The position numbers and the translations under genes were made by a program. A stretch of DNA of 64,000 nt, from NCBI GenBank assembly GCA_018398585.1, contig JAGTTD010000013.1:12561237-12625236 (forward strand). The letters run 5' to 3'. A model generated the notes under the pieces. It made no database searches. It was not told the DNA's origin and worked only from the letters and a program-made list of their open reading frames with translations. This document shows, in pieces, positions 1 to 64,000 of the stretch. This DNA is from Simmondsia chinensis (lineage: Eukaryota > Streptophyta > Magnoliopsida > Caryophyllales > Simmondsiaceae). Within the stretch, counting starts at the first letter, position 1. Every line of letters starts with the position of its first letter.

Positions 1-1170
1 TTCATCTCATGAATAATATTTGGCAAATTAAATTTTCCCATCTCATGGATTAATAATTCATCTCATGAAATCTTTAATTTTTTTTTCGATCGCAATAAAT
101 ACAGAGGCTTGCGCAAGGACCTCAGGAACAATTTAAATCTGGGCTCAAATGGGTTCAATTAATCATCTCATAAAATAATTTAATTACTATTTAATGAGAC
201 TTAATTCCACTAAATAAATCTTGCTGCACTCCAGATTTAAACCATTTATTCGATATTTTCCTCATAAACTGTATTGATTCCAGCAACCCTCCACTAGATG
301 TCCATGACAAAGGATAAATATAACTACTACAATTATCCTTCTCATAGCTTCTCCATTAATTATCGACTCGCCCTTCACTGAATAATTCATTTACATTTGA
401 ACATATTCATAGTATAAATTCCAAATATCAAATACTTGGAATACTTTGGCCAAAGTTTTCGAACTATTCAAATACTTGCGAGTCAACTAAGAGGACATCT
501 GTATCTCATAAGAGACTGTAGATTCCTCATTGAATACCTGATCCGTGTCACGCTTCACGCCGCTACCCAGTGTACGTAAGAATTCAGTCATGCGTTTAGA
601 CCTTACTTATAGTACACCAAAATAACTAACGCTCTATGCACAAGTCCAGAATACTCTCAGGATTTAGCGTCGTCGTTCAAACAGTACAACATGAATCACT
701 CATCTCATATAGTAGTCTAGAAACAAGCAACTTACATGGTCCAACTCGGTGTGTCAATCTTATTAAACACTCTAACATAACACTTTGGGATCACCATCCA
801 CATGACTAAGACAAATCATCTGAAGTATCACGTTATAGTCTTAGCATACAAGTGGTCCAAGCTTCAACTACAAATCTTTCAATCAACAATCCATACCATT
901 TGTTCCACGTCTATCTGTAGGTTAATCTCATAAACCACTTAGAAACCACTTAGAACAAACATGTAAATTGTAGTTTGAGGATTACACACATCTCATGGAC
1001 GTTTCCAAAAAAAATCACATGCATTATAAATGCTTGCTTACACAAATTTAACAAGGAAACGACTGGAACTTCAATTTTATTCTTTAATAGAATAATATTA
1101 ATATAATAAATCTAGATTTTATGACACTATTTCTAACAATTCGCCGCTTTAAAAAAGTGTGAGTTTATGA
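1..1170. other. Non-coding stretch, no gene recognised
   Basis: No open frame of useful length and no match to a family I know. The short word ctcat(g/a) recurs many times. The stretch stops abruptly at about 1175, where a gypsy pol relic begins, so it is probably the decayed non-coding part of another retroelement. That origin is inference; what is visible is only the lack of coding signal and the sharp change of sequence character. Confidence 0.5.
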
Positions 1171-1175
1171 AATGA

Positions 1176-2990
1176 CCGCGTAACCTTCCTTGGGTTTGTT
1201 GTCTCCAAGGATGATATAGCCACAGATGAAGGAAAGATTGCCGCCATCGTGATTGGCCACAACCACGAGCAATTGGCAAAGTCCACAGTTTCCATGGGTT
1301 GGCATTATTGATCGGAGGTTTGTGCCCAATTTTTGTTCGATCATGGCGCCTATAACAAATTTTTAGACTCCAAGGACAACTGACGCCTTTGCATAGATAA
1401 AGCGGAGGCTGACTAATGCACTGATATTAGCATTACCAGATTTCCAGAAGACCTTCAAAGCTTCATATAGACGCCTCAAAAATTGACATTGGCGCCGTGC
1501 TCATCCAAGAGGGTAGACCTATTGCTTACTTCGGCAAGAAGCTCGATGGAAGTAAGTTGAAGTGTTCTTCTTACGACATTGAGTTCTACACAATGGTGAG
1601 GGCTTTATGGCATTGGAAGTATTATCTCGCCAATAGGGAATTTGTTCCGTATTCTAACAATGTGGCCTTGAAGTACATCAGCAGCCAAGACAAAATTATG
1701 CATCGGCATGCTAAGTGGGAGAGCTACATTCAGCTCTTTCATTCTGTGATCAAATACAAGTCTGGATTGTTAAACAAGGTGGCAGATGCCTTGAGTAGGC
1801 TCACTCTCCTTTTGACCCAGAGCAGAGTCTCCATTACTGGCTTTGAACAATTAGCGGAGTAGTATGCAGATGATCTCGCCTTTGGAGAGATTTGGCGGGA
1901 CACTCAAATCGGCTTTGTTCCCAGTTGCTCCATCCACGATGAATTCTTCTTTAACAGCAACCAGCTCTAAATCCCAGGATCAAGCTTATGCCTCAAAATC
2001 TTTGAGGAAAAACACAATGGGCATATGGACAGGGACAAGATACTTCACCAAATTAGGGCTAACTATTTTTTTCCTTCATTACGCAAGGAAGTTGAGAGAT
2101 TATTCAAGTGTTGATCTATATGTCAGGTGTGGAAAGGCGGAGTGACTATTGCAGGCCTTGACATGCCTCTGCCGATTCTAAGTCAGCCTCAGGTAGATGT
2201 AAGCATGGACTTTATATCGGGATTGCTGAGCACAAAAGGAGGAATAAATTTGATTTTTGTTATTATGGATCGATTATCCAAGATGGCACACTTTATTGGA
2301 TGTAAGAGGGCCACTGACGCAATCCATGTCGCCGGGTTGTATTTCCAGGAAGTATACAAGCTTCACAGTTTGCCGCCAAGCACTGTTTCCCACAGAGATG
2401 TGAGATTCATGAACTACTTTTGGAAAGCTTTGTGGAAGATAGCAAGCACGTCCTTATCGCTCATTATTGTGCACCATCCTCAGATGGATGGTTAAACAGA
2501 AGTCAAAAATCGCTGTTTGGGTAACTTACTTTATTGTCTTGTTGCCAATAACATCAAAGGTTGGGAGCAGAAGCTATACCAAGCTGAGTTCACCTATAAT
2601 TGTTTGGTTAACAGGAGTACCGAATTTCCGCCATTCAAAGTTGTTTATGGTTTTGTTCCACAGTCTCCAATAGATTTGGCTCCAATCCTAGATCTCACTC
2701 GTCCTAACAACAAGGTGGAACAGTTCATTTCCAGCCTTCAAGATGTCCACGAGCAACACAACTATTACAAATTGGTGAGTGACAAGCAGCGGCGCCATGT
2801 TCAGTTCCAGGTAGGCGATCAAGTTTGGGCCATCCTTACAGGAGAACGATTTCCGGCATGGGAATACAACAAGTTAACTGTACGCAAGATAGGTCCATTG
2901 AAGATCATTGGGAAAATCAACAATAATGCCCACCGTGTTTAGTTGCCGACCAGCATGAGAACCTCCGGAGAATCCAAGGGCGAATTCTCT
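1176..2990 (+). pseudogene. Ty3/gypsy pol relic: RT end, RNase H, integrase
   Basis: Remnant of a gypsy-type polyprotein in several frames. About 1185-1265 reads like the end of reverse transcriptase (FLGFVVSKDDIATDEGK). RNase H follows at about 1465-1862, with DASKIDIGAVL at its catalytic start, IAYFGKKLD and the closing KVADALSR. A degraded HHCC zinc region lies at about 1960-2150. The integrase core at 2127-2495 has the first Asp in SMDFISG and the second in the SHRDVRF block, and an in-frame TAA replaces the Gln codon in the usual DGQTE motif. The integrase C-terminal part is at 2517-2942. About 2950-3005 resembles the usual end of these polyproteins (NSFQPG-like). The reverse transcriptase N-terminal part, protease and gag are missing. 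It is a dead, 5'-truncated copy. Confidence 0.85.
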
Positions 2991-3049
2991 CCAACCTGGG
3001 GATGATGATGCAATTAGTAACCTTCAGGAGTTGGCAGCTACGGCTTGGT

Positions 3050-3370
3050 GGGTAGCACTTGGTTAGTAGGAAGGTGCAGCAGGAATTTATCAGCTAGATT
3101 TAGGGTTGGGTTTTGTTTTGTTTTTGAGATAATGAAAGTATTTTAGATTAAGAAAGATTTGTTATGAATTTGTCTTGATTTTATTCTTATTTAGTAGGGT
3201 TTGTAGCCTCTATTTAAAGAGAGGATGAGCTAGGGTTTAGGCATTCATTCATAGACTTTTCAATAATTCTTGAGTTTTCTCCTATTCTCGGGTTATGAGA
3301 ATTTGAATTAATTTTCCCCTAATTTTATTATTTTCGTAATAAAATTTAAGGGAATGCTGTTAAACTTTCA
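3050..3370 (+). repeat. Probable 3' LTR of the preceding gypsy relic
   Basis: This AT-rich non-coding sequence directly follows the pol relic. It has a TATA-like tatttaaaga at about 3210, a pyrimidine-rich leader (tctcctattctcggg) and a short AT tail, an arrangement typical of plant LTRs. No second copy lies in the window, so the ends are estimates. Confidence 0.45.
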
Positions 3371-3689
3371 TGTTTCCTAATTTTTTTATCTATACGTTGC
3401 ATCATGTATTGATAAGTAAATTAAAATTATATAGTAAGTTAAAAAAATACGCATATGTATGGCAAAATGAATCACTTGAGCGGCTAATTATTACAATCAA
3501 TAATGTTTAAAAATACAAGTGAGAACATAAATTATTGAAAATTTAAAGAGCCGCTCGTACAATTAAGTCTCCCTTGCACCATTTTCAAATCAAATTATTC
3601 ATATAAAGAGAACAAAATAGGAGTTAGATGCCTTGACTTTGGCTTTAAGATGGCAAAATTTGGTTTAAAAACTGTATAAAAAAGCTCGG

Positions 3690-3930
3690 CAACTGATTTT
3701 TAGGAACATATTTGAGACGAGCCTAAAACGGCACTTTTGAGACAGAATTAGAGACGAAAATTCCGGTTCAATTTTGAAATCAGAATTTCGTCCCTAAATT
3801 TGTCTGAAATTTGAGACTACTTTAAATACATGATTGTCGACTTATTTTTTAGACGCTTTTAGAGACCCAACTGTGGCCTTAAATTTGAGATGGACCGTCT
3901 CTAAGGATGTCTCAAAATGTAGACGCTATT
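3690..3930. repeat. GAGAC/GTCTC-rich DNA-transposon-like end
   Basis: Dense direct and inverted copies of gagac(g) and (c)gtctc occur, for example gagacgagcc, gagacagaa, gagacgaaa, ccgtctcta and gtctcaaaa. Subterminal arrays of short motifs like this are typical of CACTA-type and other plant DNA transposons. A sequence of the same type lies at 34530-34870. No CACTA terminus or target duplication is visible, so the superfamily is open. The flanking stretches 3371-3689 and 3931-4216 show nothing else beyond an 8-bp inverted pair (gagcggct) at 3478-3553. Confidence 0.4.
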
Positions 3931-4216
3931 TAAAAGTATATAAATAATTAATATATTGTTGTTGGAGTAGTTGCATAGCATACAACATATTTTGATTCAA
4001 GGTAGTCATGTCCAATTATAATTGTCATATTTATGGATCTACATTACTAAATTGGCTGGATTCCACATCTTCTTAAGATCGGTTTCATTGAGATGCCCCA
4101 ATCATTTAGATATTTCCTCCTTATATTTATTCTACAAAACAAAAAATTTTAAAGTAAAAATAAATTAGAAATACAATTAAATAATTTACAAAATTGGAAC
4201 ACCCACCGATATTCAA

Positions 4217-4423
4217 ACCGGGAATGGATCAGGTGCTGCGGATACATGGGAAAAAAATTGAGAGGGGGAGCAAGGGGGGTACATTTTTTTTTAATTTAGT
4301 TTTTTATTTAAATTATTTGTATATTAATTAGATATATTTTATATTTAACAAAATTTATATAGTAAAATAAATAGTTAAGATATAAATTTATGTACTAGTT
4401 AGATATCTATTAAATTTTTATTG
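4217..4423 (+). repeat. Left arm of a long terminal inverted repeat
   Basis: It reads inward as ggaatggatcaggtgctgcg, a purine stretch (aaaaaaattgagaggg), a G-run and an AT-rich tail. The reverse complement of 12621-12811 has the same blocks in the same order, including ggatggatcag, gctgcg and aaaaaaaattgagag. The two arms therefore bracket 8.6 kb of nested insertions. The inner AT-rich part also pairs with 5219-5247 (gatatctattaaatttttat against its inverse), so 5176-5248 is probably the old loop. Confidence 0.6.
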
Positions 4424-4865
4424 TGATAGAGGATCCTAATTCAATAGATCCTGATCACAATTCTCGAACCAGAAATAGAGATTTAGAGAGAGAAAGAAGT
4501 AGAATCAAGAGGGAGAAGAGAGTTCTTGAGGGAGAAAGAGAAGTTTCATTTATCAAAATCATAACCCTCATTATAATCTCACTAGGCTTATATATGAAAA
4601 GGAAAAATGATAAAACGAAATTAGAGAATTTAATTAAAATTGCGGAAATAGAAAGGTAGCTAAGTCACGTGCTACTCGCGTGCCAAATTGCTTCGCGCCA
4701 GATTCAAAGACAGAAATTAATAGAATTTTGAACCCGATGTTGCCATTGTTTGATTTCCCGCTCAATATTACTAATTTGCGTATCCACTCATTTTCTCCTG
4801 TAACAGCTCCTTCCCCCCTAAATTTATCCTTGTCCTCAAGGATATAATCGATTGTAGTAGGGGTA
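4424..4865 (-). repeat. Gypsy 3' LTR with a scrap of 3' internal sequence
   Basis: On the minus strand the LTR starts TGTTACAGGAG (at 4805) and ends GGATCCTCTATCA (at 4424). The same family ends GGATCCTGTATCA just before a primer-binding site at 27127. Immediately upstream of the LTR on the minus strand is the polypurine tract taggggggaagga, preceded by gaggacaagg, also seen in the related element at 13864-17314. The rest of the element is missing. A 78-codon plus-strand frame inside the LTR and an 87-codon minus-strand frame across its edge have no independent support. Confidence 0.7.
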
Positions 4866-5175
4866 GTATCAAGTTTCATCCCAAAACCAATTGGCAATGG
4901 GTGGAGTAGTCCCCCTAGTATATAAATTGGTACATTCTGTGTCTTCCCACCGATGTGGAATACTTATTTTTCCTTTTTAGCTCTTTTTTTGGGCTGTAAC
5001 AAACCACCACGCTCCGCAACCGTCTTCCTCGACGGCTATCACTCTAGGTAGCTTCACTCTGAGTAGGTTGCCCTTTTCTCTGGACGGCTTCACTCTACTC
5101 TAGGTAACCCTCTCCTAGGTAGCCCTTTCCCCCCTGGACGGCTTCACTCTAGGTAGCTTCACTCTGAGTTAAAAA
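4866..5175 (-). mobile_element. TRIM fragment, minus strand
   Basis: Reverse-complemented, this matches the plus-strand TRIM at 18452-19276: an LTR part with tatatactagggggactactcc, the internal part with repeated ctaccTAGAGTGAAGCCGTC-like phrases, and the purine box gcgtggtgg before the next LTR. A TRIM is a tiny non-coding LTR retrotransposon that uses proteins from other elements. This copy sits against the gypsy scrap at 4865 and ends at about 5175. Confidence 0.65.
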
Positions 5176-5254
5176 TTTAACGAGATTCCTGTTAAATTTT
5201 TATTTAAAAATATCAAATAACAATAAAAATTTAACAGATATCTAATCAATGCAG

Positions 5255-5386
5255 CAAAAACAACAACCACCCAGTGCCTCAAAGGGTTCCCGCATAGGCA
5301 GGGTCTGGGGGGTAGATGTACACAGTCTTCCCCCTTCCGGGGGCTGCCTAGAAGGGAGGCGGTTTCCTAGGACCCCCAACCAGAAA
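5255..5386 (-). mobile_element. Au-like SINE, minus strand
   Basis: On the minus strand the copy begins ggttgggggtcc, carries the phrase gaaaccgcctc, then gggggaagactgtgtacat, ccagaccctgc, gcgggaaccctt and ggcactggg, and ends in a short (TTG)n tail. These are the body and 3' end of Au/TS-type plant SINEs, which are made by RNA polymerase III and copied by LINE enzymes. Three plus-strand relatives occur at 17513, 21261 and 22290. The RNA polymerase III A and B boxes are not recognisable here, so it is 5'-truncated or decayed. Confidence 0.6.
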
Positions 5387-5509
5387 ATCTTGTCAGCGAC
5401 AATGCAGCATGGCAGCCTGTCAACAAGAAAGCAAATAAGTATAAAAGCAGGGAAAGGCTAGGTCAATAAAGGTAGAGAAATAGCAGATTGGAGATAAACC
5501 AATAAACAG

Positions 5510-5917
5510 ATAAATAATAAACAATAAATAGATAGTCAATTAGGAGCTCAAATCGCATATAATGCGCCGAAAGCTAGCTCCCATAAAGGCCTAGGAACAC
5601 TAGAGGTAGCACAAGTTGGACCACCCTACTCTACGCTGCTATATTTGCAACTCCTATGCTAGCCCTCCATTGGGCTCCATCTAAGGCCATCTCCTCCCGA
5701 AGGTTTAGGTAGGTGAGATATTGTCTGATCGTCTCCAACCATCTCTTCTTTGGTCAGCCTCTCCCTCTCCTGCCTAGCGCAGTAGGTGGCTACTCGCATC
5801 TCCTAGTCGGAGCGGTGCTCGGTCTCCTTCTAACATGTCCAAACCACCTCAAACGTTGCTCCCTTAATTTATCCTCAATAGAGGCCACGCCCAATTCACT
5901 TCTTATGACGTCGTTCC
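5510..5917 (-). pseudogene. RTE-type LINE, C-terminal end of the polyprotein
   Basis: On the minus strand this reads as the end of a plant RTE (non-LTR) reverse transcriptase. Visible are [47 protein letters not shown] and ALDGAQWRASI, the standard tail of this family. The frame breaks off at 5917 and resumes at 12277, where the upstream part of the same protein is found, because a 6.4-kb element sits between. About 5387-5509, further downstream on the minus strand, is A-rich and shows nothing more. Confidence 0.8.
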
Positions 5918-6895
5918 TGTTGTAAAAAATGATAATGACAACCAAACCGTAGCAAGATGACAACATAATTTTATGTGTAAAAACTCAGGAAATTACAGCA
6001 ACAAAATCAATGAATTACAGTAAAATATTGCGGTAATTCTGCTGTAAAATTACATTGAGGATTGCAGTATAATATTACAGCAAAATTTATAGCATAATTC
6101 CAGCAAAACAATACAGCGAAGTTGCAGTAAAATTTCGAACAAAATAACAATAAAATCGCAGTAAAAACAAGGCAGTGGAAAATTCACGTGAAATACCTAA
6201 ACACAGCAATCAAATAATACCAAAAGTGGAGAGATTGATAAGAAAACCAAAGATACCGCGTCGTGAAAAATACCACTGTCCTAAAAGACGACTTCGCCGC
6301 TGCTCCGGTGCAAATAGTTGTATCGGCGGCCGTCCTCCAGGATTAACACGGTCCAACTGTTAACGTGCACTCGTCAATCGTCGGGTAGGAGAGCCAAGAA
6401 CTTTGCCCAATTAATTTTTTGTGGAGAGAGAAAAGAAATGTAGAAGAGAATGGAAGAGAGAAGTAATGGTTAATTGGATTATAAAAACTAGTGGGGAAAG
6501 GCTCTACGTATAGCAATAATAAGCCCAGTAACTAAGCCCTCAAAACCTGCCACCCATAATCATATTAACCGGCCATATGAGAGATACAAGGGAGAAACTG
6601 GATTTTGTTTTGAATAATTCCAACGTAACGCTACCATAACAGGTTTATTTTGTTTCCGCAAAATAAACATACCCGGTTATAAAAAACAGACCCACACCCT
6701 CACCCGAGCACAGCGGGTGGGATGCGCATGCGGTGTTCATTCTCTTACTCATGAATTAATTCAAAGGGTAGCTCTAACAAATACATATATAAACTCAAAC
6801 AAGGCCCTTTCCTCCTCCTACGTGGAATAGCAATTTTTAACAAGATTGTAATTTTCTATAACACTTAAACTTAGCTTGTATCATTTTTTTCAACA
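5918..6895 (-). repeat. LARD LTR, left copy
   Basis: Direct repeat of 11300-12276, very similar by eye. The first 260 bp hold many spaced copies of an RCAGYAAAAT-like motif. A 62-codon frame (6175-6363) recurs in the other copy, but only because the LTR is duplicated; I do not call it a gene. Confidence 0.75.
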
Positions 6896-9800
6896 ATCCC
6901 CCACAAAGTATACAAGCTGAAGAGAAAAATAAGAATAGATTAGGCAAAGAGAGTTCAGTTTTTCAGTGTCGATGTCTCACGACTTGAATCGTCACCTAGT
7001 ATAACCTAAGTTTAGGACCAACATCTTGCAAGGTGACTTTTGTCTTGAACCTCACAGGGGGTTGTACAGTCTTCCACTTGGACACATACCAAACTCCAGA
7101 TCTTAGCAACTCATGCGATTTGGTGCGTTTTATCGGCCATGCGCTCGTCCTAGATATTTATAGGCGCTCTAGAAGGCAAGTCTTAAACCTTCATAGGGAG
7201 CAGCCACACTCCCACACCTACATAGGTGGATCCCATCAAGTGTGTGTTACCGCACACCACCAAACATATGGATATGGGTCCATTAAGAGCTAAGCTCAAC
7301 CTTAACCCTTGGTAACATACAGACAGTGTCCATCAAGTGCAAGTATTGCTTACACCACCAAACATATGGCTATGGACCCATCTCTGCACTGTGACACCAT
7401 AGGGAGGGAAAGCATAAACTATAGTGCACTCTTTGAATGAAACTATGACTTTTCACATTGAACCTGTTAAGACTAGATTTGATACATCACAGTTTATTCA
7501 TAGACTTTAGTCCCGTCCCCCTCAATGTTTACACAACCATTTTTCGACACGGTGTCTTTATCAATGGATCTACAAGGTTCTTTTCAGACTTTACACAAAT
7601 TTAGTGATATCACTTTCTTTCAAGTAGATCGTTTATGATCTTAAGCTTGAGACGAATCAGTCTCCTCTTACTAGACCCATCAAGTGTGCAGTGTCCACAC
7701 CACCCGTTACGGACTATGGGTTAGGTTAAAGCATCAAACTCAACCATCACAAATGGCATTTCAACCCTGTATTGCAACAAAGCAGTACTTGAGAGTTGAC
7801 CACTGCCACAATCAATCACGAGTTGCTCTTACCCCCACATTAAGGTATCTGCAATGAGCTGTTAAACAACTAGCTCCATCGCTTGCCAACTTTAACAAAT
7901 GTCAGTATAACACAATAGTGGAGCAAATATCATATCAATGAAGTTATATCTCCATCCCAAGTACTCTAATAGTACATGCCGTACATATATTGCAAATACA
8001 GTTGGCACGAAAACCATATACCACAAATTGTCACTTTCACATCTCATCACAATTGTGAAATATTATCACCAGATTAGGTCACAAAAGACCATATACTCAT
8101 TTCTATCGTACTTAGTGTACATGCGTTATTACCATTAAAGATAGTTCATGTCTTACCAATGTTATAACAGATTTTGGTGATATCAAGAGAAAGAGGTACA
8201 GAAGGCAATAACTCACAAGATGCCTTTTACAATTCAACTTAAGGCAATTCAAGCCTCTGCAAGGCTCTCGAGCTCAAGTGCTTAGCATCATCAAGCTATT
8301 CACAATGACTTTGGACAAGCATCAGAACAATAATGCCACCATAAACAATTTCCATAAGCTAGCTATAACTAGCAAACATTGGTAAAAACGCAATAATCAG
8401 AAGAGATTATTATCAGACAACATATCTCATAGGCTCTCGGGTGCTCTCACAACCCCTCACAATGGAATGTCTCACAATACATTCCTAAGCCATTCAATTT
8501 TTCTAACCTGTCAACTCAATCTTTAGGGACAACTAAACGATGCAAGTTTCAGAGGAGTGTCACAAAATTTAGTTTACCAACGAGCCTAAATACATTATCA
8601 TTAGCAGAAAATCTCTCACTTATATTAGACACCCAACACAACACGGAGTCTATTACAATGTAAACCCCACTTATAGTACTTCACTAGTACTTCAACAATT
8701 TAATTAGAGCACTTCGATATTCATTATTTTGATCAATATATGTGGATTAGATCTACCATTGACATGTGATATAATAGGTCGAGTGTTGTCTCATTCATTA
8801 AAACATAATGCTATCAATCATCTTAGCATAGCCTGTAACACAATGCCACGTTTTTCTCCTCATCAAGTAAAGACTAAGTTCATATAGTATGTCATCCAAT
8901 TGACCAACATGAGCATATAACATATGATAATAACCTAAATAAAGTATCTAGAAATGAGCTGAATACCAAGCCCATGATTAATTAAGGTTCTTATATGACC
9001 TGCACATTATTCTTTTCTCAAATTTAGAAAAGAGGGCGTGAAACAATGACCTAAGGGCATAATAGTCTCCAAAGACATCATCAAGTCCACATATAACTCA
9101 GGCATATCATGCTTTCCCAACCACAAGCTGAAATTCAGCAAAGCATACCAAATTCAGCATAAACAGCCCAAAAAGCAGCAGTTGCACAATATTACAGCAA
9201 GACCAAATTCAGCAGCATATAGTCATAATCTGTAGTATGTACACAACATACAGCCCAAAACCAATATGGACAGCACCTAATTCAGTATCAGCATCAATCT
9301 TTAGTAGGTCAATGTCCTAATTAGCAGTTGATAGCCCATAACAACTTGTAGCAGCACATTCAGCTTGAAAGAGACATATTTCAACACTTAAAACAACATG
9401 CTTTTTATCATTTCTAGAACATATGTTCAACTTGCTTCAAACATAGCTAGCCACGGGAAACACATGAGACACATCATCACTAATATACAAATCACCTATG
9501 GATTTTCACAAAATCTCATAAGTCCTATTAGCCCTTTACAAGAATCAACTGTTTCACTTAGTCACTCCAAATATGCAAGGAAAACAACCCTCACATACAA
9601 GATTAATTTCATGATTAAAACTCAAATATACCATGCTTTACCCAACCAAGGGAATCAAGATAGTGCAATAGGACATGCCTAACCTAAGAGTTGCCACTCT
9701 AGGTTCAAGACTTCATTCTAACATGTTCACAATCAACCTCAAGCATTAAACACGTATTAACTATGACAATAACACAGAAAATTGAAAAAACACATAATTT

Positions 9801-11299
9801 AATTTCCGTAGAGCATGGTCAGCCACACAGCAGTAGCACCAGAACCATGCACAGGTGTTCAAAACAACACCGAAACAAAAATCCAAACCAAGGACTCTCC
9901 TCCGACCATCAAGAGGGTCAGGCTCGAGCAATTTAACACCAAAATCGCTCCACCAAAACAAAAACCTACACTAGATTCTCAACCGACCATACACGAGGCC
10001 AAACAAGCGATTAACACCGAACCGCTCCACCAATCAGATGTACCTGGAGCTTTCTTACTTCAAGACAAATGGTTAGTCTCAAGCATAAGCGTCTTTTCCG
10101 ATGAAAAAAGGAAAAAAAAAAAAAAAGAAACCGAAGGATGTTCAAAAATAGTGAGAAATCCAATGCTACATAGGCCACCTAATCAAGTGCCCAAAAAATC
10201 AGGACACTTAAACTCGTCTCAACCACTACGTAGGAGACAAACCAGGGCTTTAGACGCAATCCACTTCTTAAACAGTAATGACCCATCTCCGAAACTAGCC
10301 CATCCCGACTAGTGACAACCAAGGACTTCAAGAAGGTCTTAGTTAATTAGACACTTCTGAGGTTCCAAAAGAAAATCAAGTTTTCTCAACCATTTAGGGA
10401 TATCCAATATTCTACAACCATGATAGTTATCCTTCAACTTTTTAAGGTAAACTTAGAAAGTATTCACAATAAGTGTAGAAACAATAATACGAGCGTAAAC
10501 ATTGCCTATACATTTAAAATAAGGCATATAAATCCTTTTCCTTTTCTAGAAAAAGAAAATCAGGTCCACTGCTTGTTTTTCATTATTTAAATTCACATAG
10601 GCGCCCTTTTTTTTTTATTTCTCATTGTTAATTTCAACACATTCCCTAGTAACTCCCTTACTATGTTCACCTTTCTTTCTCTTTCTCTCTCTACACTTAA
10701 AAGCCCAATTTTATTTAGTCCCTTGGATCCATAAAATAATTGAGCAATTCTTAATTTGAAAGATCATTATCTCAATTTGGACAAAGGTCTTTTACAAATG
10801 ATTTCTACAAATTAATGCTTCCCAAGTCTTGAAGACCATTTTTTTTCTTGAAGTAGCATAGTACACTGCATTTAAAGGAATCTTTACACTATATATATAT
10901 TTTTATATATCTCTCTTCAGTGGGTGCGATTCCAACACTCCAAATTCCCCACTTTTTTTATTTTTTTTTTCTCGATTTAATCAATCAAGAGGAAAATTAA
11001 ATGAACATCCAAATTGAGATTTAGATCTTGAAGATCTAAATACTTCAAAAACGACGGCATCTAGAAAATAGCAGAGAGAAACAGACCAATACCCAAGTAA
11101 AACCACCAACACACACCTCAAACCAAATTTTTTTTTTTTTTAAACTCTACATTCTCTCTTTTTGACTGGAATTTTTAGCTTAATTGAATCATTTAAAAAA
11201 AAAATTTCCTTTCTTTTTTTTTTCAATTCTTCAAATTTCCTTTCTAAAATTGCCGAAAAATTTATACTTCTCAACCCAAATCGAAATCGTCTTTTAGAT
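6896..11299. other. LARD interior, no coding content recognised
   Basis: No gag, protease, integrase or reverse transcriptase motifs in any frame. The longest frames, 7033-7293 and 9815-10312, have no motif I know. Imperfect repeats occur: a phrase around ccatcaagtgtg...caccaccaaacatatgg recurs at about 7228, 7327 and 7678, and ttcagca-type words are dense at 9120-9370. The segment 10600-11240 is rich in T and A runs. Confidence 0.55.
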
Positions 11300-12276
11300 T
11301 ATTGTAAAAAACAATAATGACAACTAAACCGTAGCAAGATGACAACATAATTTTATGTGTAAAAACTCAGGAAATTACGGCAACAATATCAACGAATTAC
11401 AGTAAAATATTGCGGTAATTCTACTGTAAAATTACATTGAGGATTGGAGTATATTATTACAGCAAAATTTATAGCATAATTCTAGCAAAACACTACAGCG
11501 AAGTTGCAGTAAAATTTCCAGCAAAATAACGATAAAATCGCAGTAAAAACAAGGCAGTGGAAAATTCACGTGAAATACCTAAACACAGCAATCAAATAAT
11601 ACCAAAAGTGGAGAGATTGATAAGAATATCGAAGATACCGCATCGTGGAAAATACCACTGTCCTAAAAGACGATTTTGCCGCTGCTTCGGTGCAAACAGT
11701 TGTATCGGCGTCCGTCCTCCAGGATTAACACGGTCCGACTGTTAACGTACACTCGTTAATCATCGGGTAGGAGAGCCAAGAACTTTGCCCAATTAATTTT
11801 TCGTGGAGAGAGAAAAGAAATGTTGAAGAGAATGGAAGAGAGAAGTAATGGTTAATTAGATTATAAAAACTAGTGGGGAAAGGCTCTACTTATAGCAATA
11901 ATAAGTCCAGTAACTAAGCCTTAAAAACCTGCCACCCATAATCATATTAACCGGCCATATGAGAGATACAAGGGAGAAACTGGATTTTGTTTTGACTAAT
12001 TCCAACGTAACGCTACAATAACAGGTTTATTTTGTTTCCGCAAAATAAACATACCCGGTAATAAAAAACAGACCCACAACCTCGCCCGAGCACAGCGGGT
12101 GGGATGCGCATGTGGTGTTCATTCTCTTACTCACGAATTAATTCAAAGGGTAGCTCTAACAAATACATATATAAACTCAAACAAGGCCCTTTCCTCCTCC
12201 TACGTGGAATAGCAATTTTTAACAAGATTGTGATTTTCTATAACACTTAAACTTAGCTTGTATCATTTTTCCAACA
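11300..12276 (-). repeat. LARD LTR, right copy
   Basis: Partner of 5918-6895. Its first bases are TATTG instead of TGTTG, so one terminus has mutated. It ends ccaaca, followed at once by ctatgacgttgttcc, the repeated flank. Confidence 0.75.
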
Positions 12277-12620
12277 CTATGACGTTGTTCCTAATCCTAT
12301 CTTTCCTTGTGTGTCCACACATCTATCGCATCATCCTCATATCCGCCGTCTTTATCTTTTGTGTATGATGTTGTTTCATCGCCTTATACTCCGCCACATA
12401 GGACATGGCCGGCCTTACTACCGTCTTATAGTATCTTCCCTTGAGCTTTGAGAGAAATTTTCTATCGCAATGTATCGCTGAGGTCATTCTCCATTTATGC
12501 CATCCTACTATAATTCGGTTGTTGACATCCCCTTCAACTTTACCGTTGTCCTATATTATGAACCCCAAGTATCTGAAACACTCCTTTCTCGGTATAGGGT
12601 CCGAACCAATCTTGACATAA
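12277..12620 (-). pseudogene. RTE-type LINE, late reverse transcriptase part
   Basis: On the minus strand this encodes the segment upstream of the fragment at 5510-5917: CFRYLGFII, then DVNNRI, GWHKWR, LKGRYYKTVVRPAMSY, MRMMR and MCGHTRKDRIRNNVI. These are typical of the region after the catalytic palm in plant RTE elements. Two in-frame stops are visible. Sequence at 12277-12291 repeats the end of the other fragment, consistent with one LINE copy split by the LARD. Confidence 0.8.
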
Positions 12621-12811
12621 TTAAAATATAAAATTATATATTAAAATTATTTTATATAAATAATTTAAATTTAAAATAAAAATAAATTAAAAAAAATTTC
12701 ATCCTCTCTGCCCCCCCCCCCCCCCCCCCCCCCTCAACTTCTTTCTCTATCTCTCAATTTTTTTTCCCTACTTATAGTGTTGCGCAGCAACTGATCCATC
12801 CCCAGTCCAAA
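12621..12811 (-). repeat. Right arm of a long terminal inverted repeat
   Basis: Inverse of 4217-4423. Visible landmarks are the AT-rich block, a run of about 22 C, then tctctcaatttttttt, cgcagcaactgatccatcc. The C-run is likely to vary in length or be mis-sequenced. Confidence 0.6.
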
Positions 12812-12862
12812 CAGCGTTGACAAAATAAATAAATAAATAAAACAATTAAAGCTATTGCCTGA

Positions 12863-13380
12863 AATTTTAAAATTTTGTTTTTTTTTTTTTTTTAAGTAAA
12901 TACCTCCCCCTACTTATCGACACATGACAGTGGCAGGGCCTGCAACTGCCACATTGGGGTGCGTAAAATTATTAAATGAATTAAATTTATTAATTATAAT
13001 TTTATTATTATATTATATTTAATTTTATAATATGTATTTTAGTTAAATTATATATAATTTATAATAAAATATTTAAATTAAGTTATTTATTAAATATTAA
13101 ATTATATTATCTATACATAATTTTATAATTTAGTCATTAATAAAGTTGTCTATTAATAGTCATTTGTTTACATATCGTTGATCATAAATTATTATATTTA
13201 AAAAATTATATAATATAATAAAATATAAAATATACAAAAATGTTATAATAGATTAGTAAATATGAAAAGCATATCTTACTAAAAGGATATTGTATTATCC
13301 TTATTGTAACATAAACGATCATTACATATTATACTATAAGGTTTGAGTATTTATTACTTATGTATCTCCTGATATATTAA
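12863..13380 (+). repeat. Left arm of a second long inverted repeat
   Basis: The reverse complement of 17330-17995 matches this block by block: tgaaattttaaaa, agtaaatacctcc, ggcagggcctgcaa, a long AT-rich middle and, inside, aaggatattgtattatcc and aggtttga. Together the arms make a foldback or long-TIR DNA element. The interior (13381-13863 and about 17315-17329) is split by the gypsy element at 13864-17314. Confidence 0.65.
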
Positions 13381-13564
13381 TATATATAATAAAGTATTTT
13401 TAAATTAATATTTTATCGCTTAATCATTCTAAAATTTAAAAATTTTATTAATTATATAATATAATATAATTTGGATGTGGATAAAATTAAAATACTCTTC
13501 CTCTCTCCTAATCAATCATTCTCTCTCTCCTACAGGAGAGATAAATCCTATATTTTATCAATTG

Positions 13565-13800
13565 AGTTTTAATATGTTGTCGAAATTCAATAAACTTTTA
13601 TTAAAAAATATTTAAATTAATTTTTTCTCAAAAAATATTAATATGACACATTTTTGACAAAATTTAGGTAAATTACAGCTATTTGGTAATTATTTTATCT
13701 AAATTTTGCCAAAAATATGTCGTGTTAGCATTTTTTAAGACAAATTAGTTTGAACATTTTCCAACGAAAGCTCATCGAATTTCGACAACATATTGAAATC
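13565..13800. repeat. Foldback hairpin of about 235 bp
   Basis: 13565-13672 is the imperfect inverse of 13690-13800. Shared landmarks are aatatgttgtcgaaattc at the outside and caaaatttaggtaaatta near the loop. It resembles a small MITE inside the larger inverted-repeat element. A transcript would fold into a long hairpin. Confidence 0.6.
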
Positions 13801-15571
13801 TGATTGATAAAAATTTAAAATTTTAGACTATCTAAGTGATAAAATATTAAAACTTCAAGGTAATGGTACATGATTCTAAATTAGCAGAATCCCGATTATA
13901 ATCCAAACTAAAGAAATAAAGTTTTAAGGGAGAAAAAAAAAAAAGAATTAGAGGGAGAAAGTTAAGAGTTTAAAGGGAGAAGAGAAGGGAGAATTTGAGG
14001 GAGAAGGTAGATGATAACTTTTCATTGATAAACCCTTACAATTACACTCCATTATCTAGATATAGTGCTGAGTTACAAGAGAAAGTGCTTATTAAAACTA
14101 AATTAAGTAAAACTCAATAAAAATGCAGAAAATAATACAAATAACTGAAAATCCCAATTTCGGGCGCTGCAACATGTGCCAAGCACAAGCCTTCACTACC
14201 CTCCAGCCCGCATGTGCCTTTGCACGTGCCTAGCCACTACCCACCAAGATTCAAATACCAGATTTACAGAATTTTGAACCTAATTTTGAACCTAATAGTT
14301 CCAATTGAATCCGGTACTGCCTTTTTTCTTGTAACTACACCTTTCCCTTTAAATTCACCCTTGTCCTCATGGGTGAGAGTTGTACTCATGTCATCATGGA
14401 AATAAACAAACGTAGTACCGGTTGTACCAAGATTGCTATAGGTGTCGGGTGGTCTACGGCTGTCAAACCAAACTAGCCAAACTCTAGTGCCTTCCTTGTC
14501 CCTTAGGATCATCTTGTTGTAGCAACCAAAGGAGCTCAACAACAATGTCTTGCATCTAAAAGTCTCTAAGGACCAAGGATACGGCAGTTGCAATAAATGA
14601 ACTTCTACTCTTAATCTGAAGGGGTAGAGCATAAGCCCTCCTTTACTGCTTGGAGCACTAGGTTAGACCAACTGGGTGAGATGGGCAACACCACTTCTTT
14701 CATCCTCCCACCTAAACTTCTACATCCAGCTGCAGACACAACTACCTTCATAATGTCTCTCTTGTAATGTTGTTATCTTCCATTGGCTTGGTCTTGTGTG
14801 CTACCAATTCAGCACAGCAAGATCGAATTTTTTGGTTTCTCTTTGCAGCCTAAACAAATCAGTGAGCACACTTGTATTCTCAAGCATATCTGGTGTGCCA
14901 ATTTTGATCCAGTTGCGAACTGGTTTTGACCTAGGCGTAGATGTTTGGGAGTGAATTAACCCTTTTACAACCAAAATCTGTTACTACTATTGAGCTTGCT
15001 GTTGAGTTTGCAGTGGATTTATGTTATCTGATTTTCAGAGTTTTCGCACCAAAAGTTTTGATCTCCTTGCACTTCCTAAGCCTGTCGATACACTAGGACA
15101 TTATCCACACCAATAGCTTCAACAATTGATCCAACACTACTCGTTCTGCTTCTAGTTTCAGCAATTCCCACTATTATCTGCAGCAAGTTGGCCCTTTTGA
15201 ACAAAACACCTTGGTACTTGCATTTCAATTGATCAATTCCCATTCCACCCTACTGATATGTTTCCCCAAGTCTAGCTTCGAGTTCTCCAGGCTCAACTTT
15301 ATGCTGCTGTTGTCCTTGTGTTGCTGATTTATTTAAGATCAGATGCCCTTTGGGTAGTAAACCTTCAAAGGGTCACAACACATGATGCAACTTTGGAGTA
15401 TGACCCACATCTTTGGAGTTTCCATGACATATTTCCATCATCTGCACTTTTTCAGCTGCCCTTTGTAGTGATTCTTCAGCTGGAAGTTCCAAATCTCTAA
15501 GGGTCCCAAGATCTTGTATGATGTTTGTTTCATTAAGTGTAGCATCCGTATTAGTACTAACACCATTAATA

Positions 15572-16619
15572 TCAGATGCATTTTGGTCTCACTTGATCAA
15601 TTTTCTGCAGGTCATACCACTTGTCATGTAGTTGCATCGAGTGAAGATCGATCTCAGCTTCTTGGCTTGCTTTTAGACCATGTTCCTGCTTACTACTCAA
15701 GTGCAGCTTTGAGGGTAATTGATCTACCTCCCCTTTCTGTTGAACCATATCTGAATCAGCTGTCGTTTGCTTCCTCACTCTTTCTTGGTTGAGTTTGTAA
15801 TCTCTGGCTTGCTTCCCGTCAATCTTACTTAGACCCTTGGCCTTGTATCTATGTCACATCTCAGATTTGTCATGACAATAGCAACATAGTTCCTTGGTAC
15901 AATTCTTCTGTGGCTCAACTTTAGTAAAGATGCTCTAGGACCTCAATGAATTTGAAGCAATAGAGGCCTGGTGAGTTGGCTTGAGATATGATGAAATGTA
16001 AGGATTAACAGTGGACTTTTGAGTGTTGGGTGTGGGAAGAAGAGGGATCTTTGAGTATTTAAGTTGTTTAGCTGATACTTCACTTTTAGTTTCAGCTAAT
16101 TTAGCTAAACACAAAGCTTGGTAAAGGATTGTGAGTTGCATTGATCTTACTTCCAATGCAATGTCATCCCTCAACCCTCTTATGAAGTAGCTAATGAGTT
16201 GAGGTTCACTCAAATTAGTTTTGGCTGAGATAGCATAGAATTTAGCTTGATAGTCTAACCAATCCATCTTGCCTCATATTCATTAACTCAAACATAGGCT
16301 CCTCATACTCATTCTCAAAACTTATCCTAAGGGCATTCACATACTCATTTCAATCAGGCCCATCCATATTTCCCCTAACTCTCATGAAATTTTGATGTCA
16401 TTGAAGGGCCAACCCTCTCATATGGTTAGAAACCAATTTAACCCTATCCATTCTAGAGGTTCGATCAACAACGAAAATTTGCTTACACAACCAATCATCC
16501 ACATCATCTCCATAAAACAAGGGAAAGCGTATTTTGCTCAACCGAGCTGAGTAGTGAGTGTTACCATCCATAGAAGCTTGCATCGGCTCAGTAGAATAGA
16601 GAGGCATTTCATCAAACAC
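15572..16619 (-). pseudogene. Gypsy gag of element H, broken
   Basis: Structural capsid protein of a gypsy element. Minus-strand segments 16619-16398 (RFPLFYGDDVDDWL, NHMRGLALQ), 16267-15935 (YQAKFYAISAKTNLSEPQLI, IRGLRDDIALEVRSMQ) and 15778-15572 line up with the better preserved relative at 27704-29050. Several stops or frameshifts lie between them. No CCHC zinc knuckle or DSG protease motif follows. The stretch 14340-15571 has no recognisable coding content; by position it corresponds to the weakly coding tail of the relative. Confidence 0.75.
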
Positions 16620-16873
16620 CTGGTGTGCGGGTTTGGGATGTGACCTCGAACTTCGGCGGCGGTGATGATGATCGATGTTGCTGAGGGTGTTGGTGGGAAG
16701 GCGGGCTCTGCTCGCTGTTTTGTTGTAAAAAAGGGCGATTGATTGTTGATGATGGCGTTGATGATGGCAGCAGCGAGATGAACGGTGATGAAGATGATGG
16801 TGTTAATATTTTACTTTATTCATTTATTTTATTTGTTGAGCTCAAATTCGATCCCACAGTCAAGAGAATCGAT

Positions 16874-16885
16874 GCTATGATACCA
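16874..16885 (-). promoter_or_regulatory. Primer-binding site, element H
   Basis: Minus strand TGGTATCATAGC, one base from the plant initiator-Met site TGGTATCAGAGC, one base inside the LTR edge. Confidence 0.75.
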
Positions 16886-17329
16886 ATGGTACATGATTCT
16901 AAATTAGTAGAATCCCGATCGTAATCCAAACCAAAGAAATGGAGTTTTAAGGGAGAAAAGAAATAGAAATAGGGGGAGAAAGTTAGAGTTTAAAGGGAGA
17001 AGAGAAGGGAGAATTTGAGGGAGAAGATAGATGATAACTTTTCATTGATAAACCCTGACAATTACACTCCATTATCTAGATATAGAGTTGAATTACAAGA
17101 GAAAGTGCTGATTAAAACTAAATTAAGTAAAACTCAATAAAAATGCAGAAAATAATACAAATAACTGAAAATCTCAATTTCGAGCGCAACAACATGTGCC
17201 AAGCACGTGCCTTCACTACCCTCCAGCCCGCATGTGCCTAGCCGCTATCCACCAAGATTCAAATACCAGATTTAACAGAATTTTGAACCCGATAGTTCCA
17301 ATTGAACCCGATACTTAGTTAATAAATTG

Positions 17330-17995
17330 TCAAACCTCATAGTATGGTATCTAACGATCATCTATATTCCAATAGGGATAATATAATATCCTTCTAATAA
17401 GATGTTCTTTTTATATTTACTATCGTATTGTAACTTTTTCTAGATATTTTAGATTTATTGAATAACATATTTTTGTAGATATTTAATTATTTATGTTATA
17501 GAGTCTCTTAAATGCCTCTCTTCAGGGTAGCCCCCTGAAGGGGGAAGGCTGCATACATGTACCTTCCCCGAACCCTGCTTTTGGCGGGAGCCTTTGGAGG
17601 CACTGGGTTTGTTGTTGTTGTTATAGTCTTTTAAATATAATAATTTGTATTAAATGATATATAAAGAAATTACTATTATTAGATAGCTCTAATAATAATT
17701 AAAATATAAAGTTATGCAAAGATAAAATAATTTAATATTTAATAAATAATTTAATTCAAATATAAATTATATATATAATTTAATTAAAATGCATATTATA
17801 AAGTTAAATATGACATAATAATAAAATTGTAATTAATATAATTAATTTATTTAATAACTTTATTTAAAAAAAAAAAAAAAAATACATAAAGGGGTTTGCA
17901 GGCCCTGCCGATGCGGCGATTTACATAAGGAGGAAGGAGGTATTTACTTTAAAAATAAATAAATAAATAAACAAATTTTTAAAATTTCAAAAATG
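17330..17995 (-). repeat. Right arm of the second long inverted repeat
   Basis: Inverse of 12863-13380. It is longer than the left arm mainly because a SINE (17513-17632) is inserted in it. The outer part carries aggtatttactttaaa and ttgcaggccctgccg. Confidence 0.65.
17513..17632 (+). mobile_element. Au-like SINE, 5'-truncated
   Basis: Begins cctctcttcagggtagc, then gggggaaggctgcatacat, ccgaaccctgc, ggcgggagcctttggagg, cactggg and a (TTG)n tail. It interrupts the right arm of the inverted repeat; the left arm lacks it, so the SINE arrived later. Confidence 0.65.
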
Positions 17996-18451
17996 TCACA
18001 TAGGAACTAGTTTGATAAATATTTTTCAAAAGAAGTTATTTTTAAAATTTTCCAAACATAATCCCAGGTAAAAAAATGCAAGAATATGAAAATTAGCCCA
18101 AGTAAAATTGGCAAAAGAAAAGATAAAGAAATTCAAAGAATGCATTAATCCACTCAAAATTATAATTAAAAATGAAATGAAAGAGAGAATAAATCACCAT
18201 CCAAGTAGACAAAATCGCAAATTTTAACAAAAATCATGTATCATTTAAAACATTTCAACCGGCATAATACATTCATAGATGGAACAAAGTAAAATATATG
18301 GACTCAGTGGACGGTGGTGAAGGGGTGGCGGACTCAGTGGACGCTAGCGAGTAGACGACAGGCGTCCAAACAGCAGCAAGTTTCATTGTTGATACAAGTC
18401 AAAATATGGAGAAAGAAAAGAAGTGAATCAAGCCATATATGACAGGGGCCA

Positions 18452-19276
18452 ATGATACAAGCGAAAAAAAGGAGAAAAATGCACTTCCACATTGGTGGTA
18501 TAGAAGAGGAAGTACCATTTTATATAACTAAGGGGCTACTCCACTAATTGCCAATTAGTTTTAGGATTGAACCTCCTTTGGTATGTAACAATGGTATTAG
18601 AGCTGTTGATCATTGGATCGGTTCCAAAGAGCTTGTTTTGGTATAGGACGAACTTTGCTCTAGAGTTGTGCTCGGCCTAGCATGGCAAAGACCGTGCTCG
18701 ATGGTCGTGCTTGACAAGCTACACATAATGGGCCCAAGTTTCGGAAAGAGCTACCTGGGAGAGGGCTACCTAAAGTAGAGTGAAGCCGTCCACCGAAAAA
18801 AAAGGGCTAGGGTGAAGCCGTCGAGGATGATAGTTGCCGAGCGTGGTGGCTCGATACAAGCCAAGAAAATAGGAGAAAAATGCAATCAAACATTGGTGGT
18901 CTAGAAGAAAAAGTACCACTTTATACACCTAGGGAGCTACTGCACTCATTGCCAATTAATTTTAGGATGGAACCTCCTTTAGTATGTAATATTTAAGCTT
19001 TGAAAATGGCTACCTTGGAAAGGGATACTTAGAGTAGAGTTAAAGCATCTAAGGAGAAAAAGACTATCTACTCAGAGAAAAGCTACCTAGAGTAAAGCCG
19101 TCGAGGACAATGGTTGAGAAGCGTGGTGGTTTAATACAAGTCAAAAAAACATATTTGGGAAAAATAGATGAATCTCACATTAGTGGCGGGCTTATTCAAT
19201 ACCATTTTATATACCTTAAGAGCTATTCTACCCATTATCAATTGGTTTTAGGATGCAACCTCCTTTGGTATGTAAC
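18452..19276 (+). mobile_element. TRIM with three LTRs and two internal segments
   Basis: Three similar blocks of about 140 bp (18452-18590, about 18852-18990, about 19132-19276) start near gatacaagc and end ggtatgtaaca. All contain tattttatata-like TATA sequence and ccaattagttttaggat. The first is followed by a primer-binding site (18592-18603, TGGTATTAGAGC). Between them are two non-coding internal segments rich in gtgaagccgtcgagg and ending in gcgtggtgg, the purine tract. LTR-internal-LTR-internal-LTR is expected from unequal recombination of a short LTR element. A minus-strand relative is at 4866-5175. The preceding 17996-18451 holds no feature I can name. Confidence 0.7.
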
Positions 19277-19359
19277 AATTGTGCGCAGAGGAAGGTTTCA
19301 AATGAGGTTAGGGTATGAAAATTGAGAATGGTTTGAAAGTTTTACTAGTATTGCGGGGA

Positions 19360-20512
19360 AATGAAAGCTGAGGCTCAATTTGGCACATTGAATTGAAATT
19401 GGACTGTAGAATTCCAATTCGAATTCCATTCTAGTGGAATTATAATTCTGATGGAATTGAAATTATATTATTTGGTTCAGCAAAGGAATTGGATGTCATA
19501 ATTATAATTACATAATGGTTTGAATCATCAAGGGTTATCGGTCATTCGAGTTAGACAATTTCGAGCTTTAAAGCAACAACGGTTGGATTTTCGACGAAGC
19601 AATTCACATTGCATTCAAGTTGCAATGGTTGAAGCGATTTACTTTAAGATTGAGTTATTCGAGGTTCGAGTCAAACTGGGGCAAGTATTGCATTTGGTCA
19701 ATAGTGTTCATGTTATCTCGGGTTTTTAGTTAATCAGGTTAGGCTTTTTCAGGATTCAGTCTAGAATCGATCGGGTTGGTTGATTTAGGTCATCTCAAGC
19801 TCGAGTCATCTTAGTGTTAGGACAAACGACCGGGACAGGTTTTTTCAGGATTCGGGTTAGAATCGACCGGGTTGGTTGATTTAGGTCATTTCAAGCTTGA
19901 GTCATCTTAGTGTTGGGACAAACGAGTTCTACGGTTTCAAATTTCGAGTCAACTTAGGCTGAGTTAGAGAAGGGCCGGGTCATTTTGGGTTAGGATCATA
20001 TTATGTTTTGGGTCAATTTGGTGGAGTCATTTCCACTTCGATTCATCTTATTTACATCACATTCAAGTCGAGTAGTTTTATTTTTTAGATTCGAGTCATC
20101 TCAAGTTTCGGGCCAATCGGGTTGGGCACTTCGGACTTTTGAGCTAAGGTGATTTCAATTATTTCAAGTTCAAGTCATTCGAGTTGAGTGATTTCAAGGG
20201 TTGGGTCTAATTTTAGGTTGTGTCTAAGTTTTTAGATTTTGAGTCATCTTGGTTTTGAGTCGATCAAATAGGGTCATTTTAGGTTTTGGGTCAATAAAGT
20301 TACAATAGAATTGCAATTCTTTATCCCCACCCAAATAAATTAGAAAATATGATTTTCAGTTAAAATCCAAGCAGTTAAAATCCAAATCAATGAAATTGGG
20401 CATTGGGATTATAATTCCAATTCCTACAGGTGAACCAATAAACAAAATTCAAATTCTGGGCCCCAATTTTAGTCTCAATCCCAATTCTAGGCTCCAATTC
20501 CATACTCCAAAC
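19360..20512. mobile_element. DNA-transposon-like element full of degenerate repeats
   Basis: Both ends carry related inverted sequence built from ggaattggaattataatt-like words (19385-19515 and, inverted, 20300-20512). The middle is an array of degenerate phrases around gggtcatttcgggttgagtc. There is no transposase frame. This build, with repetitive subterminal arrays and no gene, is common in non-autonomous plant DNA transposons. The superfamily is not clear. Purine-rich sequence (cggggaaat and cgggggaaat) lies just outside each end and may be a duplicated target. Confidence 0.5.
19740..19930 (+). repeat. Two tandem copies of a unit of about 95-100 bp
   Basis: 19746-19833 and 19840-19928 share ttttcaggattc, tagaatcga, cgggttggttgatttaggtc and gagtcatcttagtgttggga-like blocks, with few differences. 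This is the best preserved duplication inside the surrounding array. Confidence 0.7.
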
Positions 20513-20519
20513 ACGGACT

Positions 20520-20660
20520 ACGGGGGAAATTGAAAATTAAGGGAGGGAAAATCAAAAATTAGGGGAGGGAAATGAAAGTTAATTAAACAAGTTACTATTT
20601 TAGGGAGGGAAAATCAAAAATTGAAGGAGGGAAATGAAAATTAAGTAAACAAGGTATTAT
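20520..20660 (+). repeat. Purine-rich tandem repeat
   Basis: Units such as gggagggaaaatcaaaaatt and ggagggaaatgaaaattaa recur with a period of about 60 bp. The sequence to 20816 is AT-rich with nothing else seen. Confidence 0.6.
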
Positions 20661-20816
20661 TTTATTTTATTTTTTTGAGCAAGTTATAATTTAATTTAAT
20701 ACCTTAAAAATAGTATTTTAAATAAAATACTTATAATATTATTGCTAATAACAATTTTTGGTATGTAATAAATTTACTTACTAAACTTATACTATATATA
20801 CATATACATATACATC

Positions 20817-20990
20817 AGGGGTGCACATGGGTCGGGTAATACCTAAGACCCACCCAACCCATTGGATTAGGTTAGGTTGGGTTGGGTTGGATCAATTTTC
20901 TTTGATGGGTCTAATGGGTCCAGATTGCTTTGTACCCATGGTTATCGGGTCTGGGTCCGGGTTACTCATGGGTAAGCATTGATTATGTAG
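20817..20990 (+). mobile_element. hAT-like terminal fragment
   Basis: Starts caggggtgcacatgggtcgg and continues as a series of gggttgggt/acccatgg phrases, like both ends of the complete element at 22585-24076. No matching right end is found, so it is a fragment. Confidence 0.5.
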
Positions 20991-21149
20991 GAGTATGTTC
21001 TTTTTTCGATTCAATGTAGGGCATGTTCAAATATGCCTAAATTAAGTCTAAATTAGCTTAAATAAAGCAAGCTAATCTTGAAACTCATCAAGCTAGGTAT
21101 CCCGAGATTTAACTATTTATCACCTGGGTCCTAATGTTTCAATATATAC

Positions 21150-21260
21150 CAAAGAGGGCACCAACAAGCCATCACCAGATCCCATTAGAACTCCAAAATT
21201 GAGCATTTTTGGGTGAGTGCTGTACTAGGATGGGTGACATCCTGAGAAGCTTTCACTCTC
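21150..21260 (+). ncRNA. 5S rRNA-derived sequence (head of a SINE or Cassandra-type relic)
   Basis: From about 21173 it follows plant 5S rRNA closely: agatcccattagaactcc, an A-box region (attgagca...ttggg), then tgtactaggatgggtgac and atcctgagaag, the intact box C of the internal RNA polymerase III promoter. Several substitutions and a degenerate first third show it is not a working rRNA gene. It is single, with no 5S spacer array, and an Au-like SINE body begins directly at 21261. It could be a 5S-headed SINE, a Cassandra TRIM LTR remnant (a family known to carry 5S sequence), or a 5S pseudogene. Confidence 0.75.
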
Positions 21261-21372
21261 AGGTTGGGGGCACTAGGAACAGCCTCTTTTTAGGTTAACA
21301 CCCTGAAAGGGGGAAGGCTGCATATATCCGTCCCCCAAGACCCTGCGTAGGCGGGAGCCTTTGAGGCACTGG
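21261..21372 (+). mobile_element. Au-like SINE body fused to the 5S-like head
   Basis: Begins aggttgggggcactagg, then aacagcctc, accctgaaagggggaaggct, gcatatatccg, gaccctgcgtaggcggga and ggcactgg. The start aligns with the copy at 22290 (aggttggggtcatcgg), so the 5S-like sequence joins exactly where the shared body begins. The (TTG)n tail is lost or very short. Confidence 0.65.
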
Positions 21373-21408
21373 ATATGGTTCTTTCCTTTAACCTCAAGGT
21401 TCAAAAAG

Positions 21409-21802
21409 TTTTGGGTTATTTACATCAAAGATCCCTATACTTTTCTCATTGTATGAATTTAGTCCTTGTACTTTTAATTTTGTCAGTTCAGTCCCTTTAC
21501 AATTTAAATTGTGTCAATTTAGTGCTTTGGTCAAATTCAAGTCGAGTTATTGACGTAATTTTTAGCGATACAATTATGTTAGAAATAGGTAATCCACTAT
21601 AAATCCATCCGTGAATTCCATTGAATCCAACTCGTGGCTAAATCATTTAAATTTTCATTAAAACCTTAGGAATAATTTTACTTTAAGGACCAAATTCACA
21701 CAATATCAACTATAAAGAGACTAAATTGATACAATTAAAGCACAAGGACTGAATTAAAACAATGCGCAAAATACAAAGACTTTTGATATAAATAACCCAA
21801 AA
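21409..21802. mobile_element. MITE with TIRs longer than 100 bp
   Basis: Left end ttttgggttatttacatcaa is mirrored by ttgatataaataacccaaaa on the right, and the inverted match continues with tttagtccttgtac, cagttcagtccc and caatttagt on the left against their inverses on the right for over 100 bp each. About 394 bp with no coding frame. Long-TIR MITEs of this kind are often Mutator-related, but I see no clear 9-bp target duplication. Confidence 0.75.
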
Positions 21803-22289
21803 TTTTCACTTCGCTATCATGATATTTTAAAATTTTATTCATTTATTACCCGTTTCCTGAAATTTGATAAATTTTCTTTGGAAAGTGTAGAAGTGGAACA
21901 TGAAGCCAATAATATATAAGTTCATCATTGAAATTTCCTTCACCTACCAAAACCTATAGGAGGAGATGACCTTAGATAGAACTAGTTGGAGAGCAAGCAT
22001 AGGGGTAGCCGAGATAGCGGCTTAGAGTAGTACATCTTATTAATGCCTACACTAGTGTCTCTAAGGTGTGTTGACTTCCTCTTTGGCACACATGTTGACG
22101 CACTTATTTGCTTATTTGGGTACTTGAGCGCTTGTGCACTTGTGGACGTGCGGACTATTTGGTTGCAGTTACCTGCCACTGAGTTTGCTCATAGTGCTTG
22201 ACTTGTGCTATATACTGCCTTATACTACTCTAATACTATGTTGTTCTCATACTTTCAAGCTTCTATGCATCCATGATGACACACTCCTT

Positions 22290-22424
22290 AGGTTGGGGTC
22301 ATCGGAAACAGTCTCTCGTTAGGGTAGCACCCTAAAGGGGCAAGGTTGGATACATTCAACCCCCCCCCCCCCCAACCCTGTGTATGTGGGAGCCCTTGTG
22401 GTACTGGGACTATTGTTGTTGTTG
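22290..22424 (+). mobile_element. Au-like SINE with (TTG)n tail
   Basis: aggttggggtcatcggaaac, agtctctcgttagggtagca, aggggcaaggttggataca, a run of C, aaccctgtgtatgtgggagc, tggtactggg, then ttgttgttgttg. The body matches Au-type SINEs. The upstream 22240-22289 might be a much decayed 5S box C (atgatgacacactcc), but this is too weak to claim. The segment 21803-22289 otherwise shows only degenerate repeat sequence. Confidence 0.65.
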
Positions 22425-22584
22425 CATCATTGAAATTTGATTTTGCCAAAAAAATTTAAAATTCTATCAATCAGGCATCATTTGTCAAATTTTGATAGAT
22501 TTTCATTTAAAAATGCAAAAATTGAACATGATTCTAACAATATATTGGTTTCTTCATTAGAATTTGATGATTATTTGCCAAAAA
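22425..22584 (+). repeat. Degenerate dispersed repeat, hAT target
   Basis: Phrases such as tgatagattttcattt, aaaaatg, aacatgattctaacaatata and ttgccaaaaat recur at about 21840-21950, 23460-23580 and 24080-24340, and in the loop of the element at 12863-17995. This looks like a decayed MITE family present several times in the region. Confidence 0.5.
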
Positions 22585-24076
22585 TAGGGGTGTTCAATGG
22601 GTGGGTCGGGTCGGGTTTGGGTCCACCCATGAAGACCCAATAGTTATGGGTCTAACACCCAACCATACCTATTACTAGCCTTTAGTTGGTTCTGGTTCTG
22701 GTTCTGGTTCCAATGGGTCATGGGTAACCCATGATAGCCCATATTCAAACATTTATAACATGGTCTATCCTAGCATACAAAAAAATATACCTAACTAAAA
22801 TTTGAACCTCATGTGGGCATCGCTTCAAATATAACATAAAGAAGCACAAATAGGAAAGACCAAAGCGAATTACGATAAAAATTCACTAAATTTTAATATA
22901 AATTACCTACATGTTGTTGAGATCATTTGTAATGTTACATTTCTGGAAAAAAAAATTATCAAATTCTAACAAAGCTACTCATATATTATTGAAATCATAT
23001 TCCATTTTAAAATTTTCTTACAAAAATCTACCAAATTTTGGCAAAAATGTGTACCTGACTGGTACAATTTAAATCCTAAGGTTCTACATTTTATATATTG
23101 ACATAATATAATACTTAGGTAATAAATGTTTAAAGCATTTAAGTGATAACTTTTCAAAATAATATCATTTACTATGTGTAAAAGATATTTGGCTTGAAGT
23201 TTTTAGTATTTATAAGATTGCTTTCTATTTTGTAGAAAATTAGTAGTATTTTCGTTAAGCAAAACAATGCCAGAATGTAATTTAACTTTTATTCCCAATA
23301 AAAATTTAGGGAAGTTATCACTTAGGTATCTTGAGGTTTGACCATTTATTATTTAGGTACCCTAAAGTTTTAATATATAAAATAGAGTATCTTGAGATTT
23401 AAACGTTTTATCATTCAGGTACTCTAAGGTCTTAAAATTTTATCATTTAGATATTTATTTGTCAAAATTCGATGTATTTTCATTGAAAAATGCTAAAATG
23501 GAACAAGATTCCGATTATAAGTTAGCATATTCGTTAGAATTTGATTTTTTTTTTTTGCCAAAAATGCTAGCATAACACATGCTTTTGGCAATATTTAGGT
23601 AGTTTTTATGAACATTCGATTAATTTTTTGTTGTAGTTTGTAATTTTCATTGAATACATTAGTATGGCTTATATAAATTATCGTATTATATCAGTATTTT
23701 CTATATAAAATCGTTCATATTCTCACAAAAATATATCAAATTCTGACATAAGATACCTAGATGATAAAATATTCAAATCCCGACGTTCGTCGTTATATAA
23801 ATGAAAAATGTTTGGGTACCCGGGTTATAAATGCTCAAACCTCATTGTACATAAGTAATAATTTCTCTTAAATATAAGCATGTTTAGTTTATATAAGTTT
23901 TATATAGGTTGGGTAATAATGGGTCTTCTGGGTTTACCCAATAATGACCATAAGACCTATGGGTATACATACATATATCCAATGAAACCCAACTATTTTA
24001 AGGCACCAACCCAACCCAACTGAATGTTAATGGGTTGGGTGGGTCTTGGGTTTACCCAAACCCATAATCACCCCTA
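22585..24076. mobile_element. Non-autonomous hAT element with 8-bp target duplication
   Basis: Ends are TAGGGGTGTTCAATGGG on the left and, inverted, CACCCCTA preceded by acccaaacccataat on the right. The 8 bp outside are gccaaaaa (22577-22584) and accaaaaa (24077-24084), the length hAT transposases create. Subterminal regions are rich in gggttgggt/acccaaccc words. The flanks rejoin to ttgccaaaaatgctaaca, a phrase of the local repeat. There is no transposase frame; the middle (23310-23880) contains a copy of the repeat that also forms its target (cacttaggtatcttgaggtt), so a younger insertion or recombination is likely. Confidence 0.8.
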
Positions 24077-24084
24077 ACCAAAAA

Positions 24085-24400
24085 TGCTAACATTATAAAC
24101 AATTCCGATAATATTTAGATAGTTTATATCAACATTCAGTAATTTTTATCGTAATTTGTTGAATGTTTACTGAAAACATTAATGTGACATATTATTACCA
24201 TAATTATGTATAATATCAACATTTTACGTATAAAATATGTCAGATTCTTATAAAAATTCATCAAATTTCAACACCTAATTTGATAAAATATTCAAATCTC
24301 ATGATATCTTATTGTATAGATTAAAATATCAGGGTACCTGGGTGATAAATTGTTAAACCACAGAGTGCCTAAGTTCATAATTTTCCAAATTTAAATGAAT
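24085..24400 (+). repeat. Degenerate dispersed repeat, continuation of the hAT target
   Basis: Continuation of 22425-22584 after the hAT element, with phrases such as gataaaatattcaaatctca and ggtacctgggtgataaattg. No coding content. Confidence 0.5.
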
Positions 24401-24402
24401 GT

Positions 24403-24540
24403 TTTTTTTTTTTTTTGGTAAGTCAGCGAAATAAATAGATGAAAAGAAAATTAGTACAAGCTACAAGGGGCATACCCCAAGGCACAGCCGAAGCCTACAA
24501 ATATGAAACAACGTCAAAGGAGGTCCAGACAAAGTCCAAC
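24403..24540 (-). mobile_element. 5'-truncated L1-type LINE 3' end
   Basis: On the minus strand it ends in poly(A) (the t-run at 24403-24418), preceded by the usual plant L1 tail words: cttggggtatgcccc, cttgtagcttgtactaattt, ctatttatttcgctgactta, cc. Only about 120 bp remain. Confidence 0.65.
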
Positions 24541-24545
24541 ATGAC

Positions 24546-24690
24546 TTGACCCACCTAACTCAACCCAACTTTGAACCAATCTCTTACTGTTTTATGGGTT
24601 TGAGTTGGGTTGGGTCAAATATTAGATGGGTCGCAATGATTCTAGGCCCAACCCATCCAAATCCAGCTGATGAAAAAAAAAAAAAAAAAC
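24546..24690. repeat. hAT-like subterminal fragment and A-run
   Basis: Words such as cccacctaactcaacccaac and gggttgggtcaaatatt match the subterminal arrays of the hAT elements nearby. An 18-base A-run follows at about 24673. Confidence 0.45.
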
Positions 24691-24717
24691 AAAATTGTCT
24701 ATTAGTAAATGCCTCTA

Positions 24718-26433
24718 TTAGAGTGTGGAGGCATGGTTTCAGCGGTCAGTCATTGCCCATTCGTTAGATGAGATTAGTCTTGATGATATTCTTACATTTA
24801 TCATGGAGAACGATCTCTACGGACTAACACCTAGAGGGTTAAGCAACACCATCTTTATCCTGGTTTGTGACTCTATTGAAACCACGGAATCCTACCTTGG
24901 CCCCTGTAAGGAGATTCTACTACGAAAGTTCAGAGAAGTGTATAAGTACTCTGGCGAGACTCTTGGATCCCTAAACTAAAGAGTGTGGCTTGAGATCCAT
25001 GGACTACCCATCCAATGGTGGTCTAATGACTGTTTTGCAGACATTGCCAAAGTATGGGGGAAGTTTGTAAGGGTGGATCCGAGAACGTCAGCTATGAGGT
25101 GTGCTGACGTTGCTAGGATCCTGATTGACGCCTGCTACATAACATGCATTCATCAAATGGTCCAAGTTCAGTATAATGCGGTATCCCGCCTGATCCTCGT
25201 TAAAGAAGGCACCTCTGTGTTAATCCCAGACTACTCTCCTAGAGTTTTCGCCTTAGCGGCCTTAGCCAGATTGGCTAGGGAGCAGGCATCTTTTTCGACA
25301 TAGTCCTATGGGGAGAGTTATTGTACGACAGTAGCTCGGAATACATCACGGATCCAACCTCCAGATGAGCTGATTGCGAGTGTCTCGATTGTTTATGACG
25401 ATTCTGGAAGTCCTATTCCACGGAAAGTGAATGAAGGGATAGGTGCTACATGCAAATCGCTACGACAGGTCTCTATCTATCTTAATGGTCAGATCCTTGG
25501 GAGATGGACCATGGAAAGCTTTTTCCCGCTCGCCACCCTAATCACCTACATCCCACAACCGGTAGCCCAATTACCGTATCAGGGCGACCGTGAAAATCAA
25601 CATCTTCCTAGTCTTCTTTCATGGGTTAAGGATGACGAAGTTGTAACACTGCAGCATCGTGCCCAGATGTCTCCTCGTGAGAATGAAGCTTAGGGTAACA
25701 ATAGTGATAGTGATTCCGCAGCCTCTGGTCCAGATTTCCCTCCAGGCTTCGAGCCCTCTGCATTGATCAGACATCCAAAGAATGAAGATAGTATGCCCGG
25801 GAACCACCACTTAACAGTTCCATTTATGGAAGGGCCATGCTCAGATCGGCGAAAAGACGAAAGACTGCGCACAACAAAACGGGGAAGGAGAGCTCTGAAG
25901 CGCAAGATGAAAGAAAGAGAGAAGCAAGAGTTACATGAATTCCTGAGGGACATGTCACCCAGGAGTACTACAGGAAAAACGGTGAAGACCACTGCAAAAA
26001 GGAAAAAGAGAAATAGGGAGAATCAGGGAGATAACGCTGCTGATGCTGAGAAGATCCTAGAAGCGGAAAGAACAATACAGATGGAAAAAAGGCTGGGTCT
26101 TGATTTCGAAGGATTCGATCCACTTAGGTTGAAAACCATGCTCTATAGAAGATGAAGATGGGATGAGTTTGCTCTTTTGCCGTATTCGTGTTCCTTTTAT
26201 TTTTGCGAGTTGCTTAGCCTGTTTCTTTGTTTCTGGTTGGTCTTTTTCGTTGTTTGGTTTTGTCGTGTGTTGAGTCTTGTGTTGTGCCAGTTGGTTTGGG
26301 CCTATTGTTGTGTTGTCCTATTTCTTTGTTTTTGTGCTAGATGTTTTGGTCCCTGTGTCTTTACAGTTGGACTCAGGCCTCGCTTGGCGTGCAGTCTACT
26401 TGTTTTGCGACTTTGTTGCTAATTATAAAAAAA
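24718..26433 (+). mobile_element. ORF1-only LINE (half-L1 type) with TSD and poly(A)
   Basis: An 11-bp direct repeat, aaatgcctcta, flanks the unit (24707-24717 and 26434-26444), and the right end is an A-run (26427-26436). These are hallmarks of LINE-type retrotransposition. The body holds a single ORF1-like frame and a pyrimidine-rich 3' UTR, but no endonuclease or reverse transcriptase. Mammalian HAL1 elements have this layout, with ORF1 and tail and no ORF2, and use enzymes from full L1s. The empty site can be inferred because the flanks rejoin to a phrase repeated nearby (26578-26640). Confidence 0.75.
24725..26155 (+). pseudogene. L1 ORF1-like RNA-binding protein, three stops
   Basis: One frame runs for 477 codons with only three in-frame stops, TAA at 24977 and TAG at 25301 and 25691, all one C-to-T step from CAA or CAG. 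The N-terminal part has the plant LINE/DUF4283-type signature: RVWLEIHGLPIQWW, IAKVWGKFVRVD, and ADVARILID. The expected zinc knuckle is not visible. A basic segment at about residues 370-440 (KRGRRALKRKMKEREKQE) is a likely nucleic-acid-binding tail, and the end (ERTIQMEKRLGLDFEGFD) resembles the usual end of this protein class. In full L1s it coats the RNA. No ORF2 follows; the next 260 bp are T- and G-rich 3' UTR. The start at 24725 is the first ATG. Confidence 0.75.
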
Positions 26434-26444
26434 AAATGCCTCTA

Positions 26445-26736
26445 GTATTGTTCTAATACGAATAATGTTTTTGTGGTCATATGATTAAACCTATTGGTAA
26501 TAACTATTGGCCAAAACAAACTGGTTTGTTTGTTAATAATGATTATGTTAGTATTATAGAAACAATATTACCAATAAAATTGTCTATTTGTAAATATCTT
26601 TGTTGATACTGGTCTAAGTAATACCAACAAACATTTTTCTATTTTTGAAAAAGAGTTTTCTCTACGGCCAAAAAAAAAAAAATTTCAAAATTATCACCTA
26701 CAACAAATATAATTGTCAGTTATGGTTATCCATTTC
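26445..26736. other. Spacer, no feature beyond a short tandem phrase
   Basis: aaaattgtctatttgtaaata at about 26578 repeats the LINE target flank (aaaattgtctattagtaaat, 24691). Nothing else recognised. Confidence 0.5.
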
Positions 26737-27128
26737 TGATACAGTAAATCTCAGATTGAAGAATTAGTTGCAAGCGTTGATGCGGAATTGGCGGGGAGGA
26801 CCGCTGAGAATTCATAATCGAAGTTGGCGAGAAAAGCTCGGCATGTGCGAGGCACATGATTAATTGTTAGTTATGCTAATTTAGGAATTGTTAGTTATTA
26901 TTTACATTTTTAGTTACTTTTATTATTTCTTATTTAGCTTATTAATCCTATGATATAAATAGGATATGTGGGAATGTATTAGGGACATGATGAATGTTAA
27001 TGAATATCTTCTCTTCTCCCTCAAGAACTCTCTCATGTCTCTCTTGTTTCTACTTCTCCCTCTCCCTAAATCTCTATTTTTGGTTTGAATTACGATCAGG
27101 ACCCTATTGAATTAGGATCCTGTATCAA

Positions 27129-27140
27129 TGGTATCAGAGC
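27129..27140 (+). promoter_or_regulatory. Primer-binding site, element I
   Basis: Exact TGGTATCAGAGC, complementary to the 3' end of plant initiator-Met tRNA, one base after the LTR end. Confidence 0.9.
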
Positions 27141-27703
27141 AAGTCGGTCCTCGGCCACCATCACCACTGTTCATCAGCCGCCGCCGCCGCCGAAGTCACC
27201 ACCATCACGGAGCTATTCATCTTCTTCATCAGTAGCTGGAAGCCCGATCCTCTCCCATCATCATCACCGATTTCATCACCCCTGCACTGTTTCATCACCC
27301 CTGCACTGTTCATCGTCACCATCATCATCCTCGTCCACCCATCAGCAACATCATCATTAGCAACTTCATCTTCATTAACAGCCACACACTAGCATCTTCA
27401 TCATCAACCCCATTATCACCATCAAATACCATCAAATCCACCCAAACCCTTAACCGCACACAAGGTGTTTATAAAAATTCCTTAACCAAATTCCACCCAA
27501 TCAACTCAGGATTTGTTGATTTTGGTGAGTGTAAATCGAAACTAAGCTTAAAGTGCCTAAGTGAGTTGATTTGAGATTGAGTGGAAGCTGTTCGAAGAAA
27601 GGTTCATTAAGTCTGCTTAGGAAAAACTTGTTTTCCAAGAGATGAGCTGATCAATCAGTACTCCTAAGCTGAGCTTAGGCCACGATCACTTGAATCATCA
27701 CTC
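27141..27703 (+). repeat. CAT/CAC-triplet-rich leader of element I
   Basis: 27150-27440 is packed with catcac, catcat and ccgccg triplets and a doubled phrase (catcacccctgcactgttcat). A 91-codon Ser/His-rich frame here follows from the triplets. The same element type on the minus strand has a short gatgatgg-rich leader at 16735-16800. Confidence 0.6.
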
Positions 27704-29050
27704 ATGAGCACTAATTCGATGCATACTTCAAGGGAAGGTAACGAATCTTACTCAATTAAGTTGAGAGAAATGGAATTGCCTTTGTTTTATGGAAAGGATG
27801 TGAGTAATTGGGTTTATAAGCGTGAGAAATTCTCTCTTCGTCATCGAATATATGGATTGGATAAGGTTGACTTAGCTTCTAACCACATGAGAGGGTTAGC
27901 TCTACAATGGCACCAAAACTTCATGCGAATCAATGGAGATGGGGGTAAACCGAGTTGGAATGAATATATGAATGCCCTCAATGTAAGTTTTGGAAATGTG
28001 TGTGAGGAATCTTTGTATAAGTTGTTGAAATTCAGGAAAAATGGACGAGTTAGGGAATATCAAGCCAAATTTTATGCACTCGCAGCTCGGACCATCCTAA
28101 ATGAACAATAACTCATTATCACTTTCATAGGTGGTTTGAGGGTAGAGATTTCCTTAGAAGTGCGATCCATGCAACCCACCCTCCTCTACCATGCATTGTG
28201 TTTAGCTAAATTAGAAGAAGCTAAAATTGAATTCTTTGCTCAACAATCCAACCCGTCAAAGACCCCTCTTCTTCCCATACCTAACACTAAAAAATTCACT
28301 GCCAATTTCCATGAATCAATCCACTCCAGGCCAAACAATCAGGTTTCAATCGTTCATGATGTACAGAGGCCTCAAAAGACCCTAAACAGAAATGAGCAGG
28401 AGAAAAGCTGTGCTAATGATCTATGTATTTTTGGTGATGAAGAGGTTGCAAGGGAACATGGATGTATACCCCAGGATCTGATTGAGATTAATGGAAAATT
28501 AACTAGTGGTTACATGCATGATCAAGCAGTGAGTGAAGAGCAAACTGCAACCGTGGAAGCATCATTGCGATAGGACGAAGATGTTAAGTTCCCACCCTTA
28601 TAGCTGCAGCTACAAAACAAGCAAGAGCAGGGCCAAATTGATGACCAAACAGCTACTACATATGCAAGTAATCAGCCATTGCCTTCAGATCTGCCGCTAG
28701 AAAATAGCCACAAACTTGAGATGCAAGCAATATAAGAAGTTGAAGACAATCCTTCACTATTACCGCCTGGTGCTGTGCAAATGCAAGGGCTAAGGGTGTC
28801 TGAATTGGTTGATCTAAGTAGTGTTGAAGTCACTACAGCTGAGAATGCAGATACAAGGTTGGATGTTGGGACTTCTAGAGGCTTGGGATCTTTGTGTTTC
28901 AAGGATGCAAGCCTAACTAGCCTTCAAGACAATAATATACTTTGCCCAAGAGCTGAATCACTGCAAATTACAACAACTATAACTTTAGATCAGCAGAACA
29001 AAAGGGCTGAAGCAGTACACCAGAAGCAGCAGTTGAGAATTTATCAAATG
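27704..29050 (+). pseudogene. Gypsy gag of element I with long unassigned extension
   Basis: The same frame runs from the ATG at 27704 to 29098 with about four in-frame stops (the first at 28109). The first 135 codons are a typical retrotransposon gag: ELPLFYGKDVSNWVYKRE, NHMRGLALQWHQNF, WNEYMNALNVSFG and VREYQAKFYALAART. The second part continues with IGGLRVEISLEVRSMQPTLL and LCLAKLEEAKIEF, then a Pro/Gln/Ser-rich stretch. From about codon 270 on it matches nothing I know, and there is no zinc knuckle, protease or RT. Element H shows the same gene content on the minus strand, so the family carries gag alone. Capsid formation is the expected role; the extension is unassigned. Confidence 0.75.
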
Positions 29051-29055
29051 TCTAA

Positions 29056-29313
29056 GTTAAATATAGGCCTACCCGTAGCAGGATTTAAACAGCGATAGCC
29101 CAAGAAACACGCAGGGGATGGAGCGCGGGGCCAATTTATGGGCGGTACAGGCTGTGATGTTGGGGTAACATGCACACCCAAAGACCGAATAGGTGATTGC
29201 CAAACATCGGAATGTATTAATTGCAAAGGTGAAGTAGTAGCATGCATAACACGAGCAAAAGGTAAACAACGTGACTTGCCGAAACAACAGGCCTGACAAT
29301 GTTTAATAGAACT
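29056..29313 (-). pseudogene. Copia integrase fragment (element K, distal part)
   Basis: Minus strand: CQACCFGKSRCLPF with the CxxC of the integrase zinc finger, then TTSPLQLIHSDVWQSPI with the first catalytic Asp. An internal deletion joins this directly to PCVFLGY-like sequence (ACFLGYRCLNPATGR), which normally lies far downstream. The piece continues the copia relic that resumes at 32310; element L is inserted between them. It stops against element I at about 29055. Confidence 0.8.
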
Positions 29314-29893
29314 TGTTAGGTTATGTCTCAAATTACTTGTTTTATTTTATATGGGGCTGTCGTGTGGTCGCCGTTCGATCGGGAGGGAAGGCCGATCGAT
29401 CGGGTGATTTAAGGAAAGATTCGGAGTGTTTTGAAAGTTTTGAGCGCTGATCAATAGGAAGCCTTGTTGCGCCGGCCCTAATTATTTTCTATAAATAAGG
29501 GCTTAGGGTTTTCGGTTTAGGTGAGAGGTTTCTCCCATTCAGATCCAATCAAAGAGCGTGTGAGCCGCCATTAAGAAAAAAAGGTGATTTCGTAATTCCT
29601 CGAAGATATTGGAGTGCTACGAGAGTTCAGAGGGAGTGATTGTAATTCTTCCATATATCTCATTTTGGAAGTGTTGTTGTAATTCCTCCGTTCAATTAAT
29701 AAAGAATCTCCATCTCCGCCCGTGGTTTTCTCCCCTCTCGATTGTAGAGGGGTTTCCACGTAAATATTGTGTGTTCTTGTTTTGCTCTTTCTTTCTCCAT
29801 ATTTGTTTACTTCTCGTTTTGCGTGAGTCATATTATTTGAATCGAATCAAGTTATCAGGGTTTTTGCTTCTACATTAAGATTTATTCATAACA
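29314..29893 (+). repeat. 5' LTR of element L
   Basis: TATA box ctataaataaggg at about 29490. Contains palindromic ccgatcgatcggg-type words (about 29373-29402). About 17 bp shorter than the 3' LTR because one pair of these words is missing or decayed. Confidence 0.9.
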
Positions 29894-29896
29894 AAT

Positions 29897-29952
29897 TGGT
29901 ATCACAGCATATCATATTTGTTTAAGTTTTTTTATCAAATTGGTATCAGAGC
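29897..29952 (+). promoter_or_regulatory. Two primer-binding-site-like sequences in element L
   Basis: TGGTATCACAGC at 29897-29908, next to the LTR, differs by one base from the initiator-Met site. A perfect TGGTATCAGAGC lies 44 bp further at 29941-29952. The first is in the normal place; the second may be a leftover of a duplicated LTR edge. Confidence 0.7.
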
Positions 29953-30049
29953 CCTATTTATTTCGATTTGATAATATGACGTCCGCAATTAGATCTGAAA
30001 TTGAGAAGTTTGGTGGTCAAGTTTAAGGCAGGATCGCGTTAAGGGCCTC

Positions 30050-31387
30050 TTGAATCAGAATGGCTTGCAGAAAGATTTAGATGGGAAAGAGAAGAAATCA
30101 GAGAATCTTACAGAAGCACAATGGGAGGAGTTGGATGAGAAGGCGCTCACAGCAATTCAGATGTGTCTTACCGATGACGTTTTGACAGAAGTTCTGGAAG
30201 TGAAGACCGCTACGGAGTTATGGGAGAAATTGCAGGATATGTTCTGTTTGAAGTCTGTCTCCAACAAACTCGCAGTTAAGCGTCGGTTGTTCACGTTTCA
30301 TATGTCAGAAGGTACGTCACTTAAGAACCACGTCAGTGAATTTAATTCATTTATTCAAGATTTGAAAGAACTGGATGATATTCTTAAGGATGAAGATCAT
30401 GCAATGTTGTTGTTATGTTCTCTCTCTACTTCATATGAGGGTTTTGTCGAAAGTATGATTTATGGGGGTAGACAAACCATATCTGTTGATGAAGTTAAGA
30501 GAAACCTACTGAGTAAAGAACGAGTAGATAGGAAATTATCTGACTCTATGTATAACTCATGTAGTGGTTTATTTGTGAGGGGGAGAACCAAGTATGATCA
30601 TAGTGGAAACAAGTCTAAGTCTAGGTATCAAGATCTAACCTGTAACTACTGTCATAAGAAAGGGCACATTAAGAAAGACTGTTACAAGCTTAAGAGAAAA
30701 TTAGAAGCAGATAACAGGCCTGACCAGAGATCCATAGCAGCTAGTGTTGAGAATGAAGATTTTCTTTTGTCCGTGTTTGAACCTCAGTTGAACTTAAAAG
30801 ATAGTTGGTTTTTGGATTCGGGTTGCTCCTATCATATCTGTCCCAATCGGGATTGGTTTTCCACATTCGAGTCCGTTTAAGGTGGAGTTGCTTTGATGGG
30901 TAATGATAATCCATGCAAAGTTCTGGGTGTAGGAACAATTTGTTCTAGGATGTTTGATGGCACTATCAGGATTTTGGGCGATGTTCGTCATGTTCCTGAT
31001 TTGAAGAAAAATCTCATCTCTTTGGGTACTCTTGAATCTAAAGGGTACAGGTACACAGCTGAAGGTGGAGTTTTGAAGGTCGTTAAGGGTGCATTGATAG
31101 TTATGAAGGGCAGAAGGTCAGGTACGTTGTATGAACTTGTCGGTTCCACATTTGTTAGATCTGTTGCAGTATCTTCATCATCCTTGTTGTTGACAGAACC
31201 AGAGATCACAAATTTAGGACGTTTGAGATTGGATCGTTCAGGTGATAGGTGTCTATCTGAGCACAGTGTAAGGGGCTCTTTGTGTGGTCAGTCCAGAGGA
31301 CTGTTGGTATGTGAACAAGGGGCTTTATGTGAAGCAGAAATGTTTTCTCTTCAAACAATTCTTGACGAGACGTGTCACGTTTGGTGA
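30050..31387 (+). pseudogene. Copia gag-protease and pre-integrase remnant of element L
   Basis: Gag (UBN2 type) from 30050: LTEAQWEELDEKALTAIQMC, ATELWEKLQDMF, FNSFIQDLKELDD. The zinc knuckle CNYCHKKGHIKKDC is at about residues 198-211 and the protease active site WFLDSGCSYHI at about 251-261. An in-frame TAA at 30878 (one step from CAA) interrupts it, and the same frame resumes with VLGVGTI, LGDVRHVPDLKKNLISLGTL and YTAEGGVLKVVKG of the protease end and pre-integrase region. After about 31220 the frame drifts (GSLCGQSRGLLVCEQGA still resembles the pre-integrase block). The 5' end is probably short, since usual copia gag starts with 40-50 more residues; 29978-30049 holds part of that start in another frame. 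Confidence 0.85.
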
Positions 31388-31712
31388 GTCTTCATTATTG
31401 TTATCTCCACAGAAGATGTCATCAGTTGTTTGTGATTCAGGTCAGGTGAGTAAGCCAGAGGGAATTTAGTTCAGTAACACAGTTCAGCAGCGGGTGGCTG
31501 TTTCAGTTGATGTGTCAAGGGCCAATTCAGAGAAGAAGATTGGCATTGCTGATAACTTCTCAGATATGTTCACACAGTTTCTACCTAACAGGAAGTTCAA
31601 GCTTCGCACGGTTAGGTTTCGTACTTCGTTGTGATAACCCCGTGTGTGGGGGTTTTGTGAAGAAGGTGGAGGAAATTCTTTTATGTATGTACTTTGAGCC
31701 AAGGTGGAGATT

Positions 31713-32309
31713 TGTTAGGTTATATCTCAAATTACTTGTTTTATTTTATATGGGGCTGCTGTGTGGTCACCGATCGATCGGGAGGGAATGCCGATCGATC
31801 GGGTGATTTAAGGAAAGATTCGGAGTGTTTTGGAAGTTTTGAGCGCCGATCGATTGGGTGTTGCCGATCAATCGGGAGTCTTGTTGCGCCGACCCTAATT
31901 ATTTTCTATAAATAAGGGCTTAGGATTTTCGGTTTAGGTGAGAGGTTTCTGCCATTCAAATCCAATCAAAGAGCGTGTGAGCCACCATTAAGAAAAAGAG
32001 GTGATTTCGTAATTCCTCCAAGATATTCGAGTGCTGCGAGAGTTCAGAGGGAGGGATTGTAATTCTTTCATATATCTCGTTTGGGAAGTGTCGTTGTAAT
32101 TCTTCCGTTCAGTTAATAAAGAATCTCCATCTCCTCCTGTGGTTTTCTCCCCTCTCGATTGTAGAGGGTTTCCACGTAAATATTGTGTGTTCTTGTTTTG
32201 TTCTTTCTTTCTCCATATTTGTTTACTTCTCGTTTTGCGTGAGTCATATTATTTGAATCTAATCAAGTTATCAGGGTTTTCACTTCCGCATTAAGATTTA
32301 TTCATAACA
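31713..32309 (+). repeat. 3' LTR of element L
   Basis: Matches 29314-29893. Has at least four copies or near-copies of the palindromic word ccgatcgatcggg (31769-31890). Confidence 0.9.
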
Positions 32310-32314
32310 GAACT

Positions 32315-32563
32315 AAAACCTGAGCTAGAAAGAATTAAAGAATGACTATATAAAGTATCGAAAACAGAATGACCTAAATGTCCTAAGCGCCGGTGCCATA
32401 AGTCTGCAGGAGCAGTTTGTGCAACAAGTCCTGTGAGGTAAGGTGAGAAGCCATAAAGTGGTCCATTACTGAGTATCCTGAGTAGGGGCATCCCCGTAGC
32501 CTTGTCCTTGACACAAAAGGAGGATGAGTCAAATTCAACACTACAGTTATTGTCACGACACAA
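32315..32563 (-). pseudogene. Copia pre-integrase domain (K)
   Basis: Minus strand: FDSSSFCVKDKATGMPLLR, then APADLWHRRLGHLGHSVFDT, the typical GAG-pre-integrase block with the HxxxxH half of the zinc finger. The matching CxxC half is at 29290, on the other side of element L. Confidence 0.85.
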
Positions 32564-32582
32564 TTGTTTAATCGAAAGGAGG

Positions 32583-34070
32583 TTAAGTAAGTCCAGGAAC
32601 CAAAAGTACTTTAGAAAGAGTTAAATCGCGCGTGGGAGCACGCAGTTTTGAAGTGCCAACATGTGTAACAGGTAATAGAGATCCATTGCCAACCTGAATA
32701 AATTGAAAACCAGAGTAAGGAGAAATATTTTGCAAAATACCTAGGTTTGGTGTCATATGGTTAGAAGCACCGGAGTCAGGGTACCAAGTAGGATCAACAG
32801 AATCTATTACCGACATGGTAGATAGTGAGTGGGAGAGGTCAGTATTGACATAGCAGTGTGGGCAAAGGGAGGCTGCATGACCGGCTTGATGGCAAATCTG
32901 ATAGAAAAGAGGCCCGGGACCAAGGATACCTTCGTGCGATGGACGCGGAGCAGGACCCGTGTTGCGGACCCATGATTGTGGTGCCGGCCGTGCTTGACCG
33001 TAAGGGTGTTGACCCGACCCCGAGTTTGGTTGACCGTATGTACCACCACGACCTCTTTGACGGTTGGAGTTAAGCCCACGACTCTTGCGCCCACGCCCAC
33101 CACGACCCCGATTCTGACCCGAGGTGTCAGGCAGGTGTCCCGCGGCAGCGAGGGCGTGCGCATGTTCATGGGACCGAGCATGAATGCAGGACAAAGCAGC
33201 TTCTTCATCCAAGAAGGCCATCTTAAGTCGTTCAAATGAGAGATCATGGGAGGACTGACGAGTAAATGTGTTAAAAGCAGCATACTCCGGCGGGAGACCA
33301 AAAAGAGCATAGTGCATCAATTCTCGATTAGAGACCGAGGAGTCAATGGCTGCCAGGTCATCGGCAATTGTTTTGAGTTTAGTGAGGTAAGCGGTCATAG
33401 TTTTGTTATCTTTACGCAAAGTAACCAGTTGGGATTGGAGGTCAAATTCCTTGGCAAGGGAGTCGTCCCTAAAGCGTTTGGCCGGGGCATCCCACATAGC
33501 TTTGGATGTGGGGTGAAAAATAACATCATTGAGTACCTACCGGGCAAGAAATGCAGAGAGACAAGCCCTAATGCTTTGGTCTACACAAGACTAGGTTTGA
33601 AAATCTGGATTGGAAATAAAGATACCTATTGGTGTTTGAATTTAAGTGGGAGGACAAGGGAGAGTACCATCAACAAAACCCATGAGACGATGGGCACGTA
33701 GTAACATAGAAACTTGTTCTCTCCTGGTTGTATAATCAGTAGGGTTTTCTAGTTTGATAGTTACGAGGCTCGTAATAGAGGATGTGGGAAGTAGATTTAC
33801 AGGAGGAGCGAGCGGTAGGTAAGATGACCCAGGGAAAGGAGTAGGGATACTATATTGAGAGCCAGAGTAACCTAGTTGAAAAGGAGGAAGGGAGGTACCA
33901 ATGTTTTACATCGAGAAGGGGGGTCCCGATGTGGGGGAAGGCTCGAGCCCAAGGGTTGGCGGTTGTAGAATAGTGGTGCTGGTGGTTTTGGTGACGTCGG
34001 GCATGGGCGACAGGAGGGAGGGAGACTGAGGCTGGGTGAGGGACGACGGGGGGTTGGGATTGGCTGCCAT
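32583..34070 (-). pseudogene. Copia gag-protease (K)
   Basis: Start ATG at 34070 (minus); the first 190 codons are disturbed by stops and frameshifts, with 33497-32583 an intact 304-codon stretch. Capsid part: AKEFDLQSQLVTLRKDNKTM, LTKLKTIADDLAAI, ALFGLPPEYAAFNTF and DLSFERLKMAFLDEE. A Gly/Arg-rich basic segment follows, then the zinc knuckle region (CHQAGHAASLC, with its first Cys changed to Tyr) and the protease WYPDSGASNHMT. The stop at 32583 lies between protease and pre-integrase, where a functional copia protein would read through. Dead copy; 33498-34070 is gag in mixed frames. Confidence 0.85.
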
Positions 34071-34280
34071 AACTTCGATCAACCGAGAATATCACACTAT
34101 GCACATTGTGTAGTCACCACAAGAGGGAGAAAACCCACGTACCGGAGGGGAGAAGGGGAGCAGCGCCCGAGGCGGCAGTGCGGCGTCGTGACAGTGGCGG
34201 CACTAGCCAATCTAAGGCATGAGAGAGGGGACGGTGTCGGTAGGGTATAGGTTTCTTTTTTTTTTTTGTTGGTTTGATAT

Positions 34281-34292
34281 GCTCTGATACCA
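34281..34292 (-). promoter_or_regulatory. Primer-binding site, element K
   Basis: Minus strand exact TGGTATCAGAGC directly after the LTR end. Confidence 0.9.
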
Positions 34293-34424
34293 TGTGAGAT
34301 AATAGTTTAGGGAAGCATATCCAATAGGATTTTTGAGGCACATATATATAATAATATGAATACAGAATATACAGATAAATACAGATCAGGGATATTATCC
34401 TAAGAGATATTATCCTAATACACA
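34293..34424 (-). repeat. 5' LTR of element K (132 bp)
   Basis: Plus strand tgtgagataatag to cctaatacaca. Ends are perfect TG...CA and the primer site abuts. Contains a repeated gatattatcct word. Confidence 0.8.
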
Positions 34425-34529
34425 TAAACAGTAATTTAAAAAAAATTTAATTTATTTACATTAGTTTAAGATTTTCCCTATTTTCTATTTTTAATTTTAT
34501 TTTTAAAAAAATATTAAATATCATTGGAG

Positions 34530-34870
34530 ACAGCAAAGTCGTTTCAAAGTCATCTCAAAATTTGAGATTAAATTTCAGTTGACATTGCCGTCCCTAAATT
34601 TTAAAATTAGACGAAAATTTTGTCTCAAATTTGAGATGACTTGGGGACCAAACTTGCCATCTGAAACCTGAAATTTCAAATGAATTTGCAATGGTTTTGA
34701 TACGCCACTTTTTCATTTCAAATTTTAGTTAAAAATTCATCTCAATTTCATTTCTGATTTTTTGTTTTCGAAACCGTTCCAGAGCCATCACTAATTTGTT
34801 TCACAATCATACGCTTTTTACAACAAATTTTATCGTCTCAAATTTTGGACTCGAATTTAATATTTTCTTG
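34530..34870. repeat. GAGAC/GTCTC-rich DNA-transposon-like end (second copy type)
   Basis: Words such as ggagacagc, tctcaaaatttgagatt, gtctcaaatttgagatgac and cgtctcaaattttgg; several are short palindromes around aaatttgaga. Related in style to 3690-3930. No target duplication seen. Confidence 0.4.
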
Positions 34871-36027
34871 CAGCTATGAAAAAGTTTGTTTATATTTAAA
34901 ATGATTTAAATATTTAAATAAGCTTTAAGCTAATTTTAAATTAAAAAAGTAAAATTCCTAAATCTCTCAATAAATAACATTAAAGTTCAAAAATTTAGAA
35001 TATTATAATTTTTGTTTTAAATTATTTAAAATTTTGAAAAATTTAAGATTAGTTTAAATGTAAATGACCCATTTTAACCTTAGTTAAATGATTTTTTGAG
35101 TGTCGCATTATCGTAATTTAACGGAACACTACCGGAGTTATGGGATTGGTACCTGGAAAAGAAAAAGCTACCAAAATTCGGATAGTTAAAGAACATTTAA
35201 AAAAACTCAGAGTATCTAAATCAATTTTTAAAGATATTTTTAGTTATTTCATAGGTCTTTATAAAATTTGTAGTAGGGATCAAATTGATTTAGTTAATGG
35301 TTCAAGGTACTAGTGATTTTAATCAACTGTTTGGGGAACATCTTTGATAAAATTAAAAATTCGAGTGATTACTTGATCTTGAGCAATATTCTCTAGGATA
35401 TTTATCTTAAATAATCTAGCTATGTATAATTTCATAATTTCTTCGCCTCTTCCTCTTATTTCATAGGCCAAACAATCACAAGTTACAAGTAATTAAAAAA
35501 ACTAAAAACAATGAAATGAAAAAGAAGTTAACCACTTAAAATGCCAAGTAATAAAAAAAATAAAGGTATAATACAGATAAGATTTGGCTACAATCTAAGT
35601 ATGAATCAAATAACAATGAAAATGCAAACATTATCTTATAAAAATACTTAATTTTTTTGAACATTGTATAAAAATACTTAATTATTACCTTCTTTTTTGA
35701 ACACTATAATTATTACCTTCAAAAACACTAAATTCTTATCAAGTTCATTATTATTTTAAACTATCTTAACTCTTATCCAATACCGTCAATTACCTTTGAA
35801 ATTCTAAAGATTGCTTTTAGAACCTCAATATGGCATTGGCATCCCACGAAAAGAAACTTTAAAAGACAACGGAATGTCCAAAGTATGAGAAATCCAAGCA
35901 AACACCTACAAATTTAATTTCATTTTTAAAAGATAGAATCTTTACCTCTTTTTCTTTAATATACAAGCAGTAAGTAGCATGATAGCAACCAAGATAGGAT
36001 CCTATTCAAAACAATCAACCTATCACA
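34871..36027. other. AT-rich spacer, nothing recognised
   Basis: Only an imperfect doubled phrase (aaaaatacttaatt...ttttttgaacat) at 35640-35715 stands out. Confidence 0.5.
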
Positions 36028-36360
36028 AATGCAACACAATCCAACACACAATCTCGGTACTAAGGCCTACGGGATAGCTAGATTGCTAACCCATTGTATA
36101 TATATATTGAATAGTATAGTGATTAAAAGTATGTAGAGAAGGGGAAGAAATGGAATAAAAAGATAGGGAAAGGTAGAGAGAGAAACAGCGCACGCGGGAG
36201 CAGGGGGAGAAAGAGGGGTTGCCAAGCACAATGATCTTGCATAAAGTAAATATCCTAGCTACCTTAGATATTTATTGGATAGGACGCCCCTAGGGCTGAC
36301 ATGGCATGGACGTATGACGTGACAGCTGACGAGGCAGGTGACCTGGCATGGTTTGCATCA
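36028..36360 (-). repeat. 3' LTR of chromovirus-like fragment J (left end uncertain)
   Basis: Right edge is clear: minus strand polypurine tract ggaggggggtat-like sequence (36361-36375) followed by TGATGCAAACC. The left edge is a guess at 36028, as no second copy exists here. Confidence 0.55.
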
Positions 36361-36369
36361 ATACCCCCT

Positions 36370-37292
36370 CCTGGACCAGACCCTTGTCCACAGGGGTTGA
36401 AGTGTGGAAAACAGAGCTAAAGGTCATGGAAGAATTCCCAAGTGGCATCCTCGGGTGAACGATCTTGCCATTGTATCACCACTTGAGTGGCAGCAATGCG
36501 ACGCCTGGAAACCAACCTTTAACCAGAATGTGCTCAGGTTGGGGCGAAACCGGAGCTAGCGGCCAAGTTAAGGGTAACGGAGTGGAGGTGGCAGGGACTT
36601 GGCGGCATCATTTGAGGAGAGAAACATGGCCTATGTTGTGGATGGCGGCGTGTGCTAGGAGTTCTATTTTATAGGTGACTGGCCAAATTCGATCGAGGAT
36701 CCAGAAAGGTCCATAATATTGTAGAGCGAGCTTTTGAAATTTGTGGTAGGCAACGCTCTGTTGGCGGTAGCTCTGCAGCTTATGCCAGATATATTCTCCA
36801 ATTTGGAACTCACGGTCTGTATGTCGACAATTTACTTGTTGCTTCATCCGATTCTGGGCATGGTGCAAGTGATGCTTGAGATGCCTGATAGATTCTTCCC
36901 TGGTAGTTAGGTTGTGATCAACTGCCTCTTCTGCAGATTTGCCTCGAAGGTAAGGGAGGTGAATTGGCAGGAGCTGGCCTTAAAGGATTTCGTATAGCGA
37001 AGCTTGGGATGCATTATGGAAAGTGATGTTGTAACGCCAATCTACCAGAGGGAGCCAATGGCGCTAGTTGCGGGAGCATTCACCCGTCATGAATCCAAGG
37101 TAAGTTTTGAAGGCACCTTTTGAGCACCTTCGTCTGTCCGTCCGACTGAGGGTGGTAGGATGAAGAAAGGTTTAGCTGGGACCCGAGGTGGTTGAATAGC
37201 TCTTTCCATAATGTGCTAACAAAGATCGGGTCTCGATTGCTGACGATGGAGTCTAGAAGTTCGTGCGGCCGATATATCTGACATAAGAACAA
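36370..37292 (-). pseudogene. Chromovirus integrase end with chromodomain (J)
   Basis: Minus strand. Integrase core part from 37292: IYRPHELLDSIVSNRDPIF with the second catalytic Asp, then SSSYHPQSDGQTK, where the catalytic Glu expected after DGQT is Lys. A gap with frameshifts follows, then the C-terminal domain 36868-36608 (KLQSYRQQSV, LALQYYGPFWILDRI, IHNIGHVSLLK). The chromodomain can be read at about 36545-36400 in another frame (ATQVVIQWQDRSPEDATWEF), which places it among chromoviruses. Everything upstream of the integrase core is lost at about 37292. Confidence 0.8.
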
Positions 37293-37633
37293 TTGAGCAA
37301 CATTGGCGGCAGAGTACAGATGGCAAAGAGCATGTGATATGCATCATATATGAGTATTTTATTTCGTATTCCTACAATATATTCGGCTTTTATATAGGTG
37401 TTTTGTTGTAATCTAGATACATTTTGGCTTAGAGTGCAATTGAGCAAACAAAAGTTGTAAAGTGGCAGAATTAAGCATAATCAAGGTATATTTGAAGACT
37501 ACTTTGAGAAACCTGACCATTTGTGGAAAAGAATGACCAATCGGGTTGTAATTCGGTAACCCAAATAGATCTAGTGGATAGGTAATATATATTATATATT
37601 ATATAATATTTATATAATATTATATATTCATAT
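37293..37633. other. Unassigned spacer
   Basis: No coding or repeat signature beyond AT-rich palindromic words at 37580-37633. Confidence 0.5.
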
Positions 37634-38059
<426 letters not shown>

Positions 38060-38422
38060 TGTTAAGGATCAAGATGAATCTTGATCTTAACCTCGGAGAG
38101 AAAGAGAGGTAAGATGAGAAAAGAAGTGAAATAGATGAGAAAGATAGAGAGAGTTAGATAAGAAAGAGCAATTCAAAATATTATTTCCTTCATAAGAAAT
38201 AATTCTTACATGATAGCCTACTACTTAAAACAATACAATCAAGGACTAAACAATGAATCTAGACTTTTTACTTAACTACCAACAGACTTACAACAAAGAT
38301 CAGCCGCCAATATTGACCCAAAACAAGACTAACAAGGACTTAAGCAAAACTAACAACTGCCAACGATCTCCAACAGCCCTTCCCACTAAAAGCAGCCTTT
38401 AATTTGAATCCGGGACATGACA
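38060..38422 (-). repeat. 3' LTR of element F
   Basis: Plus strand tgttaaggatcaag to cgggacatgaca. Contains a perfect inverted pair, aggatcaagat...atcttgatctta, next to the end. Confidence 0.95.
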
Positions 38423-38529
38423 ATACCCTCCCCTTAAGCATATTCTTGCCTCAAGGATGTAGGGAAGGAAATTTAGACTTTACGAAGAACCAATTTTCTT
38501 ATGAAGCCTGCTCCTGACCCAGGTTTGCC

Positions 38530-39804
38530 TATTGGACCAGAACCTGCTTAACCCTTACACCCTGCTGCTGTACTTCACGATTGGCCAAGATCGCTTCAGG
38601 TTCTTGCACCAGAATCCCCTGCAAAGTGGCTTGAAGTAAAGCTGCTGCACAGGTTACTCCATCTGCAATATGTTTCTTAAGCAAAGAAACATGAAAAACT
38701 GGACGCACCAAACTGTCCAGAGGAAGTTCCAGCTTATAAGCTACCTTGCCAATCTTCTCTAAAACCTTGGAAGGACCATAATAACGAGCAGACAGCTTGA
38801 TGTTCTTGCGAATAATCATCAAGCTCTACCTATAAGGCTGTAATTTCAGATAAACAAGGTCTCCCACTTCAAAATTCTTGTCAGATCTTTTCTTGTCTGC
38901 GTAGAACTTCATCCTAGCTTGAGCAAGCTGAAGGTTATCTTTGAGCTGCCTAACCAATTGTCCCCTTTGACAGAGAAGCTCATTAACACCAGCTATATGT
39001 GAAACCATACCTTGGTCGATCAAGGGGGAGGGAGGTTCATACCCATACAAAGCTTTGAATGGTGTTGAGTCTAAAGAAGAATGTGAATGAGTATTGTATC
39101 AATACTCAGAAAGGGACAACCACCTATGCCAATGTTTGGGATGAGAGAATGTCATCCTTCTTAAGTACTGCTCAATACACTAATTAACTCTCTTTGTTTG
39201 GCCATCTGACTGTGGATGATAGGAAGAGCTCATAGCTAAAGTGTTATCCAACAATGGGAACAATTCACTCTAGAAATTGCTAGTAAACAACTTGCTCCTA
39301 TCTGATACAATTGATTGCAGAAGTCCATGAAGCTTATAGATATGATCTAGGAACAGCCTTGCTAACTTGTCAGCCGAAATTGGATGAGAGAGACATATGA
39401 AGTGACCAAACTTTGTAAAGCGATCTACACTACCCAAATGACTTCTCTGCCTTTGTACTTAGGCAAACCTTCAACAAAATCCATACTAATATGTGTCCAA
39501 GCCCCATCAGGTACTGGTAAGGGCTGCAGTAAGCCTTTATATGGAGCATGCTCAACCTTTATTTGCTGACAAACCTCACATTGCTGCACAAATTCTTGTA
39601 CTTCATTCTTCAACCCATGCCAATGGAAGTACTACTTGATCCTCATATAAGTCCCTTCCATTCCAAAATTCCCTCCCCAACGAGAATCATGAGAAGCCCT
39701 AATAACTTGCTTCCTTAACCCAGCTCCTTCACCAATGTAAATCTGTCCTTTAATTTGAATAATCACCTTACTCATTGTCAATTCTACATCAGGATCTTCA
39801 GGTG
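38530..39804 (-). pseudogene. Integrase of element F
   Basis: Continues pol after element A. Minus strand: HDSRWGGNFGMEGTYMRIK and CEVCQQIK make the HHCC zinc finger (one stop between). [21 protein letters not shown] gives the first catalytic Asp and [10 protein letters not shown] the second. SSSYHPQSDGQTKRVN shows Lys where the catalytic Glu belongs (GAG to AAG). The C-terminal part (MYGYEPPSPL, ARMKFYADKKRSDKNFEVGD, LSARYYGPSKVLEKIGKVAY, VFHVSLLKK) is well preserved, with a short tail in place of a full chromodomain (about 38690-38530). At least four stops. Inactive. Confidence 0.9.
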
Positions 39805-40220
39805 TGTTATGTTTGTGCTTAATTCACAAACGTAAGCTAGGATAAAGAGAATATGAGATGAGAAAGAATATAGAGTTTAGATGAGAGAAAGAAGGGAAAG
39901 AGATGAGAAAGTAGAGAGGATATCAAAGATATCAATTCATTCATCAAAGTTATAAGGTGACAAGCCTAAGCCTTCCTATTTATACTACTTACATGATATA
40001 TGGCCACCAACCACTCACTAAGCCGTCACTATTGACCGGCATTGACCACCTAAGCTTTAAACCTCACTTATTACATGACTTCACCAAAGCTTAAGCTACT
40101 AATTACAATATCACTAGCTATTACAATATCAACTAGCTATTACAACTCAATAGGCTCGATTCCACGCCTTATTACATTTATACTTTATTTCATATGCCCC
40201 CTACTATGAGAATCATAACA
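39805..40220 (-). repeat. 3' LTR of element A
   Basis: Similar to 43679-44125 but lacks about 30 bp present there (the stretch around gatctattacattgcatctaa). Confidence 0.95.
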
Positions 40221-40379
40221 ATACTCCCCCCTTTAAAAGATTCTTGTCCCCAAGAATCAAGAAGGAAGTTGAAGCTTGAAGAACCAATGCTACAATAGGA
40301 AAAACGAGCTAAACATCATAAGAGCCGCAGCAAACTTGGATGAAGAGCTGCAACCAGAATGCAGCAACATCTGAAGAAG

Positions 40380-40530
40380 CCTAAACACACCAGCAGCAGC
40401 AACTTAACCAATCAATCAACACATAAGCCTAAACACACCAGCAGCATGACAGCAACAGCACATCAGCAACAACAAGAGCACAACAGCAGCAGAAGAACAG
40501 CATACAGATTGCAGATCATCAGCAGCAGCA
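40380..40530 (+). repeat. CAG/CAACA-rich low-complexity stretch
   Basis: Repeated cagcagcagcaac and acaccagcagca words in the 3' untranslated part of element A; two ORFs here are products of the triplets. Confidence 0.7.
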
Positions 40531-40599
40531 CTCAGCATTAGCAACATTACACAACCCAAACTGAAAGCACACTCGTTGTCATTGCTGTCAACACTCGTC

Positions 40600-42720
40600 C
40601 GAAGGTCTACCCAGATCAAAGCACATCAGCTTGGCACCAATCACAGCTTCCATCTAGACTTTTAGTACCTGAACTTCTTTTTACCCAGCCCAAGCTTTCT
40701 CTTGCTGTTAGATGGCCTGAAATGCACATTAGTAGCTTGAGTCACGAGTTCCAATTGTCTCAACTACTTAAAGCCTTGAACTTCTTCACCTGGTTTAGGA
40801 GGAGGCTTGACATTCATGTTTGCACTTAGATAAATCAAAACTCCCTTTGAAAAAGGAAATAAATCATCCCGATCTTGCCGATCGGCATGCCGAAAGTGCG
40901 TTTTAGCTACTGGGATCTGATTTCTTGCTGATTTAACATGCTCTGCAGCAGTAACATCCAACTTATTCAGCTCACACAACCACTTACTGACCCAACTCAT
41001 GACATGCTCAACACATCCTTGATTGCTTTCCCATTGCATCGAAGTTGCTGCAGAATCCCAAAAGCTAAGCAATGCAGTCCCGATGCAAATCACCAATGCT
41101 GCAGCTCCCCCTTTGTGATCTGTACAGCAGCCAATCTTGCCTCAAATGACCAAGCTTTGCTTTAATATCAACTAACACAAGCATAAGTAACAGATAAAAC
41201 AAATGGAGACACCAGCCAAGCTTTGCTTCCTTGCTGATTTCTTCACTGATTTTAGCAAGAGTTTTCCTCGATCCTGCGTTGATCTTTTCCACCAAAACAT
41301 TAAGGATATAGTGGAGCTTGTGCAAATGATTTTTCCACTCAAATCCATCACAACAAATCACCCCAAACAGATTCAGAATTCGGCTTTGTGCACTGCCATC
41401 ACAAGGAACCCAGTTTTGTTTGTTGTGGACCATGAAGTGCACTCTTGCAGCTCGAGTGCAACGTTTCAGCAAAAATTCGACTCCTCTGAGCTTCATATAG
41501 TCTTGAGAGTCTTCTCCCGGATCAGGAGGCAACTTATCACTAAATTTTGCACTTGGATAAGTCACAATTCTACTCAAAAGAAGGAATAGATCATGTCGAA
41601 CTTGCCGATCGGCATGCCGATAGTACATTTCAGCCACTCTACACTCATAATCTCTCACCCCACACAAGAGACCTTGCTCAACCTCCAAGATGATGTTGTT
41701 ATGGACCCAAGTTAACACACCATCATGCCCAAAAGTGAACTTAGACACACTCTGCACAGCATTTGGTGATACTGCCGCAGCAACAACTATCTTTTTAACA
41801 GGATGACATTGCTCAACAGAGAAAGTGCCTCCATTCTGCATATAAGCTTGCCATGGGATAATACTTAACAGGTTTGGAGATGATAGCAACGAAATCTCAG
41901 CAGTGGCATCAATTATTTTGGTTGGAATCACAAAATCTGCAGCAACTACCCCTTGTACACCAGCATACATAGCTTCAGCATATACATCAGTAGAAGCAGC
42001 AGTTTGAGTTAACTTTTGTTGATCATCAAACCTCATAGGTTGCAACACAACTTTATGCTTCAATTTCTTCTTTGGAATCTTCTTTGTTTCCCAAAATTCT
42101 TTCAATGGGTCGTTAAGATGATTCTTCTTCACTTTACTCTTTGCACTCTTTATCATTCCCATGACATGAAAATCGTATTCCCATTCCGGAAGCATGTCAT
42201 ACTGTGGCTCATCCTCTTCAAAATACTCTAACTCTAGCAAAGAGTCTTTATAAAGATCATCACGTTCAACCTTAGGTTCATCCAACTCTTGTTCATCAAC
42301 TACGTCATTACCTTGATCCAATTCTTCTTCAACCACATTAAGTGGCTCCACAATGTACACTTCAGCTACTGCGGAAGAGTTTGGCCTTCAACATTGTTCT
42401 TGAATCTCAGCTAATTTCACTTCATGTTCCTCCTTTTGCTGATCCCAGAACTTGTTAATCCTATCCATCAATTCTTGTGATTGACAAATGACTTGATCAG
42501 ATTTCTCCAATACAATCGGCTAAGCTTGTTGTTCTATGTTCACGTTGTTTTGCTGGTTCATTTTATATATCCATTCAGCATTAGATTTCTGGTGTTGATC
42601 AAGCATTGTCATCAACCAATCCGAAATTGTTGCATCACAACCATCCATAATCGCTCTTAAAATTTCACACTGAATGATTTTCAAGTTAACCGCAGCACCA
42701 AGTATTGTTAAGATCGACAA
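40600..42720 (-). pseudogene. Unknown long ORF of element A
   Basis: Function unknown. On the minus strand one frame runs from 42720 to 41065 (552 codons) with stops at 42522-42520 and about 42391, then shifts frame at about 41096 and goes on to about 40764 and weakly to 40600. It starts helical and polar, turns acidic (EELDQGNDVVDEQELDEPK), then has the block shared with B and D: LPEWEYDFHVMGM, KSKVKKNHLNDPLKEFW, VVLQPMRFDDQQKLTQ. Then come MYAGVQGVVAADFVIP and AEISLLSSPNLLS. A module with YRHADRQVRHDLF, YPSA and PPDPGEDSQ occurs twice (about 41680-41490 and, changed, 40990-40770 with FRHADRQDRDDLF, YLSAN and PPKPGEEVQ). FDLGRPSDE follows at about 40620. I see no zinc knuckle, DSG, RT or DDE motif. 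A captured host gene or a very divergent gag are the alternatives. Confidence 0.8.
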
Positions 42721-43664
42721 TTATCTGGATTTCAAGATCGGGTTTAAGGATCACCGCATATTCAAACCCTACTGACGAACTTCGAGCAGAGGAAGTTTGA
42801 ACAAACCCTAACTGCAATGTTAGTTGATTAATTCGACCTAAACTTCTGAATTAAGCTCGACTCAAGCTCGCCATCAAGTCCTCAACTCAATACCTAAAGC
42901 GAATTACACGAACGAAATCAGATTTCAACAATTTTCGTTTCTCTTTTCCACTGTTAGATTTTTGCCTATGTTGTCAGAGTTTCGCCTAAGCAAATCATGA
43001 CTCGATAACATATAATTCTCAAAAATTACCACAGATTCTGATGAATTTCCACCACTTCTAAGCTTGTCACCACAATTTCATTACAATTTAGCAAGAGAAG
43101 CAGATTTGAATTGAGTTTGAGCTTGCAGCTCTGAAACAGGTACCTCAACTTCAGTTTCAGAATTGTAGAATCTGATTAAACCTCAATTCAACTTGTTTCT
43201 GGTCCTTTGATGTTGATGAAATGCAGTGTGGATTAATTAACTCACTTGTAACCTCTTCGTCATCGATCAAATGAGTGATCGATCAACGACAATTAGCTCA
43301 GCACCACTTCTTCAGCGACTCAAACTTGCTTCAGCACTAAACTTCTTCAGCACATTGCTTGATCGATTCCTATAAATTTCAATCTGAATCTGCTTGAGGT
43401 TGAATATACTCAACAATACTGATCAATTGAACTTTTGTTCTATGTAATTCACTCAATTATCATCTCAACTGCAACACCTCTTAATCACTTGCTAAAAACT
43501 GGTGCAACAACTGCCAAAACCACTTCAAAATTCAGATTTGAATTTTGATCACCAAATCTGAACTAAATTTGTAACACAATTGTTTTTATTGATTGATTGC
43601 AATACAATTAATCGTATTTTGTAATTTCTTTTCGGATACGAGCTTGATTCGGAAGCCAAACCTG

Positions 43665-43676
43665 GCTCTGATACCA
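43665..43676 (-). promoter_or_regulatory. Primer-binding site, element A
   Basis: Minus strand exact TGGTATCAGAGC, two bases from the LTR. Confidence 0.95.
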
Positions 43677-43678
43677 AT

Positions 43679-44125
43679 TGTTACGTTTGTGCTTAATTCA
43701 CAAACGTAAGCTAGGATAAAGAGAATATGAGAAGAGAAAGAATATAGAGTTTAGATGAGAGAAAGAAGGGAAAGAGATGAGAAAGTAGAGAGGATATCAA
43801 AGATATCAATTCATTCATCAAAGTTGTAAGATTACAAGCCTTTAAGCCTTCCTATTTATACTACTTACATGATATGATCTATTACATTGCATCTAACTCA
43901 TGCTATAGCCACCAACCACTCACTAAGCCGTCACTATTGATGGGCATTGACCACCTAAGCTCTAGACCTCACTTATTACATGACTGCACCAAAGCTTAAG
44001 CTACTAATTACAATATCACTAGCTGTTACAAGATCAACTAGCTATTACAACTCAATAGGCTCGATTCCACGCCTTATTACATTTATACTTTATTTCATAT
44101 GCCCCCTACTATGAGAATCATAACA
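43679..44125 (-). repeat. 5' LTR of element A
   Basis: TG...CA ends, TATA-like tataaatag on the minus strand at about 43860. Same family as the LTR at 50795-51255. Confidence 0.95.
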
Positions 44126-44130
44126 AGGTG

Positions 44131-46422
44131 TTGCTTGTATGAAGTTGGGAATGATATAAGTCTGAGCAAAAGCATCCTGATCATAAGATCTGATCACTTC
44201 AGTCATCCACTGTGATATAACTTACGAAATTGCAACACAAGAGGCTTCTGCTTCCCCCTCTTCCTGTCTTCTTGAAAGGGCATCTGCAACAGGATTATCA
44301 ACTCCTTTTCCTGTAGTCAATTGTATACTCCAACTCCAACATATTCATCAACCCTGTCCTTTGAACTCTTGCAGAGATTCTTTGCTCAAGCAAGTATTTG
44401 AGACTTTGGTGTCTGTTTTGATTACAAAATGACGACCTTCCAAGTAATGCCTCCATTTCTGAACTGCCAAGAGAATTTCCATGTATTCCTTCTCGTAAAT
44501 GGATAGCTTCTGATTCTTTGGACCCAAAGCCTGGTTGAGATAAGCCAATGGTCTTCCATTTTACGAAAGAACTGCTCCAATTCCACTACTGCAAGCATCA
44601 GTTTCCAATATAAAGGGCAGGCTGAAATCTTGCATTACCAATACTGGAGCCATTGTCGTAGCCTGCTTCAGCTGCGCAAAAGCTTCCTTAGCCAATTCAT
44701 TCCAATGGAAAGCCCCCTTCTTAAGCAGATTTGTCAATGGCTTTGCAATAATTCCATATCCAGCTATGAATTTGCGATAATAGCCTGTCAAACCCAAAAC
44801 CCCTCTTAGCTGCTTAAGAGATTTTGGTTCTACCAAACCTTCATAGCTTGAACCTTGCTTGGGTCTATAGCGACCCCATCAATAGAAATTATATGGCCAA
44901 GATACTCCACTTGTCTTTTGGCAAAGGTACATTTTAAGAATTTGGTAAATAACTTGTGTTGCCTCATGGTCTGAAATACCAAATCCAGGTGAGTAAGATG
45001 CTCCTGCAGAGTAGAGCTGTAGACTAAGATGTCATCAAAGAATACAAGCACAAATCTCCTTAAGTAAGGCTTAAACACAAGGTTCATCAATGCCTGGAAT
45101 GTTGCAGGGGCATTGGACAACCCAAAAGGCATCACCATGAATTCATAATGACCTTGGTGTGTTCTAAAAGCTGTTTTATGTATATCCTAGTCTTGCACTC
45201 GAATTTGATAATAGCCCTGCCTCAGATCCAGCTTGCTAAAATACCAAGAGCTATGAAGTTTATTCAACAGATCGTCTATAATTGGAATTGGGGAATTTAT
45301 CTTTAATTGTGAGATAGTTCAAGTGACGATAATCAATGCACATTTGTGAAGTCCCATCATTCTTTTTAACTAAGATTACCAGAGAACCAAAGGGGCTATG
45401 GCTTTGTCTTATGAATCTTGTCTTCAACAGGTCCTCAACTTGCTTTTCAATCTCATTCTTTTCTGAAAGAGGGTACTTATGAGGACGAAGGTTCACCGGA
45501 TTGGAGCCCTCCTTGAAGGTAATTGCATGATCAAGCTCCCCTTTTGGAGGTAAGGTCTCTAGCTATACAAACAAATCACCATACTCTTGAAGCAGAGAAT
45601 CCGCAGTTGTGTTGGAATCTAAAGCAGTGCTGGAATGCGAAGATGTGCTGGAATCTGTCTGATTGAGTAGAGTTGTCCTACCCATTGATAATTTCCCTTC
45701 TTCAGAACCTTTTGTAGACTCTTGCCTCTCATCAATTGGAGTTGATCTTGCTCCACATTGCTCTGTAACTTGATCTTTTGTCCTTCTCTCTCAAAGGATA
45801 CAGTGAGCTGGGAGAAATCAATAAGTATGGGGCTGAAGGACTTCATCCAATTAACTCCTAACACCATATGACAACCTCCCAACCTCAAAACTCTGAATTC
45901 ATACTCAAACTTGTGACCTTAAATCTTCCAATTGAACTTCTTACACTTCGTATGTGTCAAAATTGAATTCCCAATAACTACTGTGACAGCCAGAGGGCTA
46001 GTCTTGATCATTTCCTATCCCATAGCTCGTATAACCTTGGGAACCACAAAGCTATGTGTGCTCCTGCTGTCAATGAGTATCAATAAGTTACGTTGCCCAA
46101 CAACTCCCTTAATTCGAATGGAATTATTCGAGCCACTTCCTGTCAAAGCCTTTATAGAAATTTCAACTTCATTCTCCTCCTCAGAATCACCCTTAATCTC
46201 TTCCTCTTGCTCCCTAAAATCAAGCATGTCATTCTCCTCTGGCTCAGAAGCCTTTATTCTAGTAGCTGCCATGAGATACTTAGGGTCACACTTATGACCA
46301 AAGAAGTACTTCTGATTGCATTTAAAACAAAGCTTTTGAGGTCTTTTGTCTTTAGTACTGCTAGTTCTAATATTAGACTGAGTAAAGCATGCTGAAGATG
46401 AGCCACTTGCAGCATCTTTCAA
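44131..46422 (-). pseudogene. Zinc knuckle, protease, RT and RNase H of element F
   Basis: Minus strand. CFKCNQKYFFGHKC is the zinc knuckle (about 46330). Protease active site reads LIDSRSTHSFV, with Arg for the invariant Gly of DSG. Then [51 protein letters not shown] (45496-45260), [19 protein letters not shown] and [13 protein letters not shown] with the catalytic Asp pair (45138-44830), then [18 protein letters not shown]. RNase [16 protein letters not shown] and YEKEYMEILLAVQKWRHYL (44836-44348). The sequence to 44131 still reads as the end of RNase H (GKGVDNPVADALSR). Frames change and stops occur about every 100 codons. Confidence 0.9.
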
Positions 46423-46482
46423 TATCTGAGGGTCAGGAGCAGTTAATACTGAGCTCTCAACCTTCCTTGACTTTGAATAAGC

Positions 46483-47324
46483 TTAAGAAAGAATAGAAGG
46501 ATCAAATGCTTTAACCATGTTCTTGATTTTAGGCTTAAGTCCACTCACAAAGCTTGACACATAGTATGATTCCGGTGCCTCAAGATACACAGTCAACATC
46601 CTAGGTCGCAATCCTTCAAATCTTGTCATATGTTCCTTCACAGATGAGACTTGAGTGACCTTATTGAAGTTGTCCACTACTTCACCCACATCTTCATCCC
46701 CATATCTGTCACATAACTCATTTGCAAACTCAGTCCAAGTGATTGTAGGTCTACTGCACATCAAACTGTAATACCAGACTTCCAATTCTCCCCTCAAATA
46801 CATAACTGCCAACTCTACCTTCTCATGTTCTTCTATGTTGTAGAAAAGAAAATACCTCTCACATTTCCTTATCCATGATTGAGGCATTGTTCCTTCAAAG
46901 GATTATAAATTCACACGAGGCTGTCTAAAGCTATGACTCCTTGCACTAGATGCACTGTCATTATTGTCCATAGGAGGAGGTCGTGTATCACTGTTGTCCA
47001 CCACCGGTGGAGGTCTTGGATCAGGAGGTCTGTTTTGCTGATTTACAGGCAAGAGTATACTACCATTGACCTGTTGTTTCTGCCTTTCTATTTTCTGTTG
47101 CAATCCGTTAATTTGCTATAAGAACTCTTGAAATTGAGATTCAAACTTCTAATTCAAATCTTGCTGGAAGGTTTGCATCATATTCTGCATCATTTGCATC
47201 ACTTGATCCATATGATTTGGTTGATTAACTCCACTATCCTTGCCAGCAACTGCAGCAGCATAAGTAGCAACATTATTAGATGCATTGTTAGCTGCATAGC
47301 TCGAGTGTTAGGTCTACCAGCCAT
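46483..47324 (-). pseudogene. Gag of element F
   Basis: Start ATG at 47324 (minus, MAGRPNTRA, compare MADGVRTRSG in element E). A frameshifted N-terminal part contains a predicted helical stretch (LQQKIERQKQQV). The conserved capsid core 46887-46483 has SWIRKCERYFLFYNI, VELAVMYLRGELEVWYYSL, WTEFANELCDRYGDED and FVSGLKPKIKNMVKAFDP. The zinc knuckle is in the next segment (46422 on). Confidence 0.85.
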
Positions 47325-47449
47325 ACTCACCGATCGCCTGTTTCCAGCCAGATTGTCACTCAAACAATCAATTTCAGCACCTAGCCAGTTAAACTTTAAC
47401 AATCCAATCAAATTGAAGATCAATCAATCTGATCGCATGCAAGCTCAAG

Positions 47450-47461
47450 GCTCTGATACCA
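47450..47461 (-). promoter_or_regulatory. Primer-binding site, element F
   Basis: Minus strand exact TGGTATCAGAGC next to the 5' LTR. Confidence 0.95.
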
Positions 47462-47463
47462 AT

Positions 47464-47803
47464 TATTAAGGATCAAGATGAATCTTGATCTTAACATAGG
47501 AGAGAAAGAGGTAAGATTAGAAAAGAAGTGAAAGAGATGAGGAAGATAGATGAGAAAGAGTAATTCAAGATATTATTTCCTTCTTAAGAAATGACTCTTA
47601 TATGATAGCCTACTACTTATACCAATGCAATCAAGGACTAAACAATGAATCTAGACTCTATACTTAACTACCAACAAAGATCAGCCGCCAATATTGACTC
47701 AAAACAAGACTAACAAGGACTTAAGCAAAACTAACAACTGCCAACAATCTCCAACTGCCCTTCCCACCAAAACCAGCCTTTAATTTGAATCCGGGACATG
47801 ACA
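47464..47803 (-). repeat. 5' LTR of element F
   Basis: Partner of 38060-38422; 23 bp shorter through small deletions, and its plus-strand start has mutated from tg to ta. Confidence 0.95.
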
Positions 47804-48640
47804 GAAGGGCGGGTAGCCGCCTGTATCCGGATTTATATTATGCTTTTCACAATGGATTTGTGTTATGTTATATACGCATTCCTCTGGGGAGTTTATGATT
47901 GTGTTTGGTGTTTTTTGTGTGTGTGCTTGTAGTCATATTGAGATCTCCAAATTATTAGCGTTAGTCTACGAGCTTGTAGACTAGACTATAACATAACTAA
48001 TTTTCACACATGGTTAAGGTTGAGGTTGTACCCAACCCTAAACACAATCTTTTATACAAATTGATATTTAATTAGGTGTGACAAAGGAATTTGTTAGTGC
48101 TAATGTCATAATCCGTACTGCACCTAGGAAGATACGATGGGTTATGCCCTTATACTTGTTCATTACCCTAAACCCTAACTTAAGTATTAATTCAGGTTTA
48201 ATGTTGAATTAGGTGCAAGAAAGGAATTAAATAGTGCTAATGAGATAATCTATGCTACACTTGGAGTAATATAATAGGTTATGCCTTTATAGTAATTTAT
48301 TACCCTCAGCCCTAGTTTATATATTAACTCAAGCTTAAAGCTTGTGGCCTAAGTCCTTCAAGTTATTGTCCTAAGTAAAATGAAATAACGTGATACATGT
48401 AGAGGTACCCTGAATTTACTCCCTAAACCAACTTCAATTGAATTGACACTTTTATTTTATCATTAGTTTTGTTAATTTAGAAAACAAACCTTTCAAACAA
48501 ACTCCAAAACTCAAGATCAACCGCTTATTAACCACTAAATCTAACTTAACTCCGATTCCTTATGGATATGACTTGTATACCCAATTTAGCTACGACTTCT
48601 CATATGCTTGCGAGTACATGGTTTTAAAACACTATATGTT
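47804..48640 (+). repeat. LTR of element G, right part
   Basis: Continuation of 37751-38059. Contains two imperfect tandem units of about 135 bp (about 48069-48200 and 48205-48330; shared aattaggtg, agaaaggaatt, tagtgctaatg, ggttatgcc, attaccct). It ends before a decayed primer site, so the LTR was over 1.1 kb, as in Athila/Tat elements. Confidence 0.6.
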
Positions 48641-48642
48641 TT

Positions 48643-48660
48643 TGGCGCCATTAACAGAGA
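48643..48660 (+). promoter_or_regulatory. Decayed primer-binding site, element G
   Basis: tggcgccattaacagaga resembles the Athila/Tat-type site that begins TGGCGCCGTTGCCGGGGA. Eight leading bases are intact and the rest is mutated. Confidence 0.6.
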
Positions 48661-49000
48661 ATCGGTAGGCTAAGTTGATTTAGAAATTAACAAGTTATTT
48701 TTTATTTCTATTTTATTTGTTTAAAAAAAAAAGAAAAACAAAACTTACTTATTTTTCATTATTCTATTTTTCGGTTTTATTTTAATTAGTTTACTTTTCT
48801 ATTTTATTTTTTTCTGTTCATTTTTATTTATTTATTTTAAATAGTTTTTAATTTGAATTAGTTTAACGAGTTATTTTCTAGTTTTAATTTTTTTTATTTT
48901 AAGAAAAAAAAGAAAAGAAAAAAACCAACTCTTTTTTTATTAGTGTATTTTTCTTTTTTGTTTATTTTATTTATTTATTTATTTTAATTATTTTTTTTTG
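48661..49000 (+). other. T-rich leader of element G
   Basis: Long runs of T with atttatttattt; no coding signal. Such leaders precede gag in Athila-like elements. Confidence 0.5.
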
Positions 49001-49002
49001 TT

Positions 49003-50794
49003 ATGGCCGCCTTCACACCACATATGATTGAGGACCACTTTATTCCCCAAAAGTACGTTGCACCCGCTGAAGTTGTGTTACCTGCCGTGGTTAATGCAAG
49101 CTTCAAAATTAAGCCCGAGATCATCAACATGCTCCCCACTTTCTATGGGAAGCCGATAGAGAGCCCATAAAAGCACTTTGATATGTTTACAGAAATTTGC
49201 GAAACTTGTCTCTATCAAGATTTCTCGATGGATCATATTAGGATACGTCTTTTTCCATTCTCGTTAAAGGACGTAGACAAAAGGTGGTTTTAATCTCTTC
49301 CGAGAGGTGAAGTCACCACTTGGGCTGACCTCCAACAAATGTTGATCAAGTTTTATCCTAAAGCTAGAACTATGGCTGTTAGGTGTGCAATTAACAGTTT
49401 CGAACAAAAGGATCAAGAAAAATTTTATGAAAGTTGGGAAATATTCAAGGAGCTCCTTAGAAGCTGTTGCCACCATAGGTCACCCATGTGGGCTCTAATG
49501 CAAAATTTTTATGTTGGTGTCACTACGCCCAGTAAACAGATGGTTAATGCTTCATTCGGGGGAAGCATTTAACCAATAGTATAAGAATGAAACATGGACC
49601 CTTTTCGAGCATCTTAGTGAGCACTCTTTTGACCAGGCCCATCTTCTAGGATGGTTAGGGGAGGTGCACATGGTGTCTATGGGGTGGCACCAAATGATGA
49701 CTTCACATTTAAGTTAGAGGCACTCAGTGCGAAATTTTATCAGATCATGGCATCTCAGGCTAATCCTACTAACGTACATGCGATTAATGCTGCTAAGTCA
49801 TCACTTGATGCCAACACCAGTGGCATTTGTTTTAGCGCTGACCATTCTGTACTTAAATGTCTTTATGCCTCACAATTTTCCAAATTTGTGCAGGAACAGG
49901 TATTTGCAGCGTAGGGTTTTTCAAAGAGCGGTAACTCGTTCTCCATCACCTACCATCCTGGGTGGTACAACCACCCAAATTTCTCGTGGAGACAGACTGA
50001 CCATCATAATCCACCCACGAGACAACAAAATCCTGGTATTATAGGTAACGCACACCCTCTTGCCTTTTCAGGAGGACAGAGGTACATTTTCTTAGTGCAC
50101 CCACTATGTTTTGCATGTTGAGCCCCCTCCCCCACCTTCGGGATATTTTTCTCAGTTCGTGGAGCATATGCTCCGATTCATGGACGACAGTGCGCAACTA
50201 GTTTGATCCCATTCTATGTCCATGGCTAGATTAGAAGAGCAGATTGGATAATTGACCCAAGAACATCATAGGCAAGAGGAAGGGAGGTTACCCTCCCAAC
50301 CTCTCACAATTCTAGCAAGGTCAATTAGCTCTAACCTTAACTTGCCTCCTCACGAGAAAGTTCAGGTGGTGTCGGTGTCTAGGGAGAGGTACCTTAGAGA
50401 TGTGGAGGTCGAGATTACGAAGGAGAGCACCCCCCCCCCCCCCCCCAACAACTGCGGATGGGGAGGACCTACAACATAGGGTTTTGAGCCTGTTGTCCCT
50501 TTTCCTTCAGCCCTCATTAGACCCAAGAAGAAGGATGACCCAAAGAGAGCTGAGTTCATAGATGTGTTTAAGGATGTGAAGATCAACTTATTGTTGATTG
50601 AAGTTATTAAACACATTCCTATGTATGCCAAGTTCCTCAAGGCCCTTCGCACTAAAAAGAAGCGTGCACAAGTGCATATCCCAAAGGGGGTCTGGCTCAC
50701 AGAAAACGTGAGTAGCATTGTAAATTCAGGTGCTCCACCCAAGTTTCGAGACCCTAGAGCTTTTATGGTTCCATGTGTCTTAGGAGAGCGTTAC
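49003..50794 (+). pseudogene. Athila/Tat-like gag and start of the protease region (G)
   Basis: ATG at 49003. MAAFTPHMIEDHF, then INMLPTFYGKPIESP, HFDMFTEICETC, LFPFSLKDVDKRWF, TWADLQQMLIKFYPKARTM and FEQKDQEKFYESWEIFKELL are the capsid core typical of this lineage. Stops fall at about 49168, 49291 and 49570. The middle (49600-50450) is a degraded linker with a run of C (50431-50446). Then PFPSALIRPKKKDD, IDVFKDVKINLLLIEVIKHI, MYAKFLKALRTKK and FMVPCVLGE form the conserved segment before the protease. The frame is cut at 50794 by element D. RT and integrase would lie beyond the window. Confidence 0.8.
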
Positions 50795-51255
50795 TGTTAT
50801 GATTCTCATAATAGGGGGCATATGAAATAGAGTATAAATGTAATAAGGTGTTGAATCTAGCTGATGGAGTTGTGTAAGCTAGTTGATATTGTAATTAGAG
50901 TAAGTCTTGATGTAATTAGTAGCTTAAGCTTTGGTTAAGTCATGTAATAAGTGAAGTCTAGAGCTTAGTGGTCAATGCCGGTCAATAGTGGCGGCTAAGT
51001 AGGTGGTTGGCGGGTATAGCATGAGTTAGATGCAATGTAGTAGATCATATCATGTAAGTAGTATAAATAGTAAGGCTTAGGCTTGTAATCATGTAACTTT
51101 TGATGAATGACAAATTGATATCTTTGACATCTCTCTCTCAACTTCTCATCTCCTTTCCCTTCTTGTCTCTTCTTAACTCTAAATCCTATCCTCATCTTGT
51201 ACTCTCACTATCCCAACCAAGGTTAAGGTCCAAGAGTAATATTTGAAGCTTAACA
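50795..51255 (+). repeat. 5' LTR of element D
   Basis: TGTTATGATTCTCATAATAG ... AGCTTAACA; TATA box gtataaatag at 51061; pyrimidine-rich U5 (ctctctcaacttctcatctc). Nearly the inverse of the LTRs of A. Confidence 0.95.
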
Positions 51256-51257
51256 AT

Positions 51258-51269
51258 TGGTATCAGAGC
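51258..51269 (+). promoter_or_regulatory. Primer-binding site, element D
   Basis: Exact TGGTATCAGAGC two bases after the LTR. Confidence 0.95.
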
Positions 51270-51479
51270 CTTGATTTGGCTTCCAAATCAAGGTCTAAAT
51301 TAGAAAAATCACAAAATCTGATTGATTGTGTTGCAATTAATCAACAAAAACAGTTTGATACTGATTTGGTTCAGTTTTATATGATCAAGAATTCAATTCT
51401 GAATTCTGATCGTGAAGAGCTTTGTGTTATTGCCTTACTGATCAGCAAGGCCGGGGAGTTTCTTTCTGTTGGGATAAAA

Positions 51480-52042
51480 TGTTATGATCCAAGAATCCGA
51501 GGCATGAGCTGAGGGTGGCTGTGTGGCTGTCCTGCTGCTAGGCTGCTGCTGTTAGCTGCTGTGTGCTGCGTTGGGGGCTGTCTTGCAGCCATTTAATGAT
51601 CATTTAGTGTAGGGAAGTTGTATTAGCTCGTTGATATTGTAACTAGAATGAGTCTTGATGTAAGTAGTTGCATAAGTCTCTTGTTAAGTCTTGTAATAAG
51701 TGAAGTCTAGTGTCATGAAGCCTTGGTGTTCATTGGCCGGTCAAGGTTGGCGGCTAGTTAGTTAGGTGGCGGGTAAGTCGGTTAGGCCATTGTTCCAAAT
51801 GCATTGTATCTCTAGATATTTTTAGTCTTAAGCCATCCTAGGAGGAAGTAGTATAAATAGATGGCTCTAGCTTGTATTCAAAACAACTTTGATTAATGAA
51901 TTTGATATCCTTTGATATCTCTCTCTACTTCTCATTTTCTTTCCCTTCTTATCTCATCTCAACTCTATATTCTCTTCTCATCTCATACTCTCACTATCCC
52001 AACCAAGGTTGAGGTTCAAGAGCAATCTTTGAAATCTTAACA
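51480..52042 (+). repeat. 5' LTR of element B
   Basis: Starts TGTTATGATCCAAGAATCCG and ends GAAATCTTAACA; TATA box gtataaatag at 51851. Confidence 0.95.
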
Positions 52043-52044
52043 AT

Positions 52045-52056
52045 TGGTATCAGAGC
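52045..52056 (+). promoter_or_regulatory. Primer-binding site, element B
   Basis: Exact TGGTATCAGAGC two bases after the LTR. Confidence 0.95.
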
Positions 52057-53128
52057 CTTGATTTGGCTTCCGAATGAAGCTCATATCCAAAAAATGCAAA
52101 ATCCGATTGATTGTGTTGCGATTAATCAACAAATACAGTTGATACTGATTTAGTTCAGTTTTACTTGATCAAGAATTCAATTCTGAATTCTGTTCGTGAA
52201 GACTTTTGTGGACTGTCTTATGCATTGTGAACTGCACGGCCTGGGAGTTGCTTCCGGTTGGGATATACTTGATTGAGTTACATTGAAGAAAGTTGATTTG
52301 ATCAGTATTTGTTAATTTCATTCAACATCAATGCCGATTCAAATTGAATTCAATAGAATTAATCAAGCATCAGCTGCTGAGTTGTGTACTGATGCATAGC
52401 ATGAGTTGCTGAAGTTTGAGTGCTGAACTTAATTGTTCTTGATCAATTATTCATTTGATCAGTAAGAGAAGAAGTTAAAAGTGAGCTATTTGATCCACAT
52501 TATACTTGACCATAATCAAAAGATCAGAAACAAGTTGCATTGAGGTGATTTTAGATTCTACAATTCAGAAATTGAGGTTGAGGTAACTATTTTCTGAACT
52601 ACAAGTTACACTCTTGATCTGAATCTGCTTTTGTTGCTGAATTGTGATGAAATTGTGTTGATAAGCATAGAAGTGGTGAGAATTATCAGAATCTGCGTTG
52701 AATTGTTAAGAATTATATGTTATTGAGTCGAGCTTTGCTTAGGCGAAAATCTGACAACGAACTGATCACTGAAAGTGTTGAAATCCGATTTTATCCTTAA
52801 AGATTGTAGTGAATTGTGTGTTTAAATCATCATTACAGACAAAAATCGAACCTAATTCAGATGCTTAGTCTGAATTATTCAAGAAAACACCTCTATTAGG
52901 GTTTGTTCGAAGTTGGGGTTCGTTCGCGAATTCTACAAGTTTTGGTTTGTAATCAGTGACGTTTATTGAACCATTATCAAGGGATTGTTTGTACGAATGA
53001 AGAAGTAGAACTTCATTAAGCAATCGGTTGTGGAAGAGTGGCGAAACAAGTCTTCCTCTTCTGCGATTTTCGAACTCATATCCTGCGAACTGAGTTGTTC
53101 CAGATTGAAGTTGTTGTTCATTGTCAAT
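52057..53128 (+). other. Leader of element B
   Basis: About 1.07 kb without a coding frame. It is closely similar to the D leader (62544-63400), for example attcaacatcaaagc/atgcc, gttgctga, tgaggttgaggtaac, agaattatatgttatt and tagggtttgttcga. A packaging signal for a non-autonomous element would be expected here; that is inference. Confidence 0.7.
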
Positions 53129-54652
53129 ATGGCTGAGTTGACTGAGCAGTTGAAGAAATTAAGGCAAGAATTGAGACAAGAACGTGAAGAATATGAGCGG
53201 AAAAGGAGACAGGATTGGGACGATAAGATGCGGCGACTTATGATTCAGCAATGTTTAGCTTATCCTAACATCAGTCGTGCTGGTGTTCTTGATGCAAATG
53301 AGTTTCCGGAGCTAGTGGATAGCGTTAGACAACGGAAGTTCCGTGTTGAGTGAAAAGAGAGAGTGGAATCTGTTGCCATTGGAGATAAACTCGTCCCCGA
53401 TAATCCCGAAATTGATGAAAACAAGTTAGAAGAACCTGAGTTTGAACAAGATGATCCTTATGAAGACTCTTTGCTAGAGTTAGAGTATCTTGATGATGTT
53501 GGGGCACAGTATGACATACATCCGGAATGGGAATACGATTTTCATGTCAAAGGAATGTTAAAGAAAGCAAAGAATAAGATGAAAAGGAACCATCTAAATG
53601 AAGCGTTGAAGGATTTTTGGGGTAAAAAGAAGTTGGCAAAGTAGAAATTGAAGCGAGAGGTTGTGTTTCAGCCGAGGATGCTTGATGATCAACAAGAATT
53701 AACTCAAGATGCTACTCTTACTGAGGCAGAAGCTAGTATACAAGATTCAGTTATGTATGCCGGTATACAAGGATTGGTTGCTGCAGAATCTGTGATTCCA
53801 ATTGAAAAACTTGAAGTTACTGCTGAAATATCACTGACTACATCTCCAAATCAGTTAAGTAATACTCCATGGCAAGCTGGAAAGCAGAATCGAAGCACCT
53901 TCACTGCTGAGCAACCTCATTTTGCTGGGAAAGTTGAGGTTACTGCGGAAGTAACACTAGAAGCATCACAAAATGTGTTAAGCACTTCGCCAAGGCATTT
54001 TGATACTCATAATCAGCAATTGCTTTGTGCTGGCAGTAATGTATGTGACACAAAACAAGGTGCACGGAGTGGAGAAATAGTGTGTTCAAATACATATTCA
54101 TATGACGAGTTGCCTCCTGATCTGGGAGAAGATTCTCAAGTTTATATGAAGCCGGAAAGAGTCAATTTTCTGTTAAAGAGAAGTAATCATGTTGCGAGGG
54201 TGCGTTTCAAGGTTCAATGAAGGAGAAGCATGGTGTCTATACAAGCAAATGATCTGTTGGAAGTCTGTAAATTCAGTAAAGCACTGAAACAGATTCTGGT
54301 TCAAACCAAAATCAGTAAAATCGATGCTTTAGCTGATGTAATTGATGTTGGAAGTCCCTTTGATCCGGGGAAGGTAGATCGTGATTGTAACAAGCTGAAA
54401 CATGCGGCCGAGTTCGAGGAAGGGCTCAAGCAAACTGCTAAAATCAGTTTCCGAGTTCAATTTGGGCCAAGACTGATTTCTGGAAGAATTCTTAACATGT
54501 TAGAAGTTCACAAATCGGGTACTGATCTAAAAATGAGATTCGTTCAGCCAAGATCCATTAGCATTAAAGGTCTTTGGGTTATTTTCGATAGTGGAAGACC
54601 CCCTGAGGTCTTGGTGGAATCTGGTAGCGGCAGTTTTTCTGGTATGGCTGTG
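53129..54652 (+). pseudogene. Unknown long ORF of element B, first half
   Basis: Function unknown. From the ATG at 53129 one frame runs to the insertion point of E, with stops at 53351, 53642 and 54218 only. Residues 1-45 are heptad-like and rich in Arg, Glu and Lys (LRQELRQEREEYERKRRQDW), a likely coiled coil. An acidic part (PEIDENKLEEPEFEQDD, ED/EL-rich) leads to the family block HPEWEYDFHVKGM, NKMKRNHLNEALKDFWGKKK, VVFQPRMLDDQQELTQDA. MYAGIQGLVAAESVIP follows, then two similar units EVTAEISLTTSPNQLSNTP and EVTAEVTLEASQNVLSTSP. Then LPPDLGEDSQVYMK and VNFLLKRSNHVARVRFKV, and near the end IFDSGRPPEVL. Element E sits exactly between two codons at 54652, and the frame resumes unbroken at 60381. 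Confidence 0.85.
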
Positions 54653-55052
54653 TGGTACGATTTAATAAATTTTACTTGTAATGCATTTTTATTTTTAGTA
54701 TTACTTTTGATTAGAGTCTATATGATGTAATCAATTAAAATTGCACTAGTTAAAATGGATTTAGACAAATTCAGCAGCAAGTTGCAGCCTGTGCAAATAG
54801 AAATTCAGCTAGAGTTTGTTACAAGCAGAGGAATATTCGGCTGTTGCCTAGCTAGGGTTTTGATCTGAATTCATGTATAAATGGAGTGATTATAGTGTAA
54901 TTTTGATCAGGAAATCAAATGAAATCTTATTTCTAAGGGAATTCTCTATTTCTCATCTCATTTCTCTATTTTCTCATCCCCTTCCCTTCTTTTATCATCT
55001 CAAACTCTCTTCTACAAGGTTAGATTTCGAAATTAATTTTGGGAAGCTAACA
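54653..55052 (+). repeat. 5' LTR of element E
   Basis: Starts tggtacga (tgttacga in the other copy), TATA-like atgtataaatgg at 54874, ends gggaagctaaca. Confidence 0.95.
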
Positions 55053-55054
55053 AT

Positions 55055-55066
55055 TGGTATCGGAGT
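55055..55066 (+). promoter_or_regulatory. Primer-binding site, element E
   Basis: TGGTATCGGAGT, two changes from the initiator-Met consensus. Confidence 0.8.
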
Positions 55067-55123
55067 CGGTTTTATCAATCAACAACATTGATTGAGCTGT
55101 TAAAAAAAAAAATTCAAAGCAAA

Positions 55124-56215
55124 ATGGCAGATGGAGTTCGGACAAGGTCAGGAGCTGGAGGAGCAAACGCAACTGGGTCCAATCTGGATTTCGTTGCTGC
55201 TATCACTAGAAACCCTATAGCTGGACCTCAAAATGCCACTAAGGAAGATCTTCAAGAGATGCAGCAAGGGTTTAATCAGAGAATGGATCAGATTTTGGCA
55301 TTGTTGATGGATAAAGATACTAAAGATGCCAAGGTGCAAGACCGATTGCAACACATTGAGGAGAAACTTGAACACTTGCAAGAACAAGTTAACAAACATG
55401 GTGAATCAAGTGTTGAGGCCATCCTCAAACCCGCAACTCAGATTCATCTGACAGTGGAAGTCGATCAGCAGCAACCGAGTAGCGAACAGCAGCAAGTCAG
55501 CTTGGACAGACCTCAAGAAGGAATGCACACCCGAGGTAAATCTCCTATGTTACAACCTGGCGTAGGACCATCAATTAACATTAGGTCAGCTGCAAATCAA
55601 CCTATTCGACTTGAAATTAATATAGAAAATCACAATCGAGTATCCGGACCTGCTAACTACCGGGCCAATGCTGAAAATTCAGAACAGAACAGCAGGCTAT
55701 ATTATTTTGTTACGCACCAAAATGTATCAGACGATGTGTTCGATCATATTGATAGACCACCTGATCAACCATATCAACATAGGACCGTGACCAATGACAA
55801 CACCACTGGGGGTAAGAGTGGCTCTTACAGGCAGCCAAGGGTAGAAATCGACCCTTTTGATGGAAAGCAACCGGAATCTTGGCTTAGGAGATGTGATCGA
55901 TACTTTTTATATTATAATACCTGAGGGAAGCTCCAACTAGCTGCAGTCCATCTTCATGGTGATTATGAGGTTTGGTACTATAGTTTGTTGAAAAGCAAAC
56001 CACATCTTTCTTGGGGCCTTTTCGTAGAAGAGATGTGTGAACGGCATGGTGAAGGAGAATCAATGGATGTTGTGGATAACTTCAACAAGTTGGTCCAAAC
56101 ATCAAGTGTGAGAGAATGCATGCTTAGATTTGAGAGCAAATTTGATGTCAGTTCTGGCCATTGCTCCCGAGGATGCCGAATCATACTACGTTTCTTGCTT
56201 TATGAGTGGCCTTAA
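55124..56215 (+). pseudogene. Gag of element E
   Basis: ATG at 55124 (MADGVRTRSG). A helical stretch follows (LQHIEEKLEHLQEQVNKH, about residues 75-95), then a Gln/Pro-rich linker. The capsid core starts PFDGKQPESWLRRCDRYFLY. A TGA at 55922 interrupts it and the same frame goes on (GDYEVWYYSLLKSKPH, LFVEEMCERHGEGESM). At about 56130-56160 the reading shifts to the pol frame, where capsid ends as SCFMSGLKPRIKNMVKAIGP. Close relative of the F gag. Confidence 0.9.
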
Positions 56216-58043
56216 GCCTAGGATCAAAAACATGGTAAAAGCCATTGGTCCTAAGACTTTGTCAAGCGCTTACAACAAAGAAAAATTGATTGAAGCAACT
56301 CAAGTCCCTTCATATGACAATAGAAAGTATCATACCAGCAGCAAACTGAGACCTGTGCAGCAGAACAAGAGTTTCCGCAGTAAAAACAGTGACAGATTTT
56401 CAGCCAGATTTTGTTTTCGATGCAACCAACCCTATCAACCTGGGCATAGGTGCAAAGCACAAGCACTTATGTATGCAAAAGGGAGCCGAGTCCCTGCTAA
56501 AAATGAAGCTGACAGTACCGAGTCAGAATTAGAAGAGACCGAATGCAATTTACAAGGCAACTCAAGTGATGACGAGGTCGAGATCTCCATGAAGGCTCTA
56601 ACCGGAAGTGGGGCTCATAACACAATCAAAATCAAGGGATGGGCTGGAAAACACTCCATTATTATCCTCATTGATAGTGGAAGCACTCATAGTTTCGTTA
56701 ACTCGAAGTTGATTAAGAAGGTCAAACATGAAGTGACGAAAACGCACCCTTTGGCAGTCATGGTAGCTGATGGGAACTCCTTGACAACAAAAAACAAGTG
56801 CATAGCCTTCCCTTGGTCTATGCAAGGCCATCATTTCACCTTCAATTTCCGAGTGATTCCCTTGGGTGGTTGCGACATGGTGCTCGGAGTAGATTGGATG
56901 AGGACCTTCAACCCGGTTGTCTTTGATTTCGATAAAATGATCGTGGCTTTTGAAGTTCATGGCACCAAGGTGTCTTTGCAAGGCATATCCAAGGAAGCTC
57001 AGCTCAAATTAATCGAGGCAAAGGATGTGCAAGGTGGAATTAAAAAGAAGGGGATACAGTGGATCGGGCACTTATTCATGGTGAGCTCGGTTATGCAGCA
57101 ACCGATTCATCCTCTTGCTGTTCAGACCTTAATTAATGAGTTCGGGGACATCTTTGAAGAGCCTAAGAGTCTCCCTCCTCAAAGGAGTGTGGACCACGCC
57201 ATACCTTTACGAGGAAATGCCGACCCGTTCAAAATTAGGCCATATCGGTATCCCCATGGCCAAAAAGCCGAGATAGAGAGGCAAGTGGAGGAGTTGCTTC
57301 GGTTGAGCTTCATTTGACCAAGCTGAAGTCCATTTGCTTCACCCATGATCCTTGTAAAGAAGAAGGATGGAACAGCCCGTATGTGCATCGATTACCGCCG
57401 TTTGAATACACTAACCGTGAAAGACAAGTTTCCGATACCGGTCATAGATGACTTGCTTGATGAGCTTCATGGGGCGTGCTTCTTTTCCAAGCTGGACTTA
57501 AGGCAAGGATATAATCAGATCCGAGTTCTTGAATCAGATATTTACAAGGCCTCTTTTCAAACTCATCATGGCCATTTCGAGTTCGTTGTTATGCCTTTTG
57601 GTCGAACAAATGCTCCGGCCACTTTCCAAGAGTCTATGAATGACGTCTTTAAGCCTTATTTGAGGAAGTCAGTCCTGGTATTCTTCGATGACATACTGAT
57701 CTACAGTCCCACATATGAAGCCCACCTCACACAGCTTCGACAAGTATTCATCTTGATGCGACAACACCGGTTTTTTGCAAAATTGTCCAAGTGCTCGTTT
57801 GCTCAAAAGAAGCTTGAATATCTGGGTCATATCATCTCATCAGAGGGCGTAGCTACTGATCCTAACAAGATCCGAGCAATGCAAGAATGGCCAAACCCGA
57901 TCACTTTGAAGCAATTGCGAGGATTCTTGGGATTGACCAGATATTATCGAAAATTCATTAAAGGTTTCCATTGCCAAACCCTTAATGGAGCTCTTGAAGA
58001 AGGATGCTTTTGGGTGGAACGAGAAGTCTCAGGCTGTTTTTGA
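56130..58043 (+). pseudogene. Zinc knuckle, protease and RT of element E
   Basis: One frame from 56130 to 58043 with two nearby stops (57315 and 57324) and a frameshift close to 57960. Zinc knuckle CFRCNQPYQPGHRC at about 56410. Protease LIDSGSTHSFV at about 56671, with the catalytic Asp intact, and VLGVDWMRTFNPV later. [54 protein letters not shown] with the first catalytic Asp, [30 protein letters not shown] with the Asp pair (about 57680), and [18 protein letters not shown]. Confidence 0.9.
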
Positions 58044-58490
58044 AGCTCTCAAAGCCGCTATGTGTGCAGCACCGGTTTTGACAATGCCCAATTTCACCGA
58101 AGGCTTCGTTTTAGAGACCGATGCAAGTGGTACTAGTATTGGGGCTGTTCTCTCTCAAAGAGGAAGGCCCATCGCATATCTAAGCCAAGCTCTAAGCCCT
58201 AAACATCAGGCGATGTCGACGTACGAAAAGGAGTACCTCGCAATTCTCTTAGCCGTGGAGAAATGGAGGCATTATTTGGAGGGTCATAAATTCACCATTC
58301 GAACGGATCACCAAAGCCTCAAATATCTCCTCAAATAGAAGATCGTGTCAAGAATTCAAAAGAAAGGCTTAATGAAAATGTTAGGCCTTGATTATGATAT
58401 CGAGTATAGAAGTGGCAAAAAAACGCAGCTGCAGATGCACTGTCAAGGCGTTTTGAGGACACTGTTTCAGGCACATGCACAGCCATTTCA
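57965..58490 (+). pseudogene. RNase H of element E
   Basis: Frame 57985-58338: FVLETDASGTSIGAVLSQRG with the first catalytic Asp, YEKEYLAILLAVEKWRHYL with the Glu, and FTIRTDHQSLKYLL with the next Asp. TAG at 58336, then the end of the domain in mixed frames (ADALSRRF-like around 58430-58460). Confidence 0.9.
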
Positions 58491-59726
58491 GTGGTAATTC
58501 CTTCTTGGGTCGAAGAGCTACACAAGTCCTATGAGGGGGATCCATTTGCTCGTGAAAAGGTGGCTGCTGCAGTGCTCCAGACCGACGCGAAAATTGCTGC
58601 AGAACACAGCGAACCTACAGTGCAGAATGGTCTACTGCGTGTTCACGGCAAACTGTATATTGGTGCTGCTATCGACTTGAGAAAACAGGTCATCCGAGCC
58701 TCACACGACGCTGCTTGGGGAGGTCACGAGGGTGTGGAAGGCACCTATCAACGAATTAAAGCTTATTTCACATGGCCGAGCATGAAAAAGGATGTAAGCG
58801 ACTATGTGAAATCTTGTGAAGTTTGCCAACAAACAAAATTGGGAGATCCGTGATACAAAGGACTTCTTCAACCTCTTCCCATTCTGGACGGTGCTTGGGT
58901 TCACATTAGTATGGATTTCATTGAGTGGCTACCGAAATCCGAAGGCAAGGAGGTCATATGGGTCGTGGTGGATCGCTTCACCAAATATAGTCATTTTCTT
59001 GCTCTGACTCGACCCGTTACTGTGGAGAAGTTTGCAAAGTTCTTCCTGGACAACATCTACAAGCTACATGGATTGCCCCAATCCATCGTGTCGGACCGGG
59101 ACAAAATCTTCACAAGCAACTTTTGGAGGGAATTGTTCAAGCTGATGGGAACTACGTTGGCTCTTAGTTCTTCCTACCATCCTCAAACGGATGGGAAAGC
59201 CGAAAGAGTCAACCAATGTGTGGAGCAATATCTCCGGAGCATGGTCTTCTTGAAGCCCAAGGAGTGGAACCGTTGGCTTTCCTTAGCCGAATTTTGGTTC
59301 AACACACATTTCCACACAACCATTGGCACTACACCCTTCCGAGCATTGTATGGATACTCTCCACCTTCTCCTATGCTGATCCGACAGCCCAAACTCACTG
59401 ATTCAGCAGCAACACAACTTGTGCAACAGAGGAGACAGATCTTGCAATCGCTTAAGGACAATCCCCAACAAGCTCGGGCCCGTATGAAGCATTATGCGGA
59501 TAAGAGGAGGGTAGACAAGAACTATGACATCGGGGACATGGTCTACCTCAAACTACAACCTTATAGACAATCAACTATGGCTGTTCGACGCAACGTCAAG
59601 TTGTGTGCTCGTTACTTCGGTCCTTACAAAATTCTGGAGAAATTTGGCAATGTGGCGTACAAGCTTGACTTACCCTCACATTCTTACATTCACCCTGCGT
59701 TTCATGTGTCCCTCCTTAAAAAATAG
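58491..59726 (+). pseudogene. Integrase of element E
   Basis: One frame broken only by TGA at 58851. HDAAWGGHEGVEGTYQRIK and CEVCQQTK form the HHCC finger. The core triad is complete: SMDFIEWLPKSEGKEVIWVV (Asp), SIVSDRDKIF (Asp) and DGKAERVNQC (Glu). The C-terminal part includes ALYGYSPPSPML, ARMKHYADKRRVDKNYDIGD, VYLKLQPYRQSTM, LCARYFGPYKILEKFGNVAY and HPAFHVSLLKK. Integrase inserts the cDNA into the host genome. Elements F and J have lost the Glu; E keeps it. Confidence 0.9.
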
Positions 59727-59957
59727 GTTAACAAAAATGCCGATATGACGCAAAAGCTGCCCATAGCTGAAGCAAATGGCGTCTTACTACAGCAACCAAA
59801 CTCTGTCTGAGCCGAACGAGTACTGCAGCTGCACAACCGGAAAATACACCAAGTCTAAGTCACTTGGAGCAACTTAAACGAGCATTTTACAGCATGGGAG
59901 GACTACAACTTCTTGAAGAGCCTATTTCCGAGCTTTGCTTCTTGAGGGCAAGAAGAT
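59727..59957 (+). pseudogene. Chromodomain-like tail of element E
   Basis: In frame with integrase after a TAG at 59724: ERVLQLHNRKIHQV, VTWSNLNE and WEDYNFLKSLFPSF, broken by further stops. The VxWxxL...WE pattern is that of chromodomain-type tails of chromoviruses, thought to steer insertion to chromatin marks. Confidence 0.65.
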
Positions 59958-59974
59958 TCTCAAGAGGGAGGTAA

Positions 59975-60375
59975 TGTTACGAATTAATAAATTTTACTTG
60001 TAATGCATTTTTATTTTTAGGATTACTTTTGATTAGAGTCTATATGATGTAATCAATTAAAATTGCACTAGTTAAAATGGATTTAGACAAATTCAGCACC
60101 AAGTTGCAGCCTGTGTAAAGAGAAATTCAGTTAGAGTTTGTTACAAGCAGAGGAATATTCGGCTGCTGCCCAGCTAGGGTTTTTGATCTGAATTCATGTA
60201 TAAACGGAGTGATTATAGGGTAATTTTGATCAGGAAATCAAATGAAATCTTATTCCTAAGGAAATTCTCTATTTCTCATCTCCTTTCTCTATTTTCTCAT
60301 CCCCTTCCCTTCTTTTCTCATCTCAAACTCTCTTCTACAAGGTTAGGTTTCCAAATTAATTTTGGGAAGCTAACA
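59975..60375 (+). repeat. 3' LTR of element E
   Basis: Matches 54653-55052 with roughly 19 differences by eye. Confidence 0.95.
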
Positions 60376-60380
60376 CTGTG

Positions 60381-61896
60381 CTGGTCAGTGATGTGGCAAG
60401 TGTATTGAGCTTCAAATTCAGTCTGTACAATAATCGAGCTTTGTGCAGAGAACAAGCTCCATTAATGCAACCAAATTTAAGTCATCTTGAAGTTATGGGG
60501 CTTGGTGGTTGGTATGATTTTGGAATACAAAAGCCTTTGGGTGAAAATTCAGAATGGTGGCAGTATGGAATCACATTGCAGAATTATGGTTCATTTGTGA
60601 CCTACTGTGGGTGTTTTGAATAGAAAAATTATATGCACAAGCTTCAATATTCTCTTAATGTTTTGAAGGAAAAGGTTAGTGCAACTTTAAGGATAATTCT
60701 TGCTAAAGTTAAAGTGGAAATCAGCAAGGGAGCTTGGAAAAGATCAGCTCTAGAATGGGAAGAGTTTACAGCTGATTAAGAATTCTGTTGGTGTCTCCAC
60801 TTGTTATATTTGTTACTCATGCTTGAGATGGTTGACAAGAAAGCAAAGCTTGATCATTTGAGGTATATTTGGTGGCTGGATGAGTCTTGGATTCAGGAAG
60901 GACTTGAGAACAGGCTAGAAGGTGTGAGCTGCAACATTGATAGTGTTGATTGGAATGTTTTGGGTGTTCGAGTTATGAGATTGTGCATTTGGCATTCAAC
61001 ATTGGTTTATGAACTCTTAGTTGGTGTGATCTATGCAAGAGTTTGGGAAGAAAAGGCTAGAGCTTTCAGATCTTACAAGTTCATAATCAAGATTCAAGCC
61101 ATAGAAGTAGTAGAGGCTGTTGAAATTCATTGGAGCATTACAATTCTTTCACTGTTAGCAGTAAATGAGATGCTCAAATGGAATGTGATTGGTGCTATTA
61201 TGATTTTGGGAAGATGTCATAAGTTGTTTGCATCAAGAAGCTTCCATATGGACAAGAATTGAGTTGAAATTTGTGATTTCCGCAGCCATGAGTGGTCTTG
61301 GTTAGATACTGCTGAATATTTGGATTCTGCAGCAAAATATGTGGGATTGGGAAGCAATTGAGAGTTTGTTGAGCATGATCGAAGATGGTTTAGTAAGTGG
61401 ATGTTTAAGCAATACAAATTTTGGATAAGATCCAAGATGAAATGGTTGCAACTGTGTTCTTATGGGATCTTAATGTTTTTCGTCACCGAGATCAAGATAT
61501 GGGGTTGTTTGAGCTATAATTGGGAATCTGTGTAAGCAAATTTTGATCCTTGGTTCTCTTGGTTTGAGTTTGGAAGGCCTCCCGAGATATCGAATTAGTT
61601 TATATGCAGTTTTATAGGTTCAATGACATTCAAACTCTGTTATGCAGCATTTAACCTGCAGAATTATAGGATTGTTGCTGCATTTTGTGATTCTCGGTAG
61701 CAAGACAGAGTTTTGAGCTGTGTTAACTGCATCAAGAGGAGTTGTGGATGTGTTGTTGGTGGTTGGTTTGATCAGTGCAGACCTCCTGAAGAAAATTATA
61801 TGTTCAAACGCAAACATTGTGTCGAAACAAGCATCATACATTGTGCACTGCTGCAATTTCAGATTGAGTTGCTTCAAGGAGTCTTACCAGCTGCAT
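60381..61896 (+). pseudogene. Unknown long ORF of element B, second half
   Basis: Continues the frame of 53129-54652 after element E. Stops at 60621, 60777, 61260 and several later, yet the same frame can be followed to about 61896, just before the polypurine tract. Recognisable stretches are SVLSFKFSLYNNRALCREQA, LGGWYDFGIQKPLGENSEWW, LHLLYLLLMLEMVDKKAKL (hydrophobic) and HLRYIWWLDESW. FEFGRPPEIS (about 61570) and FDQCRPPEENY (about 61768) repeat the FDSGRPPEV of the first half. The hydrophobic stretch and the following lysines also occur in A (LHLFYLLLMLVLVDIKAKL). No known domain identified. Confidence 0.75.
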
Positions 61897-61975
61897 AATT
61901 CCAGCCAGAAGTGATATTCATTGTTACAACTCTCTTCTATTCTTGAGGACAAGAATGTTTTCAAGGGAAAGGGAA

Positions 61976-62538
61976 TGTTATGATCCAAGAATCCGAGGCA
62001 TGAGCTGAGGGTGGCTGTGTGGCTGTCCTGCTGCTAGGCTGCTGCTGTTAGCTGCTGTGTGCTGCGTTGGGGACTGCCTTGCAGCCATTTAATGATCATT
62101 TAGTGTAGGGAAGTTGTATTAGCTTGTTGATATTGTAACTAGAATGAGTCTTGATGTATTAGTTGCATAAGTCTCTTGTTAAGTCATGTAATAAGTGAAC
62201 TCTAGTGTCATGAAGCCTTGGTGTTCATTGGCCGGTCAAGGTTGGCGGCTAGTTAGTTAGGTGGCGGGTAAGTCGGTTAGGCCATGGTTCCAAATGCATT
62301 GTATCTCTAGATATTTGTAGTCTTAAGCCACCCTAGGAGGAAGTAGTATAAATAGATGGCTCTAGCTTGTATTCAAAACAACTTTTGATGAATGAATTTG
62401 ATATCCTTTGATATCTCTCTCTACTTCTCATCTCCTTTCCCTTCTTATCTCATCTCAACTCTATATTATCTTCTCATCTCATACTTTCACTATCCCAACC
62501 AAGGTTGAGGTACAAGAGCAATCTTTGAAATCTTAACA
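61976..62538 (+). repeat. 3' LTR of element B
   Basis: Partner of 51480-52042; same length; TATA box gtataaatag at 62345. Followed by TSD TAAAA and the resumed leader of D. Confidence 0.95.
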
Positions 62539-62543
62539 TAAAA

Positions 62544-63407
62544 TTGATTGAATTATATTAAGGAAAGTATAATTGATTAGTATTTGTTGATTACATTCAA
62601 CATCAAAGCTGATTCAGATTGAGTTCAGTAGAGTTGATCAAGCATTAGTTGTTGTAGTTGAGTTGTGAAGCAAAGCATTAGTTGCTGAAGTTGAGTGCTG
62701 AAGCATGTTCGAAATTGATCAAATAATCACTGGATCAGTTGGAGAAGAAGTTAAGTGAGCTATTGATCAACATTATAATTGAATCATAACATCAAAAACA
62801 AGCTGCATTGAGGTTAATTCTGATTCTACAATTCAGTAACTGAGGTTGAGGTAACGGTTTCTGAACTTCAAGTTGCAATTAGATGAGAATTTGTGTTTGT
62901 TGCTGGTTTGTGATGAGATTGTGTTGATAAGTATAGAAGTGGTGAGAATTCATCAGAATCTGCGTTGATTCTTAAGAATTATATGTTATTAAGTTGAGAT
63001 TTGCTTAGGCGAAAATCTAATATTGAACTGAGCACCGAAAGTGTTGAAATCCGATTTCATTTTTGAAGATTGCTTGAATATTGTGTTGAGGACTTGATTA
63101 TGATCTAGAATCGAGCTTAATTCAGAATTGTAAGTCTATATATTCAAGAAAACATCGCAGTTAGGGTTTGTTCGAGTTCTCTGAGGCGAAATTCTGCATA
63201 TTCATATTAGGGTTTGTAATCAGTGACGATTATGGAACCGTTAGTAAGAGATTGTTTTGTGCAAACGAAGGAGTATAATTTCTTTAAGCAATCATCAGTT
63301 GAAGTGATTCAAATCGAATTTGGTTCCCCTGCGAACTGAGCTGGATCTTATCTCTGCGAACTGAGCTGTTCCAGATCGAAGCATTGTTGTTCATTGCAAA
63401 TATGGCT
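62544..63407 (+). other. Leader of element D, resumed
   Basis: Parallel to 52261-53128 in B. No coding frame. Two near-identical words, ctgcgaactgagctg, precede the ORF (63330-63370). Confidence 0.8.
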
Positions 63408-64000
63408 AGTATGGATGATGATGGCTCTTGTCAATCAGTGATGAGTGATTATTGGGAGAAAATAAAGCTAGAATGGAGGCAAGAACGTGAGGAGTTTTGG
63501 CATAAAAAGAAACAGGAATGGGACAAAATGTTTGCAAACATCAATCGAGATTGTGTTGGTGTTCTTGATGCCAATGAGCCCTCAGAGCTAATGGATAGTG
63601 TTATACAAGAAGAGATCAATGTTGAGCAAAAAGAGGAAGTTGGAGTAGAATCCGTTGTTTTTGAAGTCGAATTCAACCACAATGCTGAAATTGATGAACA
63701 CAAGTTAGAGGAACCTGAGTTTGAACAAGTTGATCATTATGAAGATATTGAGTTACAGCATGACATGTTTTCGGAATGGGAGTACGATTTTCATGTCATG
63801 GTGATGATAAAGAAAGCAAAGAGTAAAGTGAAGAGGAATCATTTAAACGAAGCATTGAAAGATTTTTGGGGTAAAAAGAGGATTACAAAGCCGAAATTGA
63901 AGCAGGAGGTTGTGTTTCAGCCTAGGATGCTTGATGATCAATAAGAACTAACTCAAGATGCTAATTTTACCGATGTATATGCTGGTATACAAGGTTCAGA
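63408..64000 (+). pseudogene. Unknown long ORF of element D, first part
   Basis: ATG at 63408 (the frame is open from 63384). MASMDDDGSCQSVMSDYWEK, then WRQEREEFWHKKKQEWDKMF (coiled-coil-like), GVLDANEPSELMDSVIQEE, EIDEHKLEEPEFEQ, FSEWEYDFHVMVM, KSKVKRNHLNEALKDFWGKK, KPKLKQEVVFQPRMLDDQ. A TAA at 63942 stands where B has CAA. It lacks the stops that B has at 53351 and 53642, so the copies decayed independently from an ancestor with an open frame. The window ends inside it. Confidence 0.85.

Follow-up and report, generated by a model that had tools for sequence, protein, structure and literature searches.

Non-autonomous LTR retrotransposons of Simmondsia chinensis with a long reading frame that appears to be kept by selection

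Non-autonomous LTR elements are often regarded as coding-free parasites, and the interior of LARD elements is usually described as non-coding. One published design is that of RLG_Beth of oat (Avena), a non-autonomous partner of the CRM element RLG_Ava which has a large unknown protein in a gypsy-partner element (PMC13270711). The three LTR elements described here, designated A, B and D and located in a 64-kb stretch of Simmondsia chinensis DNA (the window), follow the same design. RLG_Beth is centromeric in oat; the partner of A, B and D is proposed only from two elements within 64 kb. RLG_Sabrina and RLG_WHAM of wheat, which are paired with RLG_Wilma, are also gypsy-type elements without RT and INT. 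Their likeness to the autonomous partner hardly extends beyond termini, a promoter motif and the primer binding site (PBS), and unique coding segments occur in some variants of Sabrina (PMC9744471). They encode GAG, while A, B and D show none. LARD elements resemble A, B and D in being larger than 4 kb and having LTRs, PBS and polypurine tract (PPT) without gag-pol (PMC6696364), but A, B and D differ from them by an open frame of ca. 1,000 codons with frame-preserving indels. TR-GAG elements are likewise non-autonomous LTR elements with one ORF (PMC8704663); that ORF is a GAG, whereas the one found here gave no gag match, and two other elements of the window, G and H, come closer to TR-GAG. 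Finally, the env-like ORFs, gene23 of Grande and TRP28 of Retand are given in PMC7264820 and PMC11963269 as being of unknown function and kept in most copies of their families, like the ORF of A, B and D; they accompany gag-pol whereas this one stands alone, and those of Grande and Retand are antisense whereas this one is sense.

Within the window, A, B and D have the TG...CA termini and the primer site of LTR elements (Table 1). The preliminary description credited all three with complete LTR signals, which holds for A and B, where the LTRs, 5-bp target site duplications (TSD), primer site and polypurine tract were all seen; in D the TG...CA ends, the 5' LTR and the primer site were recovered, and the polypurine tract lies outside the window. 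Its placement of the start of D at the 3' LTR of B had to be corrected: the D LTR is at 50795-51255 and B is inserted in the leader of D. D thus encloses B, so that its polypurine tract and 3' LTR lie beyond the window. The divergence (K2P) between the two LTRs, for one copy each, was 0.032 in A, 0.027 in B, 0.044 in E and 0.069 in F, the last two being the gypsy elements nested in B and hosting A, respectively. By eye, the LTRs of all three elements, A, B and D, contain a TATA-like TATAAATAG. We take their primer site to be the complement of the initiator-Met tRNA; a scan of the window with ARAGORN yielded no tRNA that could serve for comparison.

Table 1. Positions of the elements and of their features in the window.
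Feature	Position	Strand	Remarks
A	39805..44125	-	complete non-autonomous LTR element, inside F
A, TSD	39800-39804 and 44126-44130		CACCT
A, 5' LTR	43679..44125	-	TGTTATGA...TAACA
A, 3' LTR	39805..40220	-	
A, PBS	43664..43676	-	TGGTATCAGAGCC
A, PPT	40224..40234	-	
A, ORF region	41068..42648	-	candidate ATG at 42648
A, motif	40597-40620	-	weaker candidate
B	51480..62538	+	E nested within
B, TSD	51475-51479 and 62539-62543		TAAAA
B, 5' LTR	51480..52042	+	
B, 3' LTR	61976..62538	+	
B, PBS	52045..52057	+	TGGTATCAGAGCC
B, PPT	61963..61975	+	
B, ORF first part	53129..54652	+	508 codons, 3 stops
B, ORF second part	60381..61900	+	same frame by coordinate arithmetic
B, first motif copy	54584..54607	+	FDSGRPPE
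B, further motif copies	61563-61586 and 61767-61790	+	same frame
D, 5' LTR	50795..51255	+	outer element
D, PBS	51258..51270	+	
D, interior after B	62544..64000	+	
D, ORF	63402 to window end	+	candidate ATG at 63402; 199 codons, one stop
E	54653..60375	+	Ty3/gypsy; protease, RT, RNase H, integrase; nested in B; TSD CTGTG
F	38060..47803	-	Ty3/gypsy; Pfam gag match; hosts A; TSD CCTTC
G	13862..17315	-	separate LTR element

The three elements have in common one long sense ORF after a leader of ca. 1.1 kb. In B it comprises ca. 1,000 codons split by E, and its two parts were joined with the 5-bp duplication of E (60376-60380) set aside. In A a run of 440 codons (42387-41068) is free of stops, is preceded by two of them, and the frame is shifted near 41065-41141. 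Counted over the three forward frames, there were 34, 59 and 2 stops in 526 codons of A, 3/508, 34/507 and 59/507 in B before E (53129-54652), 2/293, 22/292 and 24/292 in B after E (60381-61259), and 1/199, 15/198 and 26/198 in D, compared with 18-30 in each forward frame of the leaders. The last ca. 210 codons of B (61260-61900) are much more decayed, with 6 stops in 213 codons vs. 8 and 19 in the two alternative forward frames. The amino acid blocks quoted in the preliminary description do recur in the frames of all three copies, and the positions of the stops differ among them, as it had stated. A hydrophobic segment of the A ORF, LGWCLHLFYLLLMLVLVDI, has a mean hydropathy of 2.17; the matching segment of B reaches 1.39 and two other B segments 1.68 and 1.53. 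The N-terminus looks charged and helical by eye.

Judged from the stop counts and the comparison of the copies, the reading frame of this ORF was kept by selection. All 6 distinct clean indel events between copies within the ORF were multiples of three, vs. 2 of the 36 in the leaders (Fisher 5e-6), which strengthens the earlier proposal that the ancestor had an open frame. Gaps of 5 and 64 nt that are not multiples of three occur in a poorly aligned stretch of A and B, and together with a neighboring 12-nt gap they sum to 81. The Ks between copies was 0.49-0.77 over the whole aligned ORF and 0.26-0.48 in the strict block, compared with a divergence of 0.027-0.032 between the LTRs of B and A, so that most of the divergence, and the keeping of the frame, are older than the insertions. 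Ka/Ks is a weaker signal of selection. Over the aligned ORF it was 0.42 for B/D, 0.57 for A/B and 0.50 for A/D (bootstrap upper limits 0.68-0.77), and 0.81 for A/D in the strict block. Ka/Ks is not clearly below a scatter null that retains the observed base changes, null values at or below the observed one numbering 17 and 23 of 500 for B/D, 106 and 129 of 500 for A/B and 279 of 500 for A/D. Nor is the DNA identity of the ORF uniformly higher than that of the leader: for A/B both are 71%, and for B/D the conserved block reaches 84% and the N-terminal part 70%, with 77% in the leader.

None of the ORF pieces attained a curated cut-off, whether of Pfam (10 pieces; D covered up to the window end) or of NCBIfam (five pieces), and no gag-pol domain was thus found. 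In a comparable Pfam scan E had matches to protease, RT, RNase H and integrase, and F and H each had a gag match; the N-terminal gag piece of E itself had no Pfam gag match. The earlier statement that the long frame lacks gag-pol motifs is thus supported, cut-offs being unreached where the controls E, F and H match. Matches below the Pfam cut-off (DUF3405, E = 0.001 to A; Uso1_p115_C; Phage_TTP_11; TAPR1-like; SSFA2_C) and one in NCBIfam were judged to be due to chance because none attained the curated score. Of 60 sensitive pairwise alignments, the 40 that paired the ORF with a gag, RT or INT piece from E, F or H stayed at shuffle level; the lowest rank among these 40, 5/200 for a B piece against the N-terminus of the E gag, is about what 40 tests would give. 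In a set of 5.8 billion protein sequences, searched among proteins of 0.55-1.75 times the piece length so that long full-length relatives fall outside, nothing was found at E ≤ 1 for the 440-aa piece of A (7999 candidates sharing most words scored) or the 213-aa piece of D (46 candidates). As a control, the integrase of E was compared with 2247 candidates, of which 1829 matched at E ≤ 0.001; named plants are the source of several of the 120 matches listed, which indicates that the set contains plant proteins. Two ORF pieces had no confirmed relative in a viral contig collection, which is uninformative here because the E integrase had none there either. Of four pieces compared with PDB sequences, two had a weak match (E = 1.3 and 0.21) that we attribute to chance, and two had no match. 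The AlphaFold2 model of the 440 residues of A, from a six-row alignment, had a mean pLDDT of 42.8 and a pTM of 0.23.

As A, B and D contain none of the usual retrotransposon genes, the machinery of other elements is most likely borrowed, and E and F represent candidate types of mobilizing partner. With A, B or D as the anchor, the LTR tails of all three and the blocks preceding the LTR in A and B match those of E and F (0/200 shuffles) but not those of the control families I and J. With other shuffles the values were 1/1000 each for the B-E and B-F pre-LTR blocks and 1/500 for the B-E LTR tail, and the E-A pre-LTR comparison gave 1/200; the LTR tail of A also matches that of G (0/200). The 13-nt primer site is identical in A, B, D and F and differs at two positions in E, and no further alignment was found between the LTR bodies of E or F and those of A, B and D. 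According to PMC9744471, autonomous/non-autonomous pairs are recognized by a similar primer site, conserved LTR termini, a conserved promoter sequence, a shared period of activity and a similar subfamily structure in the genome; the first two are found between A, B and D and the E/F type. Agreement in LTR tails, primer site and pre-LTR block with E, F or both, and not with the controls, makes trans-mobilization by a Ty3/gypsy element of the E/F type likely. The idea that chromovirus pol commonly ends in the "EDKxxFKG" tail seen before the LTR found no support, such a pattern appearing in the last 45 residues of one of 120 integrase-type proteins, many of which may be incomplete. The chromodomain PF00385 was present in 45 of the 120 listed matches of the E integrase (hand count) and the tail of E gave no Pfam match in two short pieces; E is therefore called Ty3/gypsy and not chromovirus, being chromovirus-like only through its relatives.

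A motif of the form FDxGRPPE recurs in the B ORF and may link it to G. Near its 3' end G has a 132-codon ORF carrying WFDSRRPPD and then EDKGEFKGKG before the LTR, its pre-LTR block matches that of B, and its 5' ORF is probably gag-like, judging from DNA similarity to the gag-bearing H. With the three B copies and that of A as reference, G scored 30.75, the next best site outside A, B and D 12.0 and the maximum of 10 shuffles 16.5; with the three B copies G scored 33.7 vs. a maximum of 24.3 in six shuffles, and with one B copy 31 vs. 35. The A motif is retained only as a candidate because its score, 16.7 when three B copies serve as reference and 22 when a single copy does, is within the shuffles. 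A strict pattern found five sites and none in 20 shuffles, and a second one four sites and one in 20 shuffles; both are suggestive, not proof, because they were written after the sites had been seen. Pieces of B aligned to G post-gag pieces ranked 3/200 (B_53645 vs. G_post2), 5/200 (B_54221 vs. G_post1) and 3/200 (B_54221 vs. G_Cterm), and the remaining ones higher.

G bears on two other origins of the ORF. It could be an additional ORF, env-like or other, which an autonomous ancestor carried downstream of pol, ahead of the 3' LTR, and which survived the deletion of gag-pol. G, which combines a gag-like ORF with a C-terminal relative, would then be an intermediate that lost pol only. The motif and EDK tail of G lie directly before its 3' LTR, the motif copies of B, and perhaps that of A, are near the 3' end of the interior, and LGWCLHLFYLLLMLVLVDI may form a membrane helix, as is characteristic of env-like ORFs (PMC7264820). 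This origin is nevertheless unlikely: E has no room after the integrase (ca. 250 nt to the LTR) and F looks similar by eye, while G is linked through a short motif that loses its significance when a single B copy serves as reference. The presence of FDSRRPPD in G, which has a gag-like ORF and a B-like pre-LTR block, and the charged, helical-looking N-terminus would also suit a very diverged gag-like structural protein; A, B and D would then be semi-autonomous, in the manner of TR-GAG or Sabrina/WHAM. We consider this quite improbable, given that F and H reach the Pfam gag cut-off whereas the ORF does not, that its alignments to the gag of E, F or H are at shuffle level (lowest 5/200), and that no zinc knuckle was seen; ca. 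1,000 codons would moreover be long for a gag.

A captured host gene would have precedents among plant LTR elements, Bs1 of maize being one (PMC7264820), but neither the A nor the D piece had a match at E ≤ 1 among the proteins of 0.55-1.75 times its length in the plant-containing set (for A, among the 7999 candidates scored), and the ORF occurs in each of the three copies seen, whose separation is well older than their insertion; this origin is highly improbable. The ORF appears instead to have been maintained in replicating source lineages and not to be a passenger gene fragment.

We regard A, B and D as quite probably a non-autonomous LTR-retrotransposon family with an ORF of its own, a partner of the E/F type and an accessory protein. 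An ancestral gypsy-type element would have lost gag-pol and retained LTRs, primer site and polypurine tract, leaving an interior made of the leader and the long sense ORF. Transcription by Pol II would start from the LTR, where the TATA-like sequence lies, and the ORF would be translated, as the selection on its frame suggests. The element RNA would be packaged in particles of an E/F-type Ty3/gypsy element, undergo tRNA-primed reverse transcription, for which the signals are present, and integrate with 5-bp duplications as seen for A and B. Most probably the ORF would encode an accessory protein, which may aid the element's own RNA or particle, e.g., in packaging, stability or nuclear entry. 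A bolder and rather unlikely reading is that the ORF founds a family of proteins peculiar to plant LTR elements that lack gag-pol. Such a protein, built of repeats with recurring FDxGRPPE modules, would let the element compete for or redirect particles belonging to an unrelated gypsy partner, and would have been exchanged between families (A/B/D and the gag-bearing G).

The design is already in print for RLG_Beth of oat, and A, B and D would add another member, suggesting that it arose more than once or is old. The conserved N-terminal block, the repeated motif and a plausible type of partner at the same locus provide testable handles. A maintained protein of ca. 1,000 codons would mean that a non-autonomous element is able to retain its own gene.

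The region has the architecture of plant LTR elements stacked one inside another (see the table below). The elements A, B, D and E of the preliminary description are real, with LTRs, primer site and TSDs as far as these lie inside the window, and the 5' LTR of D, the outer element, is to the left of B. The LTR divergence (K2P) was 0.044 in E and 0.027 in B although E is nested in B; this order, opposite to expectation, is probably a sampling effect.

Elements and features located in the window
Feature	Position	Strand	Details
I, LTR element	5920-12270
G, LTR element of a different family	13862-17315	minus	one motif copy ~125 nt before 3' LTR
5S rRNA match	21148-21265	plus	42.8 bits
H, related to G	about 27008-29312	plus	gag match Pfam PF03732, 8.3e-08; cut by J
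J, LTR element inserted in H	29313-32309		TSD GAACT
F, gypsy element	38060-47803	minus	TSD CCTTC
A, inside F	39805-44125	minus	TSD CACCT
A, candidate ORF start (ATG)	42648	minus
D (outer element), 5' LTR	50795-51255	plus	primer site at 51258
B, inside leader of D	51480-62538	plus	TSD TAAAA
B, candidate ORF start (ATG)	53129	plus
E, inside ORF of B	54653-60375	plus	TSD CTGTG; gypsy with protease, RT, RNase H, integrase
D, interior after B	from 62544 to beyond window edge	plus	3' end of D outside window
D, candidate ORF start (ATG)	63402	plus

A, B and D have in common a leader (ca. 1.1 kb in B, from the LTR to the first candidate ATG) followed by a long sense frame. The number of stops in this frame was 2 in 526 codons in A, 3 in 508 before E and 2 in 293 after it in B, and 1 in 199 in D (counted to the window end), compared to 15–59 in the remaining forward frames over the same stretches and 18–30 in every forward frame of the leaders. 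By coordinates, and with the 5-bp duplication set aside, the B frame is in phase across E (one codon ends at 54652 and the next starts at 60381). It runs on to about 61900, the last part being more decayed (6 stops in 213 codons), so that the B ORF totals ca. 1,000 codons. In A there is a frame shift near 41065-41141, and a second frame carries the continuation (125 codons). A 163-nt unit encoding RHADRQ...PPxPGE is found twice in the A ORF region (40749-40911 and 41476-41638, minus strand, copies 71% alike), and a portion of the ORF seems to consist of repeats. The hydrophobic segment LGWCLHLFYLLLMLVLVDI of A (41164-41220, minus), with its B counterpart EFCWCLHLLYLLLMLEMVD (60780-60836, plus), is possibly a membrane helix.

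We could not recognise the protein, which matched no recognised family in the databases searched. No curated score was reached by any of the ten ORF pieces scanned in Pfam or the five scanned in NCBIfam, while the same kind of scan recovered retroviral protease, RT, RNase H, integrase and the integrase zinc domain in E, and gag in F and H, in agreement with the earlier claim of an interior frame devoid of gag-pol domains. In a set of 60 sensitive alignments, the lowest shuffle rank was 5/200 among the 40 that paired the ORF with gag, RT or INT parts of E, F and H. A protein database search with two ORF pieces gave nothing at E<=1, and the control search with the E integrase 1829 relatives, named plants among them. 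The predicted structure model of the ORF was of too low quality for use.

Judged from the sequences, the long ORF was under selection. In the B/D comparison, all five ORF indels were multiples of 3 (30, 30, 27, 6 and 3 nt, the last at the slice end and confirmed by a second alignment), against 2 of 16 in the leader (one of these 16 being an end gap); in the A/B leader it was none of 20. The ORF events further include one gap in A, 12 nt long and within the conserved block. Gaps at slice ends (21, 41, 468 and 508 nt) were treated as ends of the alignments and not counted. Multiples of 3 among distinct clean indels were 6/6 in the ORF vs. 2/36 in the leaders (Fisher 5e-6), or 7/9 vs. 2/36 (2.6e-5) with three gaps of a poorly aligned A/B stretch included; for indels of at least 3 nt the values were 6/6 vs. 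2/8 (0.0097) and 7/9 vs. 2/8 (0.057), respectively. The frame-preserving indels, along with the few stops, uphold the proposal that the ancestor had an open frame.

Ka/Ks was 0.42 for B/D (182 codons), 0.57 for A/B (292) and 0.50 for A/D (141); the upper bootstrap limits were 0.68–0.77. The strict conserved block gave 0.30 and 0.27 for B/D, 0.59 and 0.55 for A/B and 0.81 for A/D, and the scatter null, which keeps the observed base changes, had medians of 0.55–0.77; therefore only B/D was set apart as low (17/500 and 23/500), A/B and A/D being within the null. DNA identity between A and B was 71% in both ORF and leader. For B and D it was 77% in the leader, and in the ORF 84% over the conserved block and 70% over the N-terminal part. 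Ks between copies (0.26–0.48 in the strict block to 0.49–0.77 in the other ORF alignment) is far above the LTR-LTR divergence within A and within B (ca. 0.03), and therefore the frame was kept in the replicating lineages before these copies inserted.

B has three copies of the motif F[DE]x[GCR]RP[PS][DE], each of them in frame with the ORF, and A has a weaker candidate copy. The motif has five sites in the window, compared with none in 20 shuffles, for a pattern written after the sites were seen. With a single B copy as query G was not above shuffles, nor was the A copy. The block of G just before its 3' LTR matches that of B (score 37, 0/200 shuffles) and gave no match to E or F. The 5' ORF of G, below cut-off against gag profiles (Ty3_capsid E=0.047), resembles at the DNA level the gag-matching stretch of H and by this similarity appears gag-like. 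None of three further ORF pieces of G and H had a Pfam match and no pol was seen in either; both are TR-GAG-like. Together these results suggest that the C-terminal module of the ORF may be common to gag-bearing elements without visible pol.

Other elements were found in the window. J has LTRs 91% alike (K2P 0.063), and in its interior (ca. 1.8 kb) visual inspection suggested copia-like gag and protease-like ORFs. I, with a 969 bp LTR pair (K2P 0.046) and a single ORF of at least 130 aa in the ORF listing of its 4.4 kb interior, is possibly another non-autonomous element. Cassandra-type TRIM elements have 5S-like LTRs, so the 5S rRNA match, just over the cut-off of 38 bits, may mark one of them.

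The interior of LARDs is usually described as non-coding. LARDs are listed as non-autonomous elements >4 kb (PMC6696364), TR-GAGs carry a single gag ORF (PMC8704663) and additional ORFs of plant LTR elements go along with gag-pol (PMC7264820; PMC11963269). A, B and D belong to an already known kind of element, and an open-access literature search does not show the ORF family to be unpublished.

A, B and D retain cis signals but no enzymes and are therefore copied by something else. Their LTR tails match those of E and F (0/200 shuffles as good) when the comparison is anchored on A, B or D. The pre-LTR blocks of A and B match those of E and F as well (0/200, anchored on A or B). The control LTR families I and J, compared in both orientations, gave no match to these termini. 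Under different shuffling, B gave 1/1000 for the pre-LTR block vs. E and vs. F and 1/500 for the tail vs. E; the E-A pre-LTR match reached 1/200. The LTR tail of A matches that of G too. The 13-nt primer site is the same in A, B, D and F and differs at two positions in E. Among the pairing criteria of Wicker et al., as given in PMC9744471 (PBS, termini, activity period, promoter, subfamily structure), A, B and D agree with E and F in PBS and termini. Because of the termini matches and the common primer site, the helper is likely a Ty3/gypsy element of the E/F type, with E and F themselves as candidates, by which A, B and D would have been copied in trans.
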